Shown: piece after piece, positions 1 to 64,000 of the stretch
Numbering within the stretch: position 1 is the stretch's first letter
Layout: the number at the start of each line of letters is the position of its first letter
Source: Flintibacter muris
GTDB taxonomy: Bacteria; Bacillota; Clostridia; Oscillospirales; Oscillospiraceae
Direction of reading: 5' to 3'
Length of the DNA: 64,000 bases
Assembly (NCBI RefSeq): GCF_943192995.1
Contig: NZ_CALPCP010000008.1
Span: 62,001 to 126,000, forward strand
Position numbers and translations under genes: made by a program
Notes under the pieces: model-generated
Told to the model about the DNA's origin: nothing
Databases searched by the model: none
The model's input: only the letters and a program-made list of their open reading frames with translations

Positions 1-2
1 AC

Positions 3-3000
3 AACAACACCGACGACAAGGGACTGATGCGCATTGAGGTGGACGGCGAGCCCGGCACCCATCTGTCTCTGGCCGGACGTATCAAGGAAGTTGTAAACAA
101 AAATCCCGACTCCACCATCCAGGTGGCCAAGGGCACTGTGGCCAAGCTCACCGTGGACGAGGCGGCCACCAACTCCCTGGTTCAGCTGGACCGGAACACC
201 TGGGTCAAGGAGATGAACCTGGACGTGGCCACCAACGTCATTGGCGATGGCGCCATTGCCCAGCTCAACATCAACGCCCCCGGCTGCGTGGTCTCCATGC
301 TGCCCGACAATATTTACATCCGTCCCGGCCTCACCGCCAACATCGCCGGTGTGGTGATGGACTCCCTGGCGGCGGAGGAGGGCTCCTCCGACCCGCGCCT
401 GCTGGCCGGCTATCCGGCGGCCAAGGACATTGCCCCCACCGGCCTGCGGGCGGATTTCTCCGGCAATAAGAAGGGCACCATCTACTGGGCTGTCAGCAGC
501 ATTACCGACGGCTCCATTGGGGAGGAGGACCTGATCTCCCCGCCCTCCTACGGCTCCAAGGCGGTGCGCAACGGCTCCGTGGCCGCCCCCGCCGGCGACA
601 CCGTGGTCAACGCCCAGATTACCGGCTTGACAGTGGGCGGCTCCTACTACCTGTCCGCCGTGCTGGTGGACGACCAGGGCAGGCGCAGCCCGGTGAAGGT
701 GACCTCCTTCACCACCCCGGACAACACCGTGCCCGCCTTTGGCCAGAACTACCCCTATATGTCCTTTGTGGGCAAGGAAAATCCCAGCGATGGCTATATC
801 ACCGCGCAGGTCGCCGTGCTGGCCACCAAGAACTGCCAGATGTACTACGCCGTTTTGCCCGAGGGAGCGGCGGCGCCCACTGAGAACGAGCTGAAATCCG
901 CCGCCGTCAGCGGCAACCTGGGCTACGGCATTGTGGAGCTGGAGAAGAATGTGGCCCGGACCGACGATCTGGCGATTATTGTCAGCCGCCGCCTGGAGGA
1001 GCAGAAGAACTACGTGCTGTACCTGTGGCTCACCGACGTGGACGGCACCAACAGCTCCGCCATCACCTCCCTGCCCTTTACCACCCCGGATGTGACCCCG
1101 CCTGAGTTTGTGGTGCATCCCCATGTAAATGGTCAGGCCCAGGCCACCTCTGTTCCCATGGCGGCCACCCTGAAAGAGAACGGCACCATCTACTGGGTAG
1201 TGGTAGAGTCGGGCACCTCCTATCCCAAGCCGAATCCCAACAGCCAGGACGGCAGCGACAACTCGGAAGACGGCAAGACGGCCAATCTGGACAGCGACTA
1301 TGCCAAGCTCCAGGTAGCCAATGGCATGAACGCCTTCCGCAGCGGCCGGGTGAACGCCACGGCGAATACCGAGGTTGCCATCAATATCACCGGCCTGGAG
1401 GCGGAGAAGTCCTATGACCTGTACTATCTGGCCCAGGACACCGCCGGGAACTACTCTGTTCAGGTCTACAAGCTGGAGGGCGGTATCCGCACGCTGGATA
1501 ACAACCCGCCCACCGTGCGCCAGTTCTTCACCAAGTATGACGGCCAGGACAACACCCAAAACCCCATGCAGGACACTGATATCGTGCTGGAGTTCAGCGA
1601 AAACGTCTGCTTCACCAGCGCGGGCGGACGGGACATCCTGTCCTTGTACGAGGACGCGCGGACAGGCACGGAAGAGGACCAGAACAAGTTTATTCAGGCC
1701 CTGCGAAGCAGCATCACCTTTAAGGTGTGGATATACGGCATGGATACCGTGGCGGATATCAAGGGCGACGATGGAGTTGGCGAAAACTGGGTGATTGACT
1801 ATTCCGTAGAGAATATCAATGTATCCAATGTTAACGGCAGGATTCAGCTCAAGTTCCTCAGTGACGGCCTTCAGTTGAAGGGCGGCGGTATCTACAGCTT
1901 TGAGATCACCGGGATTGAGGATATGAGCGGCCACGCCATTGATCCTTCTACGGTGGACTATCAGCCGGAGTCGGTGAGCAAGGGCCACAGCGTACCCATT
2001 TTCACGGTGGTGTTCGCCCGGATCAGGCTGACAGGTGACTTCCAGCTGCCTGAAAATCAGATTCCGGAGGGAATCAAGGCCCTGAATACAGACGGGGCCA
2101 GCACCGGAACCTACGGCGTGGACTTCAAGTTCCGCATGATGCCGGAGGAGACCGACACTGTCGCGGACGGCATGGCCTATGACCTGCTGCTGTGGAGCGA
2201 CACAAATATGGAGTACGACCTGTACTACCGGGCGGTTACCATTGACAAGGACCAGACGGTTACCGTGCTGACGCATAAGGAAGAGGACGGAAAGTTTGCC
2301 TACGGCATGCCCAACATGAGCGCGGCGGAGGATAAGAGCGGCTGGGTTCTGCTGGGCAGCAGCGGCTTGTATTACCCCCTCCCCGGTCAGTTGGCCGGGA
2401 TGAGCCTGCACAGCAAATTCAATGGCTGTTCCCAGACCATCCCCTTCCCCGATTTGAACACGCTGCGTTCCGAGACGCCGGATGGGCAGACCGTCTACTA
2501 CGACTTTGTGGTCTCCATCCGCCGGATTGGAAGCCTGACAGATCCTGACACCTGGAGCGGCGACATCAACTTCTACGTGGATGTTGCGGCGGGCAACTCC
2601 TCCGACCTGTACAGGCTGGCCAGCAACCTGACTGCGGCAAGGTGGGATCAGTTCCTGGACAACGGCCTGAACAACGGGGGCGGCGAGTCCATCGGCTCTA
2701 CGCAGAACCAGGAGGACCCCCGGCGGCTGCACCTGTGGATCAACCGTGAGGACTCTGTCCAGCCTAAATTTGCGGACGATTTCCCCTCCTTTGAGATGGA
2801 TGAGAACTCCGTGACCATGAACCTGACCCTGACCCGGCCCGGCACGGTGTACTACGCCATTGGCTATGCGGATGGGCTGGGCAACGAACCGGCGGACACC
2901 TCCTTGTGGAACCCCTCCATCCGCACGATTACAGAGCAGAATCAGCGGATCAGGCCAGAGCAGGTCCCTGAGAGCGGACGGGACCGGGATACTATGGATA

Positions 3001-4775
3001 TGCCGGTGCTGTTGAACCCGCTGAAGGGTGACATCCAAAACCCGAACTGGGCGGAGGGCAGCTCGATCATCCCGCCCGGCAGTCTGGAATACCGGGGCGT
3101 GGCCAGCGCTACGGTGGAGATTGAAAACCTGGCCCCCAACCGGACCTACTATGTCTACTTTGTCATCAGAGGGGCCGGAATGGAGCCCTCTGAGGTGGAG
3201 ATTTACAAGTTTAAGACCGATCCGGTGGCCCGGCCCGAGATTTCCATAGTCGGCCAGCCGCCAACGGTGACGGAGCCCGGACGGGCGGGGCTGTCCACGG
3301 ATATAGGCTCGGAGCTGACTTATAAGATTTATTCGGAATCCTCTATCCGTGAGCTCCCGTATATGAAGGACACCGACCTGCTCAGCAGTTATCTGTATCC
3401 CGGCCGCACCCTGCCTGCTGCCTATAAGAATTACACCGTTTATGATGCATTGAAGGAAATCTACACCTACCGGAAGGCGTCGAATGAGGGGAATGATACC
3501 TCCGGCTACTTCCCGACAGACGGTTCGGGCAACCCGGAGCGGTTCAACAAGCGGTACTCCGTGTTTGATATCTATGCCAATGAGACGATAAAGGACGATA
3601 TCCTGGAGTGGCTGGAGCGAGATGAGGCGTCAGGGCCGGCCACCCAGGGCGGACCGGAGCACATTAACGCCAACGCCTGGCTGTACAGTGACCGCGTGCT
3701 CCAGGCCGACCAGACCTACTATGTGATTTCCATGGCACGAAAGGACCCGGAGGATGCCAGCATGACCAACACCACCACCGGGATTCGCTACTCCTTTATG
3801 GGCAACGAAATCAAGCTGAGCGACCAGAACCCGCCCCAGCTGATTAACGCCACAGGCAGCTTTACGGTTGCCAAGGATGCTAATGATGCGAATGTTGTGA
3901 CAGGAGGATCGATTACCCTTACCTTCAACAAGGAACTATATTTCCTTAATGGCGGTACAGACGCTGATGGTAACCCGACAATAGCTAAAGTTGAGAAAAG
4001 CGACCTGCAATCCATATTTAATCCCTCCATTGGCGTTAATTGGACTGCCAATACACACAATATCCAAACCTCTCAAGCCGGCTACTCCACAATCACCCTT
4101 CCGTTGAGTGGTCCCACCGTTTCCATTGGCATCAGCAACGGCTGGCTGATTAACTCCAGCAACGTTGCGGGATCGGAAGGTATGCAGATTGTACACTCGA
4201 GCAGGTGGCCGGACACGACCACCGCCACAACGACCCAGGGCACCTACTATCTGAACGTTTTCTGGGGCTCGACGATCAACGTGGGCAACGAGGCCAGCGC
4301 CGGCTGGACCATCCAGGGCATGGGCCCGGGGATTCCGGCGCCCACCACCCGCACCGCCATCCCCCAGGCCCAGGGCGCCAGCACCACCTTTAGCGTGAGC
4401 AGCAACAACACGGTGGACGGAACCAGCACCATCCGCTTCAATGCCCCGCTGTACCTGGGCGGAAGCGAACCGGCTACCCTCCAAGAGTTGCTGAACGCGG
4501 CCAACGTGATCGGCGGTATCGACACAAGGAATAGCAGTCTGGTCAACAGCGCCAACGGCGCCACGCTGACCCTCAAGCTGTCTGGCAAGGTGGATGACGT
4601 GGCCCTGAACATCCCCGCCGGCAAGCTGACTAACTCCGCGGGCGAACCGGCAGCCAACGGGCTGAGCATTAAGGTTCAGCAGCGGACTGAGAACTCTCTG
4701 GCGACATTCAAGAACTTCTACACAGATATTTCTTGGGGTAGTCAAACTTGGACAAGTGCAGGACGCAATAGTTGA
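3..4775 (+). CDS. giant secreted Fn3/Ig-like repeat protein, 5' end outside window
   Basis: This is a very large predicted surface or secreted protein. The reading frame is open to the left edge of the window; the first internal ATG is at 27, with no ribosome binding site before it, so the N-terminus is missing. At least 1582 residues are visible. They form repeated beta-sandwich modules with recurring 'GTIYW', 'YYAV' and 'SYYL' strands and 'TTPD..PP.F' linkers, as in fibronectin-III or Ig-like adhesins. Two segments (near nt 1500-2000 and nt 3830-4700) resemble the bacterial Ig-like class in which a 'L.FSE' or 'L.FN' strand follows a proline linker. No SLH, LPXTG or transmembrane segment is seen at the C-terminus. 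It precedes an SLH protein by 68 nt on the same strand, so the two may work together on the envelope. The ligand is unknown. Confidence 0.8.
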   Translation, partial: NNTDDKGLMRIEVDGEPGTHLSLAGRIKEVVNKNPDSTIQVAKGTVAKLTVDEAATNSLVQLDRNTWVKEMNLDVATNVIGDGAIAQLNINAPGCVVSMLPDNIYIRPGLTANIAGVVMDSLAAEEGSSDPRLLAGYPAAKDIAPTGLRADFSGNKKGTIYWAVSSITDGSIGEEDLISPPSYGSKAVRNGSVAAPAGDTVVNAQITGLTVGGSYYLSAVLVDDQGRRSPVKVTSFTTPDNTVPAFGQNYPYMSFVGKENPSDGYITAQVAVLATKNCQMYYAVLPEGAAAPTENELKSAAVSGNLGYGIVELEKNVARTDDLAIIVSRRLEEQKNYVLYLWLTDVDGTNSSAITSLPFTTPDVTPPEFVVHPHVNGQAQATSVPMAATLKENGTIYWVVVESGTSYPKPNPNSQDGSDNSEDGKTANLDSDYAKLQVANGMNAFRSGRVNATANTEVAINITGLEAEKSYDLYYLAQDTAGNYSVQVYKLEGGIRTLDNNPPTVRQFFTKYDGQDNTQNPMQDTDIVLEFSENVCFTSAGGRDILSLYEDARTGTEEDQNKFIQALRSSITFKVWIYGMDTVADIKGDDGVGENWVIDYSVENINVSNVNGRIQLKFLSDGLQLKGGGIYSFEITGIEDMSGHAIDPSTVDYQPESVSKGHSVPIFTVVFARIRLTGDFQLPENQIPEGIKALNTDGASTGTYGVDFKFRMMPEETDTVADGMAYDLLLWSDTNMEYDLYYRAVTIDKDQTVTVLTHKEEDGKFAYGMPNMSAAEDKSGWVLLGSSGLYYPLPGQLAGMSLHSKFNGCSQTIPFPDLNTLRSETPDGQTVYYDFVVSIRRIGSLTDPDTWSGDINFYVDVAAGNSSDLYRLASNLTAARWDQFLDNGLNNGGGESIGSTQNQEDPRRLHLWINREDSVQPKFADDFPSFEMDENSVTMNLTLTRPGTVYYAIGYADGLGNEPADTSLWNPSIRTITEQNQRIRPEQVPESGRDRDTMDMPVLLNPLKGDIQNPNWAEGSSIIPPGSLEYRGVASATVEIENLAPNRTYYVYFVIRGAGMEPSEVEIYKFKTDPVARPEISIVGQPPTVTEPGRAGLSTDIGSELTYKIYSESSIRELPYMKDTDLLSSYLYPGRTLPAAYKNYTVYDALKEIYTYRKASNEGNDTSGYFPTDGSGNPERFNKRYSVFDIYANETIKDDILEWLERDEASGPATQGGPEHINANAWLYSDRVLQADQTYYVISMARKDPEDASMTNTTTGIRYSFMGNEIKLSDQNPPQLINATGSFTVAKDANDANVVTGGSITLTFNKELYFLNGGTDADGNPTIAKVEKSDLQSIFNPSIGVNWTANTHNIQTSQAGYSTITLPLSGPTVSIGISNGWLINSSNVAGSEGMQIVHSSRWPDTTTATTTQGTYYLNVFWGSTINVGNEASAGWTIQGMGPGIPAPTTRTAIPQAQGASTTFSVSSNNTVDGTSTIRFNAPLYLGGSEPATLQELLNAANVIGGIDTRNSSLVNSANGATLTLKLSGKVDDVALNIPAGKLTNSAGEPAANGLSIKVQQRTENSLATFKNFYTDISWGSQTWTSAGRNS

Positions 4776-4782
4776 TCCCGGC

Positions 4783-4810
4783 ACGGGAGCGAGCCCCGGC
4801 TCGCTCCCGT
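4783..4810 (+). terminator. GC-rich hairpin between two surface-protein genes
   Basis: A perfect 13 bp stem (ACGGGAGCGAGCC and its complement) with a 2 nt loop lies between the stop of the upstream gene and the ribosome binding site of the next. There is no T-run after it, so it may be a processing or partial-attenuation hairpin rather than a strong terminator. Confidence 0.5.
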
Positions 4811-4843
4811 ATCCCTATCCCACCTGAAAAAGGAGTGTTTAAT

Positions 4844-7800
4844 ATGCGGAAAACCTTTGTCCAGTGCTGTCTGGCCCTGCTTTTGGCTCCGGTTCTGGTA
4901 TGTATGCTTACTGGCACAATCGCGCTTGCGGCGTCTGGGGCCAATCTTACTGCTGCCAGATCCGGCAGCGGCGCGTCCGGGGGCAATACCAGCACCACTA
5001 CGCCTGATACAGCCAGGAGGCTGCGGATTGAAGTAATCGGCGACGCGGAAGCCACATTGAAATATGGTGAAGAAAAGCGGCTGGCAGTCAAGGTCTACAC
5101 AAAGCTTGGCGAAAACGGCAGCGAGAGAGACGTGACCCGTGATACCTCCTACTTCTGGTCCAGCAGCGACAGCAGCAAGGTGTATATCCCCATAAATACC
5201 GTAGGCGGCGTCAGGGTTGTTGGCGTAGGAGAAGACCCGGCGGATAATCAGATTGAAGTTACAGTCGCGGCCACATATGGGGGCATTACAGAGACAGAAA
5301 CCTTTACGATTACGGTTGTGGACGACCGCCATGTGCGGATCGAGGAGCGCACCGCCGCAGTGGAGCAGGTGTACCTTACCGCGGGCACCTCAAAAAATTT
5401 GATGGCCTATGTTTCCAAAAACGGAAGCAAGGAGACAGGCACTGATATCGCCTGGACCAGCAGCGACCCTTCTGTTGTCAGGGTGGAAGCGAATACGGAC
5501 GGCTCTGTCGCCACGCTGATTCCGGCCGCCGACATTACAGAGGAGAAAACGGTAACAATTACCGCCTCCTCCGACGACGCGGACCCGGCAGCAGTGACCT
5601 GTATCATCAGCCCCAACCCCACCACCGATCCGGACGACCCGGACGACCCCAATAAGCCTCCGGCCGGGGATACCCTCCCGGAGGGGAATGTGATTAAGGG
5701 GATTACCATTGAAAATCCCAAGCCCAGCGGCACAAATGAGACGTATGTCATGAATCCGGGCTCGGTGACCATGCAGATGAAGGTGACCATTGAGTATTCG
5801 GATAAGAGAACGGAACAAAAAGAAGTGATGTGGAACAGAAACGGCAAGGCCATTGCCCAATTTTCCATACAGGGCCAGACCTATGATATCGAAGTTGCCC
5901 TCAGCAGCGACAAAAAGGAGGTTGCCAGCACAAGTGAGCTGAAACTGATAGCCTCCAAGCCTGGCGAGGCTGTGATTACCGCCAAAGTGGCGGACGGAAA
6001 AGGCGGCTGGCTGAGTGACACAGCCGAGCTCAAGGTGACCGTAAGCGGCTATGAGCTGCTGAAAGATGAGGTTACGATTGAGGAAAACCAGAGCATTGAT
6101 CCGGTGGAGGAGGGGATTGTCAAGGCCTACGGCAGCGCCAGCACCGGCCAGCTGACCTACTGGTCTGATGACTCCCTGATCGCCACCTACATCAACGGCG
6201 CCATTGTGGGTACTACCCCGGGCACCACCCAATTTACCGTCAGCGCCGGCAGCGCCTCCTTCCGGGGCACCTTTAAGGTCACCGTAATCTCCGACCCCAA
6301 CGCCACCATTGAGGAGGGCCCCATCAAAAATACCGACATACTGAAGTTCAGCACCCTGCTCACAAAAATCCGGCGGCAGGCCGGCGGCAACCTGTCCCAC
6401 ATCACCGGCCTGAACGTAGACCCCAGCCAGGGCACGCTCTACTATAAGTATGTCTCCGAATCGGTTACCGGCTCGGGCGTGGGCTCCGGGAACTACTATC
6501 ACCCCAGCCGGAGCGGCGGGGTTCCCTCCGGGCAGAGGTCCATTGCGGACATCACCTTTGTCCCCAAATCGGACTACCTGGGCGGCCAGGTGACCATCAG
6601 CTACACCGCCGTGTCTGAAGACGGCAAGAACTACTCCTGTAAAATCCTGGTCACCGTGACCTCGGAGAGCGGGTCCGCCGCCGGGATTACCTGCACCACC
6701 GATTACAACACCCCCATCAAGTTCAGCAGCGACGAGTTTAACCGGGTTTGCCGGGAGCGGCTGGGGATTAACCTGAGCTACGTGGTCTTTTCCCAGCCCC
6801 CGGAGCGCCAGGGTATGCTGTACACCAACTACTCCGGCTCCGGGAACTACGGCAGCGTGGTGGATATCCGCCGCCAGTACACCCTGAAAGAGCTGGACGA
6901 CGTCTGGTTTGTCCCCGCCCCGGGCTACAGCGGCTCGGTTACTGTCTATTACACCGCCTACGGCGTGGGCGCGAATGGCGGCTCCTACTCCGGTCAGGTG
7001 AATATCACCGTGAATCCGGAGGGCAGCGTGGAGATCGGCGGACTGGTCTACGACGTGTTCCAGGGCGGCGTGGCCCACTTTGATGATGAGCACTTTAACA
7101 GCTACTGTCGGGACGTTCTCTATGAGGAGAACCGCTATGACCGGCAGACGCTCAGCTACATCCGCTTCGATTCCCTGCCCGCCGAGAGCCAGGGCGTGCT
7201 GTATTACGACTACCGCTCCTCCACCAGCAGCGGCAGCCGGGCCAATACCGGAACCAGCTACTACTACGGCGTCCGCAACCCCCGCATTGACCGGCTGGCC
7301 TTTGTTCCGGCGGCGGACTTTACCGGCACCCTGCGCCTCCCCTTCACCGGCTGGACTGCCGACGGCACCCGCTTTACCGGCAATGTGGAAATCAATGTCC
7401 GCAGCGGCTCCGGCGGCGCCTCCGGGGATATTTATTACAACTGCCAGCCCGGACGAACCGTCAGTTTCCGGAGCAGCGATTTTACCAGCCTGAGCCAGGC
7501 CCAAGCCGGCCGTACCCTGGACTATATCGTGTTCCAGAGCCTGCCTGACTCCATGGAGGGCTCGCTGTACTATGGCAGCACACGGATTACCACCGTGGGC
7601 TCCCGGTATCAGAACAACAATATCAGCCGGCTGTCCTTCCGGGCCTCCACCAGCTTTTCCGGGCTGGTGAATATCCCCTTTGAGGGCCGCGCCGCCAACG
7701 GCGTAACCTTCCAGGGAGTGGTGACCATTGGCTCCGACAGCTCCGGGAGCAGTAATTGGAGCAATATCCGCTATACGGCGGACTCCAAGACCCCGGCGGT

Positions 7801-8998
7801 CTTTGCACGGAATGACTTTGACGCCTTCTCCCGGTGGGAGACCGGCAGAGATATCAGCGCTGTTCGCTTTACGATCCCCTCCTCCGGCCAGGGCACGCTG
7901 TACCGCAGCTACCGGTCCAGCTCCAGCCCCGGCACCCGGATTACCTCCTCCAATACCTCCATTACCGCCAGCGATTTGGACCGGGTGGCCTTTGTCCCCG
8001 TCTCCGGCTACACCGGAACGGTCTATATCGACTTTACCGCCACAGCCGCCAGCAGCGGCGGAAGCTTTACCGGAACGGTGGAGATTGAGGTGGGCCTGCC
8101 CCCGGCGGACGTCACGGCCCGGTACTCCACACGGACGCAGCCGGTGTATTTCTACTCTGGCGATCTGGCCCGGAGCCATTACACCCTCAGCTCTGTCCAG
8201 TTTAACGGCCTGCCTGCCGCCAGCGAGGGGTATCTGTACTACCAGTACACCAGTCCCACCCGCTATGGCCAGCTGGCCGGGACCAACATTGCCTACCGGC
8301 CCAGCGGCAGTTATCAGATCTCCGAGCTGGCCTTTGTGCCCCGGGCGGGCTTTACCGGAACGGTGACCATCCCCTACACTGGCACAAATTCCAATGGCTC
8401 CACCTTCGCGGGAGAGGTCATCATCACCGTCTCGCCCACCTACAGCTCCGCCTATTTCAGCGACATGGCGGGCTACAGCAACGCCCAGCGGGCGGCAGTG
8501 GACTTCCTCTACGACCACAATATCACCCAGGGCATGACTACCACCCAGTATGGGCCGGAGAGCTCCATCCGCCGGGGAGACTTTGCCCGGATGCTGTATC
8601 AGGCCTTTGAGCTCAGTCCCAGCGGCACCTACGGGGCCTTCCGGGATGTATCCAGCAGCGCCTACTACGCCGAGGCGGTGAATACCCTGTATAACCGGGG
8701 GATCGTCAGCGGGATCGGCAACGGCCTGTATGCCCCCGACAGCACCCTCACACGTCAGGACGCCATCTGTATGGTACAGCGGGCCATGAAGGCGGTGGGC
8801 TGGACCGCCAACGACGGCTATGCCAGCGCCCTGTTCGGATACGGCGACAGCGGCAGTGTCTCCGGCTACGCCCAGGGGGCTATGTCCTTCGCGGTTCAGC
8901 GGGGCTATCTGCCCACCAGCGGCAGCTGGCTCAACCCCACCCAGCCGCTGACCAGAGTAGACATGGCTGAGATTATCCACCGTGTATTGACCTATTAA
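4844..8998 (+). CDS. S-layer-homology (SLH) anchored repeat surface protein
   Basis: Predicted secreted cell-surface protein of 1384 residues. ATG 4844 is chosen because AAAGGAG lies 8 nt upstream and it opens directly into a signal peptide (MRKTF, then a leucine-rich core ending near ALAAS). Residues about 50-490 hold Big2-like Ig modules ('WTSSDPSVV', 'TYWSDDSLI'). Residues about 490-1200 hold six tandem modules of 115-130 residues. Each starts with a 'F..D.F' strand, then 'I.F..LP....G.LYY.Y', then 'I..LAFVP...F.GT..I.YT' and ends in 'G.V.ITV'. The last 180 residues are three SLH motifs ('YFSDMAGYSNAQRAAVDFLY', 'FRDVSSSAYYAEAVNTLYNR', and a third ending LTRVDMAEIIHRVL) that bind secondary cell-wall polymer. 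Function beyond anchoring is unknown. Confidence 0.9.
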   Translation: MRKTFVQCCLALLLAPVLVCMLTGTIALAASGANLTAARSGSGASGGNTSTTTPDTARRLRIEVIGDAEATLKYGEEKRLAVKVYTKLGENGSERDVTRDTSYFWSSSDSSKVYIPINTVGGVRVVGVGEDPADNQIEVTVAATYGGITETETFTITVVDDRHVRIEERTAAVEQVYLTAGTSKNLMAYVSKNGSKETGTDIAWTSSDPSVVRVEANTDGSVATLIPAADITEEKTVTITASSDDADPAAVTCIISPNPTTDPDDPDDPNKPPAGDTLPEGNVIKGITIENPKPSGTNETYVMNPGSVTMQMKVTIEYSDKRTEQKEVMWNRNGKAIAQFSIQGQTYDIEVALSSDKKEVASTSELKLIASKPGEAVITAKVADGKGGWLSDTAELKVTVSGYELLKDEVTIEENQSIDPVEEGIVKAYGSASTGQLTYWSDDSLIATYINGAIVGTTPGTTQFTVSAGSASFRGTFKVTVISDPNATIEEGPIKNTDILKFSTLLTKIRRQAGGNLSHITGLNVDPSQGTLYYKYVSESVTGSGVGSGNYYHPSRSGGVPSGQRSIADITFVPKSDYLGGQVTISYTAVSEDGKNYSCKILVTVTSESGSAAGITCTTDYNTPIKFSSDEFNRVCRERLGINLSYVVFSQPPERQGMLYTNYSGSGNYGSVVDIRRQYTLKELDDVWFVPAPGYSGSVTVYYTAYGVGANGGSYSGQVNITVNPEGSVEIGGLVYDVFQGGVAHFDDEHFNSYCRDVLYEENRYDRQTLSYIRFDSLPAESQGVLYYDYRSSTSSGSRANTGTSYYYGVRNPRIDRLAFVPAADFTGTLRLPFTGWTADGTRFTGNVEINVRSGSGGASGDIYYNCQPGRTVSFRSSDFTSLSQAQAGRTLDYIVFQSLPDSMEGSLYYGSTRITTVGSRYQNNNISRLSFRASTSFSGLVNIPFEGRAANGVTFQGVVTIGSDSSGSSNWSNIRYTADSKTPAVFARNDFDAFSRWETGRDISAVRFTIPSSGQGTLYRSYRSSSSPGTRITSSNTSITASDLDRVAFVPVSGYTGTVYIDFTATAASSGGSFTGTVEIEVGLPPADVTARYSTRTQPVYFYSGDLARSHYTLSSVQFNGLPAASEGYLYYQYTSPTRYGQLAGTNIAYRPSGSYQISELAFVPRAGFTGTVTIPYTGTNSNGSTFAGEVIITVSPTYSSAYFSDMAGYSNAQRAAVDFLYDHNITQGMTTTQYGPESSIRRGDFARMLYQAFELSPSGTYGAFRDVSSSAYYAEAVNTLYNRGIVSGIGNGLYAPDSTLTRQDAICMVQRAMKAVGWTANDGYASALFGYGDSGSVSGYAQGAMSFAVQRGYLPTSGSWLNPTQPLTRVDMAEIIHRVLTY

Positions 8999-9003
8999 AG
9001 CAA

Positions 9004-9043
9004 AAAATCACCCCGGCTAATGGCGGCCGGGGTGATTTTTATT
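9004..9043. terminator. bidirectional terminator
   Basis: The inverted repeat AAAAATCACCCCGGC / GCCGGGGTGATTTTT, with A-rich and T-rich flanks, sits between the convergent SLH gene and the membrane-protein gene. It can terminate both. Confidence 0.9.
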
Positions 9044-11195
9044 AAAACCGGTGTACCCATCCCGACAGGAACCACACAGGGGCCAGCCAGGTGAGCATAT
9101 AGATAAGCAGGTTCAGGGGGGACAGGGAGGTATAAGCCCCCACAGAGGTGAGGTAGGCGGCCAGAGCCATCCCCAGCAGGGAGGCGGCGCAGCACAGCGC
9201 GGCCCCCAGACGGGTGGCCCAGCGCAGGCGCTTGGCGGCGGTGATGGCCTCAGCAAAAGGGAGCAGGCCCTCCCGGCACAGCAGGGCAGTGAGCACGCCA
9301 TCGTGCTCCTGGTCCGGGTTGGACAGCTCCCGGCGGCGTTCCACGCCGGGGAAGGCCATCTTATCTGCCGCCAGCTTGAACCGCTGCTGGAGCATGGCGG
9401 GGATCAGGTTAAAATCCCGTGTGGCCAGCACCGGCTCCATCTTCTCCAGCATCAGGGACTCCAGGGCTGGGAAGACGGTGTCGGGCAGGGTGTAGCTGAG
9501 GGCAAAAATACCGGCCAGCTTGCCGTCAATGGCGCAGAAAACGGCGTTTTTCACGTTCAGCCCCTGGGGCAGGCGGACCTTCATCAGCTTCATAAAGGCG
9601 GCGGAGCCCACCAGCACCTGGTCGCCCCGGATGTTGGCGGACAGGCCGCCCCCCTCATGGAACTGGAGGCTGCCGGCGTTGCGCATCAGTCCGCCCATAG
9701 AGCGCAGCTGGTTGTGGAACAGGGTGGTCAGCCCGCTGCCCGAGTCCCGGATGAGGGTTGCGGTGTAGGCCACCACCCGCTCGGCGGGGAAGTCAGACAT
9801 CACCTTGAAGCCGTTGAGCTCCACATAGCCCGGGGGGAAGAGGTCGCCATCGGTGATGAGGACGCAGCACCCGCCCCGGGAGGCGGCAATCCCGGACCAG
9901 CCGGCCAGGGCGGCCCCGTCGGCGGCCAGGCGGCGGGCTGTCTTGTGAAAGGCGCGCCCGTAGGCCAGCGCGCCGCCAAAGGCGGAGGTGGCGGTGAACA
10001 TGGCGGACAGAGCCCAGATAAGCCGCTCAGGATGGTCCGCCCCGGTGGAGGCCATCAGGGCGAAGACCAGGTTGCCAATGACCAGCAGGGGGCAGAAGCG
10101 GCGGAAGATGCGCTGAGCGCCGTCGTCAGTCTGGACCTGGCTGCCAAAGCCCTCCTGGGTGCCTGACCATTTGGCGTAGGTGTCCTTGTCATTCCACTTT
10201 TCCGGGTCCAGAGTGATGCGGTAGGGGGAGGCGGAGGCGGCGGCGGTGCGGCAGGACAGCCGCAGAGCACAGCGCTTGTGGTAGGAGCCGTGGAGCAGGA
10301 AGAACAGTCCCGCCAGGCACACCAGCGTGTAGGGCAGGCGCTGGACCTCCTCCTGGGACAGGGTCAGCAGTACCCCGTCGGCCAGGGTGAAGATACAGGC
10401 CAGGGCGGCCAGGGTGTCCATGCCGGTTTTCAGCCAGAGGGCCCGGGCCAGGCCGGTGAGCAGTACGTCCATGGCCAGCAATACGCCCGCTCCCAGCAGT
10501 CCGGTGGAGATCAGACACTGGAGCCTGGGCTGGTCCAGCGGCTCCGGCCAGGCGAGCCCCGTCAAAGGGGCCATGGTCTGGGCCAGAGCCAGAACGGCCA
10601 GCAGAAAGACCAGCAGCACACGGGTGCGCATCCACTTCAACCCCTTGCCGTACTGACGGGCCAGGTCGCCGGGGGCCACATCCGGAGGAGGCGGCTCCTG
10701 ACGTCTGGGCGGGGGCCGCCACCGGCGGACACGGTCCTCCTCATCCGCCTCCCGGTCGGTGCCGGGAATCAGACGCTCCAGGCGGCGGACCTCCGCTTTA
10801 TCAATGGACTCGTCCTCCTCAAACATGTGCTCGGCGTAGTCGTCCGCCATCTGGTTCAGGTCCCGGACAAGGGTGGACAGAGCGCCGCGCTTTCGGGGGA
10901 GGGGAGTGATGTTGGATTCATCCGCCTGGGGAGCGGGGGGCTCCGGAGGCAATTCCTCAGGCGGCTCCTCGGGCGGTTCCTGGGAAGGTTCCTCCTTCTC
11001 TTCCGGCTTGCGGACGCCGGGAAAGGCCACCACCTTGCCCTGGGGAATGGGGGCCTCCCCCCGAGAGGACTGGGACGGGCGGCCATACTCGGCCATGATG
11101 TCATCCAGGGAGAAGTCCCCCCCGTCGGCGTCCCCGATCAGCGATTTGATGTCGATCAGCTCACCGTTATTCTGTTGTTTGTCTCGGTCGCTCAT
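9042..11195 (-). CDS. degenerate P1B-type ATPase-like membrane protein
   Basis: This 717-residue membrane protein has a long acidic, proline-rich N-terminal tail (residues 1-190), then about six hydrophobic segments between 193 and 413, a soluble part (415-655) and two final segments (663-712). This is the P1B-ATPase topology. The soluble part also matches: 'CVLITDGDLFPPG' (444-456) aligns with the phosphorylation loop VVFDKTGTLTEG, 'GGGLSANIRGDQVLVGS' (515-531) with the nucleotide-domain GxG/VLVG block, and 'FCAIDGKLAGIFALSYTLPD' with the segment that follows. The DKTGT sequence is replaced, and no TGE actuator motif or GDGxND hinge is seen, so transport by a normal phosphoenzyme cycle is unlikely. 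It may be a pseudo-ATPase with a regulatory role. The start is an ATG about 10 nt after AAAGGAG. Confidence 0.7.
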   Translation of the reverse strand: MSDRDKQQNNGELIDIKSLIGDADGGDFSLDDIMAEYGRPSQSSRGEAPIPQGKVVAFPGVRKPEEKEEPSQEPPEEPPEELPPEPPAPQADESNITPLPRKRGALSTLVRDLNQMADDYAEHMFEEDESIDKAEVRRLERLIPGTDREADEEDRVRRWRPPPRRQEPPPPDVAPGDLARQYGKGLKWMRTRVLLVFLLAVLALAQTMAPLTGLAWPEPLDQPRLQCLISTGLLGAGVLLAMDVLLTGLARALWLKTGMDTLAALACIFTLADGVLLTLSQEEVQRLPYTLVCLAGLFFLLHGSYHKRCALRLSCRTAAASASPYRITLDPEKWNDKDTYAKWSGTQEGFGSQVQTDDGAQRIFRRFCPLLVIGNLVFALMASTGADHPERLIWALSAMFTATSAFGGALAYGRAFHKTARRLAADGAALAGWSGIAASRGGCCVLITDGDLFPPGYVELNGFKVMSDFPAERVVAYTATLIRDSGSGLTTLFHNQLRSMGGLMRNAGSLQFHEGGGLSANIRGDQVLVGSAAFMKLMKVRLPQGLNVKNAVFCAIDGKLAGIFALSYTLPDTVFPALESLMLEKMEPVLATRDFNLIPAMLQQRFKLAADKMAFPGVERRRELSNPDQEHDGVLTALLCREGLLPFAEAITAAKRLRWATRLGAALCCAASLLGMALAAYLTSVGAYTSLSPLNLLIYMLTWLAPVWFLSGWVHRF

Positions 11196-11224
11196 GAGCG
11201 GGGCTCCTTTAGGGTGTAGGATTA

Positions 11225-11355
11225 CTCAAAAGCCCCCTCTGCGAAGGGAGGGGGACCGCCGCCGAAGGCGGTGGTGGAGGGTTTTCTTCTTGCGCTTTTA
11301 GAAAACCCCCAGTCAGCTTTGCTGGCAGCCCCCTTTGTGAAGGGGGCTTTTTCCC
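11225..11355. repeat. dispersed GC-rich inverted-repeat element
   Basis: The 174 bp between two genes holds short inverted repeats (CCCCCTCTGCGAAGGGAGGG, CCGCCGAAGGCGG, CAGTCAGCTTTGCTGGCAGC, AGCCCCCTTTGTGAAGGGGGC). A related copy lies at 48628-48745. They look like a non-coding, hairpin-forming repeat family and could also act as a terminator for rlmB or the upstream region. Confidence 0.6.
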
Positions 11356-11369
11356 GCAGAAGACGAGGA

Positions 11370-12155
11370 CTATCCGCCCGTGCGCTGGCGTACCGCTTCA
11401 TACAGCAGCACAGCGGCGGCGGCGGAGGCGTTGAGGGAATTGATCTTGCCGAACATGGGGATGGATACGGTGAAATCGCAGTTTTCCTCCACCAGACGGC
11501 CCAGGCCGGAGCCCTCGCTGCCTATGACAATGGCGGCGGGTCCCTTTAAATCGGCCGTGTACAGCGGGGTGGACCCCTCCATAGCCGCGCCGAAGACCCA
11601 GACCCCCTCCTCCTTCAGCTCCTTGAGCAGGGCAGGCAGGTTGGGCACCCGGGCCACCGGCACATGGGCCACCGCCCCGGCGGAGGTTTTGCCCACAATG
11701 GCCGTCAGCCCGGCGGAGCGGCGCTTGGGGATAATAACCCCGTGGGCTCCGGCGGCGTCGGCGGTGCGGATGACCGCCCCCAGGTTGTGGGGGTCGCTGA
11801 GCTCGTCGCACACCACGATCAGGGGGGCCTCCCCCTTCTCCCGGGCGGCATTGAGAATGTCGTCCACGCTGGCGTACTCCCGGACGGCGGCCTGGGCGAT
11901 CACCCCCTGGTGGGAGTGGGTGCGGCTCATGCTGTCCAGCTTGCGCCGGTCGGCGTCCACCACCACAATGCCCTTCTCCCGGGCGGAGGAGGCGATGTGG
12001 CCCAGGGTGGCGTCAGTCTCACCCCGGGCAATAAAAATCTTATCAATGGTCACCCCGGCCCGCAGGGCCTCAATAACCGCGTTGCGGCCCTCGATAATGC
12101 CGTCGTTCTCCTGCTCCACAGGGGCGGAGCGGCGCAGAGGGGGGCGTTTGTTCAT
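11370..12155 (-). CDS. rlmB: 23S rRNA (guanosine-2'-O-)-methyltransferase (TrmH/SpoU family)
   Basis: A 261-residue SPOUT methyltransferase that would 2'-O-methylate a guanosine in the 23S rRNA peptidyl-transferase region using S-adenosylmethionine. Family motifs are present: an N-terminal substrate-binding domain starting 'GIIEGRNAVIEAL', motif 1 'DPHNLGAVIRTADAAGAHG', motif 2 'IVIGSEGSGLGRLV', and motif 3 'NSLNASAAAAVLLYEAVRQR' that builds the trefoil knot. The length is normal. GGAAGGA lies upstream of the ATG. It is divergent from ftsH, with about 215 bp between the starts. Paralogues of this family can modify tRNA instead, so the exact target is inferred. Confidence 0.92.
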   Translation of the reverse strand: MNKRPPLRRSAPVEQENDGIIEGRNAVIEALRAGVTIDKIFIARGETDATLGHIASSAREKGIVVVDADRRKLDSMSRTHSHQGVIAQAAVREYASVDDILNAAREKGEAPLIVVCDELSDPHNLGAVIRTADAAGAHGVIIPKRRSAGLTAIVGKTSAGAVAHVPVARVPNLPALLKELKEEGVWVFGAAMEGSTPLYTADLKGPAAIVIGSEGSGLGRLVEENCDFTVSIPMFGKINSLNASAAAAVLLYEAVRQRTGG

Positions 12156-12294
12156 AAGCGTACAGTCCTTCCGTATCGAATCACATACAAAACATAGTGT
12201 ATCACATTTTCCCGCCGGTGGGAAGTGGAAATTTGACAGCCTCCGGCAAAAAACGGGTCACAGAAAATTCACCGGAAGTTTACAAGGGATTTTC

Positions 12295-12323
12295 TTGTTT
12301 TTACTTCCCAACTGTGGTATGAT
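12295..12323 (+). promoter_or_regulatory. sigma-A-type promoter of ftsH
   Basis: TTGTTT (12295-12300), a 17 bp spacer and TATGAT (12318-12323) precede ftsH by about 50 nt. Transcription would start near 12330. Confidence 0.6.
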
Positions 12324-12370
12324 ACCCTTTGATCTATTGCAAAAAACGCGAAAAATGGAGGTACGCTCCT

Positions 12371-14503
12371 TTGAAACCAGATAAAGGAAATAACAAAAAG
12401 AACGCCTTTGGCCTGATTTCGCTGATTTTATGGGCGCTGATGCTGACGCTGCTCTTCCGCAGCTGCACCAGCAGCTACAACAGCTCCAATCAGGTCCAGG
12501 TGCCTTACTCCACCTTCCGCCAGTGGGTGGTGGCCGACCTGGTGGAGTCGGTCAAAATCGAAAGCAGCCTGTTCACCATTACCCTGAAAGAGGGGGTGGA
12601 GGAGGAGGCCAAGGCCTATATTCCGGAGGACGACAAGGCTCAGCAGAGCAACAATATGTTCGCCTGGATGCCCATCCAGAACGACCGGGAGACCGAGTAT
12701 GTCACCACCCCGCTGCCCATTGCCGACCTGGAGCTGGAGAGCCTGTTGGACGACCACAACGTCCGCCACTGGACCCCTGCGGTGGATAACTCCTCCCAGA
12801 TTCTCTATCTGCTCATTACCACTGTGCTGCCCATTGTGATTATGGTGGGAGCCATGGTCTTCCTCATGCGGGGCATTGGCGGCAAGGGGGGCATGGGCGG
12901 TATCGGCGGCGTGGGCAAGGCCAACGCCAAGGTCTATGTGGAAAAGAAGACCGGCGTTACCTTCCGGGACGTGGCCGGTCAGGACGAGGCCAAGGAGTCT
13001 CTGGAGGAGATTATTGATATCCTCCATAACCCCCAGAAGTACACCGAAATCGGCGCTAAGCTGCCCAAGGGCGCGCTGCTGGTGGGCCCTCCGGGCACCG
13101 GCAAGACCCTTCTCGCCAAGGCCGTGGCCGGAGAGGCGGGGGTGCCCTTCTTCTCCATCAGCGGCTCTGACTTTGTGGAGATGTTTGTAGGCGTGGGCGC
13201 GTCCCGTGTCCGGGACCTGTTCAAAGAGGCCAGTAAAATGGCCCCCTGCATCATCTTTATTGATGAGATCGACACCATTGGCAAATCCCGTGACAACCGC
13301 ATGGGGGGCAACGACGAACGGGAACAGACCCTGAACCAGCTGCTGGCTGAGCTGGACGGCTTCGACCCCGGCAAGGGGGTCATTGTCCTGGGGGCCACCA
13401 ACCGGCCCGAGGTGCTGGACAAGGCCCTCCTCCGCCCGGGACGGTTCGACCGGCGGATCACCATCGACCGGCCCAATCTGGCGGGCCGCCTGTCCACCCT
13501 CCAGGTCCACACCCGGAAGATCAAGCTGGCCGAGGATGTGGATTTGAAGAAAATTGCCCTGGCCACCGCCGGTACCGTGGGCGCCGACCTGGCCAATCTG
13601 GTGAACGAGGCCGCACTCCGGGCCGTCCGCCACGGCCGCCGGGCCGTCAACCAGGAGGACCTGCTGGCCTCCTTCGAGTTTGTCATTGCCGGAAGCGAGA
13701 AGAAAAACTCCGTCCTCACTGAGTTTGAGCGCAAGCTGGTGGCCTACCACGAGGTGGGCCACGCCATGGTGGCCTACAAGCAGAAAAACGCCGAGCCGGT
13801 GCAGAAAATCACCATTGTCCCCCACACCGAGGGCTCTTTGGGCTACACCCTCCTTATGCCCGAGGAGGACAAAACCAACCTGCGCACCCGGGAGGAGCTG
13901 ATGGCCAAAATCGCCGTCTCCATGGGCGGCCGGGCCGCCGAGGAGGTGGTGATGGACACCATGACCAACGGCGCGTCTCAGGACATTCAGGAGGCCACCA
14001 ACATTGCCCGCAACATGGTGGCCATGTACGGCATGAGCGAGGAATTTGGCATGATGGCCTTGGGCTCTGTCCGCAACCAGTATCTGGAGGGCGGCTACGG
14101 CCTGGACTGTGCTCAGGACACCGCCGCTGTGATGGATAAGGCCGTGAAGGCCATCCTGGATGTGTGCTACAAAGACGCAGTGGAGGTCATCCGGGCCAAC
14201 CGGGAGGATATGGACAAGGTGGTGGCCTATCTGCTGGAGAAGGAAACCATCACCGGCGGCGAGATGGTGGCCATCATTGAGGGCCGGGACCCCACCACCG
14301 TGGAGGACGCCTACGCCTCCACCCGCAAGGCAGTGCCCGGGGACATTGAGCCCCCTGCCAAGTCCATCCACATTATCAGCGAGGAGATCAAGCCCCCCGC
14401 CCTGGAGGAGCCCCCCGCCGAACCGAAGGAGCCCCCCGAGGATGAGGAGGAACCCGTCCCGGCGGAACAGCCCCAGTCGGATGGGGATGAAAAGTCCGAA
14501 TGA
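12371..14503 (+). CDS. ftsH: ATP-dependent zinc metalloprotease FtsH
   Basis: Membrane-anchored AAA+ protease (710 residues) that degrades misfolded membrane proteins and regulatory proteins. Two transmembrane segments (about 12-30 and 143-166) flank the extracytoplasmic domain. Then come Walker A GPPGTGKT (239-246), Walker B CIIFIDEID (293-301), the second region of homology with arginine fingers ('ATNRPEVLDKALLRPGRFDR') and the zinc site HEVGH (460-464). The C-terminal tail is rich in Pro and Glu. TTG 12371 is chosen as start because GGAGG lies 10 nt upstream; an in-frame TTG at 12329 falls at the predicted transcription start. It is transcribed alone between a promoter and a terminator. 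Confidence 0.95.
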   Translation: MKPDKGNNKKNAFGLISLILWALMLTLLFRSCTSSYNSSNQVQVPYSTFRQWVVADLVESVKIESSLFTITLKEGVEEEAKAYIPEDDKAQQSNNMFAWMPIQNDRETEYVTTPLPIADLELESLLDDHNVRHWTPAVDNSSQILYLLITTVLPIVIMVGAMVFLMRGIGGKGGMGGIGGVGKANAKVYVEKKTGVTFRDVAGQDEAKESLEEIIDILHNPQKYTEIGAKLPKGALLVGPPGTGKTLLAKAVAGEAGVPFFSISGSDFVEMFVGVGASRVRDLFKEASKMAPCIIFIDEIDTIGKSRDNRMGGNDEREQTLNQLLAELDGFDPGKGVIVLGATNRPEVLDKALLRPGRFDRRITIDRPNLAGRLSTLQVHTRKIKLAEDVDLKKIALATAGTVGADLANLVNEAALRAVRHGRRAVNQEDLLASFEFVIAGSEKKNSVLTEFERKLVAYHEVGHAMVAYKQKNAEPVQKITIVPHTEGSLGYTLLMPEEDKTNLRTREELMAKIAVSMGGRAAEEVVMDTMTNGASQDIQEATNIARNMVAMYGMSEEFGMMALGSVRNQYLEGGYGLDCAQDTAAVMDKAVKAILDVCYKDAVEVIRANREDMDKVVAYLLEKETITGGEMVAIIEGRDPTTVEDAYASTRKAVPGDIEPPAKSIHIISEEIKPPALEEPPAEPKEPPEDEEEPVPAEQPQSDGDEKSE

Positions 14504-14507
14504 TGCG

Positions 14508-14537
14508 AAAGCGCCGCCCTTATGGGCGGCGCTTTCT
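14508..14537 (+). terminator. intrinsic terminator of ftsH
   Basis: GAAAGCGCCGCCC / GGGCGGCGCTTTC hairpin with a pyrimidine tail, right after the ftsH stop codon. Confidence 0.9.
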
Positions 14538-14540
14538 CTG

Positions 14541-14726
14541 TCAAACTGTGTTCAGGCAGGCGGTCAGGCACTTTTGAAAGTCCTGCTCAGCCTCAGAGAG
14601 GTATTTCCAGACCGCATATAACGCTCCTGCATACTGATGGTTCATCCCGTCCAGCCCCAGGGCCATAATGTGGATCGCCGACAGCCCGTCTGAAATCCGC
14701 TGGACGAATTCCTCCAATTCTATCAA
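14541..14726 (-). CDS. small conserved-looking hypothetical protein
   Basis: This is a 61-residue ORF with a TTG start and no clear ribosome binding site. Its composition is protein-like (amphipathic helices, 'NHQYAGALYAVWKYLSEAEQDF'), and it fills an otherwise empty gap between the convergent ftsH terminator and the upstream dpaB end. I do not recognise a family. The start could be different. Confidence 0.45.
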   Translation of the reverse strand: MIELEEFVQRISDGLSAIHIMALGLDGMNHQYAGALYAVWKYLSEAEQDFQKCLTACLNTV

Positions 14727-14796
14727 ACTGCGCCGATTCAGATTTTGACCGGCTTTTGTGTCACTTTATATGGGCATATCAAACCGCATGGGCAAT

Positions 14797-15375
14797 TTAC
14801 GCCCTTAACAGCAGCGGCTGGAGCTGCTTTCCCTCCAGGGCCGCCTGGGCGGCGTCAGCTACCTGAGAGAAGTCGGATACCAGGGAAGTGGGCTTTTTCT
14901 CAAAATCGTCCTGGCCAAAGGGGACAAAGTAGATGTATTTTCTGGGCAGAAGGGTGCCAATACTGGCCGCCGAGGCTGCCAGGCCATCGTTGGTGGAGGG
15001 TGCGATGAGCAGCGGCTTGCAGTTGCGCAGGTGGGCTTTGGCTGCCATGGTGACGCTGGTGTCCGTCACCCCCGCCGCCAGCTTGCCCAGGGTGTTCCCT
15101 GTGCAGGGAGCGATAATCAGCAGGTCAAGCAGCTTTTGAGGGCCAATGGGCTCCGCGCCTTTCACAGTGCAGATGACCCGATGGTCACAGATGCGCTCCA
15201 TCTCCCGCATCAGGTCATGGGCTTTGCCAAAGCGGGTGTCCGTACTGGCCGTGATTTCGGACACAATGGGTACCACCCGTTCAAACCGGGCCTTGACCTG
15301 TTCCAGCGCCTCCATCGCCTTAGCGTGGGTACAAAAAGATCCGCATACGGCGAATCCAACGGTTTTATCTTCCAA
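14797..15375 (-). CDS. dpaB: dipicolinate synthase subunit B
   Basis: SpoVFB, the flavoprotein-like partner of DpaA. Together they make dipicolinic acid from 4-hydroxytetrahydrodipicolinate in the mother cell during sporulation. The 192 residues match the family length and its flavoprotein fold: N-terminal 'VGFAVCGSFCTHAKAMEAL', central 'DLLIIAPCTGNTLGKLAAGVTDTSVTMAAKAHLRN' and 'PLLIAPSTNDGLAASA'. The start appears to be TTG 15375, with AAAGGA upstream. It lies 72 nt after the dpaA stop, separated by an A/T hairpin. Only the 3' part of dpaA lies directly upstream; the promoter and 5' part are 20 kb away beyond the intervening element. Confidence 0.93.
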   Translation of the reverse strand: MEDKTVGFAVCGSFCTHAKAMEALEQVKARFERVVPIVSEITASTDTRFGKAHDLMREMERICDHRVICTVKGAEPIGPQKLLDLLIIAPCTGNTLGKLAAGVTDTSVTMAAKAHLRNCKPLLIAPSTNDGLAASAASIGTLLPRKYIYFVPFGQDDFEKKPTSLVSDFSQVADAAQAALEGKQLQPLLLRA

Positions 15376-15417
15376 AGAAAGCAGTCCTTTCCAATATGAG
15401 ATGAGAAAAATGGGGTG

Positions 15418-15442
15418 AGGATTCTTTTTTAAAAAGAATCCT
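15418..15442 (-). promoter_or_regulatory. hairpin between dpaA and dpaB
   Basis: A nearly perfect palindrome (AGGATTCTTTTT with AAAAAGAATCCT) starts 6 nt after the dpaA stop codon. It could be a weak terminator or an mRNA-processing hairpin that sets the dpaA:dpaB ratio. Confidence 0.45.
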
Positions 15443-15447
15443 CTGTG

Positions 15448-15929
15448 TCAAAATCCAATTTCCCGCAGCATGTTATAAATCGTACTCTTGATGGCCGCCC
15501 CGGCGGTGATGGGGGCCACCTTGCCCGGGAGGGAGAGAGCCCAGATGACGGTGAGGCCCAACTCACCCGCCGCCCCCAGGTCCACGCCTCCCGGCTTGGA
15601 GGCCAGATCCAGAATGAGGCAGTCGGCTTTGACATCCTCCAGCTCCTCCCGGCCCAGTATCTGAACGGGAACCGTGTTAACAATCAAATCATAGCCGCAC
15701 AGCCAGCCCTTCAACTGGGCCAGATGCTCTCCACCAAAGCCCATAGCCTGGGCCCAGGCCAGCTGGTCATACTTTCGGGCGGCTACGCTCACCCGGGCGC
15801 CCAGGGCCTGGAAGCGCTGGGCGGTCAGCCGTCCCACCCGCCCAAAGCCGATAATCAGAACCTTGGAGCCGTGGATGGTAATGGGCAGATGCTCCATAGC
15901 CAGCTGGATGGCTCCTTCCGCTGTGGGGA
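15448..15929 (-). CDS. dpaA: dipicolinate synthase subunit A, 3' part of split gene
   Basis: C-terminal 158 codons of SpoVFA, beginning at the shared 7 bp core. It encodes 'TAEGAIQLAMEHLPITIHGS' and the Rossmann nucleotide-binding motif 'VLIIGFGRVGR', then 'LILDLASKPGGVD' and 'SLPGKVAPITAGAAI', all typical of the family. The gene lacks its first 133 codons here. They are at 36063-36463 on the same strand. A nominal start further upstream (near 16008) lies inside the intervening element and overlaps the attachment arm, so it is not taken as real. Joining the two parts through TCCCCAC keeps the frame and gives 291 residues, close to the usual size of about 295. Confidence 0.93.
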
Positions 15930-15951
15930 GCGCATTAGCGATGGGACACAG
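15923..15951 (-). other. attL: left attachment site with recombinase half-site
   Basis: Core TCCCCAC (minus strand, 15929-15923). It is preceded on the element side by the arm CTGTGTCCCATCGCTAATGC (minus strand, 15951-15932), which matches the right-end arm in 18 of 20 positions in inverted orientation. Confidence 0.85.
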
Positions 15952-15970
15952 TTTTTGCATAATCAAACTC

Positions 15971-16483
15971 TCAGCCGATAGCGGCTCTGGCCCGGCAGCA
16001 GAAGTCATTCATACAGCTAACGGCGGTGGCTCTTGGAATCTTCAGAAACCGTGCGGCCTCACGAAGCGCAAAGCCATCCACCAGGAGCCGAATGATTTTC
16101 ACTTCCCTTGGCGTAGCCATACTTGCGACCTGTTCCAGAAGGACCTTGCCCTCAATTTGCCGCTCGGTATCTTGCCTGGGGTCTGTAAGCGGACTGCCGG
16201 CATCAGCCAGCCCCACAGTCACGCCGCAACGTTTCGCACGGGCATGATACTCACCCTCCCGAAGAACGGAATCCTTCATAGCCCGGAACGCCATAGCCTT
16301 GAACGCTACTCCGGCAGGAGGATTGCGGAAATACTGCTGCACAGCGGAGAGATAACCAAAGATTATGATGTCATAAAAATCATCCATCGGGAGACGTTTG
16401 CAGCGAAGGTAATCAATGACCATATCGTGGTGTTGCTCCGCAAACTCCCGTTCCTCCTGTGTCATAGGGCGCAAGGCCCTCAT
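15971..16483 (-). CDS. sigma-70-like factor at the left end of the element
   Basis: A 170-residue protein. The N-terminal half resembles sigma region 2 ('YDIIIFGYLSAVQQYFRNPP', 'AFKAMAFRAMKDSVLREGEY'). The C-terminal part is a helix-turn-helix like region 4 ('TPREVKIIRLLVDGFALREA', 'FLKIPRATAVSCMNDF'). ATG 16483 has GGAGTGAT upstream; a GTG three codons earlier is also possible. It ends the left operon, 42 bp before the attachment core, and reads toward the dpaA 3' part and dpaB. Such factors in phages and integrative elements often activate late or excision genes; a role here is inferred. Confidence 0.65.
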   Translation of the reverse strand: MRALRPMTQEEREFAEQHHDMVIDYLRCKRLPMDDFYDIIIFGYLSAVQQYFRNPPAGVAFKAMAFRAMKDSVLREGEYHARAKRCGVTVGLADAGSPLTDPRQDTERQIEGKVLLEQVASMATPREVKIIRLLVDGFALREAARFLKIPRATAVSCMNDFCCRARAAIG

Positions 16484-16559
16484 GTTTATCACTCCAATCA
16501 GTTAGTAAAATAGAGGGAACCCTTTGCGGCACAAGGGATTCCCTCAAAGATAGGTTTGC

Positions 16560-16931
16560 TTAATCCACCTCCAGCGGCAGGCAGACGATACGGCCATCCA
16601 TGCCCCAGAACATCTCCGGGGTGTAGAATTGTTCCCGGTACTGCTCAATCTGCTCCGAGGTCAGACTGGTAAAGTGGTCACTGTCCGGCGGAGCGTTGCA
16701 CAGGAAGAACGTACCGCACACAATATCACATAACTGCCCGTTCTTGTCCCGCAGCCCACGGTTTGCCGGAAGGTCCAGCAATTTGCCCTCGTCATTGCAG
16801 ACCAGCACGACAGAGTTCTCCAAGTAAATGGGTTGAATTAACCCACCCACGATACCCTGCATAGAGTTCAGAGAATCGTCGATTTCCTTCTCTTCCGGCC
16901 TCTGCTCAGGTTCAACTACTAAGACACGCAT
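16560..16931 (-). CDS. DUF3846-like small protein
   Basis: A 123-residue acidic protein beginning 'MRVLVVEPEQRPEEKEID'. It has the features of DUF3846-type proteins carried by Clostridia mobile elements: 'GIVGGLIQPIYLENSVVLVC' with 'NDEGKLLDLPANRGL' and 'IVCGTFFLCNAPPDSD'. The function of the family is unknown. It is in the left operon, 22 nt after the gene before it and 67 nt before the sigma-like gene. The ATG follows GGGAGAGT. Confidence 0.7.
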   Translation of the reverse strand: MRVLVVEPEQRPEEKEIDDSLNSMQGIVGGLIQPIYLENSVVLVCNDEGKLLDLPANRGLRDKNGQLCDIVCGTFFLCNAPPDSDHFTSLTSEQIEQYREQFYTPEMFWGMDGRIVCLPLEVD

Positions 16932-16953
16932 AGCAACTCTCCCTTCCCCATTC

Positions 16954-17742
16954 TTAGCTGGCCTGTGCCAGTTCCGGCACCATCTGGGCAGCGTTCACGA
17001 TCTCCATGAACTGCCGACCGAACGCCTTCGCCTGGGCCGTTTCCTCCGGGCTGAGAGTGCTGACCGTCTGGAAGTTGAACAGGGCGTAGGGCTTGCCCTG
17101 TTTGCTGGTGGCCTTCTCCAAGGTGATCTTCGTGACCACGCTGGAGATCGGCGTCAGGGTGCTCAGGAGGCGGGTGGAATACTTCAGGAAACGGGGTTTG
17201 CTGGTCACGGGGACACGCACCAGCAGAGGGATAATGCTGTTGGGCCGCAGAAGGAACAGGAGCACCGATTCCTTACACGCTTTGGCGTTGCTGTCCCCGT
17301 CCTTGGAACCGAAGTCATTGTAGGGACAGTGCGCACAGGCTTTCCCATCGTGGGAAATGATGCTGTTCTGGCTCATACAAACAGGCGGCGTACCCTCCAC
17401 CGGATCGGGCGTATCCCAATAGGCCCGGGGCGTGGTGTAGTCCAGCACAATGCCCGTCAGTTCCATGGCGGCTTCGTTTCCCGCCAGCCCCGGCACCTCA
17501 AACACCGTAGCCCCACCGGACGGAGATTTGACCACATCAAACAGGTCGAGGGTCAGCGGCTGGCTCTTCAAGTTAGCCCGGATGATGTCCAGGGCGTTGC
17601 TGGTCAGGGCCAGATAGGTGGAATCCACCGGGGCCAAAGAGTTTTCCGGCGCAGAGGTAACAGTGATAGCCTGATTTCCAGTGGGCTGCTGCAACTCCTG
17701 CACCTTGCCGCTCATACGGCCTTTGAGTCTTGCGTTATCCAT
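16954..17742 (-). CDS. putative phage-type DNA-binding/recombination accessory protein
   Basis: This 262-residue protein is not recognised with certainty. It has a central Cys/His cluster ('ACAHCPYNDFG', with another Cys at 'AKACKES'), a beta-rich core ('LLFLLRPNSIIPLLVRVPVT') and an alpha-helical C-terminus. Its place directly downstream of a YqaJ exonuclease suggests a single-strand-binding or annealing partner. Such exonuclease/annealase/SSB sets are common in phages and elements. The ATG follows GGAGGTCAATC. It is 13 nt from the upstream gene. Confidence 0.5.
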   Translation of the reverse strand: MDNARLKGRMSGKVQELQQPTGNQAITVTSAPENSLAPVDSTYLALTSNALDIIRANLKSQPLTLDLFDVVKSPSGGATVFEVPGLAGNEAAMELTGIVLDYTTPRAYWDTPDPVEGTPPVCMSQNSIISHDGKACAHCPYNDFGSKDGDSNAKACKESVLLFLLRPNSIIPLLVRVPVTSKPRFLKYSTRLLSTLTPISSVVTKITLEKATSKQGKPYALFNFQTVSTLSPEETAQAKAFGRQFMEIVNAAQMVPELAQAS

Positions 17743-17755
17743 GATTGACCTCCAT

Positions 17756-18700
17756 TCAGCTTGCCGACTTGATGGTAAAGCGGCGGTACGATGTCTTGTT
17801 GATGTACTTCTTATAGAGAGTGGGATGCTCGGCTTTTAAGGTCTTGCTGTCAAGCCGCTCCTGGGCCACGCTCTTCCAAGTCACGATACGACCTCCGGCA
17901 GTCCCTACCTCGTTCTCACCCAGCATCTCCTTCAGCAGATTTTCGGCCTTCTGCTTTCGCTCTGTGACAATCTCCAACTGTGCACAGGTTTCATCGTACT
18001 GCGAAAGAAGATCAGCGGCGATGTCCGGCAGGGCGATGTGAGACTTGGGGATACTGTCATGAAAGCGGTCAGCAAGGAATTTGGCGGTTGCATTGGAGTC
18101 ATCCAGCGGCGGGGGTGTGCAATCCTGCACATGATTCCAGAAATCGGTTTCCAGCTCAATGAGCATAGAAATCAATTCCTCGTCCCGTTCCACGAACTTC
18201 CAGCGGAAGGTATTGCCGCCAATGAGAACGGCGATATAGGCCCCGGCATAGCCAGTCACCGCCATGTAGTGCTGAATCTGGCACATATACTCGTCAGGAA
18301 TCGTATCTTCCCATTCCCCAGCCTTGTAAGCGGAGGCTGTCTTAGCCTCGAAAATATAGGTGCCATAATCCGGGACTTCACAGATACCGTCCAGATTTGC
18401 CAGCATGAAGGGATATTCCTCGCTCTGGAGCAATTCACTCTTGTGGCTGACCTCAATTCCGGTGCGCTTGGTGAACTCAGCCCGGACGAACGGTTCAAGC
18501 TGCGTCCCCCAGTAGGCAGCTTCCCCAGTCTTTTGGGACGGGAGCTGACCCGTCTTATCCAGCCACAGCTCCACAGAGGATTTATAGCGGTTGATGCCAC
18601 AGACCACAGAAGCGTCCGAGCCGCCGATGCCCTGCTTCCGATACTCCAGCCAGTCAGCATAGGGCATATTCTCGGTAGAAACAAGGATTTTTGCAGACAT
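17756..18700 (-). CDS. YqaJ-family viral recombinase (lambda-type exonuclease)
   Basis: A 314-residue nuclease of the PD-(D/E)XK fold that would resect double-stranded DNA ends for homologous recombination. Characteristic motifs are 'WLEYRKQGIGGSDASVVCG' near the N-terminus, 'PFMLANLDGI' (catalytic Asp), 'YIFEAKTAS' (the ExK pair) and 'MCQIQHYMAVTG'. A short coiled-coil C-terminal part follows. It is in the left operon, 15 nt after the DUF932 gene. AGGAGGGC precedes the ATG. Confidence 0.9.
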   Translation of the reverse strand: MSAKILVSTENMPYADWLEYRKQGIGGSDASVVCGINRYKSSVELWLDKTGQLPSQKTGEAAYWGTQLEPFVRAEFTKRTGIEVSHKSELLQSEEYPFMLANLDGICEVPDYGTYIFEAKTASAYKAGEWEDTIPDEYMCQIQHYMAVTGYAGAYIAVLIGGNTFRWKFVERDEELISMLIELETDFWNHVQDCTPPPLDDSNATAKFLADRFHDSIPKSHIALPDIAADLLSQYDETCAQLEIVTERKQKAENLLKEMLGENEVGTAGGRIVTWKSVAQERLDSKTLKAEHPTLYKKYINKTSYRRFTIKSAS

Positions 18701-18715
18701 TTTGACAGCCCTCCT

Positions 18716-19651
18716 TTATGCCGCTTCCAGCACCATCTTATACGCCTTGTCGATCATGGGGTTGCCCTCCACGGTGCGCAGGAACAGGTTTTCGTTGTAG
18801 TTCTTGGTCTTGCGGATAGGGTCGGCGTGGGTGGCAAAGTCGCTGATGGCATTGACGAAGCGGTAGCCGTTCTTCCCTACGTTAGAGAGATCGGGAGCCT
18901 CCCAGTACCGGGCCTTCATGTTGTTCAGCAACCTCATATTGTTCTTACGCTGAACGTCAGGCATATCCGGGGTAACGGGGAAGAACTCAGCCATGAACTC
19001 CATGACCTTCTTATCGGTCAGCTTGATCCTGGACAGGGTATCAATGCCCCGGCCCAGCTCGCCCATGTACTTCTCGGCCAGTCCCAACGTCTCTTCTGCC
19101 TCATGGACACGGCTCATGACGTTCTCGGTGTGCTTGGTAGTCCAGATACGCTTTGCACTGTTCAGAGCCAGATTCAAGGTATTCTGGCAGACAACCCGGA
19201 TAGGGGTCATGGCGACCTTGATACCGGAGCTGCCATCGTGGGAGTTCATCACCACCAGATAGGGAGCGATCTCGTCCCCAGCAATGATGTAGCGGTGGGG
19301 CATCCGGGCCAGCATCCAGACCTTGCGGCCACCCTGCAAGGCCCCGGCAGTCTCGTAGGTCACGCCAGCGCCCAGCAGATCGTCGGTAAACTGGAAAGCG
19401 TCCTCGTTCTGGACAACCTTGTAGCGGTCAGAGACGATACCCAGGGCGGCGTTGTCGATGCTGCGGAGATTGACCTTGTAGCCGGAGATTCGGGAGCCAT
19501 TCTCGGTGTAGACATCCTTCTGGATGACCTCCCAATCCAAGCCAGCGTAGATCAGGGCGTCGGCGGAGGTAGGAGCCTCCTGCACCTTAGTACCCAGGCC
19601 GTGCCAGGGTTTCTCTCGGACATAGAACATGGTTTCGATGTTCGCGGACAT
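18716..19651 (-). CDS. DUF932 phage/plasmid-type protein
   Basis: A 311-residue member of the DUF932 (phage/plasmid-like) family. It is recognised by 'WHGLGTKVQEAPTSADAL', 'AGLDWEVIQKDVY' and 'NTLNLALNSAK'. The family is common on plasmids, phages and integrative elements next to recombination genes; its biochemical role is unknown. It is the first gene of the left operon. AGGAGGG lies 8 nt before the ATG, and a promoter is at 19715-19744. Confidence 0.88.
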   Translation of the reverse strand: MSANIETMFYVREKPWHGLGTKVQEAPTSADALIYAGLDWEVIQKDVYTENGSRISGYKVNLRSIDNAALGIVSDRYKVVQNEDAFQFTDDLLGAGVTYETAGALQGGRKVWMLARMPHRYIIAGDEIAPYLVVMNSHDGSSGIKVAMTPIRVVCQNTLNLALNSAKRIWTTKHTENVMSRVHEAEETLGLAEKYMGELGRGIDTLSRIKLTDKKVMEFMAEFFPVTPDMPDVQRKNNMRLLNNMKARYWEAPDLSNVGKNGYRFVNAISDFATHADPIRKTKNYNENLFLRTVEGNPMIDKAYKMVLEAA

Positions 19652-19679
19652 TATAAATCCCTCCTAAATATGAAATGAG

Positions 19680-19704
19680 GCCCCGGGGAATTACCCCGAG
19701 GCCT
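19680..19704 (-). promoter_or_regulatory. leader hairpin of the left operon
   Basis: GGCCTCGGGG / CCCCGGGGCC forms a strong stem between the predicted promoter and the ribosome binding site of the DUF932 gene. It may be the terminator of the upstream GTPase operon or an attenuator. Confidence 0.5.
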
Positions 19705-19714
19705 TCGTAGCTAT

Positions 19715-19744
19715 AGTATATATTTGAAAAACAGGTGGGATCAA
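19715..19744 (-). promoter_or_regulatory. sigma-A-type promoter of the left operon
   Basis: On the minus strand, TTGATC (19744-19739), an 18 bp spacer and TATACT (19720-19715) lie about 65 bp before the DUF932 start. Confidence 0.5.
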
Positions 19745-19789
19745 ATGAAAAAACTACTTTCATCTGAATTGTTTACAAAGAGTACGGAA

Positions 19790-21337
19790 CTACATTGCAG
19801 CCGACAGAGCAACCAACTCGTCCACAATCTGGAGCAGCAGTTCTTCCATAGATCGCAGGTTTTTGGTATGCTCCGCGCAGCCGCTGTCCACCTCAGCCAG
19901 AGCCTGGTCAATTTTCTCCAACTGCGGCTCATAGAACCGAGTCAGAAAATCGTTGACCGACTTTTCATAGACGGCTTTTATTTTGATCTCCTGATCGCGG
20001 AGTTCGTTGAGCCACTTGTAGTAGTTTGCCAGTTGTTCCTGACTCCGGGCAGCGGCGGCGTCCTCTGATGTCTTGCCTGAGAAAAGATGGATGATTACCC
20101 GTATTGCTGCTACAATAACGGACATAGGAACAGGGACCGGAATCGGAATCGGTGCAATATCTATGATAAAAGAGGCAATTTGTGCCAAATCTCCAATGGC
20201 AGAATCGTTGTCATTCTGGGTAATTTGACCTGTTTCACCTGAACTTTCTGGCCTGTAATCCGGCATGGCCTCCAGCTTGATTTCGTTCTGGAGAACAATA
20301 TGCTCCTGTTCGGCCGCTTCTTTCAGCAGGGTATTCAGCGTTTCGCTGATTCGCCGGTCTACGCCCTCTACCGGCTGTCCTCTGGTCACGGCGGCTTTTA
20401 CATCTTCCAGGATCGCTTCAATTTTTCTCAGGCCGTCGGCCATAAGGCGTTCGTGCAGGCGCTGGCGAGAGGCAAGCAGGGCTTCCCGGTTCTTGGCCAT
20501 GTCCTGCTTTTCACCATAGATTGGGTCTATCTGGTATTGTTTGATGGCTTCACGCAAACTATTCTGAAGGTTGGTAAGGGGCGTTTGCAGCATGTAAACG
20601 GCTTCCGATTGACGAATAGCACCGTTGAGGGCATTGCACAGAGAAGGAAGACCGGAGAAAGAGTGAAGGGGTTCACGTCCTGCCGCTTCATACGCAACCA
20701 GAGCGTTAACGGGAAAAATGCCTAAAAAATGTTTCAGTTTCCCGGCAATCTGCATTTGATTACGGCGGCCCTGGACCTCCAGATTAGAGGCTACCTTTTC
20801 CCTTACCGTCCGGATAGAGGACTGCTCCGGCACAGAGATATTGGGATCCTCGCTGCCGTCTGCATTCTTTTGGTTTATGATAATGGCAAGGGGCTTTCCC
20901 TTTTTCAAGATATCCACAATCGCCTGATAAACTGCCACATTGTCGAAGGTATCCGCATTGTCCATAACGAAGAGAATGACATCGCTTTGAAGAATTTCAT
21001 GTTCAGCAATCGCGGTGTGTTCGGTATGAGCGTCAATACCCGGTGTGTCGATCAGTGTGTACCCCTCCCAAGGTACCGTTTGGATTTTATCCGTTGTGGG
21101 GACATCTCCGGTAGGCGCGATCTCTTTTTTGCACAGAGCGTTGATAAGCGTACTTTTTCCTGCGTTATATAACCCGTAAAACATGATAACAGGGGATTTT
21201 TTCTGTTCGGCATCTAACCGTGCGCTCTGTACATTCCGAGCGTGATCCGGCAAGCCTGACCGCTGTAAAATGGACTCCCCCTCCTGCAGCAGGCTTATAA
21301 CGGTTTGCTTGTGGTTGTTAATTTGCATAGTTTCCAT
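19790..21337 (-). CDS. dynamin-like GTPase, third of three
   Basis: A 515-residue dynamin-superfamily GTPase. The G domain shows G1 'GLYNAGKST', switch 'PTGDVPTT', G3 'LIDTPGID' and a G4-like 'IINQKNADG'. Long helical segments follow. Near residues 385-420 lies a hydrophobic stretch ('IASFIIDIAPIPIPVPVPMS', then 'VIVAAIRVIIHLF') that could be a membrane paddle. Its start follows the previous GTPase gene by 12 nt, with GGAGGG upstream. Bacterial dynamins remodel membranes, and some protect against phage lysis; the role here is inferred. Confidence 0.85.
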   Translation of the reverse strand: METMQINNHKQTVISLLQEGESILQRSGLPDHARNVQSARLDAEQKKSPVIMFYGLYNAGKSTLINALCKKEIAPTGDVPTTDKIQTVPWEGYTLIDTPGIDAHTEHTAIAEHEILQSDVILFVMDNADTFDNVAVYQAIVDILKKGKPLAIIINQKNADGSEDPNISVPEQSSIRTVREKVASNLEVQGRRNQMQIAGKLKHFLGIFPVNALVAYEAAGREPLHSFSGLPSLCNALNGAIRQSEAVYMLQTPLTNLQNSLREAIKQYQIDPIYGEKQDMAKNREALLASRQRLHERLMADGLRKIEAILEDVKAAVTRGQPVEGVDRRISETLNTLLKEAAEQEHIVLQNEIKLEAMPDYRPESSGETGQITQNDNDSAIGDLAQIASFIIDIAPIPIPVPVPMSVIVAAIRVIIHLFSGKTSEDAAAARSQEQLANYYKWLNELRDQEIKIKAVYEKSVNDFLTRFYEPQLEKIDQALAEVDSGCAEHTKNLRSMEELLLQIVDELVALSAAM

Positions 21338-21349
21338 CTTTTCCCTCCG

Positions 21350-23077
21350 TCAGTTTGTAAACCGCAATTTTTCCAGCTCTCCAGCTAGCCTGACCAACTG
21401 CCCGTCCAACTGCCGGTAGCAGTCAGACAGCGGGGCAATACAAGCAGAAGCCATACGGTCAATCGTCTCGGATACATATCTGCGCACCTCCGGGCGGAGA
21501 TTTTCTACCTGAGCGTCAAGAAAAGCGCTGAAATTATCTCCAGTGGCAATCTTTTCCGAACCAGAGACGTTTTTGTAGAATTTCTTGCTCTTATCGAAGA
21601 AGTACTGAATATGCTCCACCAAGCCCTTGGCGTCACGCTCTACCCGGCAGGTCACGGTCTGGCTCACATACTGAATCTGATACTCTGTGCTGTCAGCGGC
21701 TTGCGCGTCCAATTGGGGCAGCTCCAGCTCCAGAGATACCATCCCCAGCTTCTCCGTAAGAACCTTTGTACACGTTTCCGCAGTCAACCTGGAAATATCC
21801 TCCGACATCTCCCTGCTGACAACCTCTGCATCTCCCAGCAGTTTTCGGTCCCGCAGACTGCGGAACAGCTTGCTTAGGCTGATTGGGAACATCTGTTCAA
21901 TCTCGGCGCAAACAGTGGCTTGCGCATTCTGGCACTCAGTCAGAATATGTTTTAAGTCCGCCTGCTTTTTTTCCAGTTCGCAGCGCAGTTGCCGGATGGT
22001 CAGAATGTTACCGTTGTCCGCCTCGTCCAATCCGGTCAGGCGGTCGATAAAGGCGCTGATCTCCGCCTTGGGGCGGCGCATTTTCAGTTCGATTGCTCTT
22101 TCGGACAGGATATCCCCCATTTGTACCAGAAATTGGTCCAGATTGCTATCCTTATATAGCTCCATATCCTGTTTTGCCGCAGCATCCCGGGCCAGCATAA
22201 CGGAAAGGCTCAGGATGCGAGTATTTTCCAGGTTTTCGTTATTGTTAATCTCCTTCGCCTGTTCAGTTACATACCGCTCCTGAGCCTGCCGGTCCTTTGC
22301 TGGTTTGGGGATGCGCTTTCTGATAATTGAGCCGTCTTGCACTGTGTGCTTGAAGGTATCCGATTTCGTAATCGCCAGAATCACTGGTTTCCCCATCCGG
22401 AACAGCTCGGCCAGCATTTCACGCTCATCCTTTTTGAACGGGCTGCTGGAGGGCGTCAGGTAAATCACCAGGTCGGCGAACTGGATATACTCCTTAGCCA
22501 GATCGCCGTGCTCTGTGGTCAGGGAGTGCAGCCCCGGCGTATCCACCCAGGTCAAACCCTGGGCCAAGGTGTAGTGCTGGATGGTGGAGGTGGCCTCAAC
22601 GGCGTTTTCCGCGAAGTGATCGATTTTGCGGACGCTGCGGTCCTCGCCGCTGGCCGCGCTGTAGTCCTCAATCTCGCAGTCGTGGGGAATATAGAGGTCT
22701 TCATAGGATGTGCCACGGAAACTCCAACCGCCCACAAAGTTTCCCAGAGAACTTTTTCCGGCGTTCACATCGGCAAATACCAGGGCCAGGATGCTCTTTT
22801 CATGCCGGTTGACAAATTCGGAGCGTTCTATCTGCCTGCGTACCATGTCCTGCCAGCCTCGAAGCTGAAGCTTGGCATGTTCCATCGTTTCACGGCAGAG
22901 GTCCTGGTACTCCCCCGCGCCTTTAGGTGGTTCCGGGACGGTAATGCCGGTTTCCAGCAGCATTAACATCTGCGCCTTGCGGTCCTCAATACAGGCGCGG
23001 TTTTCGTTGAGGAGACGGTAGGAGTTCCAAATATCCTCATAAAATTGGGTAAAGCTGTCTCGGATCAAATCACTCAT
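21350..23077 (-). CDS. dynamin-like GTPase, second of three
   Basis: A 575-residue dynamin-superfamily protein. Its P-loop reads 'ADVNAGKSS', with Ala where the first Gly of GxxxxGKS is usual. G3 'WVDTPGLHS' and G4 'ITKSD' are intact. A long coiled-coil region follows (about residues 340-400, 'LRCELEKKQADLKHILTECQ'). Its ATG overlaps the stop of the first GTPase gene by 4 nt, so the two are translationally coupled and probably form a complex. Confidence 0.85.
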   Translation of the reverse strand: MSDLIRDSFTQFYEDIWNSYRLLNENRACIEDRKAQMLMLLETGITVPEPPKGAGEYQDLCRETMEHAKLQLRGWQDMVRRQIERSEFVNRHEKSILALVFADVNAGKSSLGNFVGGWSFRGTSYEDLYIPHDCEIEDYSAASGEDRSVRKIDHFAENAVEATSTIQHYTLAQGLTWVDTPGLHSLTTEHGDLAKEYIQFADLVIYLTPSSSPFKKDEREMLAELFRMGKPVILAITKSDTFKHTVQDGSIIRKRIPKPAKDRQAQERYVTEQAKEINNNENLENTRILSLSVMLARDAAAKQDMELYKDSNLDQFLVQMGDILSERAIELKMRRPKAEISAFIDRLTGLDEADNGNILTIRQLRCELEKKQADLKHILTECQNAQATVCAEIEQMFPISLSKLFRSLRDRKLLGDAEVVSREMSEDISRLTAETCTKVLTEKLGMVSLELELPQLDAQAADSTEYQIQYVSQTVTCRVERDAKGLVEHIQYFFDKSKKFYKNVSGSEKIATGDNFSAFLDAQVENLRPEVRRYVSETIDRMASACIAPLSDCYRQLDGQLVRLAGELEKLRFTN

Positions 23078-24675
23078 TGGGATATCTCCTTCTCCAACGC
23101 AGCCAAATGTTCTAACGCCTCGCGCAGAGGCTTTTCGGCGGACCTTTGGGAATTGGCAATGCTGGCATCTGCGGCCTTGCGCATTTCCTGAAAACGTTTG
23201 TCAGTTTCTGATTTGAGTGTTTTTAGAAATGGATTCCAGTAATATGATGAAAGGCTATCCCGTGCTTCTTCTACTTGCTGCTTGAATGTATCTGAAATTT
23301 CCTTATAGATGTTGGAAGTTGCGTTATGCGTATATATTACGTACTTTGGCTTTTTTATCACAACTCCAAACAGGCCACGTTCCTCGTACCAGTTATCGTA
23401 TTGGTTGACCTCGATACGGTCTTCATTCACATTAAGATACATACCGGGGGACCAATAATCCCCATTATCGGCAATCCTTGAAAGATCAGCATCTACTTCG
23501 GAGACATCGGGAGTGATTGCAATTTCCTCCACTGCTTGGATGTAAATGCCGTGCTGGCCAAGGCTTACCTGAAGTTCTTCTAACAGCTGATTTACTGTGC
23601 TGCAAAGCTTGAAGTACTCACTGTCGATCCCGGTTGTACCATAGTCTTGTCTGGCTTTCTGAAATATTTGTTTAATTGCTTTATGAGCATCGCTTACTCC
23701 GCGCTCAGCATATGAACGCATGTGATCTCTTGCCTGTCGTTTCAATGAGCTTCCATCTTTTCCCTCAAATGACTTATCTCTACCACTAAGGGAAAGCGAC
23801 CCATATAAACTTACCCCAACATTGATTTTCTCTGTAAGCATCTCTTTCGTCCTGGAAAACATCGCTTTTATCTGATCCTGCTGCTTCCGGGCAGACAGAT
23901 TTGCCATTCGTTCCAAACAGTAATCCTTGCAACGACCGACCTGCTTCAGAAGAGCCTTCCCCCGTGCATTCAATTCCGCTTCATGGGCCTGTCTCAACGT
24001 CTCCCCGGTTCCCGAAATCAATTCCGCCAAATGGGCCTGGAGTGGAGGAAGCGCACTGTGCTCTACCAGAAGAGGCTTGTCCTCAGCAATCCCTTTCTGA
24101 TAAACGACGGAATCTACGCAAAAGATTGAGTCGGGCGCAAATCCGAGAATTTTTTCCAGATCGGCGGTGGTTTTATTCCGGATTACCGCTACCTGCTCCG
24201 GTTCAATCTGCCCGCAGTGGGTCAGGACATAGACCATCCGCTGCTTCAGACTGTCCGCTGTATAGTGATCCCGCAGTCTATTCAGCCAGACGGCCTCCAC
24301 CTCGCCAATGCCTCCGTTTTGAGCACTGGACACGAAGATGATAAAATCCGCCGACTCATAAGCTGCCTGCGCCTCCTGGTCGTCCGAGCCCTCGGCGTTG
24401 AGCCCGGGGGTGTCGATGTAGACCGCGCCGCCAAATTCGGCCTGCGCAACAGCTTTCGTGGTGGGGACATCCCCGGTGGGGAACCTCTCCTCCCCACATA
24501 GCGCATTGAGCAGGGTGCTCTTTCCCGCATTGTAAATTCCGGTGCATACGATATTCGGGATATGACGGACCGGATTTGAAACAGCGGCCTGATATGCGTC
24601 CCAGGCTTTTTCCAAGCGCTGAATATCCTCTTGAGGAACTCCCGCTTTTTGCAGGATTTCTTTTTGCAATAACAT
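23074..24675 (-). CDS. dynamin-like GTPase, first of three
   Basis: A 533-residue dynamin-superfamily protein with G1 'GIYNAGKST' (about residues 46-54), switch 'FPTGDVPTTKAV', G3 'YIDTPGLNA' and a divergent G4 ('VLTHCGQ'). The rest is mainly helical. ATG 24675 is preferred because GGGAGGAAAGACA precedes it; a start 15 nt upstream is possible. It opens the coupled three-GTPase block and follows two small genes in the same orientation. Confidence 0.85.
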   Translation of the reverse strand: MLLQKEILQKAGVPQEDIQRLEKAWDAYQAAVSNPVRHIPNIVCTGIYNAGKSTLLNALCGEERFPTGDVPTTKAVAQAEFGGAVYIDTPGLNAEGSDDQEAQAAYESADFIIFVSSAQNGGIGEVEAVWLNRLRDHYTADSLKQRMVYVLTHCGQIEPEQVAVIRNKTTADLEKILGFAPDSIFCVDSVVYQKGIAEDKPLLVEHSALPPLQAHLAELISGTGETLRQAHEAELNARGKALLKQVGRCKDYCLERMANLSARKQQDQIKAMFSRTKEMLTEKINVGVSLYGSLSLSGRDKSFEGKDGSSLKRQARDHMRSYAERGVSDAHKAIKQIFQKARQDYGTTGIDSEYFKLCSTVNQLLEELQVSLGQHGIYIQAVEEIAITPDVSEVDADLSRIADNGDYWSPGMYLNVNEDRIEVNQYDNWYEERGLFGVVIKKPKYVIYTHNATSNIYKEISDTFKQQVEEARDSLSSYYWNPFLKTLKSETDKRFQEMRKAADASIANSQRSAEKPLREALEHLAALEKEISQ

Positions 24676-24695
24676 TGTCTTTCCTCCCAATACGA

Positions 24696-24851
24696 TTATT
24701 TGAAGATACCGGCAATTGCGGATAGCTTACATTTGTCGCAGACGGGACGAATTTCCAACTGCATTTGTTGTGGACTCATGACAACTCCACCCACCGCCTT
24801 TGTAAATCTTTTTCCGCACTTTATACAAGTAAACGTTCTCCAATCCAACAT
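24696..24851 (-). CDS. small zinc-ribbon-like protein
   Basis: This 51-residue protein has two CxxC pairs ('TCIKCGK' and 'VCDKCKL'), which suggests one zinc-ribbon knuckle. AGGAGTAGGAAA precedes the ATG. It lies between a 71-residue gene and the first dynamin-like GTPase, spaced as one operon. I do not know the family. Confidence 0.65.
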   Translation of the reverse strand: MLDWRTFTCIKCGKRFTKAVGGVVMSPQQMQLEIRPVCDKCKLSAIAGIFK

Positions 24852-24855
24852 TTTC

Positions 24856-25071
24856 CTACTCCTTCAAATCAGTTTCCATTCCGCTGATGTCGATTACTTC
24901 TTTGTGTCTCAGCTCCAGGATTTTCTGGGGCTTGGGTGGGTCACCTCCCGCCGCTTTCCATCCAGCCACGAAAGCGATCCGCACCATGGCAAACAGAGCA
25001 TTTTCTGCTTGGTCATACTCCCGGCGTTCCAAAAAATCACTGAACGCTTTTTCAAAGTCTACTTTCGTCAT
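24856..25071 (-). CDS. small hypothetical protein, first gene of GTPase operon
   Basis: A 71-residue, mostly helical acidic protein ('MTKVDFEKAFSDFLERREYD', then 'VRIAFVAGWKAAGGDPP'). It starts about 27 nt after the predicted -10 box at 25098-25103 and ends 4 nt before the next start. It may be a regulator or subunit of the GTPase system; no family is recognised. Confidence 0.6.
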   Translation of the reverse strand: MTKVDFEKAFSDFLERREYDQAENALFAMVRIAFVAGWKAAGGDPPKPQKILELRHKEVIDISGMETDLKE

Positions 25072-25097
25072 AATACCAGCCCGTTCTTATAAAAATG

Positions 25098-25127
25098 ATT
25101 ATATCATACTTATAAGTATGATATCAA
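25098..25127 (-). promoter_or_regulatory. promoter with 24 bp palindromic operator
   Basis: On the minus strand, TTGATA (25127-25122), an 18 bp spacer and TATAAT (25103-25098) form a strong promoter for the GTPase operon. A perfect 24 bp palindrome (half-site ATATCATACTTA, 25101-25124) fills the spacer and overlaps both boxes. A dimeric repressor bound there would block RNA polymerase. Confidence 0.7.
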
Positions 25128-25161
25128 CATAAAATATTTGCCGCAACTTCGGCGTTCCCGT

Positions 25162-25734
25162 TTAGCTGCCATCCGAACGACCGGCGTCTGGCAGGTATTT
25201 CAACTGCTGTCCCCGCAAATAGAGGCTGGTCAGCCAGTGCAGGTCGTTTTTACGAAGGTTTTCCGCAAATTGCTGAAACTCACCGTCCGGCGAAACCGGT
25301 ATAACGGTGGACGGAATGGCTATGCGAGACAGGCGGTACAGTTCTTCCATTTCGGAATCGTGGAACAAGGCCAGCTTTGCTTTCTGTCCGTGCGCCAGTA
25401 AAATCCCTCGAAACGGCTCGTCCTCGCCCAAGTCGATATGAAAAATCAGGCTGACCAATGCAGGGCCGCTTAACTGTTTGTCAATCACCTCCAGTTGATT
25501 TCCCTTCAAGTGAAAAAATAACGGTTTTTGCACCGTTCTACCCTGAATTTGGCAGGAATTGCCCAGCAGCTCCAATTCATATTCCGTAATGCTGCAAAAG
25601 CGGTTTCCGTAGAGGAAGTATCCACCCTGGGGTGTCAGCAGAAACGCCTTTTTGCCGTTCCGGTCCGGATCACGCTCGTATTGCTCCAGTGCGGTTAAAA
25701 TCGGGTTTTTAATATCTTTCGGCACGGTATTCAC
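25162..25734 (-). CDS. hypothetical protein
   Basis: This 190-residue protein of mixed alpha/beta composition has no recognised motif ('GYFLYGNRFCSITEYELELL', 'PALVSLIFHIDLGEDEPFRG'). GGAGGTGAATACC precedes the start, supporting real translation. It is divergent from the gene at 25886 and upstream of the GTPase promoter. Confidence 0.6.
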   Translation of the reverse strand: MNTVPKDIKNPILTALEQYERDPDRNGKKAFLLTPQGGYFLYGNRFCSITEYELELLGNSCQIQGRTVQKPLFFHLKGNQLEVIDKQLSGPALVSLIFHIDLGEDEPFRGILLAHGQKAKLALFHDSEMEELYRLSRIAIPSTVIPVSPDGEFQQFAENLRKNDLHWLTSLYLRGQQLKYLPDAGRSDGS

Positions 25735-25784
25735 CTCCTTTTCCGCATTTTATCCCAGAGATACCCATATGGGAATATAGGTTA

Positions 25785-25813
25785 CTTCAAAAATAAAAAT
25801 ATTATTTTTGAAG
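25785..25813. promoter_or_regulatory. 11 bp inverted repeat in a divergent promoter region
   Basis: CTTCAAAAATA and TATTTTTGAAG are separated by 7 nt in the AT-rich gap between divergent genes. It is a likely operator or hairpin. A second palindrome, CCCATATGGG, lies just to the left (25764-25773). Confidence 0.5.
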
Positions 25814-25885
25814 CAACTTCGGTAGCTTCTGGAGGGAAAATATGCTATCCTAAATATGACATTCCATGATTTTGAGGTGAACGCC

Positions 25886-27274
25886 ATGCTGTCTCTTGAT
25901 AGAAACGACCCGCTGGACCGTATGATTTTACAGGAATTGAACGGACAACCTGTACTTTTTGATACCTGGCTTGACGCAATGGACGAACTGGCCGATGAAC
26001 CGGATTGTGACCAGATTTTGCGAGAAAAGGGGCTTGACCAGGAGGATGTGCTGCGGAGAGCAGAAGCTTATAAAGCGGACTTCCGCCGCCGCCTGTCGGA
26101 CAGGGGCCTTCCGGTCTACGACCGCTTTGAGTTGTGTCGCCTGCTCAGTGAACAGGCACAATCGGTGCCGTCTGAGGAACTGCTGCATATTTATTGCGGG
26201 ATACTCTGTGACCCCGGTTTTTTACTGGATCACGAACCGGAACTTACTGACGATGAAGATCAAGCAGACTATGAGGAACAAATTATTTGGCAGTATTTTG
26301 GTTTTTTGGAGGAGCAAAGCAAGCTGATGCAGGCACTGACACAGCGCAGGAAATTAGCCAGGAACTTTGAGCAAATCGTAAAAGGAAAACGCAGTCCCAA
26401 GCCTGTGGACTGCGATACCGAACGGAGGTATGAAATTTTACAGTGCTTTGCGGAACTGTTTGATATGCCCCGAAATGGAGGGGAACGTATCCTGCTGGAT
26501 AATTTGTCCCACTATATGCAAATTGCCGCAGCATCCCCTGTACTTAAATCGGTAGAACCGCTTTTCCTGTTCCGTCTGCTCACCCGCCGCCAGAGTTATA
26601 TGTGTTCTCAGCCAGGCTTTGAGGCCAAATTGCCGCCGCTTTGGAAACGGAACAACAATAGGGTCGACGAAAACAACGGCCGAAACTTCAAACAATACCG
26701 GCTCAATCTACAACTGTTTGATCATCTTTGCTATATTTACCGCAAAGACGAATCAGTCGATTTTCCTCTCTGCTGGTATGGCCTTGACCAAATCACTGTG
26801 CTGGGCAATTTCTATCGGCAGGAGATACAGACCTTAGAGTATAATCCGGATGACATTCCCTTTCCTCTCACTGTGGAAGAAATGGTAGAGGACTCTCTGT
26901 TCTCCTGTTTTGAAAACGGCTATGGCGATAATGTGCTGTTTGTGGACAGCGACTTAACCTATAGGGAATTGGAACGCTTTCAATGCTCTTCCAATCCGTT
27001 AATCAGTCACGCTCTGGAAAAGCTCTCGGACTATATGAACTGCCATGCGGCTGAATTGACAGAACGGTTTTTACAAGCCGATTCACCGCAGGTCAAATTA
27101 CTGTGCCAGGATATTCTGGAGCAAGCCGGAATTGAAGGAATATACCAGCCGAAATCAGAACATGACCTCGCTCTGTTTTTAGCATCCATCAATGGAGGCT
27201 TGATGGAATTGCAGGACTATCTTGCGGGACAGCATTTGATTCAGGCAGGACATGCGTTGTCTTCTACGGTTTAG
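25886..27274 (+). CDS. hypothetical protein, about 460 residues
   Basis: No family is recognised. The protein is acidic, mostly helical and Cys-poor, with 'CYIYRKDESVDFPLCWYGLD' in the middle and 'FVDSDLTYRELERFQCSSNP' near the end. ATG 25886 is preferred because GAGGTGAACGCC precedes it; an in-frame ATG 30 nt upstream lacks a ribosome binding site. Its 3' end overlaps the convergent XRE gene by 11 nt. It is one of only two substantial plus-strand genes on the element, so it may be cargo. Confidence 0.65.
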   Translation: MLSLDRNDPLDRMILQELNGQPVLFDTWLDAMDELADEPDCDQILREKGLDQEDVLRRAEAYKADFRRRLSDRGLPVYDRFELCRLLSEQAQSVPSEELLHIYCGILCDPGFLLDHEPELTDDEDQADYEEQIIWQYFGFLEEQSKLMQALTQRRKLARNFEQIVKGKRSPKPVDCDTERRYEILQCFAELFDMPRNGGERILLDNLSHYMQIAAASPVLKSVEPLFLFRLLTRRQSYMCSQPGFEAKLPPLWKRNNNRVDENNGRNFKQYRLNLQLFDHLCYIYRKDESVDFPLCWYGLDQITVLGNFYRQEIQTLEYNPDDIPFPLTVEEMVEDSLFSCFENGYGDNVLFVDSDLTYRELERFQCSSNPLISHALEKLSDYMNCHAAELTERFLQADSPQVKLLCQDILEQAGIEGIYQPKSEHDLALFLASINGGLMELQDYLAGQHLIQAGHALSSTV

Positions 27275-27599
27275 GGAATGCCAGAACGGCTTGGATCATA
27301 TCTGACAACTTGTTCAGCTGCTCCGCAGAGAGATCACGCACCAACAGCTGGAGCCGCTGCATGGCAGCCTCCCGGGTCTGATCTGTTGCGCCGGTGTTCT
27401 CTGCGAACAGCTCTTCAAAGGTAATGCCCAACGTCCTGACCAGCTTATCCAAGGTCGTGATCGTGGGGCTTTTCAATCCCCGTTCCAAATGCCCCAGAAA
27501 CGCCGGGTTGATACCTGCTTGCAGCGCAAGCTGTTCCTGGCTCAGCCCTCGCAGATGCCGGAAATACCGCACTCGTGCCCCAACGTCCATCCGCTCCAT
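27264..27599 (-). CDS. XRE-family transcriptional regulator
   Basis: A 111-residue protein with an N-terminal Cro/C1-type helix-turn-helix ('VRYFRHLRGLSQEQLALQAG', then 'FLGHLERGLKSPTITTLDKL'), followed by 45 residues of helix for dimerisation. The ATG follows a GGTGAGGGT site. It is probably the element's repressor and a candidate to bind the palindrome at 25101-25124; that link is inferred. Confidence 0.85.
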   Translation of the reverse strand: MERMDVGARVRYFRHLRGLSQEQLALQAGINPAFLGHLERGLKSPTITTLDKLVRTLGITFEELFAENTGATDQTREAAMQRLQLLVRDLSAEQLNKLSDMIQAVLAFPKP

Positions 27600-27699
27600 A
27601 CCCTCACCGCCTTTTGTATGTAGCATACCCGGTCTTTTGGTATTCTACAAACGCTTAAAAGTATTTATATTTAATACTGAAAAGAATTAAATGATTATA

Positions 27700-27757
27700 G
27701 GTCCCGCGATCAACATAGGATGGATATCTGAGTCCATCCTATGTTGATCGCGGGACC
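27700..27757. repeat. perfect 25 bp inverted repeat
   Basis: The left arm (27700-27724) and right arm (27733-27757) are exactly complementary over 25 bp, with an 8 nt loop. The arm starts GGTCCCGCGATCAACATAGG. It lies in the 386 bp gene-free stretch (27600-27985) between the XRE and helicase-like genes. No T-run follows, which argues against a simple terminator. A replication, transfer or structural-RNA function is possible. The rest of the stretch holds no ORF I can support; its AT-rich right half has a further CTCC-rich segment. Confidence 0.75.
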
Positions 27758-27985
27758 GTCCAAGGGGGTAACAGGTTGGAGTTTGATATTGGTCTGTCGA
27801 ACGGAAGTCAAAAACGGTGACCACATCGAAAATGAATGTCCACCCAGCGAGAAATAGGAAGGACATTCCTTTCCGCTGCGCTCATCCCTTTTTGACCTCC
27901 GATTCTCCAGAAAATTCTCCAGGGGGGAGTTCCCTCCTTTATATTTTAGAGAAAATTACCCCCCTCGAAAATACTCCACTAATTG

Positions 27986-30247
27986 TCAGGCACACTCCGG
28001 TTGGACTAACACATAAGTACAGTTTCTGCCGCGTCCATGGCGCTCTATGTGATATTCCTGAAGTAGAAGTATAAACCGCTTATCTTTCGTCAAGTCCTTC
28101 CATGTGTCCAGGCTAGCACCCAGATGTTCCCGGATTTCCGTGCTTCGGACAGGCTGGCCATCCCATTTCTGGAAAAACAGCTCCAGCCGAGCCAGGAGCG
28201 TGGGACCACCCTCATACTGCCGGGTCCTGCTTTTGCACAGTTCAGCGTGTCCAGGCAAGTCATTGTGATAGGTAAGTATGACATTACCCGGAAGCCGCTG
28301 GGATAACAGCTCCAGCACATCCAGCGGCGGACAAAAAAGATAAATACTGATTGTCCCATCAAACCCTGGATTGCGCAGCGCACAACGGAAAATTTCCTGC
28401 TCCAGCCGGGCGGCTAAATGGTGAGCGATGTAGGTCTGCACAGCCGGGATGGAATACAATACGCTCAAATCTTTTGAAACTAACCGTTCTGGCGGCAGCT
28501 TCTCCAACACATCGTAGAGACAATCCGAGCCGTAGGCGGCGGCAGTATGAATCAGATAGTCCCGAGGATTCAGTCTCGGAAAGCCCAGCATAATCACGGT
28601 CTCCGCATTGTGGAACAGGTTACTCCCATTGGTACCCCCCAAATGGGGAAGCACAGACCTTCTTTTGCTCTCCATCAGAAGCACACGCTTAAAGTCGTCC
28701 AATGACATCTGCCCCTGCAATGTGTCCTTCATCGTCTCCGCTTGCTTCTGATAGGTGCAAAGGAACACATCGCCTTTTGTTCCGGAAATGAGGTCTGCGG
28801 CAAGTTGACTGAGCATCGGAATCTTCCAGGGGGCATTCATGGCGCTCTTGGAGACAGATAGATTACGGTGAGTATAAATATTGAGATTTATGTTGCAAGC
28901 TTTCCGCTTTGGCATCTGTTTCAACCATTGCACATGATCCAGCATAGCGTAGTCTTGGTCCACTTCGGCCGTCGCGTCAAAAATGAGTGACTGGCACTGT
29001 CCATATTGCACAACCGGAGGCTGGATGCTGGCAATGGCAAAGCCGTTAACCTTGGAAAACAGACAGGGCTTTCCAGCGTAAAGCTCATCCATCACCGCGA
29101 AAGCAATCCGCAGGTTTTTGGTCGCAAATTTTTTGTTTCGCTCTAATACAGAGTCGCGGAACGCTTCATACTTGATTCGTTCCATGGACTCCACATCCTT
29201 CATATCGCAGTAGCCAACCTGGATATCTTCCATCCTATAGTTCATTTCCAGGCGCAGCTTACTGCGAAGGTGTTGATAGGGTCGGTTAATCTGGTAGTCC
29301 AACTGTTGCTGGTAGTATCGGACTTGCTGATCCGAGACTCCCTTTTTCTCGATCAGCCGGGTCAGTTCCTTGGATGCCTCGTCTATGACATTTTTATCCA
29401 ATACCTGAGTCGGAGCCATCTGGAATTTCTCGTCGAAGATCAAATAGCGCCTTGGATAGGGGCGACCGTCTTTCCCGATCCGGTATAACACAGAGCTCAA
29501 ATATCCAGAGTCCCGGAGCATTAAAAATCGCTCTTGCGTCAGGCCAACTATCGGTGCTGTCAAAGCCTGTTCACGAAATTTCAGAATTCTACATCGATTG
29601 GAAAAGGAACAGGTAGATGGATTGCAATCCTCGAAGGACTTAACATCCTGATTCATGCAAAAGCCCATCCGTTTCCCGGATTCGGTCAGCGCTTGCAACG
29701 CCACCATATTGGGTCGGTCTTCCTCGGTCCCTTCATTCAATACCTCCGCTAGCCGGTTCAGGTCCTCCACTTTCTGGAGTACAACTGTAATCCCAATCAA
29801 ATTATCTGATAAATCTGGCTCATCGCAGAATAATTCTACCATCGCCTGATTGAACGCTTCAATCCAAGTTGATTTCCCTGAACCGGCCGGAGCGGGAATA
29901 ATGATTGCCTCCTTTGTTGAGTGCTGGCCTAGAATTTTTCGGGTGCAGTACTCCCAGTAGTCCAGGTCCAGCTCTGCGCCCCGTTCCCTGCACAGGCGGC
30001 TCATATGTTTCATGATCCGCTTGGTAATTTTTTGAATCAGATAGTCGCTAAGGGCTTGGAACCCACGATTAGGGTTAGGGAGAGTTGGACAGAGCCTTTC
30101 GGGAACTGTGGGAACTGTGTTCTCTCTAACCCCTTCAACAGGGGGACTCTGAAGTGCTCTTAACACATAACCGCCGGAGGCCTCCCAATTTTTTGCCGGG
30201 ATATTTGCATCTTTTACTTCCGCCAATTTATTCTGATTTTTATCCAT
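27986..30247 (-). CDS. SF2-helicase-like ATPase, probable replication protein
   Basis: A 753-residue protein with Walker A 'PAPAGSGKSTW' (about residues 128-138), a DExx-type Walker B 'RYLIFDEKFQ' and a later 'LIFDATAEVD'. The final third has 'AETVIMLGFPRLNPRDYL', similar to motifs V/VI of superfamily 2 helicases. A Cys cluster ('CNPSTCSFSNRC') lies between the Walker motifs, as in iron-sulfur or zinc-containing helicases. GGAGAAAT precedes the ATG. It sits beside the large inverted repeat and is the best candidate for an element replication helicase. The family assignment is tentative. Confidence 0.6.
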   Translation of the reverse strand: MDKNQNKLAEVKDANIPAKNWEASGGYVLRALQSPPVEGVRENTVPTVPERLCPTLPNPNRGFQALSDYLIQKITKRIMKHMSRLCRERGAELDLDYWEYCTRKILGQHSTKEAIIIPAPAGSGKSTWIEAFNQAMVELFCDEPDLSDNLIGITVVLQKVEDLNRLAEVLNEGTEEDRPNMVALQALTESGKRMGFCMNQDVKSFEDCNPSTCSFSNRCRILKFREQALTAPIVGLTQERFLMLRDSGYLSSVLYRIGKDGRPYPRRYLIFDEKFQMAPTQVLDKNVIDEASKELTRLIEKKGVSDQQVRYYQQQLDYQINRPYQHLRSKLRLEMNYRMEDIQVGYCDMKDVESMERIKYEAFRDSVLERNKKFATKNLRIAFAVMDELYAGKPCLFSKVNGFAIASIQPPVVQYGQCQSLIFDATAEVDQDYAMLDHVQWLKQMPKRKACNINLNIYTHRNLSVSKSAMNAPWKIPMLSQLAADLISGTKGDVFLCTYQKQAETMKDTLQGQMSLDDFKRVLLMESKRRSVLPHLGGTNGSNLFHNAETVIMLGFPRLNPRDYLIHTAAAYGSDCLYDVLEKLPPERLVSKDLSVLYSIPAVQTYIAHHLAARLEQEIFRCALRNPGFDGTISIYLFCPPLDVLELLSQRLPGNVILTYHNDLPGHAELCKSRTRQYEGGPTLLARLELFFQKWDGQPVRSTEIREHLGASLDTWKDLTKDKRFILLLQEYHIERHGRGRNCTYVLVQPECA

Positions 30248-30298
30248 ATTTCTCCATTATCTATCTATATTTTGTTCTACATTCTTCTGTGCTGTCCG

Positions 30299-30336
30299 GC
30301 AACCCTCCCGGCAGCACGCGTTGCCGGAAGGGTTGC
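30299..30336. terminator. hairpin terminator
   Basis: GCAACCCTCCCGGCA / TGCCGGAAGGGTTGC stem just after the stop of the upstream minus-strand gene. Confidence 0.6.
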
Positions 30337-30344
30337 TGTTTTGC

Positions 30345-31846
30345 TCAGATATTTGCCGGGTTTTCCAGCAACTGGGCTGGGATCGCAACCACGTAAGTGC
30401 TGTCCCGTGTCCCGTTTGCCATCAGATCATACCGGTACCGGTATCCGGAAGACGGAGCTTTGATTAACCCTTCCCCAGCCAGGATTTTCTGCAAATCCTG
30501 TGTCCACCTGTCCCGTTGAAAAAAAGAACAGTCGAGACCTTTTTCTTTCCGTGCAGTGCGCTTGTACTCCACGGCCCAAGTATCTTCTGGGAAGATCAAG
30601 AATCGCTCTCCGCCGATAACACGCCACGCCGCCATAGGCTTGTCCGCCTTGACAAAACGCCGGTCCTCCGGGACAACGGCGCTGCCTCGCTCACTGATCA
30701 GGTTCCTCATCAATTCCAGAAAGACATCAGATTCTTCCACATGTCGGAGTTTCACGTTCTGTCCCGGCTCAGGGTCAAATACCTCTTTTGCACCTTGGCG
30801 GTACGGCTCCAGTTCTTCATTGGACATCAGTTTTGCTTTCTGCAGTTCCACCAGGAAACTCAGTAATACCTGATACCGGATGGCATCCCGCAGTAGCTTG
30901 GGGTCTAATGTCGCTTGAATGTACCGGCTGTCTGGTTTCCCGAAAGACAGCCTTGCCTTTTGAACAACCTGCCTGGCCCAAATATCCTCATCTTCCAGGG
31001 CTCCATCCCACCACCAGTGCAGCAGCACGGCAATCCTCGAAGTTTCCTCCCTGAGCTGAGCGGCAATTTGGGGATCATAGCCTGAGATGTTTGCCGTGTC
31101 GGCGCGAGCTCTGTCCGGGCGCAGTTGAGAAAAATAACCGATGCGTCCTCAATATACGGGGTCAGTTCGTTGATCTGTGGAGACGATGCGCCAATCACCA
31201 GAGCAGACGTGTCGGTATAGGGCATAGGAAGCGTCAACTTGGTTTCTTTGTACTTGACTTTTAGCCTGGTGTGATCCTGAATGTGCAGCGGCAGATATTG
31301 CTCCGTCCGATAGTCCAGCACCGCACCCCGCTGGACGCTCCAGTTCTTTCCTTTCCATTCTCGAATCGTGGTCACTGCCCGTACTATGCCGCACAGCAGC
31401 GATTCGACCTCCGGATTGCTGGAGGATGTCGCGCTCATTGCGTGGAAGGACGGCTCCGCCGTCCGCAAAGCCATAGCGTGCTGTCCGCACAGGATATCAG
31501 TTATGAGTCGGTATCCTGTTCTTTGGGGATCAAACAGCTCCAAAACTGCCAGGAAGGTCTGTGCAGCCTGCCGAAAATCATCCTCGGTACTTATCCTCTT
31601 GTGCCCATCTATCCTGATTTTTCTCCTGGTATTAGGCAGTTGGGGGCCGCACTCCACACAGCAGATGCGGTACACATCGTTCTTCAGCCACTTTTTGAAA
31701 TGTTTTTCCCGGGCCTCCAGGGTCATGTCCGAGAAATTAGGGATATATTTCTCTAATTTTTTTTCGGTCAACAGGGCAACAGATTCATTCTCCACTACAA
31801 AAAACTGCTGCTTATTCGTTACGATCTCAATCACCTGAGTTTTCAA
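30345..31846 (-). pseudogene. frameshifted element gene of unknown function
   Basis: Two overlapping frames make one protein. The 5' frame (31846 to about 31105) starts at TTG after AAAGGAGGATCATT and encodes up to '...FLNCARTELA'. The 3' frame continues as 'DTANISGYDPQIAAQ', then 'LLHWWWDGALEDEDIWARQ', to 30345. The switch needs a one-base change near 31100-31115, in GC-rich sequence with no slippery run. It is therefore more likely a mutation (or sequence error) than programmed frameshifting. The restored product would be about 500 residues. It resembles DUF927/DUF3987-type element proteins only vaguely. It lies between the helicase-like gene and the recombinase in the same orientation. Confidence 0.6.
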
Positions 31847-31902
31847 AATGATCCTCCTTTGCTTATTGAGCAGGCAAGGGGGAGCCCTGCCTGCCTATGC
31901 CT

Positions 31903-33501
31903 TCACTCCGTGACCGGGCGGCACTCGGTGACGCTTACCTTGTAGCCCCGCCCCGTGCCGCTCCCCCCGGCACGAACCAGAAACCGGATCGGCAGCTCCG
32001 CCACTTCGACGATGAAGTAATCCGGGTAGACGGTGATCCGCTGGATCACTTCATCCAGGACAGCATCACCACCCGCCAGTTCCCGCTCCAGCAGGACTCG
32101 AATTTCCGCTAATCGTTCCGTATTGTGGCTCAGACGCTTTTTCTCTTTCTCGACTTCCTCAAGCTGTGTCCGCAGCCGTTCGATCTCTTCGTCACAACGT
32201 GTTAACATTCGCTGCATGTCATTTTTGCTCAGGCTACCGTCCAAAAAAGCCTCCAATGCCCGGTCCCGCCGGTCCGACTGTTTTTGAATCGCCTGTTGAA
32301 TCCGCTGAGTCCCGCCGCTGTCCTCTTGCCGCGCCTGCCTAAGCTGTTCCAGCTCCTGCAAGAGGCCGCCAATGATGGCCTCTCCGTCCAATGCCAGCTC
32401 CCGGAGGACACGCTGAGCGCAGGCTAGAATAACCGGCCCGTGAACCGCCCTCATCTGACAGCCGACGGTGGTATCAAAATGTCCCCGGCAGACGAACCGC
32501 TGGTAATCCGTACCGTTGGCCCGGCGTGTGCGCTTCACCGTGAAGCTGCGCCCGCACGCACCGCAGCGGACCTTTCCTGAAAACCAGTACCGGGCTGAAA
32601 ACCGGCCCTTGTCCTCCACCATACTGGCCCGTTCCGACAAAGCTGACTGAACGGCCTCAAACTGCTCCCGGCTGACGATGGGCTCATGGTGGTCCCGCAG
32701 AAGCACCTGTTCTTCTGTTCCGTCGTTGAGTATCTTGCGGTGGCTGAGATAGTCGGTCGTCCGGTATTTTTTCTGCAGCAAATCCCCACAATACTTTTCA
32801 TTCCTGAGGAGTTTCACTATCATTGTGGAGGACCAGGCCCCGTTGGGCCTGAGGGGCGGACGGATACCCGCTTCGGTCAGCTCCCGGGCAATGGTATGAG
32901 ACCCCTTGCGTTCCACCAGAAACTTATGATATACTAAGCGTACCACCTCCGCCTGTTCCGGCTCGACGGTCAGCTGGCCGTTGGCCAGGGTGTAGCCATA
33001 CAAGGATTGATTTCCAAATACTACCCCCCGCTTCATTGCCTGGAGCTGCCCCCATCGTGTCCGCTCGGATATTTTCCGGGACTCCTCCTGAGCCACACTG
33101 GCCATGATAGTCAGTCGGAACTCGCCGTCGTTGTCCCTTGTGTCGATGTTGTCATTAAGGAATAGGACGCCCACTCCCTTTTCTTTCAGTTTCCGGGTCA
33201 CCTGGAGGGTATCCACAGTGTTCCGGGCAAACCGGGAGACTTCTTTGGTGATAATCAGGTCGATCTCACCGTCCAGAGCGCGGCTGATCATTTCCGCGAA
33301 CTGGGGCCGGCGTTTGATCGAGGTGCCGGACAAGCCCTCGTCCGCGAAAACGCGGACAAGGGACCAGCCCGGATGCTCCGTGATGTACTTCTGGAAAAAC
33401 TGCCGCTGGGCGGACAGAGAGTTCAGCTGATCCTCTTTGTCCGTAGACACCCGGCAGTAGGCCGCCACCCGCAGCGGGCCGTTAAGTGGCAAGGGCTTCA
33501 T
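31903..33501 (-). CDS. large serine recombinase (probable dpaA element excisase)
   Basis: A 532-residue site-specific DNA recombinase. It has an N-terminal resolvase domain ('VAAYCRVSTDKEDQLNSLSA', catalytic Ser19), a recombinase domain from about residue 160, a zinc ribbon with CxxC ('VRCGACGRSFTVKRT', then 'FVCRGHFD') and a coiled-coil segment (about 380-450). This is the layout of large serine integrases such as SpoIVCA of the skin element. It is the only recombinase in the element and should act on the split dpaA sites. Its start overlaps a 29-residue ORF with a strong ribosome binding site, which suggests coupled translation. Confidence 0.93.
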   Translation of the reverse strand: MKPLPLNGPLRVAAYCRVSTDKEDQLNSLSAQRQFFQKYITEHPGWSLVRVFADEGLSGTSIKRRPQFAEMISRALDGEIDLIITKEVSRFARNTVDTLQVTRKLKEKGVGVLFLNDNIDTRDNDGEFRLTIMASVAQEESRKISERTRWGQLQAMKRGVVFGNQSLYGYTLANGQLTVEPEQAEVVRLVYHKFLVERKGSHTIARELTEAGIRPPLRPNGAWSSTMIVKLLRNEKYCGDLLQKKYRTTDYLSHRKILNDGTEEQVLLRDHHEPIVSREQFEAVQSALSERASMVEDKGRFSARYWFSGKVRCGACGRSFTVKRTRRANGTDYQRFVCRGHFDTTVGCQMRAVHGPVILACAQRVLRELALDGEAIIGGLLQELEQLRQARQEDSGGTQRIQQAIQKQSDRRDRALEAFLDGSLSKNDMQRMLTRCDEEIERLRTQLEEVEKEKKRLSHNTERLAEIRVLLERELAGGDAVLDEVIQRITVYPDYFIVEVAELPIRFLVRAGGSGTGRGYKVSVTECRPVTE

Positions 33502-33571
33502 ACTCTTCCTTGGTGATAAGCCCCGCCTTCAGCAGACTGCGCAGCAGCGCGATACGAAAGACAGAGTTCAA
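33482..33571 (-). CDS. 29-residue leader ORF overlapping the recombinase
   Basis: TTG 33571 follows AAAGGAGGGAATTCC. The ORF encodes a short basic helix ending 'LKAGLITKEEYEALAT' and overlaps the recombinase start by 20 nt in another frame. The SHOCT-like ending is typical of small ORFs found before serine recombinases. It may couple recombinase translation or act as a small accessory factor. Confidence 0.65.
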   Translation of the reverse strand: MNSVFRIALLRSLLKAGLITKEEYEALAT

Positions 33572-33713
33572 GGAATTCCCTCCTTTCTGTTTTTTGGGCC
33601 CAGGAGCATCGTAACAAATTTTGGCGTTTTTAGCGCAGGGGCTGCAATTTCCACTGATATCTTTTGTATTTCTGAAAATAATGCGTAAATTTCAAACTTT
33701 TGGTGGTGATTAT

Positions 33714-35246
33714 ATGGATGGTTATTATAAATTGATTCGTCGGGTTTATTCTGAAAAGCGTATTCAGCCCACGGAATATCTTCCGTGGGCCGAATATCTT
33801 TCTCGGTATAATGTTTCCTTTACCATAGGGAACTCCATATATTCCAAAACCGAAGGTGTTCATGCTTTGCTCTGTGCTGTCGAAGCGGGTGGGTGTGATT
33901 CCGAACTACTGGATTGGGCCAGGATATTCCTGACAGATCGCGGCCTCCTGTTTCCTCAAACAAGGGAACGGTTCTATGATTCTCCGAATCGATCCATGAA
34001 ACGGCACATGTTAGCTTGCGGTGCCGGTCAAAAGGTCACAGAGTATTGCCCCTCTCTTGCATACGAACAGGAGAGCGCCATCCTGAATCAAATCGAAGCC
34101 TTCCATCAAAGTACTTTGTCCGAGTGGAAAACCGCATTACCGGCCTTGAAACAGTACTTGTATCTGGATATGACAAGGTTTCAGCACCGCTTTGCAGAAC
34201 GATCCGTTACAGGGGGGAAACTGATCCCTTATGTGGACAGACTGAACAGTGCGTTCCAAAAGTATCTTATCCAAATGGAGGCGTTTATTTCTCCAAACGT
34301 CAACACGGAGGATATTGCGTACTATTTTATATGCAAGTCCTTCATGAAAAGTAAACAGCCGGTTTATCTGAACCGACCCGATATTATCTTTCAAATGTTC
34401 CGTTCCCCAGTTCACCGGTTTCTGTATCAGGGTAACTGGGGCGTTGCTAACGCAATCCAGGATGGATGTGTCCGCCGTCCGCTTCCGATTACTGTCCAGT
34501 CCCTTAACGCAGATCAAGAACTGTTTCAGCAAATCACTTCGATCTGCGCCGAAGCCTGTGCGAGGTGTGGGCTCGACTTTTCCAAAGAATCTTGGGATGC
34601 CCTGTGGAGGTGTATCGAAGCCTGCGTTCAGTGTTTCCCTTATCAGATCGCGGACTTATTTTCTGTTCAATATATGTTCCGTCAATTACTAAAATTCCGA
34701 CGATCAGGATACCCTGTCTTCGATCAATGGCTGGAGCAGAAACTGTCCGCCAAATCAAACCCGATCTATATCGCCCATTGGAGCGCCCTTGTCAGAAAGC
34801 TGTATGTTATGTCAAAGCAACAAGGAGATGCCACCGATTTATGGCTGGACAGTATCCATAAATACCGTAAGCTGTTGGAATCTCCTGAAACAGACGATTC
34901 CGAGATTTTTCCTGTCATTGAGCCGTTGGCCGCGAGAGTACCCCGCAATCAAATCTCAACCACACCGGAACAAGCTGAACTGGAACGTATCATTGCAGAA
35001 CTGAATCAACAGGCGGATGAAGTCAACAGAATACCGCCGTTGAAAGGGCGGTCGCGAAAAGGACCCTTGGCAACGATGCAGACAGCCCGAATGAGAACAT
35101 ACTACAAGACAACAGACGCGGCCCGTGCAATTGACGCTGTCCACGCTGAGTGGCTCCTTCTTCAATGCGTCTGTAGTCAGGCCCAGCGCGAGCTGATGGA
35201 GGCCATCTATCTGCTGCTTACCAAAACAAACGGAGGCCCGGCGTGA
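33714..35246 (+). CDS. hypothetical protein, about 510 residues
   Basis: No family is recognised. ATG 33714 follows GGTGGTGATT; ATG 33681 in frame is possible. The protein is basic, Tyr- and Gln-rich, helical, and has no membrane segment. Features include 'SYPSLAYEQESAI'-like helical segments, a Cys-rich stretch ('ICAEACARCGLDF', 'EACVQCFPYQIADL') and a C-terminal helix ending 'LLTKTNGGPA'. It is divergent from the recombinase and convergent with the MNT/HEPN pair, between recombinase and right attachment site, a usual place for cargo. Confidence 0.65.
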   Translation: MDGYYKLIRRVYSEKRIQPTEYLPWAEYLSRYNVSFTIGNSIYSKTEGVHALLCAVEAGGCDSELLDWARIFLTDRGLLFPQTRERFYDSPNRSMKRHMLACGAGQKVTEYCPSLAYEQESAILNQIEAFHQSTLSEWKTALPALKQYLYLDMTRFQHRFAERSVTGGKLIPYVDRLNSAFQKYLIQMEAFISPNVNTEDIAYYFICKSFMKSKQPVYLNRPDIIFQMFRSPVHRFLYQGNWGVANAIQDGCVRRPLPITVQSLNADQELFQQITSICAEACARCGLDFSKESWDALWRCIEACVQCFPYQIADLFSVQYMFRQLLKFRRSGYPVFDQWLEQKLSAKSNPIYIAHWSALVRKLYVMSKQQGDATDLWLDSIHKYRKLLESPETDDSEIFPVIEPLAARVPRNQISTTPEQAELERIIAELNQQADEVNRIPPLKGRSRKGPLATMQTARMRTYYKTTDAARAIDAVHAEWLLLQCVCSQAQRELMEAIYLLLTKTNGGPA

Positions 35247-35269
35247 GCACATGGCTCAGCCGGGCCTCC
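35232..35269. terminator. bidirectional terminator
   Basis: GGAGGCCCGGC / GCCGGGCCTCC stem, extended by TGAG/CTCA, between the convergent 510-residue gene and the HEPN gene. Confidence 0.75.
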
Positions 35270-35283
35270 GGTCTGGTTTCTCA

Positions 35284-35685
35284 TCAATATGAGTCAATTT
35301 CAGGATATCGCTCCACAATTTTGCGCTCCAATCCCTGGAACACAGGAATATATGAATCAATGATAACTCGGGCCAGCCTCTTGGCGGCATTTCCGTCGTA
35401 CACATGGCTCATGCTGTTACGGTCATTAAGCATGGCGATCCATATATCCTCGTCAATAAAATCGTAGACTTGAAAAGCGGTTTTTAATATCTCCCGAGGT
35501 GAACCAGATTTAGCCTCAATCCTGCCCTCATACTGAAGTAATTCCTTCAGTACTTTCCAGCCTAGTTCAAACTGGATCATAAATTTGTCAATGATTCCGC
35601 CCGTGACAAATTCGTTTTCCAGGTCCTGCTGGTCCGCTTGGGACAGGACCACCAGATTGGCCCGGTAGTGATCAAACTTTTTCAT
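35284..35685 (-). CDS. HEPN-family (HI0074/HepT-like) toxin
   Basis: A 133-residue HEPN protein with the RNase motif R-x4-H ('RNSMSH') and the family's start 'MKKFDHYRANL' and 'FELGWKVLKELLQYEG'. In type VII MNT/HEPN systems the HEPN protein is an RNA-cutting toxin. Its reading frame overlaps the end of the MNT gene by 14 nt, so the two are co-translated. It lies about 380 bp inside the right end of the element. Confidence 0.85.
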   Translation of the reverse strand: MKKFDHYRANLVVLSQADQQDLENEFVTGGIIDKFMIQFELGWKVLKELLQYEGRIEAKSGSPREILKTAFQVYDFIDEDIWIAMLNDRNSMSHVYDGNAAKRLARVIIDSYIPVFQGLERKIVERYPEIDSY

Positions 35686-35968
35686 AGAGAACCCGTCCCT
35701 CCTTTTGGACTGACGCCAGCAGATCGGAAGAAATATCCTGCCCCATGTCCACCACATCATATTTCAGCAGGGTAGACGTCTCCTCATCGATATCCACCGC
35801 AAACCGCGCGATTCTGCCACCCCAGACCGCCAGATCAATGTCGCTAGCCCGGTGATAATCCCCTCTTGCGCGGGAACCGAACAGAATCACCTTATCCAAC
35901 TGATGCCGTTCCGCGAACCGACAGATTTCTGCCTGCACCTGATCTTTGATTCCAGTATTGGACAGCAT
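35672..35968 (-). CDS. MNT-family nucleotidyltransferase antitoxin
   Basis: A 98-residue minimal nucleotidyltransferase with the active-site block 'VILFGSRARGDYHRASDIDL' (GSRARG plus the Asp pair). Partners of HepT toxins neutralise them by adding nucleotides to the toxin or by direct binding. ATG 35968 follows GAGGTGAAGGGT. It is the first element gene downstream of the dpaA promoter in the same orientation, so sporulation transcription could read through into it before excision. Confidence 0.87.
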   Translation of the reverse strand: MLSNTGIKDQVQAEICRFAERHQLDKVILFGSRARGDYHRASDIDLAVWGGRIARFAVDIDEETSTLLKYDVVDMGQDISSDLLASVQKEGRVLYEKV

Positions 35969-36037
35969 ACCCTTCACCTCGTTCCTTAAACGCTATCTTC
36001 AGTTTACTCAAATTCTCGCAGCTTGTCAATCAAACTT

Positions 36038-36463
36038 TTACCTGTGTCCCACCGCTAACGCCGTGGGGACGGCGTTGGCCACAGCCAGCTCCTCCCGGGC
36101 AAAGTAGTCGTAGATAACCAGCCCCCGTTCCTTGGCCATGGCGTAAACCGACTGATCTACCCGTCCGCCGCAGAGAAACTGGTGGGGAACCAGCTGATCC
36201 AGTATGGGGGCAAGGGGATGCTCCAAAAGGGACAAAGGCGCGTTGAGCAGTCCGTTTCCGGCGGAGATAGTGAGGGGGAGTACCACACAGTCCGCCTTGT
36301 CCACCCGGCGCAGGGTGGTTTCTACAGTGAGGTCGGGAACCGGTTCCTGGGGCTCCCCCAGAGCGTAGGTATGGACGGTGTGGCCATCCTCAGCCAGCAG
36401 CTGAGCCAGCTTGGCCTGCCGCAGGTCGCCGCCCACCACCCAGATGTTCAATTCGTGTTTCAT
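36038..36463 (-). CDS. dpaA: dipicolinate synthase subunit A, 5' part of split gene
   Basis: The first 133 codons of SpoVFA plus eight codons that read into the element and stop. ATG 36463 has TGGAGG upstream. The N-terminus 'MKHELNIWVVGGDLRQAKLA' is the family's dinucleotide-fold start, and 'VVLPLTISAGNG' follows. The last native residues are 'AREELAVANAVPT', where B. subtilis DpaA has the equivalent IPTxEG motif. Continuing at 15922 gives 'VPTAEGAIQLA', in frame. Without excision only a 141-residue, surely inactive, fragment is made. A longer ORF start (36883) runs through a terminator and a dispersed repeat and is not accepted. Confidence 0.94.
   Translation of the reverse strand: MKHELNIWVVGGDLRQAKLAQLLAEDGHTVHTYALGEPQEPVPDLTVETTLRRVDKADCVVLPLTISAGNGLLNAPLSLLEHPLAPILDQLVPHQFLCGGRVDQSVYAMAKERGLVIYDYFAREELAVANAVPTALAVGHR
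36042..36069 (+). other. attR: right attachment site with recombinase half-site
   Basis: Arm CTGTGTCCCACCGCTAACGC (36042-36061) followed by the core GTGGGGA (36063-36069). The arm is the inverted partner of the left-end arm. Together they would form a symmetric attP in the excised circle, centred on a CC dinucleotide of the core. Confidence 0.85.
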
Positions 36464-36512
36464 AGGACAATACCTCCAGAACCGCCCGGAGAGGGGCGGT
36501 GGGTTTCTACCC

Positions 36513-36541
36513 CATTGTATGGAAAAGAGGAGGAGATGGTG
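36513..36541 (-). promoter_or_regulatory. sigma-K-like sporulation promoter of dpaA
   Basis: On the minus strand, CACC (36541-36538), 16 bp, then CATACAATG (36521-36513). This fits the sigma-K consensus (ACm, 16-17 bp, CATAnnnTA) except for the last base. The -10 also fits sigma-E (CATACAAT). It starts transcription about 40 nt before dpaA. B. subtilis spoVF is sigma-K dependent. Confidence 0.65.
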
Positions 36542-36547
36542 CAATGG

Positions 36548-36578
36548 AAAAGGCCGGGGCTTTCGCCTCCGGCCTTTT
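36548..36578. terminator. bidirectional terminator between lysR and dpaA
   Basis: AAAAGGCCGGGGC / GCCTCCGGCCTTTT hairpin with A and T flanks, upstream of the dpaA promoter. Confidence 0.75.
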
Positions 36579-36638
36579 GGGAATAGTGTGGAATTTGTCA
36601 AGGGATTTTGTCTGTGAAGAAGGGTCCTATTGCGCATT

Positions 36639-36748
36639 TTATAGCAATCATCAGAATTGGTGTGATCTGTAGGGGCGGCTTTTGGCCGCCCGCCTGATAC
36701 AGGAAACGCCATCTTTTTTTGCGGGCGGCCGCAGGCCGCCCCTACATT
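36639..36748. repeat. dispersed repeat, copy 1
   Basis: TATAGCAATCATCAG, then GTAGGGGCGGC, 'GGCCGCCCGCCTG' and the inverse GCGGGCGGCC...GGCCGCCCCTAC. The first 60 bp match the copy at 49157-49250. It fills most of the gene-free gap between dpaA and lysR. Confidence 0.7.
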
Positions 36749-36771
36749 AAAATCTGTAAAAGGGACACTCC

Positions 36772-37704
36772 CTACTCGCCTGCCCGGTCGTACCGGCTGT
36801 AAAAATCCTTGACCAAATCGATGAAGGTCCGGGCGGCGGGGGACAGAAAGCCGTTTTTCTTGTAGACCACCGCCAACGGACAAGTCAATGGCGGCTCGCC
36901 CACTGTGAAGCAGGCCAGCCGGTCCAGATAGGGAGTGCGGGAGACGCCGCTCTCCTGCAAAAAGGCAAACCCCATTTTCTCTGCGGCCAGGTTGATGGCG
37001 GTGGTGGTGTTGGTGGTCACCAGAATATTATGGGGCTCCACGCTGTGGACAGAAAAGGTGTTGTACAGCAGCTTGGACAGCCGCCAGTCCGGGGGAAGCA
37101 TCACCACCCGCTCGTGCTCCAGAAGGCGCAGATCAGGGAAGGGCTTGGGATTGTCATAGGTGCTGTCCAGCTCCTGGAGGAGGGGGTGGTCCCGGTGTCC
37201 CACCAGGAAGATGTGCTCCTGCATCACCGGCTCGTAGGTCAGCTCGGCTAGATCGTTTGGGGGCTGCATCACGCAGAAGTCGATCACATTGGCCGCTGCC
37301 AGCTCACCCAGCTCAGGGACGGGAGCCTCGTGGAGCACCACCTGAACATCCGGGTACTGCTCCTCAAACAGGGGCAGGATATCGGGCAGAAGGGTGGACC
37401 CCCGCCAGGGGGACACCCCGATGTGGAGCAGAGGCCGCTTCTTGTTCTGCAAATCCCGCAGGTCGCTGACCAGCTGCCGGTCCAGAAAGCTCTGCCGCTC
37501 CAGATAGGCGTGAAACAGCTCCCCCGCCGGAGTCAGCCGCAGCGGGGAGTGAGAGCGGTCCAGAAGGACCACCCCCAGGCCGGCCTCCAGCTTGGCCAGA
37601 TACTGACTCAGATAGGGTTGGGACAGGTACAGCCGCTCCGCCGCCTTGGAGATACTCCGCTCCTTGACAATGGTAAGGAAGTAATCCGGATTTTTGACGA
37701 ACAT
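36772..37704 (-). CDS. LysR-family transcriptional regulator
   Basis: A 310-residue LysR regulator. The N-terminal winged helix-turn-helix reads 'YFLTIVKERSISKAAERLYL', then 'SQPYLSQYLAKLEAGLGVVL'. It is followed by the linker helix and a two-lobed effector domain ('LHIGVSPWRGSTLLPDILPL'). The effector is unknown. It starts 7 nt after the HIT gene and is probably co-transcribed with it. It is not next to a divergent target operon, so a target cannot be named. Confidence 0.9.
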   Translation of the reverse strand: MFVKNPDYFLTIVKERSISKAAERLYLSQPYLSQYLAKLEAGLGVVLLDRSHSPLRLTPAGELFHAYLERQSFLDRQLVSDLRDLQNKKRPLLHIGVSPWRGSTLLPDILPLFEEQYPDVQVVLHEAPVPELGELAAANVIDFCVMQPPNDLAELTYEPVMQEHIFLVGHRDHPLLQELDSTYDNPKPFPDLRLLEHERVVMLPPDWRLSKLLYNTFSVHSVEPHNILVTTNTTTAINLAAEKMGFAFLQESGVSRTPYLDRLACFTVGEPPLTCPLAVVYKKNGFLSPAARTFIDLVKDFYSRYDRAGE

Positions 37705-37711
37705 AGCCGCC

Positions 37712-38050
37712 TCAGCCCGGAGGCCAGGTCATGTCCCGGCCGGACAGCACGTGGAAATGGAGATGGGGGACGCTCTGCCCCGCCTGGTCCCCGATGTTGG
37801 ACACCACCCGGTAGCTGTCCAGCCCCAGCTTTTTGCATTGCTGGGCGATAACGATGAAGATGTGGGCCACTACAGCGGCGTTCTCCCCGTTGACCTCAGC
37901 CACAGAGCCGATGTGAGCCTTTGGGATTACCAGAAAGTGGGTGGGTGCCTGAGGGTCGATGTCGTAGAAGGCCAGGCACTGGTCATCCTCATAGACCTTG
38001 TTGGACGGGATCTCCCCGGCGATAATTTTGCAAAATAAACAGTCGGACAT
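37712..38050 (-). CDS. HIT-family nucleotide hydrolase
   Basis: A 112-residue histidine-triad protein of the Hint/HinT type that would hydrolyse nucleoside phosphoramidates. It has the zinc-site CLFCKI near the N-terminus and the catalytic 'HLHFHVL' triad near the C-terminus. AAAGGAGG precedes the ATG. The length is usual for the family. Confidence 0.94.
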   Translation of the reverse strand: MSDCLFCKIIAGEIPSNKVYEDDQCLAFYDIDPQAPTHFLVIPKAHIGSVAEVNGENAAVVAHIFIVIAQQCKKLGLDSYRVVSNIGDQAGQSVPHLHFHVLSGRDMTWPPG

Positions 38051-38299
38051 TGAGAAAACCTCCTTTGTTCTTTGGTAAGACCATTATACCTGAACTTTCT
38101 TAGATCGCAAGGATTTATTTTTCTTTGTTACGGCCTTTGTCAAATAAATAACTACGGTCATTTTTTGGACATATAAAAACGTCCGCACAGCGCAAGGCCA
38201 TACGGACGTGTCGGGGCGACAGGATATTACAATTTTCACAGTTGTGGTCAGGGATTCCCGTCAGAGGGGGCGGGCTTTTTTTGACAACAGACTGCGAGA

Positions 38300-38597
38300 A
38301 AAGGACATGGCATTACCTCCCGGATACTGTCATGTCCTTAAAATGGGCGGGTTTACCGTGACCCATGGCTTTGTGAAGTTTATCACGCTGTCTGGCGCCG
38401 GCTGTACCTTGGGCGCAATCATCTTCATGGCTTTCTTCGCCAAGTCCACCCGGCTGAAAAGCCTGGGACGGCTGGGTTTCCTGCCCGGCTGCTTCAATAT
38501 CAATGAGCCTGTCCTGTTTGGTACGCCTTTTGTACTCAACCCCTTGCTGACTGTTCCCTTTATCCTGATCCCGGTGGTCAACACCACGCTGGCCTAG
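38300..38597 (+). pseudogene. PTS cellobiose/lactose-type IIC fragment
   Basis: About 95 residues ('GAGCTLGAIIFMAFFAKSTR', 'LGFLPGCFNINEPVLFGTPF', 'NPLLTVPFILIPVVNTTLA') match the conserved middle of CelB-type PTS EIIC permeases, normally about 430 residues. The N-terminal and C-terminal transmembrane parts are missing, and a stop codon follows NTTLA. This is a decayed remnant. The remaining sequence to 38712 holds a T/A hairpin repeat and no gene. Confidence 0.8.
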
Positions 38598-38654
38598 GTC
38601 ACACCGCTGCCCCTGATGCTTCAACGCATCAAGTTGCATCGTTATCACATAAGC

Positions 38655-38692
38655 TCTTTTTAGTTCTTTTTCGCTCGAAAAAAAGAACGCCC
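38655..38692. terminator. hairpin terminator / dispersed short repeat
   Basis: GTTCTTTTTCGCTCGAAAAAAAGAAC is a stem with T-rich and A-rich sides, just after the pyrB stop (minus strand). A related hairpin is at 45771-45800. Confidence 0.5.
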
Positions 38693-38712
38693 GCCCGGCG
38701 AGGGTGCGTCCC

Positions 38713-39774
38713 TCATTCCAGAGTCCCATCGCAGAAGGCGCAGCAGTCCACGCTGCCGTTCTTTTTCACCAGAGGGGGGAGGTAGTGTTCAGTCTGGGTG
38801 ATGCACCGGGGGTTGCGGCAGACAGGCTTTGTGCCGATCTCCACCGCCTCGGTCCGGTCCAGGCGGGGCTGGTTGGCCAAATCGGCCAGCAGGGCCATGC
38901 GGGCGAACATGCCGTACCGGGCCTGCTGGAAGTAGGCGGCCCGGGGGTCGTCATCCACGTCTACGGTGATCTCATCCACCCGGGGCAGGGGGTGCATCAC
39001 CAGCATCTTCTCCTTGGCCCGCTCCAGCTTCCGGCGGGTGAGGATGTAGATGCCTTTGTTCCGCTCATACTCCAGAGGGTCTACAAACCGCTCCCGCTGA
39101 ATGCGGGTCATGTACAGCACATCCAACTGGGGGATGACCGCTTCCAGGCCGGTGACCTCAGTAAAGCGCATATCATTTTCCCTCATGAAGGCGCGCATAT
39201 AGTCGGGAACAGCCAGCTCACGGGGGGAGATCAGGAAAAACTGGATATTTTCAAACTTGGCCATGGCCTTGATAAGGGAGTGGACGGTGCGGCCGTTTTT
39301 CAAATCGCCGCACAGGCCCACAGACAGCCCGTCCACATGGCCCAGCAGGCGGGTGATGGTGGTCAGGTCGGCGGTGGTCTGGGTGGGGTGCATGTGGCCG
39401 CCGTCACCGGCGTTGACCACCGGGACGTGGGAGTACAGCGAGGCCGCCTTGGCCGCCCCCTCCCAGGGAGTGCGCATGACCACCACGTCGGCGTAGCCGG
39501 AGACCATCTTAATGGTGTCTTTCAGTGTCTCGCCCTTGGCCACCGAGGAGGAGTTGGGGTCAGCGAAGCCGAAGACCGTCCCTCCCAAACGGAGCATTGC
39601 GGTTTGAAAGGAGAAGTTGGTGCGGGTGGAGGGCTCATAAAACAGGGACGCCATCACTTTACCCCGGCAGATGTCAATAAACTTCTGGGGATCGTCCATA
39701 ATCCGACTGGCCCGCTGGTAAAGCTCGTCCCACTCCTGGCGGGACAGGTCCCCGAAATCAATCAAATGTCTCAT
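38713..39774 (-). CDS. pyrB: aspartate carbamoyltransferase with PyrI-like zinc domain
   Basis: The first committed enzyme of pyrimidine synthesis (carbamoyl phosphate + aspartate to carbamoyl aspartate). It is 353 residues. The carbamoyl-phosphate motif 'FYEPSTRTNFSFQTAM' is present, with 'GDGGHMHPTQTTADL', 'VGLCGDLKNGRTVHSL' and 'VMHPLPRVDEITVDVDDD'. After residue 310 there is a C-terminal tail with C-x4-C and CxxC ('VCRNPRCIT', 'CCAFCDGTLE') like the zinc domain of the regulatory chain PyrI. ATG 39774 follows AGAGGGG; an upstream in-frame start is less likely. It has its own promoter and no pyr neighbours. Confidence 0.93.
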   Translation of the reverse strand: MRHLIDFGDLSRQEWDELYQRASRIMDDPQKFIDICRGKVMASLFYEPSTRTNFSFQTAMLRLGGTVFGFADPNSSSVAKGETLKDTIKMVSGYADVVVMRTPWEGAAKAASLYSHVPVVNAGDGGHMHPTQTTADLTTITRLLGHVDGLSVGLCGDLKNGRTVHSLIKAMAKFENIQFFLISPRELAVPDYMRAFMRENDMRFTEVTGLEAVIPQLDVLYMTRIQRERFVDPLEYERNKGIYILTRRKLERAKEKMLVMHPLPRVDEITVDVDDDPRAAYFQQARYGMFARMALLADLANQPRLDRTEAVEIGTKPVCRNPRCITQTEHYLPPLVKKNGSVDCCAFCDGTLE

Positions 39775-39803
39775 TCCATTTTCCCCTCTCTTTTTTTCAC
39801 GAT

Positions 39804-39832
39804 ATCTTACCATAAAGCGCCAGTTTGCGCAA
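39804..39832 (-). promoter_or_regulatory. sigma-A-type promoter of pyrB
   Basis: On the minus strand, TTGCGC (39832-39827), a 17 bp spacer and TAAGAT (39809-39804) lie about 30 bp before the pyrB start. Confidence 0.5.
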
Positions 39833-39985
39833 GGAGTGAAGCCTACAATTTGCAGAGATCAATGTAGGGCGTGACAATCCCGGCGTACGGTTGGAATGGC
39901 TCCCATCTGGCGGCCAATCCCGCCGCGGAAGGCCGTATAAATCCGCTCTGTCTCCACACCCTAACGGGTGGAACGGAGGGAATCT

Positions 39986-40513
39986 ATGTTGGTCTGGCTT
40001 TGGAATTTTATGGTATACAGCTTTATTGGCTTTCTGCTGGAGGTGGCCTTTGCCAGGCTGGTGGGCGGGCGCGCCGACCGGAAGGGGCTGCTGGTGCTGC
40101 CTCTGTGCCCGGTGTACGGGGCGGGGGCCTGCCTGATCTTAGCCTTGCCGGCCTGGGCAGTCCGACAGCCCTGGGCGCTGTTTCTGCTGGGCAGTCTTGC
40201 CGCCACGGCGGCGGAGTATCTGGCGGCGCTGTATCACGAAAAGGCGCTGGGGGTGTCCTTCTGGAACTACGACGGCCTGCCCGGCAATATCCAGGGCAAG
40301 GTGTGCCTGCCCTTCTCCCTGGCCTGGGGGATGCTGTCTTTGGGGCTGGTGTACTGGCTCCACCCGCTGCTGTCCCCCTGGCTGGTCCGCATTCCGCCTC
40401 TGGTAGGCTGGCTGGCCCTGGCCACCCTGCTCACCGACGGCTGCTTGACCGCCGCCATGCTGCGGCGGTGCGGAGATGTATCCTGCCTCCGGTGGTACAG
40501 CCGGGCAAACTGA
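39986..40513 (+). CDS. putative ABC-transporter-permease-type membrane protein (PF06541-like)
   Basis: A 175-residue integral membrane protein with about five hydrophobic segments and the family signature 'FMVYSFIGFLLEV' and 'GLLVLPLCPVYGAGACLIL'. The C-terminal part carries 'SFWNYDGLPGNIQGKVCLPF'. Such proteins are annotated as putative ABC permeases, but their role is not established. ATG 39986 with GGAGGG upstream is preferred over the GTG at 39968. Confidence 0.8.
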   Translation: MLVWLWNFMVYSFIGFLLEVAFARLVGGRADRKGLLVLPLCPVYGAGACLILALPAWAVRQPWALFLLGSLAATAAEYLAALYHEKALGVSFWNYDGLPGNIQGKVCLPFSLAWGMLSLGLVYWLHPLLSPWLVRIPPLVGWLALATLLTDGCLTAAMLRRCGDVSCLRWYSRAN

Positions 40514-40518
40514 CAAAA

Positions 40519-40551
40519 GACAAGACCGCCGGCAAAACCGGCGGTCTTTTT
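40519..40551 (+). terminator. intrinsic terminator
   Basis: AAGACCGCCGG / CCGGCGGTCTTTTT after the membrane-protein gene. It also ends the convergent small gene. Confidence 0.9.
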
Positions 40552-40554
40552 GGA

Positions 40555-40725
40555 TTACTCCTCGTAATCGTCGTACTCGTCGATGTGGGCGGAGCGCTGC
40601 AGCTTACCCTTAACGGTGCAGCACATATCGGCGAGGCCGTCCCAATAGGCAATAATGGCACACACAGCGGCGGCAGCAGCCAGGGACAGCGCCACGATCT
40701 TCAGTACAAAGCGGGCAACCTTCAT
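40555..40725 (-). CDS. 56-residue membrane-anchored protein
   Basis: MKVARFVLKIVALSLAAAAA, then 'VCAIIAYWDGLADMCC', is an N-terminal membrane helix followed by an acidic tail ending EYDDYEE. GGAGGTACAATC precedes the ATG. It was missed by a length cut-off but has a clear ribosome binding site and protein-like composition. Function unknown. Confidence 0.75.
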   Translation of the reverse strand: MKVARFVLKIVALSLAAAAAVCAIIAYWDGLADMCCTVKGKLQRSAHIDEYDDYEE

Positions 40726-40802
40726 GATTGTACCTCCTATGAAAAACTGTTGTCCCCAGTTTACACGATTACCGCAAAAAATACAATCGTTTTTGGAAAA
40801 AT

Positions 40803-41516
40803 TTAATTTATTTTTCTGTACCGCACCCCTGCCTCCGGAACAACGCCCCGTTCCTCCATCAGCTGTTCTACGGTGACAAAGCAGTAGCCCTTGGCCAGCA
40901 GGGCGTCTACAATGCGCAGGGCGGCCTGGGCGGAGTTGGGAAACAGGTCGTGGAGCAGGATGATATCACCGTCGGAGGCCTGCTCTACCACGCAGGCCAC
41001 TATCCGGTCGATATTGTTGTCCTTCCAGTCCTCCGGGTCCACCGACCACAGGATGACAGGGCCGCCGCACCAGCTCTTCGCCCGCTCGTCCATGAGCCCG
41101 TAGGGCGGACGCAGCCAGTAATTCCCCTCTCCCGCCAACTCGGCAATCAGGGCCCGGGTCTTGCCCACCTGAAGGTCAAAGTCCCGCCGGGACAGGCCCT
41201 TCAGCTCCACATGGTCGTAGGTGTGGATGCCAATCTGATGGCCCTCCGCCGCCATGCGGCGGACCAGCTCCTCGTTGCCCGGGATGCGGTTTCCCACCAG
41301 GAAGAAGGTGGCGGGCACCTCCCTAAGCTCCAAGCCGTCCAGCAGGGGGCCGGTGGTGGAGGAGCGGGGGCCGTCGTCAAAGGTGAGGGCCACCAGGGGC
41401 GGGGTATTCACCTCTATCTCAACCGGCGCCCCCGCCGGTACCGGCGTCCCCTCCCCGGGAAGACCGGTTATCAGGGCCAGAAGGCATAAAAGAGCACATA
41501 TTTTTTTCCCGTTCAC
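40803..41516 (-). CDS. secreted polysaccharide deacetylase
   Basis: A 237-residue NodB-fold carbohydrate esterase, probably acting on peptidoglycan or another surface glycan. It has a signal peptide ('KKICALLCLLALITGLPGEG') and motifs MT1 'TFDDGP', MT2 'HTYDH' (HxxxH), MT3 'RPPYG', MT4 'WSVDPEDW' and MT5 'ILLHD'. All metal and catalytic residues are present. The start is GTG 41516 after AGGATGAGG. It stands alone in the minus orientation; the upstream XRE gene is separated by about 60 bp. Confidence 0.93.
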   Translation of the reverse strand: MNGKKICALLCLLALITGLPGEGTPVPAGAPVEIEVNTPPLVALTFDDGPRSSTTGPLLDGLELREVPATFFLVGNRIPGNEELVRRMAAEGHQIGIHTYDHVELKGLSRRDFDLQVGKTRALIAELAGEGNYWLRPPYGLMDERAKSWCGGPVILWSVDPEDWKDNNIDRIVACVVEQASDGDIILLHDLFPNSAQAALRIVDALLAKGYCFVTVEQLMEERGVVPEAGVRYRKIN

Positions 41517-41573
41517 CGCCTCATCCTCTTTCCTGACGCTTTTGCTGTCAGTATGTGCGGCGGAGCGGAAAAC

Positions 41574-41804
41574 TTACGTTGAAAATTTTCTCTGTTTTCG
41601 ATTGGGAATGTCATCCCGTCCTACCAGATAGTCCAGGCTGACGCTGTAAAAATCCGCGATTTTAATCAGCTGTTCAACGGGAATGTTAATCACACCGCGC
41701 TCGTAATCCGAATATGTGCTTTGGTCCACATTCAGATACTTTGCCAGTTCGATCTGCTTTTTATCCTTATCTTCACGCAAATCTCGGATCCGCGGAAAAG
41801 TCAT
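41574..41804 (-). CDS. XRE-family regulator
   Basis: A 76-residue Cro/C1-type DNA-binding protein ('MTFPRIRDLREDKDKKQIEL', then 'YSDYERGVINIPVEQLIKIA'). It has one helix-turn-helix and the typical 'LDYLVGRDD' end. The ATG follows GGGTGATC. It is divergent from a 28-residue gene. Confidence 0.85.
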   Translation of the reverse strand: MTFPRIRDLREDKDKKQIELAKYLNVDQSTYSDYERGVINIPVEQLIKIADFYSVSLDYLVGRDDIPNRKQRKFST

Positions 41805-41892
41805 ACCGATCACCCAAAAAGACTATAAAATATGGGTAACGCCGATATTGACAAATATGGTCAGCACCCATATAATTGTCGAGAGGGGTAGT

Positions 41893-41979
41893 ATGCCCGA
41901 CTGCAAAGAGATGTATTTAACCTTGTTCAGAGCCAGCGAGGAGGCGCTGGATATTCTGATTGCCGCCCGGCGGAAATGA
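41893..41979 (+). CDS. 28-residue small protein
   Basis: MPDCKEMYLTLFRASEEALD, then 'ILIAARRK'. It follows GAGAGGGG and is divergent from the XRE gene. Short helical proteins of this kind often accompany XRE genes in Oscillospiraceae. Function unknown. Confidence 0.6.
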   Translation: MPDCKEMYLTLFRASEEALDILIAARRK

Positions 41980-42028
41980 GAAAAAATGTACATTTCTGCT
42001 GACGGAGAAGAAACCGCACAGGCGGAGA

Positions 42029-42058
42029 AAAGGGCCGGGGAATGATTCCCCGGCCCTG
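42029..42058. terminator. hairpin terminator
   Basis: GGGCCGGGGAATGATTCCCCGGCCC, a perfect 12 bp stem. Confidence 0.7.
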
Positions 42059-42059
42059 A

Positions 42060-42203
42060 TACATTATATTGAAATTGACAGCAATCAATAAGATTTGCCG
42101 CCATATCCCGTTCCGTAAATTCCTCCGGGGGTTTTCCGTGAAAGGCAGAGCGCACGGTTTTGTTTTCGTCCATCTTGTAGCGGCGTGGAGCCCGTCCCGG
42201 CAT
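42060..42203 (-). CDS. possible small ORF, weakly supported
   Basis: ATG 42203 follows GGAAGGATACC, a good ribosome binding site. It encodes 'MPGRAPRRYKMDENKTVRSA', then 'FHGKPPEEFTERDMAANLID'. The frame runs on through the terminator hairpin to 41823, so the 3' end is uncertain and the gene may be decayed. The 42060-42297 gap holds nothing else I can support. Confidence 0.3.
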
Positions 42204-42297
42204 GGTATCCTTCCTTCCAGACTTCGGGCCAGCTTGGCCCGGAGCAATAAAAAACCGCCAGCGTCAGCCAGCGGTTCCATCGTTACTATATTTTGTT

Positions 42298-42636
42298 TTA
42301 TCCTTCGTTGTCATTCTGCGGCAAATCAGGAAACAGAATCCGAAGATAATCCCGTCTGCCGTAGAGAACACGGTCAATGTACACATCCTGCCCATTCACA
42401 CGGTAGAAAACCATGTAATTTCCACTGATGAGAAATCGGTAGTCGCTTTCTATATCTGTCACAGAGGACAGCGGAGCGCCGATTTCTGAAAAATTTTCCA
42501 GTTCATCAACAGTGTCCATGATTTTGTTTACGGTGTTTTCAGCGGCTTGCGGATTACATAATTCAAAGGTAATATACTCCCAGATTTCGTCCAAATCGTT
42601 CTGGGCTTCCGGGGAGTAGTGGGTGCTATTCATCAT
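42298..42636 (-). CDS. ParE/RelE-type toxin
   Basis: A 112-residue type II toxin of the ParE/RelE fold ('YSPEAQNDLDEIWEYITFEL', then 'YMVFYRVNGQDVYIDRVLYG'). ParE-type members block gyrase, RelE-type cut mRNA; which applies is unknown. It follows the antitoxin with an 11 nt overlap. Confidence 0.9.
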   Translation of the reverse strand: MMNSTHYSPEAQNDLDEIWEYITFELCNPQAAENTVNKIMDTVDELENFSEIGAPLSSVTDIESDYRFLISGNYMVFYRVNGQDVYIDRVLYGRRDYLRILFPDLPQNDNEG

Positions 42637-42892
42637 TTGCCTTTGCCCGAAAATGTGCTCTCACATCCGAGGACGAAAGCCATCCCTTTTCCTCTCCAGA
42701 TTTTTTCCCTTTTGCAAGCTCGCCCATGAGCTTCAGAGTAGCCCGTGTTTTTTCATAGTCCTGCATGTCAATGATTGCATAGCGCCCGCGTCCGTTTTTA
42801 GTGAGAAAGACCGGTGCGCCCACAGATACGTCACGGAGCACATCACTGTAATTCCTCAAATCAGAGATCGGTTTGATATTCGGCATAATCAT
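42626..42892 (-). CDS. Phd/YefM-type antitoxin
   Basis: An 88-residue Phd/YefM-type antitoxin ('MPNIKPISDLRNYSDVLRDV', then 'APVFLTKNGRGRYAIIDMQD'). AAAGGAG precedes the start; ATG 42886 is an alternative. It would neutralise the downstream toxin and repress its own promoter. Confidence 0.9.
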   Translation of the reverse strand: MIMPNIKPISDLRNYSDVLRDVSVGAPVFLTKNGRGRYAIIDMQDYEKTRATLKLMGELAKGKKSGEEKGWLSSSDVRAHFRAKANDE

Positions 42893-42911
42893 ATTCTCCT
42901 TTCCTGCCCTT

Positions 42912-42954
42912 AGTATACCCTGATTTGATGTAAAATTCAACAGCATATTTTACA
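42912..42954 (-). promoter_or_regulatory. promoter and operator of the toxin-antitoxin pair
   Basis: TTGAAT (42940-42935), 17 bp and TATACT (42917-42912) on the minus strand. An inverted repeat TGTAAAAT / ATTTTACA (42929-42936 and 42947-42954) overlaps the -35 box and is a probable antitoxin operator. Confidence 0.65.
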
Positions 42955-42962
42955 ACAGTATT

Positions 42963-43245
42963 TTAGTGAGCGCCCCATATGGATTTCGAGAGGCTCCCGG
43001 TCTTGAAGAGAACGAAACACAACAGCACCGTGTACCCCATGCAGGTCCAGATGGCCCCCATCATGTCGCTGCCCGCCGCGATACCCTGCACCAGAACGGC
43101 GTAGATCGCCATGCAGACCATGATAAGCATCCCCTGGAACCCCACGGCGAAAAGGGACTTGAAATAGTTGTTCCCCATGTGCCCGGCCTCCCGGTTGGCG
43201 ATAGTGGCGAAGGGGATAGGGGCAAGGCTGGTCATCAGTAGGGTA
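42963..43245 (-). pseudogene. TrbL/VirB6-like conjugation protein fragment (CD1112-type)
   Basis: C-terminal about 90 residues of a conjugation channel protein ('LLMTSLAPIPFATIANREAG', then 'FKSLFAVGFQGMLIMVCMAI'). The 5' end is interrupted by the 3' end of a group II intron at about 43240. The rest of the conjugative element is absent. A decayed remnant. Confidence 0.75.
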
Positions 43246-43440
43246 AGCGCCCAGCGCCTTACCGTATTGCTACGGCAGGGTTCCAAACGCTTCCCTCCGA
43301 ACCGGACGTACACCTCTCAATGTATCCGGCTCTCCAGATGTCAGCTTAAAGAGCTGTGCATTTTGGCGTGGCATTCCAGGCATAGCGCAAGTGTTTTCCT
43401 GCGCTTATAAAGCATATCTGTCTTTTTTTTTGCGCAACTT
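43246..43440 (-). mobile_element. group II intron 3' remnant
   Basis: A 34 nt domain V hairpin (43299-43332, minus strand: GAGCCGGA...GAGA...TCCGGTTC) is preceded by the C-terminal end of an intron-encoded HNH maturase ('KRRKTLALCLECHAKMHSS'). The rest of the intron is missing. The intron end lies in the conjugation gene fragment. Confidence 0.75.
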
Positions 43441-43521
43441 ATTGTACCTTATCGAATGGCAAGGCATAATTAAGATTGCCGTACTTTCTGAAGCAGGGGA
43501 ACTTATCAGAGACAAACAAAG

Positions 43522-43566
43522 GACCCCGCCAGCAAGCCTGTTGAGGGCCTGCCGGCGAGGGTGCTT
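43522..43566 (-). terminator. terminator after the immunity-like gene
   Basis: CCGGCAGGCCCTCAACAGGC / GCCTGTTG...GCCGG hairpin (minus strand) followed by CTTTG-rich sequence. It lies 11 nt after the stop of the gene at 43577. Confidence 0.5.
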
Positions 43567-43576
43567 TTATTTATAG

Positions 43577-43912
43577 TCAATTTCCAGATAGACTTGAATT
43601 TATCTCTTGAACAATAGCACTTAATTGTGCTTCTAATTGTGCAATGTTATCAGTATTTTGATTGAGATTGTATAATAAGGTTCCAATGTCTTCATGCCAT
43701 ATTAAAACATATTCAATATCATTGGTATGAACTTTGATAAAGTCAAAGAAAATACCCTCAACTTTTTTATCTGCCTGCATTTGGTATTTTTTACAAAATA
43801 GTTTTGCTAAATAATCAATACCGTCGAAATAATCAAAATTAGTGATCCAAAATTCTACCCTGTTCCCTTTGCTTGAATTGAAGTGCTTTTCGTATGTTAT
43901 TTCGTTTAGCAT
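43577..43912 (-). CDS. AT-rich immunity-like protein
   Basis: A 111-residue acidic protein ('FWITNFDYFDGIDYLAKLFC', then 'IEYVLIWHEDIGTLLYNLNQ'). It is far more AT-rich than its neighbours. ATG 43912 follows GGTGGAGGCACTGGG. The frame continues upstream into a Gly/Pro-rich segment ('GGVGAPAGKSTGGGTGK') that resembles the end of a toxin linker. It looks like an orphan immunity gene of a polymorphic toxin, but no toxin is present. Confidence 0.55.
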   Translation of the reverse strand: MLNEITYEKHFNSSKGNRVEFWITNFDYFDGIDYLAKLFCKKYQMQADKKVEGIFFDFIKVHTNDIEYVLIWHEDIGTLLYNLNQNTDNIAQLEAQLSAIVQEINSSLSGN

Positions 43913-43996
43913 TTTCCCAGTGCCTCCACCTGTGGATTTTCCGGCTGGAGCACCCACGCCTCCGGGGACGGCCAGGGCGGGGGTCACACTTTGCGG

Positions 43997-44428
43997 TTAC
44001 AGCTTGTCGATCTCCTCCTGCTCCACCGTCTTGATGCCCCGGGCGGAGAGGGCGGCTGTGGCAGCGGAGTTGTCCTCCACCCGGAAGATCATGTAGGCGT
44101 GGTCCACATCCTTGCCGCCCAGAAAGGCGTACATATACTCCACGTTTACCTTGGCGTCGGTAAGGGCCTGGAGGACCTTGTTCAGCCCGCCGGGCACATC
44201 GGGGATGGCCACCCCCAGCACCGGGGTGATGTTGTTGATAAAGCCGGCGTCTTTCAGCACAGTGGTGGTCTTATACACGTCGTCCACAATGATGCGGGCA
44301 ATACCAAAGTCGCTGGTCTCGGCCAGGGAAAAGGCCCGCATGTCGATTTGGTTCTGGGCCAGCACGCCGGTCATGGCGTATAGGGAACCGGGCTTGTTCT
44401 CCAAAAAGACAGAAATCTGCTTAATCAT
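43997..44428 (-). CDS. tandem ACT-domain protein
   Basis: A 143-residue protein made of two ACT domains ('MIKQISVFLENKPGSLYAMT' and 'LGVAIPDVPGGLNKVLQALT'). ACT pairs bind amino acids and regulate enzymes. GGAGGGTACCATT precedes ATG 44428. It is 14 nt after paaK and ends the ior/paaK operon, so it may sense an aromatic amino acid. Confidence 0.9.
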   Translation of the reverse strand: MIKQISVFLENKPGSLYAMTGVLAQNQIDMRAFSLAETSDFGIARIIVDDVYKTTTVLKDAGFINNITPVLGVAIPDVPGGLNKVLQALTDAKVNVEYMYAFLGGKDVDHAYMIFRVEDNSAATAALSARGIKTVEQEEIDKL

Positions 44429-44441
44429 AATGGTACCCTCC

Positions 44442-45743
44442 TCAAATTTTCCGCTTGTCGATAACCCGGACCGCCTTGCCCTCGCTGCGGACAATGGACT
44501 TGGGGGCCACCAGGGTGACCTTGGCGGTGATGCCCAGCATAGAGCGCAGGCCGTCCACCAGCTCCTTCTGGCGGCGGTTGATCTCGCCCATGTTGTCGGT
44601 GAACATCTCGGGGGTCATCTCCACCTGGATGTCCAGGGTGTCGGTGGACTTCACCCGGTCTACGATAATCTGGTAGTTGGCGGGGTAGCCGTGGTTGAGC
44701 AGGACGGTCTCAATCTGGGAGGGGAAGACGTTAACCCCCCGGATGATGAGCATGTCGTCAGACCGGCCCATGGGCTTGCACATCTTCACGTGGGTGCGGC
44801 CGCAGGAGCACTTCTCCCGGGTGAGCATGCAGATATCCCGGGTGCGGTAGCGAAGCAGAGGGAAGGCCTCCTTGGTAATGGAGGTGAACACCAGCTCGCC
44901 CTTGGAGCCCTCAGGCAGGACCTCACCGGTGTCGGGGTCGATAATCTCGGCAATGAAGTGGTCCTCGTTGATGTGCATACCCGTCTGGGCGGAGCACTCA
45001 AAGGACACGCCGGGGCCGGAAAGCTCGGTCAGGCCGTATATATCGTAGGCTTTAATACCCAGAGTATTCTGAATGTCCCGGCGCATCTCCTCGCTCCAGG
45101 CCTCCGCGCCGAAAATGCCCGCTTTCAGGGGGATCTGGTCGGGGGTGAGGCCCATCTCCTTCATGGTCTCGCCGATATAGGCGGCGTAGGAGGGGGTACA
45201 GCACAAAATGGTGGCGGACAGGTCCTGAATAAACATGATCTGCCGCTCGGTGTTGCCCGAGGAGGTGGGGATGGTGAGACAGCCCACCTTGTGGGAACCG
45301 CCGTTCAGACCGGGGCCGCCGGTGAACAGGCCATAGCCGTAGGACACCTGGCACACATCCTCCTCGGTGCCCCCGGCGGCCATGATGGCCCGGGCGCAGC
45401 AGTCCTCCCACAGGTCAATGTCGTGCTGGGTATAGAAGGCCACCACCCGCTTGCCCGTGGTACCGGAGGTGGACTGGATGCGCACGCACTCCTTCAGCGG
45501 CTTGGCTACCAGCCCGTAGGGGTAGGCCTCCCGCAGGTCGGCCTTGGTGATAAAGGGCAGCTTGTACAGGTCGTCGCTGGACTTAATGTCGTCCGGGGTG
45601 AGGCCCTTCTCTTCCATCTTTTTCCGGTAGTAGGGCACGTTGTCCCAGACGTGGCGCACCTGCTTCACAAGCCGCTCGTCCTGCCAGGCCTTGATTTGTT
45701 CCCGGGACGCACACTCGATCTCGGGCTGGTAGTATCTTTCCAT
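44442..45743 (-). CDS. paaK: phenylacetate-CoA ligase (PaaK-like)
   Basis: A 433-residue AMP-forming ligase that would activate phenylacetate or a similar arylacetate to its CoA ester. It has the P-loop-type motif 'IQSTSGTTGKRVVAFY', 'YGLTELSGPG' and the C-terminal GRSDDMLIIRGVNVFPSQIE. A Cys pair ('CSCGRTHVKM') is typical of this subgroup. ATG 45743 follows AAAGGAATGATCCCC; an ATG three codons upstream overlaps that site. It follows iorA/iorB, whose products make arylacetyl-CoA. Confidence 0.92.
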   Translation of the reverse strand: MERYYQPEIECASREQIKAWQDERLVKQVRHVWDNVPYYRKKMEEKGLTPDDIKSSDDLYKLPFITKADLREAYPYGLVAKPLKECVRIQSTSGTTGKRVVAFYTQHDIDLWEDCCARAIMAAGGTEEDVCQVSYGYGLFTGGPGLNGGSHKVGCLTIPTSSGNTERQIMFIQDLSATILCCTPSYAAYIGETMKEMGLTPDQIPLKAGIFGAEAWSEEMRRDIQNTLGIKAYDIYGLTELSGPGVSFECSAQTGMHINEDHFIAEIIDPDTGEVLPEGSKGELVFTSITKEAFPLLRYRTRDICMLTREKCSCGRTHVKMCKPMGRSDDMLIIRGVNVFPSQIETVLLNHGYPANYQIIVDRVKSTDTLDIQVEMTPEMFTDNMGEINRRQKELVDGLRSMLGITAKVTLVAPKSIVRSEGKAVRVIDKRKI

Positions 45744-45770
45744 GGGGATCATTCCTTTCGGATTATGTGT

Positions 45771-45800
45771 ATGTTCTTTTTCTTGAAAGAAAAAGAACCA
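45771..45800. repeat. short hairpin repeat
   Basis: TTCTTTTTC-TTGAAA-GAAAAAGAA, followed by AAAAAGAAC. It is related to the hairpin at 38655-38692 and lies in the gap before paaK. Confidence 0.5.
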
Positions 45801-45857
45801 AAAAGAACTTTGCCAGACTCCCCCGTCACAAAGAGGGGCTTTTCCGTGGACGGGGAA

Positions 45858-46247
45858 TCAGCGGGGAAATGTTCCTGCCGGGAGTATATACTTGGGAGAA
45901 CCATCCCGAAACATCAGCGCAAAGGAGAGATTGACCGGAATGGGCGGGTTGCTGAGATACGCCTCCCCAATCCGGAGAGCCTCCTGCTGCAGACGGCCGG
46001 TGGTCTCCTTGCGGTTGAGGTCGATCCCCGTGGGGTCAAACCCATCCAGCCGCAAATCCAGGGTGATGGTCGCATAACACAGCCCCTGGTACCAATCGAA
46101 ATAGACGTCATAAACCGGGGACTTGACATACCGCTCCGGCAGGTTTTTCGCGAAGTAGGGCGGCAGCTTTCTCTGTTTTATTTTCGCCCGGGCAGCGGCG
46201 GCAAGGCCGTAAAGCAGCCAGCCCAACTCCTTGAAAAATTTCACCAC
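45858..46247 (-). CDS. hypothetical protein in the ior operon
   Basis: A 129-residue protein ('MVKFFKELGWLLYGLAAAAR', then 'VYDVYFDWYQGLCYATITLD') starting at GTG, without a strong ribosome binding site. It is 21 nt after iorB and in the same orientation. No family is recognised; the N-terminus may be a membrane-associated helix. Confidence 0.6.
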   Translation of the reverse strand: MVKFFKELGWLLYGLAAAARAKIKQRKLPPYFAKNLPERYVKSPVYDVYFDWYQGLCYATITLDLRLDGFDPTGIDLNRKETTGRLQQEALRIGEAYLSNPPIPVNLSFALMFRDGSPKYILPAGTFPR

Positions 46248-46268
46248 TCTTATCGCACTGCACCTCGT

Positions 46269-46841
46269 TTACGCGTTTTTCCCCAGCTCAAAAGCCTTTT
46301 TGTTCAGCTCCAGGAATTTGGGGGGCACCATGGCCTCCAGAGATTCCTGCCAGGCCTGGTCGGGCAGGTCGAAGTAGTGGGACAGCCGGCCCATAAGGAC
46401 AATGTTCACTGCCTTGGCTGAGCCGGCCTCCTCGGCCAGCTTGAGGCAGTCCAGGGCGTCCACCTTAGCCCCGGCGGAGCGCATCTTCTCCACCAGGTTG
46501 TCGGGATAGACCGCCGCGCCGGTGATGACGGGCATGGGGTCGATCTGCTGGGTGGAGGTGACGATCTGGCCGTCGGGCTTTAAGTAGCTCAGCCACCGGG
46601 CGGCCTCCAGCAGCTCAAAGGAGACAATGTAGTCCGCCTCCCCCTTGTCAATGACAGGGGAATTTACTTTATCGCCGTAGCGCACGTAGGTCACCACCGA
46701 CCCGCCCCGCTGGGACATGCCGTGGACCTCGGACACCTTCACGTCATAGCCCTGTTCCATCAGCAGGTGGCCCAGCAGCTTGGAGGCCAGCAGAGAGCCC
46801 TGGCCCCCCACGCCGACAATCATAATATTTTTGGTTTCCAT
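46269..46841 (-). CDS. iorB: indolepyruvate ferredoxin oxidoreductase, beta subunit
   Basis: A 190-residue gamma-type subunit of the 2-oxoacid:ferredoxin oxidoreductases. It carries 'IMIVGVGGQGSLLASKLLGH', the family's nucleotide-like fold, and 'VHGMSQRGGSVVTYVRYGDK'. With IorA it converts aromatic 2-oxoacids (indolepyruvate, phenylpyruvate) to aryl-acetyl-CoA and reduces ferredoxin. It is 3 nt after iorA. Confidence 0.94.
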   Translation of the reverse strand: METKNIMIVGVGGQGSLLASKLLGHLLMEQGYDVKVSEVHGMSQRGGSVVTYVRYGDKVNSPVIDKGEADYIVSFELLEAARWLSYLKPDGQIVTSTQQIDPMPVITGAAVYPDNLVEKMRSAGAKVDALDCLKLAEEAGSAKAVNIVLMGRLSHYFDLPDQAWQESLEAMVPPKFLELNKKAFELGKNA

Positions 46842-46844
46842 TGC

Positions 46845-48602
46845 TCAACCCTCCTTCCCGGTACTCTGGAACGCCTTCACGCCGCACAGCTGTTCGCACA
46901 CGCCGCAGCCCACGCACAGGGTGGCGTCCACATGGGCCTTGCCCTCCCTGATGGAGATGGCGGGACAGCCGATTCTCATACAGCTGCGGCAGCCCACGCA
47001 CTTGACCACGTCCACCTTCAGGGGAGCGCTATGCTTGACGTATTTGAGCAGTGCACAGGGGCGGCGGCTGATGATGACGGAGGGCTCCTCCACGGCCAGC
47101 TCCTCCTTTAAAACGGTATCGCAGGCCTTCAAATCGTAGGGGTCCACCACCCGGACCCGTGTAAAGCCCATAGCCTTGCACAGGGCCTCCAGGTCAATTT
47201 TTCCGGCGGGGTCGCCCTTGATATTGTAGCCGGTGGTGGGGTTTTGCTGGTGTCCGGTCATGCCGGTAATGGAGTTGTCCAAAATAATCACAGTGGAGTT
47301 GGACTGGTTATAGGCGATATTGGCAAGGCCCGTCATGCCCGAGTGCATAAAGGTGGAGTCACCAATGACGGCCACGGTTTTGCCCTCGGCCTCCGCACCC
47401 AGAGCCTTGTTGAAGCCGTGGACGGCGGAGATGGAGGCCCCCATACACAATGTCATGTCCATGGCGGCCAGGGGGGCCACCGCCCCCAGGGTGTAGCAGC
47501 CGATATCACCCAGAACGGTACATTTGTTTTTACTCAGGGTGTAGAACAGTCCCCGGTGGGGGCACCCGGCGCACATGACGGGAGGACGGGGCGGGATGGG
47601 GTCGTCAATGGCGCGGCCCTCATAGACCTCCTCCCCCATCTTTTTCGCGATGAGGTTCTGGGAGAACTCCCCCTCAACGGGCAGGAAATCCTTGCCGGAG
47701 ACAGCAAGGCCCAGCGCTTTACAGTGGTTCTCTATGACGGGGTCCAGCTCTTCCACCACAACAAGCTTTTCCACTTTACAGGCAAAATCCTGAATCAGCT
47801 TGACAGGCAGGGGGTTGGTCATACCCAGCTTGAGAATAGAGACAGCGTCCCCAAAGACCTCTTTTACGTACTGGTAGGAGGTGGAGGAGGTAATGACGCC
47901 TACCGTGGTATCGCCCTTCTCCGCCTTCGACATCTCCACCCGGTTGATGGAGGCGGTCTCCGCCCACGCCTGAAGCCTGCGGGTGCGCTCCTCCACAAAG
48001 GGGTGGCGGCGGATGGCGTTGCCGGGCATCATGACGTACTTGGCAATATCCTTCTCATAGGGCTTTACGGCGGGCTCCATCCGGCCAGAGGTCTCTACCA
48101 ACGACTGAGAGTGGGCCACCCGGGTACACATCTTTAACAGCACCGGGGTGTCAAACTGCTCGGACAGCTCATAGGCCAGCTTGGTAAACTCCAGAGCCTC
48201 GGCGGAGTCGGAGGGCTCCAGCATGGGCACCTTGGCGGCAATGGCGTGGTGGCGGGAGTCCTGCTCGTTCTGGGAGGAGTGCATCCCGGCATCGTCGGCC
48301 ACCCCCACCACCATACCGGCGTTGACCCCGGTGTAGCTCATGGTGAACAGGGGGTCGGCGGCCACATTTAGGCCCACGTGCTTCATGGCACAGAAGGACC
48401 GCTTGCCCGCCAGACAGGCCCCGAAGGCGGTCTCCATAGCCACCTTCTCGTTGGGGGCCCACTCACAGTAGATTTCATCATACTTGGCGGCCTCCTCGGT
48501 GATCTCGGTGCTGGGGGTGCCGGGGTAGCTGGAGATCACGCAGCAGCCCGCCTCATACAGTCCCCGGGCAACGGCGGCGTTGCCCAACATCAGTTGCTTC
48601 AT
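46845..48602 (-). CDS. iorA: indolepyruvate ferredoxin oxidoreductase, alpha subunit
   Basis: A 585-residue thiamine-diphosphate enzyme of aromatic amino acid fermentation. It has an N-terminal pyrimidine-binding domain ('SSYPGTPSTEITEEAAKYDE'), the TPP motif 'CTVLGDIGCYTLGAVAPLAA' with 'GDSTFMHSGMTGLANIAYNQ', and two C-terminal 4Fe-4S clusters ('CVGCRSCMRIGC', 'CVGCGVCEQLC'). This is full length. It starts the iorA-iorB-hyp-paaK-ACT operon. GGAAGAAAGCAGG is upstream of the ATG. Confidence 0.95.
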   Translation of the reverse strand: MKQLMLGNAAVARGLYEAGCCVISSYPGTPSTEITEEAAKYDEIYCEWAPNEKVAMETAFGACLAGKRSFCAMKHVGLNVAADPLFTMSYTGVNAGMVVGVADDAGMHSSQNEQDSRHHAIAAKVPMLEPSDSAEALEFTKLAYELSEQFDTPVLLKMCTRVAHSQSLVETSGRMEPAVKPYEKDIAKYVMMPGNAIRRHPFVEERTRRLQAWAETASINRVEMSKAEKGDTTVGVITSSTSYQYVKEVFGDAVSILKLGMTNPLPVKLIQDFACKVEKLVVVEELDPVIENHCKALGLAVSGKDFLPVEGEFSQNLIAKKMGEEVYEGRAIDDPIPPRPPVMCAGCPHRGLFYTLSKNKCTVLGDIGCYTLGAVAPLAAMDMTLCMGASISAVHGFNKALGAEAEGKTVAVIGDSTFMHSGMTGLANIAYNQSNSTVIILDNSITGMTGHQQNPTTGYNIKGDPAGKIDLEALCKAMGFTRVRVVDPYDLKACDTVLKEELAVEEPSVIISRRPCALLKYVKHSAPLKVDVVKCVGCRSCMRIGCPAISIREGKAHVDATLCVGCGVCEQLCGVKAFQSTGKEG

Positions 48603-48627
48603 ATCGTTTTCCTGCTTTCTTCCTTAT

Positions 48628-48745
48628 AGTGGCTCCCTCCTTGAGGGAGCAGTCACCGCCAAAGGCGGTGACTGAGGGAGTTTTTGTCTGACGCACTCCC
48701 TTCGCCGCGGCTCCGCCGTGCCACCTCCCTCTCAGAGAGAGGCTT
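48628..48745. repeat. dispersed inverted-repeat element
   Basis: GGCTCCCTCCTTGAGGGAGC, then AGTCACCGCCAAAGGCGGTG ACTGAGGGAG, and CTCTCAGAGAGAGG hairpins. Related to the element at 11225-11355. It may also end yerC transcription. Confidence 0.6.
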
Positions 48746-49049
48746 ATTCCTTTTCGTGCAGCCCTTCCCGGGCGATAACCTCCCGCATCACGCCGCCCGC
48801 GCCGTTGTCCAGCATGGACCGCCGGACCCGGCTGATGGTGGCGCTGGAGGCCCCCGTTCTGTCCAGAATGTCCAGATAAACCAGCCCCTGCTGCAAATAC
48901 ACCGCCACATCAAAGCGCTGCTCCAAAGAGCGCAGCTCTGTGGGGGTACACAGATCGTCGAAGAACCGGCAGCACTCGTCCAGATCCTTCAGTTTCAGGA
49001 TGGTCTCGTACAGGGCCATGCTCCGCTCTCTCCTGTCCCCTTTCGCCAT
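48744..49049 (-). CDS. YerC/TrpR-like DNA-binding protein
   Basis: A 101-residue member of the YerC/YecD (TrpR-superfamily) group ('CRFFDDLCTPTELRSLEQRF', then 'LDRTGASSATISRVRRSML'). It has the HTH of the Trp repressor. AGGAGGGG precedes the ATG. It sits upstream of iorA in the same orientation. Regulation of aromatic metabolism would make sense but is inferred. Confidence 0.85.
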   Translation of the reverse strand: MAKGDRRERSMALYETILKLKDLDECCRFFDDLCTPTELRSLEQRFDVAVYLQQGLVYLDILDRTGASSATISRVRRSMLDNGAGGVMREVIAREGLHEKE

Positions 49050-49156
49050 GATAACCCCTCCTTTTCCAGCAGCTTTTCAGCGCAAAATTCACCGCTATAA
49101 AGTTTAGCATAGGAAAGTGCGAAAGTAAAGAGCGGACGCGGGAAAAATTATGGGTT

Positions 49157-49250
49157 TATAGCAATCATCAGCTTTGCTGACATATGTAAGGGCGGCCTGT
49201 GGCCGCCCGCCTGTCACGGGCAGACCTGTTTATTTCTGCGGACGGCCCCG
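49157..49250. repeat. dispersed repeat, copy 2
   Basis: TATAGCAATCATCAG, then GTAAGGGCGGCC and GGCCGCCCGCCTGTCACGGG. The first part matches the copy at 36639-36748. It occupies the 385 bp gene-free gap, with the promoter of the next gene to its right. Confidence 0.7.
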
Positions 49251-49339
49251 GCGCGCCCTTGGCAGCAGCCGCCAACCTGCGGTGACCAAGTCGTCCCGCC
49301 CTGCAAATATGACGGTTTCTGTGGGGTTCGGGAATTTTC

Positions 49340-49368
49340 TTGACAGGACGGGAAATATGCGCTACAAT
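49340..49368 (+). promoter_or_regulatory. sigma-A promoter of the acyl-CoA synthetase gene
   Basis: Consensus -35 TTGACA (49340-49345), 17 bp, TACAAT (49363-49368), about 65 bp before the ATG. Confidence 0.8.
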
Positions 49369-49434
49369 ACTTTAACGGTTAAAATCAATAAAGTTTCGCG
49401 GGTATCCGCCCGCTTTTAGAAAGGAACATGCGCA

Positions 49435-51069
49435 ATGCCTATCACCGACCTGTTGGAGCGCAACAGCAAACTGTACGGCGATGAGGTCGCCCTGGTGGAG
49501 ATCAACCCGGAGGTCCGGGAGGAGCAGCGGGTCACCTGGAAGGAGTATGAGCTGATCCAGCCCACCGGCGACGCCCCCTACCGCCGGGAGATCACCTGGT
49601 CCGTCTTTGACGAGAAGGCCAACCGGGTGGCCAACATGCTGCTGGGCCGGGGCATCCGAAAGGGCCAGAAGGTGGCCATTCTGATGATGAACTGCCTGGA
49701 CTGGCTGCCCATCTATTTCGGCATCCTGAAAACCGGGGCGGTGGCCGTCCCCCTGAACTTCCGCTACACCGCAGACGAGATTGAATACTGCCTCAAGCTG
49801 GCCGATGCCGACGTGCTTTTCTTCGGCCCTGAGTTCATTGGGCGGATGGAGACCATTGTCCCCAAAATTTCCAGACAGATGCTCCTCTTCTTTGTGGGGG
49901 AGCACTGCCCCCCCTTCGCTGAGGACTACCTGTGGGCCACCGTCAACTGTTCCAGCCGCCCTCCCAAGGTGCTGGTGGACGACGAGGATGAGGGGGCCAT
50001 CTACTACTCCTCCGGCACCACCGGCTTCCCCAAGGCCATTCTGCTCAAGCACACCGCCCTGATGCAGTCCGCCCGGATGGAGGCCATCCACCACGAGACC
50101 ACCCATGAGGACGTGTTTTTGTGCATTCCGCCCCTGTACCACACCGGGGCCAAGATGCACTGGTTCGGCTCCCTGTTTACCGGAAGCAAGGCGGTTTTGC
50201 TCAAGGGCAACTCCCCCTCCGCCATTTTCCAGGCGGCCAGCCAGGAAAAATGTACCATTGTCTGGCTGTTGGTGCCCTGGGCCCAGGATATTCTGGCTGC
50301 CCTGGACCGTGGAGAGATGAATATCGAAGATTTTCACCTGTCCCAATGGCGGCTGATGCATATCGGGGCCCAGCCGGTGCCCCCCTCCCTTATCAAACAC
50401 TGGCTGGAGTACTTCCCCCACCACAAATATGACACCAATTACGGCCTGTCCGAGTCCACCGGCCCGGGCTGCGTCCACCTGGGGGTGGACAACGTCCACA
50501 AGGTGGGGGCCATTGGAGTCCCCGGCTATGGCTGGAAGATTAAAATTGTGGACGAGCAGAACCAGCCTGTGAAGCAGGGAGATGTAGGCGAGCTGTGCGT
50601 CAAGGGTCCCGGCGTGATGGTGTGCTACTACCACAACGAGGAGGCTACTGCCGAGGTGCTGGAAAACGGCTGGCTCCACACCGGCGACATGGCCCGCCAG
50701 GACGAGGACGGCTTTGTCTTCCTGGTGGACCGGAAGAAGGACGTCATCATCTCTGGCGGCGAGAATCTGTACCCGGTGCAGATTGAAGACTTTTTGTCCG
50801 CCTACCCCAAGGTACATGACGTGGCCGTGATCGGCCTGCCCGACAAGCGGCTGGGGGAGATTGCCGCCGCCATTATCCAGGTGAAGGAGGGCATGAACTG
50901 CACCGAGAGCGAGATCAACCAGTTCTGCATGGACCTGCCCCGGTACAAGCGGCCCCGGAAAATCATCTTCGCCAGCGTCCCCCGCAACCCCACCGGAAAG
51001 ATCGAAAAGCCCAAACTGCGGGAAACCTACTGCGGCGTCCGCCTGGTGGAGGCACAGAATCAGGGATAA
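49435..51069 (+). CDS. AMP-forming acyl-CoA synthetase
   Basis: A 544-residue ANL-superfamily ligase. Motifs include the P-loop 'IYYSSGTTGFPKAILLK', 'YGLSESTGPGCVHLGVD', 'GWLHTGDMARQDEDGF' and the hinge 'VDRKKDVIISGGENLYPVQI', with the catalytic lysine in the final 'NPTGKIEKPKLRE'. The substrate is unknown; it could be a fatty or aromatic acid. The ATG follows AAAGGAACATGCGC. It has its own promoter and terminator. Confidence 0.92.
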   Translation: MPITDLLERNSKLYGDEVALVEINPEVREEQRVTWKEYELIQPTGDAPYRREITWSVFDEKANRVANMLLGRGIRKGQKVAILMMNCLDWLPIYFGILKTGAVAVPLNFRYTADEIEYCLKLADADVLFFGPEFIGRMETIVPKISRQMLLFFVGEHCPPFAEDYLWATVNCSSRPPKVLVDDEDEGAIYYSSGTTGFPKAILLKHTALMQSARMEAIHHETTHEDVFLCIPPLYHTGAKMHWFGSLFTGSKAVLLKGNSPSAIFQAASQEKCTIVWLLVPWAQDILAALDRGEMNIEDFHLSQWRLMHIGAQPVPPSLIKHWLEYFPHHKYDTNYGLSESTGPGCVHLGVDNVHKVGAIGVPGYGWKIKIVDEQNQPVKQGDVGELCVKGPGVMVCYYHNEEATAEVLENGWLHTGDMARQDEDGFVFLVDRKKDVIISGGENLYPVQIEDFLSAYPKVHDVAVIGLPDKRLGEIAAAIIQVKEGMNCTESEINQFCMDLPRYKRPRKIIFASVPRNPTGKIEKPKLRETYCGVRLVEAQNQG

Positions 51070-51077
51070 TACTTTCA

Positions 51078-51118
51078 AAAACAGAGGGATGGACACAGCA
51101 TCCCTCTGTTTTGTTTTT
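51078..51118 (+). terminator. intrinsic terminator
   Basis: AAACAGAGGGATG / CATCCCTCTGTTTTGTTTTT after the synthetase gene. Confidence 0.9.
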
Positions 51119-51121
51119 CTG

Positions 51122-51150
51122 TTGACAGATACGTAAAACACGTATATACT
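51122..51150 (+). promoter_or_regulatory. promoter and operator of hicAB
   Basis: TTGACA (51122-51127), 17 bp, TATACT (51145-51150). The spacer holds the palindrome ATACGT-AAAAC-ACGTAT, the likely HicB operator. Confidence 0.8.
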
Positions 51151-51176
51151 GATATATAGAAACGGAGTGATGTCAA

Positions 51177-51364
51177 ATGCCAATGACCCCGCGGGAAATG
51201 GTTCAACTTCTCCGGGCCAATGGGTATGTGTGCATTAACTCCAACGGTTTACACCGGAAATTCTGGAACGAAACGACCAAAAGGACGGTTATTGTACCCT
51301 ATCACACAAAAGACTTAAAAAGGGTCTGGAGCAAAAGATATTGAAAGACGCAGGACTGAAGTAA
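51177..51364 (+). pseudogene. hicA: HicA-type toxin with a frameshift
   Basis: The start 'MPMTPREMVQLLRANGYVCI' and the catalytic His in 'NGLHRKFW' are HicA features, followed by 'TVIVPYHTKDLK'. Frame 0 then ends early at 51344 ('RVWSKRY'). In the -1 frame the sequence continues as 'KGLEQKILKDAGLK' and stops at 51364, which is the expected HicA end. The switch point is the run TTAAAAAGGG (about 51313-51322). Either a base was lost from the A-run or ribosomes slip at CTTAAAA. The toxin could therefore be inactive or made only at a low level. Not listed by length-limited ORF calling. Confidence 0.8.
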
Positions 51365-51395
51365 TTCAAACTGTCTGCAAAAGGAGCGCTGCACT

Positions 51396-51791
51396 ATGAA
51401 AAACGCATATTATCCAGCCGTGTTCCATCCCGAGGAGGTGGGTTACTCGGTCTTTATCCCGGACATTGAGGGCTGCTCCACCCAAGGCGACACCATAGAC
51501 GAAGCGGTGGAGATGGCCAAAGATGCCATTGGGCTGATGCTGGAGGGGATAAGCGAATACCCCCAGGCCACCACTCCCTCCGCTCTTTCTCCGGAAGGAG
51601 AGGATTTCGTGGTCATGATTCCGTTCAATGCGGCGGAGTACGCCAGAAAAAACAACCGGTCTGTAAAGAAGACGCTCTCTCTCCCCGCCTGGCTCAACGA
51701 GGCAGCGGAAGCCGCTCACCTAAACTTTTCCGGCGTACTTCAGGAGGCACTGAAAGCCAAGCTGGGCATGGAAGGACAGAACCAGAGATGA
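51396..51791 (+). CDS. hicB: HicB-type antitoxin
   Basis: A 131-residue antitoxin with the partial RNase H fold ('YYPAVFHPEEVGYSVFIPDI', then 'EAVEMAKDAIGLMLEGISEY') and a C-terminal ribbon-helix-helix-like DNA-binding end ('SLPAWLNEAAEAAHLNFSGV'). It is 31 nt after hicA. It overlaps the lipoprotein start by 4 nt. Confidence 0.92.
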   Translation: MKNAYYPAVFHPEEVGYSVFIPDIEGCSTQGDTIDEAVEMAKDAIGLMLEGISEYPQATTPSALSPEGEDFVVMIPFNAAEYARKNNRSVKKTLSLPAWLNEAAEAAHLNFSGVLQEALKAKLGMEGQNQR

Positions 51792-52981
51792 AAAAATATA
51801 TCTTTTGCTTGCTGCTGGCTCTGTGCCTCACCGGTTGCGCCCCCGCCGCTCCACCCTCCTCTGCTTCCGTCTCTGTTCCCTCTCCCGCCATCACTGTTCA
51901 GGAAGAGACAGAGCCCTCCCGCTCCCTGCCCCAGACCGCCGATGTGCCTCCGGGGGATTATGCCCCCTGGCAGGAGGCCTACACCGAATTTTTAGCAAAC
52001 CTGCGCTCGGCGGAATACCAGCATACGATGGGGGAGCTGTCCTTTTCCGGAGATGATATGCCCAGCGACTCCTACTCCCTCTACGACGTGGACAAGGACG
52101 GCGTCCCTGAGCTCTTTTTGAAGTGCGGCAACTGCGAGGCGGACTATTACACTCTGGTCTACACCTTCCACGGCGGGCAGATCTCCAGCCTGGGCTCCTT
52201 CCAGTCGGGCCACTCCTCCCTGTACACCGTCCCGGAGGAGGATGGGGTAATCATCCGCTTCGGCCACATGGGCTATGGCAGCATTGAGAAATTTTCCATA
52301 GGGGAGGGCGGGGTCATTGGCCCCTGGGAGACCCTCCTCACCGAAACTGAGGAGGACACCCGTGAAAAGGGCTACACCGATCCTGCTCAGCTCATTCCCG
52401 GCGCTCAGCTTGTCCCCTCCTGCTATACCTGTACCCAGCTCCGCCCGGCGGACAGCCCCGCCCTGGTACTGCCCGTCTGCGATTACCAGAACCGGGAGCT
52501 CCCCGCCCCCATGGACGAGGTTCAGGTACGGGCTGTCGTGGAACAGGTTCTGTATGGGAACGCTCCCTTCTTTGGTGTGTCCGGGGACGGCTTTCACGGG
52601 GACACCGGCCTGACCACGCTGGAGGAGTATCTCCGGCCCGGGGCGGCCTACCCTTACGGGAAACAGCCTCTGGAGCTGAAAGAGACCGCCTGGGCCGACG
52701 TAAACGGGGACGGCCAAACCGACTGCCTGCTCCGGCTGGAGCAGGAGGAGGAAAAATGGATCAATGTCCACTGCGCAGTCCTCAGTGTCCAAGAGGAGGA
52801 GGTCTACGCCTATTTCTTCGACAATATCCAGGATGTGACGGTGGAGCCCAACGGCGCGGTGACCTTTCAAATTTACCAGGACTGCTGGAAGCGGGCCTCC
52901 TTCTTCAAAAATCAGAGCTATACTGTCCCCACGTCTGAGCCGGTTCAAGGTGACGGCCTGGCCTGGGACCCTTTTCAGTAA
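51788..52981 (+). CDS. lipoprotein with Asp-rich calcium-type loops
   Basis: A 397-residue lipoprotein: 'MKKYIFCLLLALCLTGC' ends in the lipobox LTGC. A low-complexity Ser/Pro linker follows. Two DxDxDG-type loops ('DVDKDGVPELFL', 'DVNGDGQTDCLL') resemble calcium-binding repeats of FG-GAP-type proteins. Function unknown. Coupled by a 4 nt overlap to hicB, so it may share its promoter. Confidence 0.85.
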   Translation: MKKYIFCLLLALCLTGCAPAAPPSSASVSVPSPAITVQEETEPSRSLPQTADVPPGDYAPWQEAYTEFLANLRSAEYQHTMGELSFSGDDMPSDSYSLYDVDKDGVPELFLKCGNCEADYYTLVYTFHGGQISSLGSFQSGHSSLYTVPEEDGVIIRFGHMGYGSIEKFSIGEGGVIGPWETLLTETEEDTREKGYTDPAQLIPGAQLVPSCYTCTQLRPADSPALVLPVCDYQNRELPAPMDEVQVRAVVEQVLYGNAPFFGVSGDGFHGDTGLTTLEEYLRPGAAYPYGKQPLELKETAWADVNGDGQTDCLLRLEQEEEKWINVHCAVLSVQEEEVYAYFFDNIQDVTVEPNGAVTFQIYQDCWKRASFFKNQSYTVPTSEPVQGDGLAWDPFQ

Positions 52982-53018
52982 AAAACGCCCTGCGGACTGT
53001 GCCGCAGGGCGTTTTGAT
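52982..53018. terminator. bidirectional terminator
   Basis: AAAACGCCCTGCGG / CCGCAGGGCGTTTT between convergent genes. It marks the left end of the prophage tail block. Confidence 0.9.
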
Positions 53019-53587
53019 TACAGATATTCCACACAGGTCTCCAGCTCACTCCAGGAAAATTCCGGGTCCTCAATGGACTTCCAGCTGGGGAAATTGGCCT
53101 CCAGTTCCCTCCAGGTGAGGTACCAGAAGTCGTATTCAATGCCCAGATGGGTGGGCAGGATGTCCTCAATGATCTTTTTCAGCTCCTGAAAGTTGCCCGG
53201 CTCCCCGGCCACACCGGGAAAGGAGACGGACACCAGCCCCTTTCCCCGCTCCTTCACCACGGCGGGAACGCCGCAGCCGGAGATGGTGTCGTTAATGGCA
53301 TCCAGGGTAAAGCTGTCCCCGCCGATACGCAGCAGGGCGGCCAGGGCGGCGGCCATTTTTCCCGGATCGGCGGCCACCGGGCGGCGAATCAGCAGGGAGG
53401 CAATCTTTTCCAGCCCCCAGCTCTCCGCCGACGCCAGGGAGGACTCCCGCCAGACCTCCTCCAGCCAGGCCATGATGTTATCCAGCGCCTCCCCCTGGGC
53501 GTCCAGTTCCCCGCCATTGAACACGGCCTCCAGATTGTACACCCCTAAAGGGCGCAGCAGCTCTCTCAGGCAAATTGCGTGCTTCAT
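53018..53587 (-). CDS. YmfQ-like phage tail protein (DUF2313)
   Basis: A 189-residue protein of the YmfQ/XkdU type found after baseplate J in PBSX and Mu-like tails ('LDNIMAWLEEVWRESSLASA', then 'FPGVAGEPGNFQELKKIIED'). It is the last tail gene on this strand; no tail fibre, holin or lysin follows. It overlaps the baseplate J gene by 4 nt. Confidence 0.85.
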   Translation of the reverse strand: MKHAICLRELLRPLGVYNLEAVFNGGELDAQGEALDNIMAWLEEVWRESSLASAESWGLEKIASLLIRRPVAADPGKMAAALAALLRIGGDSFTLDAINDTISGCGVPAVVKERGKGLVSVSFPGVAGEPGNFQELKKIIEDILPTHLGIEYDFWYLTWRELEANFPSWKSIEDPEFSWSELETCVEYL

Positions 53588-54639
53588 GCCTTTTCCTCCA
53601 CACTTAGCGTACCCAGTATAGGCAGCTGGTCCTCCCCGATTGCCACGTCAGCCGCCGGGGTTGTGATGGCGTAGTTGGCCACCCCGTCGCAGTGGTAAAT
53701 GATCTCGCCCAGTTTGGCCCGAAGCACCCGCTGGCCCAGCAGTCTGCCGGTAAACCAGCCCCGGATGGCCTCCTCTACCCGGGCCAGCACCTCCGCCCTG
53801 TTCCGGCCCTCCCCGGGCTCCACCTTGACGGCGATATGCACCGTCACCGTCTCGGGGGCGCGGACCTTCAAATCCACGGCGATCTCCCGCCGCTGCTCAA
53901 AATAGTCCTCCAGCTCTTCCAGCAGCTCTTCTCCGGGCAGACCGGCCAGAGTAGCGGGCACAATATCCACCGAGCCCACCCCTCTGGGCCGGGGAATGAC
54001 TGCCGCCGCCGCCACCTGGTCAAAGGACAGCGCCCCCTGCTGGTAGAAGGCGCTGTTGGCCCCGTTGGGCAGGCGCTTAAAGGTCTCCAGCACCCGAACC
54101 CGCAGGGCCCCGTCCTCCTCCCCATCGGCCCCGCCGGAACAGGGCTCCGGGTTGGAGCACACGGAAATCCCCACAGGGGCCACCGCCATGGAGGTGATAG
54201 CCCCGGCGGACACATTTCCCAAGCTCCCGGCCTCCAGCGCCCGGATAGGGACGTCCACCGCCAGCTCTCCCGCCGCCAGCACGGCGGGAGCGGTGGTCTC
54301 AAACCGGACCAGCCCCGCCGTCATGCACACCGTTCCCTGGGGGATGTCCCGCGCGGCGGCCGCCGCCTCTCCGGCGGTAAAACGGACTGTTCCCACGGCG
54401 GCCACCGCCGGCTTGCGCTCCAGGCCCCGCAGCTGGGCGTGGCGGTCCAGATACTCCCCCTCCGCCGTCTGGGGAAAGGCCTGCCTCACCACCCAGTCCG
54501 CCTGGACGTACAGAGCATAGACCTGGGCCGCCAGGGCGTACAGCCGGGCGGACAGATCACAGCCCCCCTGGGGCTCCAGCCCTGTCCGCTCCCCAAAATA
54601 GACAAGCATCTCCTGATAAATTTCATCAATGGTTTTCAT
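53584..54639 (-). CDS. baseplate J-like protein (XkdT/gpJ)
   Basis: A 351-residue wedge component of the contractile tail baseplate. It begins with 'IDEIYQEMLVYFGERTGLEP' and has the family's 'LDRHAQLRGLERKPA' and 'NGANSAFYQQGALSFDQVAA', then 'PRPRGVGSVDIVPATLAGLP'. It overlaps both neighbours by 4 nt. Confidence 0.9.
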   Translation of the reverse strand: MKTIDEIYQEMLVYFGERTGLEPQGGCDLSARLYALAAQVYALYVQADWVVRQAFPQTAEGEYLDRHAQLRGLERKPAVAAVGTVRFTAGEAAAAARDIPQGTVCMTAGLVRFETTAPAVLAAGELAVDVPIRALEAGSLGNVSAGAITSMAVAPVGISVCSNPEPCSGGADGEEDGALRVRVLETFKRLPNGANSAFYQQGALSFDQVAAAAVIPRPRGVGSVDIVPATLAGLPGEELLEELEDYFEQRREIAVDLKVRAPETVTVHIAVKVEPGEGRNRAEVLARVEEAIRGWFTGRLLGQRVLRAKLGEIIYHCDGVANYAITTPAADVAIGEDQLPILGTLSVEEKA

Positions 54640-55010
54640 CTCGTTTCCACTCCTCCAGCCGTCATCACAAGGGGCAGCTGAACCGTCAGCTCCTCGCCCT
54701 CCCAGCTCAGGAAAACGGTAAGCAGCCCCGTCTCCCCCGCCTGGGTCAGCTCCACCGACTCCACCGCCAGCTCAGGCTCCTCCCGCAGGGCCTCAGCCAC
54801 ATACTGGGCGGCCAGAACCTGACGGGCCGACGCCTTTTCCCGGCCCAGCTGATACAGCCGACTGCCCAGATTGGGCAGAAAGGGCATCGCCCCTCTCCGA
54901 GCGGTCAGGCGGTACAGCACCCGGGCCAGCACCTCCTCCCCTCCGGACAGGGCGGTAAAGCTGCCCATCCCATTGGGGACATAATCCCCATTCACGAGCT
55001 TCCACTCCAC
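54636..55010 (-). CDS. baseplate W / gp25-like protein (DUF2634-type)
   Basis: A 124-residue gp25-like baseplate protein ('LARVLYRLTARRGAMPFLPN', then 'LGREKASARQVLAAQYVAEA'). It stands between baseplate V and J, as in Mu and PBSX. Confidence 0.82.
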   Translation of the reverse strand: MEWKLVNGDYVPNGMGSFTALSGGEEVLARVLYRLTARRGAMPFLPNLGSRLYQLGREKASARQVLAAQYVAEALREEPELAVESVELTQAGETGLLTVFLSWEGEELTVQLPLVMTAGGVETR

Positions 55011-55022
55011 GCTGTTTCCTCC

Positions 55023-55466
55023 TCACAATTTCATCTGACTGATAAGCTCCTGGGCGGCCTCCCGGGCGATTTCCCGCACCATGCTCTCCAGAGACTGGCC
55101 GTTGATGGCCAGTCCGCCCTGGCCCAGGCTCATGGAATTCTTTCCGCCGGTCACCTCCACCTGTCCCTGGCCCAGGTGGAGGGAGCACTCCATGCCGGTC
55201 AGCCTGACCTCCCCTGGCTTCAGGTCCTCCGCGTCCTGGGTGGTGCCCAGAATGCAGGGGGATTCCCCCTCCGCCCCCGCCTTGAGCACCAGCACCTTGT
55301 CCCCGGAGGTGGGCCGCCAGCTGTAGCCTCCCGGGCCGTAGACGTTCAGCCAGCGCCGCTCACCCCCCAGGCTCACCCCGGCGGGGTCGCCCCCCATGGT
55401 GATGGTGCCCATCTCCGCCGCCGGCTCCTGCACCCGCAAATTTCGATCCCGCTGTGATGTCCACAT
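55023..55466 (-). CDS. baseplate assembly protein V-like (spike)
   Basis: A 147-residue protein with an OB-fold-like start ('MGTITMGGDPAGVSLGGERR') and a beta-helical C-terminus ('LGQGQVEVTGGKNSMSLGQG'), as in gpV spike proteins. It is 12 nt before the gp25-like gene. Confidence 0.82.
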   Translation of the reverse strand: MWTSQRDRNLRVQEPAAEMGTITMGGDPAGVSLGGERRWLNVYGPGGYSWRPTSGDKVLVLKAGAEGESPCILGTTQDAEDLKPGEVRLTGMECSLHLGQGQVEVTGGKNSMSLGQGGLAINGQSLESMVREIAREAAQELISQMKL

Positions 55467-55537
55467 ACTTCACACCTCATTTATTTTTTAGCATTTATCA
55501 GATTTGCAGCAGGGGCGGCCTGTGGCCGACTTTACAG

Positions 55538-56488
55538 TCACACCGTAAAGTCAGGATCGGCCAGCTCCAGCCGGCTCCAGCGGCCTGCGCCGTCCATCCC
55601 CACCGTCACCTGAACGGCCCGGTATTGGCCGTTCCAGTCCAGCCCTTTGCGCCGGACGGTAACCAAATCCCCCGGCCAGGCACAGAAGGGCTGTCCGATG
55701 GTCACCTCCATTCGAAACAGCTCAGAGGCTGATTTATCCAGCTGGAACTGTCCGCTGTACCGCATGGACTTGTAGGCGTTTTTTGCGGGCAGGGTGATAA
55801 TCCGCCGTGCCCGGCCTCCTGCCGCAGCAAATTTCTTGTTGGTGACCGTCTCCGCTGTACCGCCCCACCGGTCCCGGATCATCACCTGGGACAGCACCCC
55901 GTAGCGCTTATCCCGGCGGACCAGGGAAATGAGGGGGACGCTGTCATCCACCACCCGCTCCTCGCTGTCGTCCCAGCCGGTGAGCACCAGCCGGCCCTCC
56001 CGATCAAAACGGGGGGCGACTCCCCCGTAGTACCGGGCAAACTCATAGACCACCGACCACTCGCTGCTCCCGGTGGACACCGAGAACTGGCTCACCGGAG
56101 GCAGCTTGCCCTTGGAGGCCACACTGATCCCGTAGGGCTGCACATGGTCCCGGATAATGTCCAGCTGGGTGGCAACCTGATAGTCCTGGCCCAGGGCCTC
56201 ATTGTCCAGCAGCAGGGCGGCCATCCCCCTGCCGGACAGCTCCAGCAGCCGCCCTTGGCCGGTGACGCTCACCTCGCACTCATCCACTACCCCGGTGAAG
56301 ACCCGCTCTCCCTGGTATTCCGCCGTAAAGCCCACCCAGTCCTCCGGCCTGGTGGTGTTGTTCTCATCCCAGACGCACCGCAGCCAAAAGCTGTCGCAGG
56401 GCACCCCTGCGGTATATTCCAGCCGCCAGGCCACCGGCCTGGGCAGCGCCCAGCGCACCTGTTTGGCGTCTGTCACATAAGCGGTCAA
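55538..56488 (-). CDS. XkdQ/gpD-like late control tail protein
   Basis: A 316-residue tail hub protein of the gpD/XkdQ class ('MTAYVTDAKQVRWALPRPVA', 'VVDECEVSVTGQGRLLELSG', 'VNGQYRAVQVTVGMD'-like end). It caps the tail tube at the baseplate. The 71 nt to the next gene hold a short piece of a dispersed repeat (GGGGCGGCCTGTGGCCG). Confidence 0.85.
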   Translation of the reverse strand: MTAYVTDAKQVRWALPRPVAWRLEYTAGVPCDSFWLRCVWDENNTTRPEDWVGFTAEYQGERVFTGVVDECEVSVTGQGRLLELSGRGMAALLLDNEALGQDYQVATQLDIIRDHVQPYGISVASKGKLPPVSQFSVSTGSSEWSVVYEFARYYGGVAPRFDREGRLVLTGWDDSEERVVDDSVPLISLVRRDKRYGVLSQVMIRDRWGGTAETVTNKKFAAAGGRARRIITLPAKNAYKSMRYSGQFQLDKSASELFRMEVTIGQPFCAWPGDLVTVRRKGLDWNGQYRAVQVTVGMDGAGRWSRLELADPDFTV

Positions 56489-57060
56489 CGCACTCGCACC
56501 TCCTCACCCACCAAAATCAGGTTGGGATTTTTAATCTGGGGATTGAGAGCAATCAGCTCCGCCAGCCTCACCCCATACCGGCTGGCCAGCGCCCACAGGG
56601 TATCCCCCTTCACCACCCGGTGGTAGAGGGGCTGACTGCCCGCCTGGGAGATGCCGCCCCCCGCTGTCCCCGTCCGCTCCCCCACCTGGGAGGCCAGGCC
56701 GTTATACAGCCCATATTCCTCCCAAAAGGCAAAGGAGTAGCGCACATAGTCGGGCCTGGGCTCCTGCTCTACCCGCAGGGAGACAAAGTAGGCGTTGGCC
56801 ACCTGCCAAAGGGGGTGTACCAGCAGCCCCGGCCCATCCTCGTAAAAGACACAGGCCAGCCGCTGAAACTCCACATAGGCGCCATCCCCTGCAAACTCAC
56901 CCTCGCCCTCCATAACCCGGTGCCCCATCCCCAGGTCCTGGAGCTGGTAGCGGCTGAAGGGCGTCTTGTGTACCGCCACAGCCCGCTGAAAGTCGATGGA
57001 GTACACCCTGGGGTTGTGGGGCCAGGTGTAGCTTTTATAGCGCATAGGGGTCAGATTCAT
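56485..57060 (-). CDS. XkdP-like LysM tail protein
   Basis: A 191-residue tail protein with a C-terminal LysM domain ('HRVVKGDTLWALASRYGVRL', then 'LIALNPQIKNPNLILVGEEV') that binds peptidoglycan. The N-terminus matches XkdP ('MNLTPMRYKSYTWPHNPRVY'). It overlaps the hub gene by 4 nt. Confidence 0.9.
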   Translation of the reverse strand: MNLTPMRYKSYTWPHNPRVYSIDFQRAVAVHKTPFSRYQLQDLGMGHRVMEGEGEFAGDGAYVEFQRLACVFYEDGPGLLVHPLWQVANAYFVSLRVEQEPRPDYVRYSFAFWEEYGLYNGLASQVGERTGTAGGGISQAGSQPLYHRVVKGDTLWALASRYGVRLAELIALNPQIKNPNLILVGEEVRVR

Positions 57061-57074
57061 CCCATCACTCCTTC

Positions 57075-57764
57075 TCAGTACAGATAAAAGCCCCCGTCAT
57101 ACCGGCGGCTGTCCCGGCGGAAGGCCTGATCCGTCCGCTCCGCCCAGCCGGCGTCACTGCCAAAATTGGAGCGGACACCATCGGCGACCCCAACCGGGGC
57201 CCGCTCCCCCTCCGGCGCCTCTGCCGCCTGGGGATAGACCGTCCTCCATGGGGCCCCAGCAGGGGAGACGGGGCCGCCGCCCGGTCTCCCCGCCCCATCC
57301 CAGCCGCTCTTTCCCCCGCCGGGGGGAACGGCCGCCGCCCGGTCCATATGCTCCAGCTGGGACGCCAGAACGGCCCCAACCTTTGGCCTGTCAACCTCCG
57401 CCGCCGGGAGGGTGTCAACCCTTGGCGGCACATTTTCCCCTCCAAAGAGCGTTTGTCTCAAAAGCTCCGGCTCTCCCGCCGGCCCATCTGTCCCATTTGC
57501 AACTCTTTTTCCGCCCGGATTGCCGTCTTCTCTAACACTTATTCTATCGTCACCTATTTCCACATCTCGGTTGACAACCGTTTTCTCATTGTAAACCCCT
57601 TCCGCCTTTTCGGATACAGACCTGTTCTGTAATCTGTCAGCCGAAGGAGCCTCCTCCTGTCCTGCGTTCTGCTGCTCCAGCCCGGACAGCTCTCTCTCCA
57701 ACCGCCTCACCTGCTCCAGCAGCCGGTTGGCGTTTTCCAGGCTCTCCTCCAGATAGTCAGGCAA
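57075..57764 (-). CDS. short coiled-coil protein in the tape-measure position
   Basis: This 229-residue protein has an N-terminal coiled coil ('LENANRLLEQVRRLERELSG'), then disordered Gly/Pro/Arg-rich sequence and a Tyr-rich end. It occupies the place of the XkdO tape measure (usually more than 1000 residues), between the tail assembly chaperone and XkdP. It overlaps the chaperone fusion frame by 8 nt. A very short tape measure or a scaffold is possible; I do not recognise the family. Confidence 0.6.
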   Translation of the reverse strand: MPDYLEESLENANRLLEQVRRLERELSGLEQQNAGQEEAPSADRLQNRSVSEKAEGVYNEKTVVNRDVEIGDDRISVREDGNPGGKRVANGTDGPAGEPELLRQTLFGGENVPPRVDTLPAAEVDRPKVGAVLASQLEHMDRAAAVPPGGGKSGWDGAGRPGGGPVSPAGAPWRTVYPQAAEAPEGERAPVGVADGVRSNFGSDAGWAERTDQAFRRDSRRYDGGFYLY

Positions 57765-58397
57765 GCTGCGTCCCTCCTTTCAGCTCCAAAAAGCGATCCA
57801 GGTCAAAGGCGGCATTGTCCCTCTCCTCTGCCCGCTGGCGTGTGGCCTGGCCGCACACCGGGCAGCGCTCCTCCAGCGCTCGGGACCGGCATCCGAGACA
57901 CAGCCGTCCCAGATCCTCCTCACGGTCCAAGAGGATGTTTGTCAAACACCACAGGTAGTCCCGTCCCTTCATCATCCTGGCCCGCTCTTCGGTGGGCAAA
58001 GCGCCAAACTGTTTCAGCACCCGCCAGCGCAGCCGCTCTTCGGGGGTGTCACGGAGTTTTTTTTTACCTTCTCCAGCTCCTCCTGAGACAGGTCCAGCCC
58101 CGGATCGCTTTCCCGGCTGAAGGCGCTCCACCGGGCGGCCAGACGGGCAATCTCCTCCACCGTCAGCCCGGCCAGCACCGCCCGTCCGTCGGCAAAGACT
58201 GGCACATGGTCCTCCGTTCCCTCCAGCGCCCTGGCCAGCAGGCAGGCGTTGGAGCACAGAGCCTGCTCTCTGCCATCACCGGCCAGCTCCGCGCTCTCCC
58301 TCCGGGCCTGGAGCACCTCCAGCGCCGACAACAGCCGCAGATCAAAGCCGTCCCCCAAAGAAATCCGGTCTTTTCCGGCTAAAATGGACAGCGCCAC
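57757..58397 (-). CDS. tail assembly chaperone with -1 frameshift extension (XkdN-like)
   Basis: The short product (58397-58014, 127 residues) starts 'MALSILAGKDRISLGDGFDL'. At the heptamer A-AAA-AAC (58062-58056) a -1 shift continues as 'KKLRDTPEERLRWRVLKQFG' and ends at 57757, giving about 213 residues. This matches the gpG/gpGT arrangement of many tailed phages, where a fixed fraction of ribosomes shift and the fusion recruits the tape measure. The extension carries two CxxC pairs ('CLGCRSRALEERCPVCGQ'), a possible zinc knuckle. The ORF continuing upstream of the shift in the second frame is not a separate gene. Confidence 0.82.
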
Positions 58398-58400
58398 ATC

Positions 58401-58790
58401 TTACACCCCCGTTTCAATCCGCCTGGAGGCCACCAGAGTGACCTTTTCCAGCACCATGCTGCCTATATTGGCGCTCTCCTCAATGGAGCTCCACTGGCAG
58501 TCGGAGTAAATAATTTTCTTATCCGGCTTGCAGATCACCAGGGAGAAGCCGGACAGGTCATGAAAATTGATGTTGTCCCTAATAGCCTCGTCTGTGGCAT
58601 ACAGTCGGGTCAGCTCAATCACATGGGCGGCCTGTCCGGCCACAGTGGCCACCGGCTCCTCCTCGCCAAAGGCCTCCACCGCAATGCTGCTCTTGGTTGT
58701 TTTGGCGGCGTAGCTCTGCACCACCGCCACCCGCACGCCGTCCGCCTCCAGATAGATGTCGCTGCTGGTGGGAAATCCCGCAATACTCAT
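58401..58790 (-). CDS. phage tail tube protein (XkdM-like)
   Basis: A 129-residue tail tube protein starting 'MSIAGFPTSSDIYLEADGVR' with 'QWSSIEESANIGSMVLEKVT' near the end. It follows the sheath gene as in PBSX. It is 12 nt after the sheath gene. Confidence 0.85.
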   Translation of the reverse strand: MSIAGFPTSSDIYLEADGVRVAVVQSYAAKTTKSSIAVEAFGEEEPVATVAGQAAHVIELTRLYATDEAIRDNINFHDLSGFSLVICKPDKKIIYSDCQWSSIEESANIGSMVLEKVTLVASRRIETGV

Positions 58791-58802
58791 TGTTTAACCT
58801 CC

Positions 58803-59861
58803 TTACACAGTGATGTGGGCTGTCAGCCAGATCTGGTTCAGCCCGTGGGCCACGGTAAAGGCAAACTCCACCAGGCACCGGGTGGGGTCCTCCGCGTCGG
58901 CGGTTACCGACACGTCCTCATACCCGGTAATAATCTCCCGGGCCAGCTTATTCTCCAGCTCCAGCACCACCTGGGTCCGGATAGCCCCCCGGCTCTGAGC
59001 GGTGTTTTTGGCCCGGCGGAACTTGGTCCGCAGAGCGTCCCGCATACCAGGGATCACGTCGTCCACCACCCGGATGGCGGACAGGTCCCTCCAAGCGGTA
59101 TCCGCCGTATCCCCGGTGGCGGTCCGGGTGGTCACCCCCCGGATCACGCTGATTACGCCGCCCAGGCTCTCCACCGGGGTAACGCCCCCCAGGATCAGCA
59201 GGTCCACATCTCTGTCCTCCAGCCGGGTGGAAAGTCCGCCCAGCCCCAGCAGCTCCGCGCCGCCCAGGGGGACGGCGGGGTCACTCTCCGCAGCAATGGC
59301 CCCCGCCACAGCGGCGGCCAGGGGCAGACCGGATATGTTCTCCCCCTCTCCGTCCACGCCGCCGGGGGCCACCAGCACCACCCGCTCGTGGTTGAGCTCC
59401 TTGGCCCGCCGAATCAGATCATCCACGCTCTCATCCTTCGCCCCCGCCAGCACGCCCAGGCGCTCCCGGCGCATGCCGGAGGCCTCAATCACGCTGTCCC
59501 GCAGCGCCTTCTGCACCCCTGCGTCTGTACTGCCGCAGATGACCAGAGCAATGTTCTCCATTCCGGCCAGCTGGGCAAAGGCCGCCTCATAGCCGCTGTC
59601 ATCAGCCACCGGTACGGCCACCACCCCGGAGGCACCGTTTTTCAGCGCCAGACGGATCAGCTCCGCCATATCCTCCGCCCCGCCGGCGCCAAAGGCGGAC
59701 ACAGCCCGGTCATAGCTGGTAATCGTCTGGGCCACCCCTGCCTGGGCCTGGGTATTGACAGCCGCAAGGCCCACCAGCCGGCCGCTTCCCCGGCCGCTGA
59801 CCACTGTGGAAGCGTCGTAGGAGGAGTAGACCCCCGGACGCTGATGTACACTGATACTCAT
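58803..59861 (-). CDS. phage tail sheath protein (XkdK-like)
   Basis: A 352-residue contractile tail sheath. It begins 'MSISVHQRPGVYSSYDASTV' and ends with the conserved C-terminal domain ('IRGVTTRTATGDTADTAWRD', then 'VVDDVIPGMRDALRTKFRRA'). This shows that the tail is of the contractile (myovirus) kind. It overlaps the gene before it by 4 nt. Confidence 0.92.
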   Translation of the reverse strand: MSISVHQRPGVYSSYDASTVVSGRGSGRLVGLAAVNTQAQAGVAQTITSYDRAVSAFGAGGAEDMAELIRLALKNGASGVVAVPVADDSGYEAAFAQLAGMENIALVICGSTDAGVQKALRDSVIEASGMRRERLGVLAGAKDESVDDLIRRAKELNHERVVLVAPGGVDGEGENISGLPLAAAVAGAIAAESDPAVPLGGAELLGLGGLSTRLEDRDVDLLILGGVTPVESLGGVISVIRGVTTRTATGDTADTAWRDLSAIRVVDDVIPGMRDALRTKFRRAKNTAQSRGAIRTQVVLELENKLAREIITGYEDVSVTADAEDPTRCLVEFAFTVAHGLNQIWLTAHITV

Positions 59862-60361
59862 TTTTTTACCACACCTCGCAATTCAAAATCCTCAAATCCG
59901 CCGCCCGCGCCGCACACAGCGCACAGCCACACGGTGCAAAACGCCTCCACCGGCCGTTTCAGCCGCCGGCTTTCACTGTCCCGAACGGTCTCCCCGCAGG
60001 AAAACTCCCCCAGGACAATCCCCTCGGGCCCGCCCAGAATCAGCGCCCCGGCCAAAGCGTCAAAGGCCTTCTGAACCATCTGGCCGCCCCCTTTCTCCGG
60101 GGCATAGATGTCCAGGCCAAAGGTGAGCTCCGCTCTTTTCCCATACCGCTCTTCCCATCGGTCCTCCGCCTCGTTGTACCGCTCGCCCAGATAATCCTGA
60201 AAGCCCGCCGCCCCGGCCTTACACCCCCGGAGGGAGACCACCACCACCGGCTCCTCCCGCTCCTGCCGCGGGCTCACCGGCCAGGCGGTCACCGCGGGGA
60301 CGCCCCGGTCATTGAGCCAGTCCGCCATCACCTGGCGGATACCTTCCAGCCCCACGCTCAT
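59858..60361 (-). CDS. phage neck/tail-completion protein
   Basis: A 167-residue protein in the position of XkdJ-like tail terminator ('MADWLNDRGVPAVTAWPVSP', then 'LTFGLDIYAPEKGGGQMVQK'). Its family is only inferred from position and size. Confidence 0.65.
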   Translation of the reverse strand: MSVGLEGIRQVMADWLNDRGVPAVTAWPVSPRQEREEPVVVVSLRGCKAGAAGFQDYLGERYNEAEDRWEERYGKRAELTFGLDIYAPEKGGGQMVQKAFDALAGALILGGPEGIVLGEFSCGETVRDSESRRLKRPVEAFCTVWLCAVCGAGGGFEDFELRGVVKK

Positions 60362-60678
60362 ACCCTCACCTCATCTCTGGGCCGGAGTATCGCCCACCAG
60401 TGGGGGCATACTCCCTCCCCCATCAGGTGGGCAGACTGCACCTGGTACTCCTTTCCCTTCCACTCCACCAGAGTATCCGGGCCGAGGGGCTGTTCCGCAG
60501 GCCCCAAATAGAGCAGCCGCTCCTGCCTGCCTACTCCCAGCGGAGTGGAAATCTCCTGATCCCGTCCCCGATCCAGAACGGGCTGGATAAGGGCCCGAAG
60601 GGTGCTGTCCACACCCGCCCCGCGCAGGGTCACCGCCTGGCCGAAGCGGGCCAAAATATCTCTCCACTCCTGTTCCAC
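60358..60678 (-). CDS. phage head-tail joining protein
   Basis: A 106-residue protein ('LYLGPAEQPLGPDTLVEWKG', then 'YQVQSAHLMGEGVCPHWWAI') like the small head-closure proteins (XkdH type). It overlaps neighbours by 1-4 nt. Confidence 0.7.
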   Translation of the reverse strand: MEQEWRDILARFGQAVTLRGAGVDSTLRALIQPVLDRGRDQEISTPLGVGRQERLLYLGPAEQPLGPDTLVEWKGKEYQVQSAHLMGEGVCPHWWAILRPRDEVRV

Positions 60679-61043
60679 TATCCTTCCACCCCCTGAAACA
60701 CAAAGCCGTCATCCCTCAGCCAGGGGGCCAGCAGCCTGTCCGCCTGCGCGGACAGATCTTTACCCGCTCCGCCGCTCCCGGCCTCCTTCCGGATAGTCAG
60801 CTCCCCGGCGGTAAAGGAGGTCACATCGCTTCCGCCGCCCCCGCCTGTCATTCCGGACAGCCTGTCCATAGCGGTCATGGCGGCGGCCAGGGGAAAGGCG
60901 GGGCCGCAGTCCTCCGGGCACGCGCCGTCCCTTAATCTGTCAGCCAGCTGCCCGCAAACCGCCTGGATCAGGGGGAGCAGCAGCTCCTCCTGATCCTCCG
61001 CCGCCCCCATTGCCCTGCAAAGGGCCATAATCTCCCCGGTCAT
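60678..61043 (-). CDS. phage head-tail connector protein
   Basis: A 121-residue helical protein starting 'MTGEIMALCRAMGAAEDQEE', between capsid and joining genes, in the place of the gp6-like adaptor. ATG 61043 is taken because an upstream extension overlaps the capsid gene. Confidence 0.65.
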   Translation of the reverse strand: MTGEIMALCRAMGAAEDQEELLLPLIQAVCGQLADRLRDGACPEDCGPAFPLAAAMTAMDRLSGMTGGGGGSDVTSFTAGELTIRKEAGSGGAGKDLSAQADRLLAPWLRDDGFVFQGVEG

Positions 61044-61044
61044 C

Positions 61045-62055
61045 TCACAGCTCCAGCACCCGGCTGGCCTCGGGGAACACCTTGGCAAAGCCGCTGACGG
61101 TGGTAATCGCCGCCCGCTCCAGCTGGCGGTCAATCAGCTTGTCATACTCCACCATCACCTCGCCGCTCTGTACCATTTCCAGGGCGAAACGCCTGTCCAG
61201 ACCCACAGCGGTCTTTTCAGGCAGCACGCTGGTGCGCAGCAGCGCGGCCCCCAGCGGGGTAGCCAGCTTGCCTGTACCCTGGAAGTTGAGGCCGGTGAGC
61301 GGATTCTGGAATTCAGGCAGCTTCAGCATCTGGAGCATCACATCACCAGAAACCAGCAGAGTGTTCATCACATAGGGGTCAAATTTGGCCCAGAAGTCCA
61401 CCAGAGCGCTGTAATCCAAAGTGCCTCCGGCCAGCGCAATCCTCTCCGCAGGGTTCTCGTTGCCGTCACCGTTTATGAGCACCTCCACCGCGTCCTCCAG
61501 GTGGGTGCGGGCAATGTGGGCGCCGATCTGCCGCAGGGTGACGGAAAACAGATCCAGCTTCTGAAAGCGGATGGCCTCATAGGTGGCCACCAGCATACGC
61601 CCCCGCTTGTGGAGCTTCACCAGGTTGGCCTGAACCTTGATGGTGGTCTCCGGGATGGCGGCTCCCTCCTCCACCCCCTTGAGCTCCTTCTCCTCTCCGG
61701 ATGCCTCCGAAGTGATGGAGCGGTAGTCCATTCCGTCAATGGTGGTGACGGCGGCTGTAATCTGGGGCAGAATGTCCCCCTCCTCCATCCCCTGGCGGAC
61801 CGTGCGGGAAATGTACTCAGGGAACAGCACAGCGGCATCGGAGGTACGGAAGAACTTTTCCACCACGTCGCTGCCCGCGCCCTTCACCTTGATATCAAAG
61901 CGCTTGAGCTGACGCTGAAAGGCGTCCAGCCCCTCCAGACTGGTGCCCTTATAGCGCTCACTGGGGTCCAGACTCTCCAGCACCTGGCTGAAAGACCGGC
62001 CCGCCTCCTGATACATACCCTTGTCCAGCTTCAAATTGTCGTAATAATATGCCAT
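61045..62055 (-). CDS. major capsid protein (XkdG-like)
   Basis: A 336-residue phage capsid protein of the HK97-type PBSX family ('MAYYYDNLKLDKGMYQEAGR', 'VQANLVKLHKRGRMLVATYE', 'AHIARTHLEDAVEVLINGDG'). It is a complete frame. Confidence 0.9.
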   Translation of the reverse strand: MAYYYDNLKLDKGMYQEAGRSFSQVLESLDPSERYKGTSLEGLDAFQRQLKRFDIKVKGAGSDVVEKFFRTSDAAVLFPEYISRTVRQGMEEGDILPQITAAVTTIDGMDYRSITSEASGEEKELKGVEEGAAIPETTIKVQANLVKLHKRGRMLVATYEAIRFQKLDLFSVTLRQIGAHIARTHLEDAVEVLINGDGNENPAERIALAGGTLDYSALVDFWAKFDPYVMNTLLVSGDVMLQMLKLPEFQNPLTGLNFQGTGKLATPLGAALLRTSVLPEKTAVGLDRRFALEMVQSGEVMVEYDKLIDRQLERAAITTVSGFAKVFPEASRVLEL

Positions 62056-62121
62056 GTTTTATCCCTCCTGTTTTGATTGAAAGCTCTTTCGTCCCGCCCG
62101 CGGGCGAACTGTATAAAGTCA

Positions 62122-63018
62122 TCACGCCAAAAAGGCCCTGTTTTCCTCGTCAAACGCGGCGCTTCCTGCCTCATACTGCAGCTGGGTCTTCAGCGGAAAT
62201 TTCTCCCCTGTCCGGCGGGCGAAGGATTTCTTCAGCTCCTCCAGCTCAGCGGGCGACAGCTTGTCTGTCAGTGACTTCACAGCCCGTCCATCCAGCTCCC
62301 GGTCGGCCAGCAGGGCCAGGCGGACCACCTCGCCCCGGAGGTTTTCCAGATACTTCCGTCCCAGAGCGGCCTCCTCCTCCAGCCGCGCCATGGCCTGACC
62401 GCCTCCCCGCCGGGCGGACTTCACCACCCCGGCCATAGGCTGAGCGGGCACCGCCACAAAGGAGAACTCATAGGCGTCGCTGGCCCCCTCCAGCTCGGCC
62501 CAGCACAGCTGTCCGCCGTACTCCTGCCCCTTTTCGTGCCCGCAGTCGGTCACAGTCCGGTCGCAGCCGCAGACAGAGCAGATGGAGCGCTCCACCGAGC
62601 ATCCCACGCTGACCTCCTTTTTGATGCCCCCCTCAATCTCGGCAATCAGATCCCTGCTGCTGCCGGTACACACCATATAGGCGTACCCTTTCAGCCAGCA
62701 GTAGCCGTCCCCGGCCCTGGTCAGCCGCTCCGGTTCCCGAATCACCTCTGTTTTGTAGATCCGGGCCGCCTGTCCCCTGGCCGACCACTGGTGGTCAAAG
62801 ATGCCGCTCTTTCCGACAAACATGGGGGCCAGCTCCTCCAGAGTCTGGGGTAAAAACCGCTCAAAATCCCGGTCAATCTCGTTGTCGCACAGCCGCACTG
62901 AGAAGGTGTACACCTCCTCCCGGGCCAAAGGCCGCCGGGCCAGAGCCCCGATCAGCTCCAGATCGCCCGCTGCCAGGGCGGCTCCCTCGCCGCCCACTGT
63001 CTCCTTAATGATTTTCAT
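62122..63018 (-). CDS. XkdF-like prohead protease/scaffold
   Basis: A 298-residue protein of the XkdF type. The N-terminal half fits prohead proteases ('DRDFERFLPQTLEELAPMFV', 'KSGIFDHQWSARGQAARIYK') and has a Cys cluster ('CSVCGCDRTVTDCGHEKG'). The C-terminal helices may serve as scaffold. It overlaps the portal gene by 4 nt. Confidence 0.82.
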   Translation of the reverse strand: MKIIKETVGGEGAALAAGDLELIGALARRPLAREEVYTFSVRLCDNEIDRDFERFLPQTLEELAPMFVGKSGIFDHQWSARGQAARIYKTEVIREPERLTRAGDGYCWLKGYAYMVCTGSSRDLIAEIEGGIKKEVSVGCSVERSICSVCGCDRTVTDCGHEKGQEYGGQLCWAELEGASDAYEFSFVAVPAQPMAGVVKSARRGGGQAMARLEEEAALGRKYLENLRGEVVRLALLADRELDGRAVKSLTDKLSPAELEELKKSFARRTGEKFPLKTQLQYEAGSAAFDEENRAFLA

Positions 63019-64000
63019 GCTTCCCTCCTCAATTTTTCCGCCTGAGCCCGGTATAGCTCTGCTCTGGCCTCCTCCACAATGTCCTGCAGGTTAATGTCAT
63101 CCCAGACAATCTCCGCCTTCTCCCCAAACCCGTGGAGCCGCAGCCACAGCTCGGCCGCCCGGCACAAAGCGGGCTCCACACAGCGGCGGATGGCGCTCAC
63201 CTCACTGGTGAGCATATCTGCCTGCTGGGCGCTCATCCGCTCGGTGGACGACCAGGACAGCCCCAGCATAAAGGGGGGAATCCCCGTCCGGGCCACCAGC
63301 TGCTCCAAAATCTGCCTCACGGGAATCTCGCTGTCCAGAATCTGGCTGTCGGCGCCGATGACCTTAATGTCCACATCGCCCACCGCCACAAAATCCCGCA
63401 CGCTTCCCTCCCGTCCCGCCTGCATGGCGGTGGACCACTCCTGGGCAAGAAGTCCGCACCGCTCCTGGGCAAAGGCCTCCTCACCCTCTCCCGGCCTGCA
63501 CACCACGGCAAAGCGGAGGCTGCCCGCCCGCTCCCAGTTCTGGCCGGTGGCCTGAAAAATCTTCAGCAGAATCCCGGCCATAAAGGGCATGGACCGCAGC
63601 AGCGACACTCCACAGGGGGCATCCCCCGTGGGCTGAAAGGGGGTAAACAGCAGCAGATCCTGCCAGGGCAGCTCCCGATTGTCTCCCGTCCCGGCCCTGC
63701 ACAGCCGAAAGTCCAGGGGGCTATCCCCCAGCTTGACCTCTACCTGTTCCGGGTCAGCGCACAGCAGCGCGGCGATATCCTTCCCATCCCCGGTCAGCAC
63801 AACCTCACCCAGGGCATGGCCGCAGGTAAACAGATCATCCAGGTAGCGGTCCAAAAAGGCCTGCACTCCCCGTTGGCCCCAGCCCACATCCACCGTCCGA
63901 AAGAACTCCTCCAGCCCCGCCTGAGCCTGCCTGTTCTCACACCGGACACCCACCCCGCCGCACAGCCGGGTCAGCTTCCAGATGGCGGCGTCCACAATGG
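63015..64000 (-). CDS. phage portal protein (XkdE-like), 5' end outside window
   Basis: At least 328 residues of a PBSX-type portal protein ('LTPFQPTGDAPCGVSLLRSM'-like segment, 'VARTGIPPFMLGLSWSSTER', then 'MLTSEVSAIRRCVEPALCRA'). The frame is open to the right edge of the window, so the N-terminus and true start are missing. The portal is the DNA entry ring of the capsid. Confidence 0.88.
   Translation of the reverse strand, partial: IVDAAIWKLTRLCGGVGVRCENRQAQAGLEEFFRTVDVGWGQRGVQAFLDRYLDDLFTCGHALGEVVLTGDGKDIAALLCADPEQVEVKLGDSPLDFRLCRAGTGDNRELPWQDLLLFTPFQPTGDAPCGVSLLRSMPFMAGILLKIFQATGQNWERAGSLRFAVVCRPGEGEEAFAQERCGLLAQEWSTAMQAGREGSVRDFVAVGDVDIKVIGADSQILDSEIPVRQILEQLVARTGIPPFMLGLSWSSTERMSAQQADMLTSEVSAIRRCVEPALCRAAELWLRLHGFGEKAEIVWDDINLQDIVEEARAELYRAQAEKLRREA

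Follow-up and report, generated by a model that had tools for sequence, protein, structure and literature searches.

The sporulation gene dpaA of Flintibacter muris (assembly GCF_943192995.1) lies in two parts on either side of a long element, which raises the question of whether the gene is lost or is rejoined when the cell forms a spore. Dipicolinate adds to spore heat resistance. The window, i.e., the whole stretch of DNA analysed, comprises 64,000 nucleotides (contig NZ_CALPCP010000008.1, positions 62,001 to 126,000). The features of the interrupted gene within it are as follows.

36063..36463, minus strand: dpaA 5' part, codons 1 to ~134 (PF16924 DpaA_N, 1.4e-24; joined frame)
15448..15929, minus strand: dpaA 3' part, codons ~134 to 291 (NF006162 and TIGR02853 DpaA models, C-terminal part)
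15923..15929: shared core GTGGGGA, copy on the side of the 3' part
36063..36069: shared core GTGGGGA, copy on the side of the 5' part
15923..36062: intervening element, 20,140 bp with one core counted, delimited by joining the flanks
14797..15375, minus strand: dpaB, uninterrupted, downstream of dpaA (NF006161, 6.6e-75)
36514..36540, minus strand: AC-N17-CATACAAT, putative dpaA promoter, intact upstream of the 5' part

The earlier note had described collinear dpaA halves around a 20.1-kb element, a repeated 7-bp core and a 291-residue DpaA across the junction, and this anatomy was confirmed. When the flanks were fused at the core, a stop-free DpaA frame of 291 amino acids was obtained, with '...ANAVPTAEGAI...' spanning the join, and the interruption point was located at codon 134/135. 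The top NCBIfam matches of the 3' part were both DpaA models (model positions 127-290), while each half scored below the NCBIfam cut-off, which is set for the whole protein. The upstream motif is presumably a sigma-K/E-like promoter, and the exact CATACAAT was present in 23 of 30 dpaA upstream regions (the window and 29 relatives).

Two objections raised in the earlier note, an assembly error and an intact second copy, were both addressed. An assembly error is an unlikely source of the split, since both junctions lie on one contig of 143 kb and the same kind of split was found within single contigs of 3.67 Mb (G218), 3.2 Mb (Agathobaculum massiliense) and 2.28 Mb (G133). The junction also goes beyond chance, because it recurs in 20 other genomes and because the joined element ends form an inverted repeat. 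No further dpaA was found in the window's genome (4.52 Mb, 126 contigs, 97% complete), where DpaA_N matched only once.

The comparison with related genomes revealed that the insertion in the window is one of many, not a lone case. In a genus sample of 64 genomes, 61 had a dpaA match; 56 of these encoded a single chain and four were split, with G025 set aside because its two dpaA sequences differ from each other and lie at contig ends, neither being interrupted at the position occupied in the window. Two insertion sites were distinguished, site 1 at codon ~134 (G000, G021 and G055 within the genus) and site 2 at codon ~247 (G006). Of the 315 genomes of the family sample in which dpaA was matched, at least 26 carry it split, which is a lower bound because single partial matches were left out of the count. 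Also left out were G094, G131, G162, G209, G213 and G279, whose second matches were weak, adjacent or cut by a contig end. One more congener brings the split genomes to 27, and in seven genomes dpaA is in three pieces. Both sites are used within one family, site 1 additionally in a second family. The window's site-1 position is the 5' junction in those 20 other genomes, 19 of which were read on both sides; in G106, the piece following site 1 was not found beside its junction. For site 2, the 3' side in G424 is given by a protein match alone. In Flavonifractor sp. An10 (G365), the pieces are 261 kb apart and in reversed order, an arrangement that simple excision would not repair in place. Two dpaA matches each were also seen beyond this family and Agathobaculum in G568, G610, G611, G616, G705 and G747, as matches alone.

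With regards to the element itself, its ends and gene content were assigned as listed below.

15932..15951: predicted attP half-site GCATTAGCGATGGGACACAG, inverted repeat of 36042-36061
36042..36061: predicted attP half-site CTGTGTCCCACCGCTAACGC, inverted repeat of 15932-15951
31903..33501, minus strand: large serine recombinase, LSR (PF00239, PF07508, PF13408; phrog_95 integrase, 6.5e-129)
33482..33571, minus strand: small ORF, LNSVFRIALLRSLLKAGLITKEEYEALAT, opening with TTG and overlapping the beginning of the recombinase gene; putative accessory or directionality factor
19790-21337, 21350-23077 and 23074-24690, minus strand: three dynamin-like GTPases, cargo (match PADLOC LeoA/LeoBC)
35284..35977, minus strand: nucleotidyltransferase/NTase-binding pair, cargo near one element end (PF18765, PF08780)
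16560..19651, minus strand: phage-type cargo (DUF3846, YqaJ/RecE-like exonuclease, DUF932, phrog_23155 match)

The joined element ends read CTGTGTCCCAcCGCTAAcGC-10 nt-GCaTTAGCGaTGGGACACAG, a near-perfect 20-bp inverted repeat that is predicted to be an LSR-type attP, and arms resembling its half-sites occur in roughly half of the relatives with a site-1 insertion. As the earlier note had stated, the element carries one LSR. Its Resolvase (PF00239), Recombinase (PF07508) and zinc-ribbon (PF13408) domains all scored above their cut-offs, with a weak coiled-coil-type match under its own. It is encoded on dpaA's strand, and approximately 2.5 kb with an opposing gene separate it from the 5' part upstream. 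The small ORF overlapping its start is perhaps a directionality factor; a counterpart was seen beside 10 of the 20 recombinases at site 1, not beside the other 10, and at 5 of 6 additional named loci. Virion structural or packaging genes were found neither among the 18 element proteins with Pfam (8 of 18 without a match) nor among the 10 of 18 that were run against PHROGs, and the prophage reading was set aside on this result. Relaxase and type IV secretion families of Pfam were likewise absent from the 18 proteins, 8 of which had no Pfam match at all.

Across the relatives, the gene that the elements most often have in common is a recombinase (in 30 of 38 element pieces, against 7 of 38 for the next non-overlapping family), and three additional recombinases plus part of a fourth were located beyond these. 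In a tree, all site-2 recombinases fall to one side of a branch (92/88); those of site 1 cluster (3 changes versus 14.9 in shuffles), yet not as one clade. The two groups use defined, mutually unrelated attB sites within conserved codons. Of the 34 located recombinase genes, 13 start less than 500 bp from the 5' junction on dpaA's strand, a layout noted for skin and yin in PMC10747680. A position downstream of the dpaA promoter is not universal, since several elements have the recombinase at their 3' end or in the opposite orientation. Read-through from this promoter, considered as a general trigger of the recombinase, fits only those 13 of 34 and neither the window's nor the 3'-end recombinases; it is not put forward as a rule, because the former is 2.5 kb away behind an opposing gene and others lie at the 3' end.

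Our preferred reading is that the insertion is a skin-like element and that LSR-mediated excision in the sporulating mother cell would restore the open 291-codon dpaA, which we regard as probable. Several of the features by which skin, vfbin and gin are recognised were found here too: collinear halves in a mother-cell gene, a restorable frame and an own recombinase with att sites, with no intact second copy found. Closest is vfbin, a recombinase element in spoVFB (dpaB) of Bacillus weihenstephanensis KBAB4 that is described as excised in sporulation (PMC10747680, PMC4191935) and interrupts a subunit gene of the same enzyme. However, dpaB is the target there and dpaA here, the host belongs to another class, two sites and many elements are involved here, and phage structural genes were not found in the window's element. 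The skin elements in sigK of B. subtilis and C. difficile are similar in that an LSR element interrupts a late mother-cell gene; for C. difficile, sigma-E and SpoIIID are reported to control the LSR CD1231 together with CD1234, a small directionality factor (PMC5025042). The dpaA element differs in target gene and att sites, its directionality factor is a candidate only, and a separate insertion in sigK is present in the window's genome besides. The element gin, in gerE of B. cereus ATCC 10987, is described as a non-prophage element of 28.6 kb whose target is restored in sporulation (PMC5595907); it has three recombinases where the window's element has one, and gerE is hit instead of dpaA. According to PMC10747680, yin in yabG of C. 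botulinum V73, known from one strain, places its recombinase just downstream of the 5' part, and so resembles the dpaA elements in its mother-cell sporulation target and in a recombinase by the 5' part. SPbeta in spsM of B. subtilis leaves during sporulation via sprA/sprB (PMC4191935), and both yin and SPbeta are prophages or prophage-like, unlike the window's element. According to the earlier note, an element in dpaA of an Oscillospiraceae-like host is not known to have been described, and no paper on an element in dpaA (spoVFA) was among the literature matches listed, with most subscription papers and preprints outside the search.

Ordinary site-specific mobile elements may instead account for the pattern, if the conserved dpaA stretch merely served as attB and the elements left at random and at a low rate at any growth stage, with dpaA restoration as a by-product. 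Many elements carry large, unrelated cargo (phage-type genes, Leo-like GTPases, the nucleotidyltransferase pair), most site-1 recombinases share 40-70% identity with that of the window, and both orientations of the element are represented, which speaks for repeated insertion. In the comparison of the window with G021, in which the element is turned round, recombinase dS (0.74) is below that of the dpaA pieces (1.37 and 2.19), which suggests separate, perhaps recent, insertions; shared descent is unsupported in the window's own lineage, and the selection evidence therefore comes from relatives. In the 150 nt preceding the window's recombinase gene, no CATA-type (sigma-E/K-type) -10 element was found; a weak one lies 215 nt upstream. 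However, several species have kept small elements (about 2.5-5.2 kb), which asks for reliable restoration, as does low dN relative to dS in pieces apparently split since a common ancestor, and sigK, likewise a late mother-cell gene, is also interrupted in the window's genome. We consider this explanation unlikely.

The relatives in question are G148 and G271, in both of which both sites are occupied. Their dN/dS pairs are 0.048/0.385, 0.033/0.470 and 0/0.255 for the three dpaA pieces, and the dS of recombinases and cargo (0.54, 0.53 and 0.37) fits shared descent, by which both elements were apparently inherited. Such low dN relative to dS speaks against a dead gene, i.e., an insertion that ended dipicolinate synthesis and left the host asporogenous or its spores without dipicolinate. 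Neutral drift of this size would break the frame, as none of 2000 simulations at d=0.4 remained stop-free, whereas both pieces were stop-free in 20 of 20 site-1 sets and the site-2 3' pieces were open through to the normal end in all 12 read. SpoIVA was present in 25 of the 27 split-dpaA genomes, including all 19 that are at least 90% complete. In favour of gene loss, C. difficile dpaAB mutants still make spores, albeit less heat-resistant ones (PMC4959285), and several spore-forming clostridia lack dpaAB (PMC3533761). The excised circle (attP) was found in none of 300 family assemblies with a search pattern of limited reach that regains only 10 of 19 reconstructed attPs. One viral contig matching this pattern was judged a chance hit, having neither inverted repeat nor recombinase match, and a viral origin was discarded, with dpaA at none of 30 viral loci carrying a related recombinase. 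On balance, a dead gene appears quite improbable; the open pieces, the low dN and the presence of SpoIVA support a restored, working dpaA. The skin-like reading of the earlier note thereby gains anatomical and comparative support, with excision itself staying a prediction.

Alternatively, the pieces could be made as separate polypeptides and then assembled. Site 1 lies close to a domain boundary, between DpaA_N (residues 6-121) and the NAD-binding domain, and for the window's 3' piece, an ATG located in the element lies in frame and yields a 186-aa ORF. Site 2, however, disrupts the NAD-binding domain itself, with 42-44 residues left as a tail when counted from codon 250, the gene is in three pieces in the seven genomes mentioned, and one chain is encoded in 56 of 61 genus genomes. 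A split protein appears very improbable.

Under the preferred skin-like reading, the window's recombinase would act on attL and attR to excise the 20,140-bp element, and a directionality factor, perhaps the small ORF, would confine this to the mother cell. As the mother cell dies, the spore would keep the integrated copy, and the restored dpaA would be available when dipicolinate is made. Since a different LSR element interrupts sigK in this genome, outside the sequence that the earlier note could see, the likely order would be sigK excision, sigma-K and then transcription of the excised, restored dpaA. According to PMC3533761, dpaAB is missing from several spore-formers and its presence does not predict sporulation, which we note as a point against this mechanism. 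More tentatively, and with somewhat more doubt than belief, a gut spore-former lineage may keep late mother-cell genes in pieces as a developmental rule. Each of sigK and dpaA would offer several insertion sites to different site-specific recombinase elements. DNA splicing would proceed first at sigK and then at the sigma-K-driven dpaA, so that successive irreversible excisions gate the last sporulation steps, and elements would keep re-using these gates as safe homes that are never lost from the germ line.

The question is open to direct experiment, as carriers of split dpaA exist as cultured strains (Flavonifractor sp. An112 and A. massiliense). If excision is confirmed, annotation pipelines would label dpaA and sigK as broken although the gut bacteria concerned may be good spore-formers, and dpaA, with its two att sites and up to three pieces, would be a new target for developmental excision that is heavily re-used.

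In the window, dpaA is split into two parts that lie 20 kb apart on one strand, with a single large serine recombinase encoded between them:

14797-15375: dpaB
15929 to 15448, same strand as the 5' part: dpaA 3' part, matching the C-terminal half of the NCBIfam DpaA models
36463 to 36063: dpaA 5' part, matching DpaA_N (PF16924, 1.4e-24)
31903-33501: large serine recombinase, the only one in the element
33482-33571: short ORF LNSVFRIALLRSLLKAGLITKEEYEALAT, overlapping the recombinase start

GTGGGGA is common to both ends of the element (15923 and 36063), which measures 20,140 bp, and joining the flanks at this motif yields a stop-free frame of 291 residues with ANAVPTAEGAI across the join. The earlier note's description of a 20.1-kb element with one large serine recombinase between collinear dpaA parts was thereby borne out, as was its joined DpaA of 291 residues with VPTAEG unbroken. 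When the element ends are joined to each other, 20-bp arms CTGTGTCCCAcCGCTAAcGC and GCaTTAGCGaTGGGACACAG flank a 10-bp centre, which we take to be the form expected for the attP of a large serine recombinase. An intact second dpaA, which by the note would refute its reading, was not found: the sole DpaA_N match in the window's genome (4.52 Mb in 126 contigs, with a completeness of 97%) is this dpaA.

The comparison with related genomes that the note had proposed covered 64 genomes of the genus, with a dpaA match in 61 and an intact, single-piece gene in 56 of these. The same codon (site 1, codon ~134) is interrupted in the window's genome, G021 and G055, and a second point (site 2, codon ~247) in G006; G025 was set aside in this count. 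From a family sample of 400 genomes (315 with a dpaA match), all others with at least two matches were re-searched together with G021 and G025, 33 genomes altogether. The gene is split in 27 genomes including the window's, 26 of which fall within the 315, a lower bound that leaves aside genomes with a single partial match. Site 1 is occupied in 21 and site 2 in 13; seven carry both (G106, G148, G190, G208, G218, G271 and G448), and in G218 a single 3.67-Mb contig holds the three pieces in order. In an order sample of 394 genomes (332 with a dpaA match), dpaA is split in six and intact in four of ten genomes of the genus of G752, a genome whose DpaA is 97-99% identical to that of Agathobaculum massiliense; junctions were read for A. 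massiliense itself. Six genomes elsewhere in the order gave two dpaA matches each, by match counts only.

Among recombinase loci in named genomes, dpaA pieces were found at all of the best 12 and at 19 of the best 80 (363 relatives in total). Carriers include Flavonifractor sp. An10 and An112, Agathobaculum massiliense Marseille-P4005 and Butyricicoccus faecihominis DFI.6.109, the last with a 3' piece and recombinase in the stretch read. The An10 pieces occupy 132372-132776 and 393808-394293 of contig C10, on one strand. Because they are 261 kb apart and in reversed order, this dpaA may lie beyond simple excision, recombination then giving a 261-kb circle that would bear the restored gene; alternatively, the contig may contain a misjoin.

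All site-1 junctions read (21 five-prime and 20 three-prime sides) sit at the A-V-P-T codons, and the site-2 join falls within K-P-G-G-V-D, several with TTTGGATAAGG-type arms. The window's arm, GTGTCC...GACAC, is common to about half of the site-1 elements (10 of 19 reconstructed); those of G074/G218 and G148/G271 have different arms that likewise mirror each other. Relative to dpaA, the elements are found either way round, which would fit near-palindromic arms that permit inversion or insertion in both directions. The recombinases of G021 and the window share 88% identity, and in G021 the recombinase end of the element adjoins the dpaA 3' part, not the 5' part. Loci L065/L066 (G021) and L070 (An112), set against the window, show the element in either orientation relative to dpaA. 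Neither piece has a stop before the usual terminus, or before site 2, in 20 of 20 site-1 sets; at site 2, 12 of 12 tails that were read stay open as far as the usual terminus. The sequences themselves show that the elements are inserted at fixed, conserved codons, that the insertions bear the hallmarks of site-specific recombination, and that the pieces are still readable.

Selection on the split gene was assessed in genomes with both elements in common, G148 and G271. Between the two, dN is 0.048, 0.033 and 0 and dS 0.385, 0.470 and 0.255 for the three dpaA pieces. Because two recombinases and one cargo gene also differ, by dS 0.54, 0.53 and 0.37, both elements were most likely already present in the common ancestor. 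A neutral simulation at d=0.4 left 0 of 2000 copies stop-free. Four small site-1 element loci (pieces 2.5-3.9 kb apart; three titled Agathobaculum, one Eubacteriales bacterium) gave pairwise dN/dS of about 0.08-0.32 for both dpaA halves. Between the window and G021, dN/dS is 0.169/1.37 and 0.108/2.19 for the two parts. With a recombinase dS of only 0.74, lower than that of dpaA, and the element turned round, these two insertions look separate, and the window's own lineage does not provide the support that G148/G271 give. SpoIVA is present in 25 of the 27 split genomes; among those with a completeness of 90% or more it is there in 19 of 19.

In a comparison of ORFs over 38 element pieces, none is as widely shared as the recombinase (30/38; the remaining large ORF clusters cover it in different frames), and the next family distinct from it is present in 7/38; tblastn added three more recombinases and part of a fourth. 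In a tree of 44 rows, which carries long-branch warnings, site-2 recombinases fall on one side of a branch (92/88), and site-1 recombinases cluster strongly (3 changes vs a shuffled mean of 14.9) without forming one clade. Twelve of 13 other recombinases placed in it group together, one being a very long branch. Further recombinases of this type from the same bacterial family (L039-L041, L044, L048-L051, L053, L054, L056, L059, L060) may target more sporulation genes. Cargo varies between elements and includes phage-type genes. In the window, three dynamin-like GTPases (19790-24690) match PADLOC LeoA/LeoBC, and the element may bring a defence system. Named by eye, the G148 element holds an rRNA-methyltransferase-like gene, and the site-2 elements (~5.2 kb) at L139 (G240) and L114 (G448) hold apparent thiamine-synthesis genes next to an open recombinase frame whose end is at the 3' junction. 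The 4.6-kb element of G055 (L062:4336-8980) encodes a 467-aa recombinase and, on the opposite strand, FHA-FtsW-like and penicillin-binding-protein-like genes, also named by eye.

By a sigma-K search, many of these genomes have a fragmented sigK; the DNA was read for six, and further genomes resemble these by match pattern. The gene is cut near sigma-K model position 112 in G190 (L254) and G208 (L255) and near position 67 in G218 (L256/L257), G240 (L258) and G055 (L259/L260), each with a recombinase beside a sigK junction; G240 and G055 sigK also stop early, near position 213. In the window's genome, sigK ends at SYVSR near the last helix (contig C25:19902-20537, L261/L262), and contig C78 (L266) holds the tail that it lacks, IEKKALEKL, with a 534-aa recombinase ORF ~30 bp before this tail. 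The ends share a TCCCG core with mirrored TGTAAACGAT arms, and their join reads GISRSYVSRIEKKALEKLQ; with the pieces on two contigs, the intervening element was not read through.

We propose that the element's own recombinase would excise it from dpaA in the mother cell and that a directionality factor would take part. C. difficile skin has a small factor of this sort as its sporulation-timed part (excerpt of PMC5025042). In the window, the short ORF at the recombinase start is a candidate and no more. Counterparts accompany 10 of 20 site-1 recombinases, the window's included, and 5 of 6 named loci examined; an eleventh flagged match, in G448, looks like noise and was not counted. A different short ORF precedes 5 of 10 site-2 recombinases. 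The 150 nt upstream of the recombinase in the window hold no CATA-type -10. The excised circle was found in 0 of 300 genomes with an attP pattern that recovers 10 of 19 reconstructed attPs, which weighs little because assemblies from growing cells are expected to be without the circle under the excision model too. The dpaA elements would belong with the skin-like kind, whose defining feature, excision, is here predicted. Known targets of such elements are sigK, spoVFB, spoVR, spsM, gerE and yabG (excerpts of PMC5595907, PMC4191935, PMC5025042, PMC10747680), and our literature search returned no element in dpaA/spoVFA among the matches listed. New, as far as we have seen, are dpaA as the target, the presence of two sites within a single gene along with genes in three pieces, the occurrence in two families of gut bacteria, and one genome in which sigK and dpaA are both split.

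Upstream of the dpaA 5' part, the window carries AC-N17-CATACAAT, which we take to be a sigma-K/E-type promoter; the exact CATACAAT occurs in 23 of 30 upstream regions examined. Since dpaA has this sigma-K-type promoter sequence, the window's bacterium would likely need two excisions in series.
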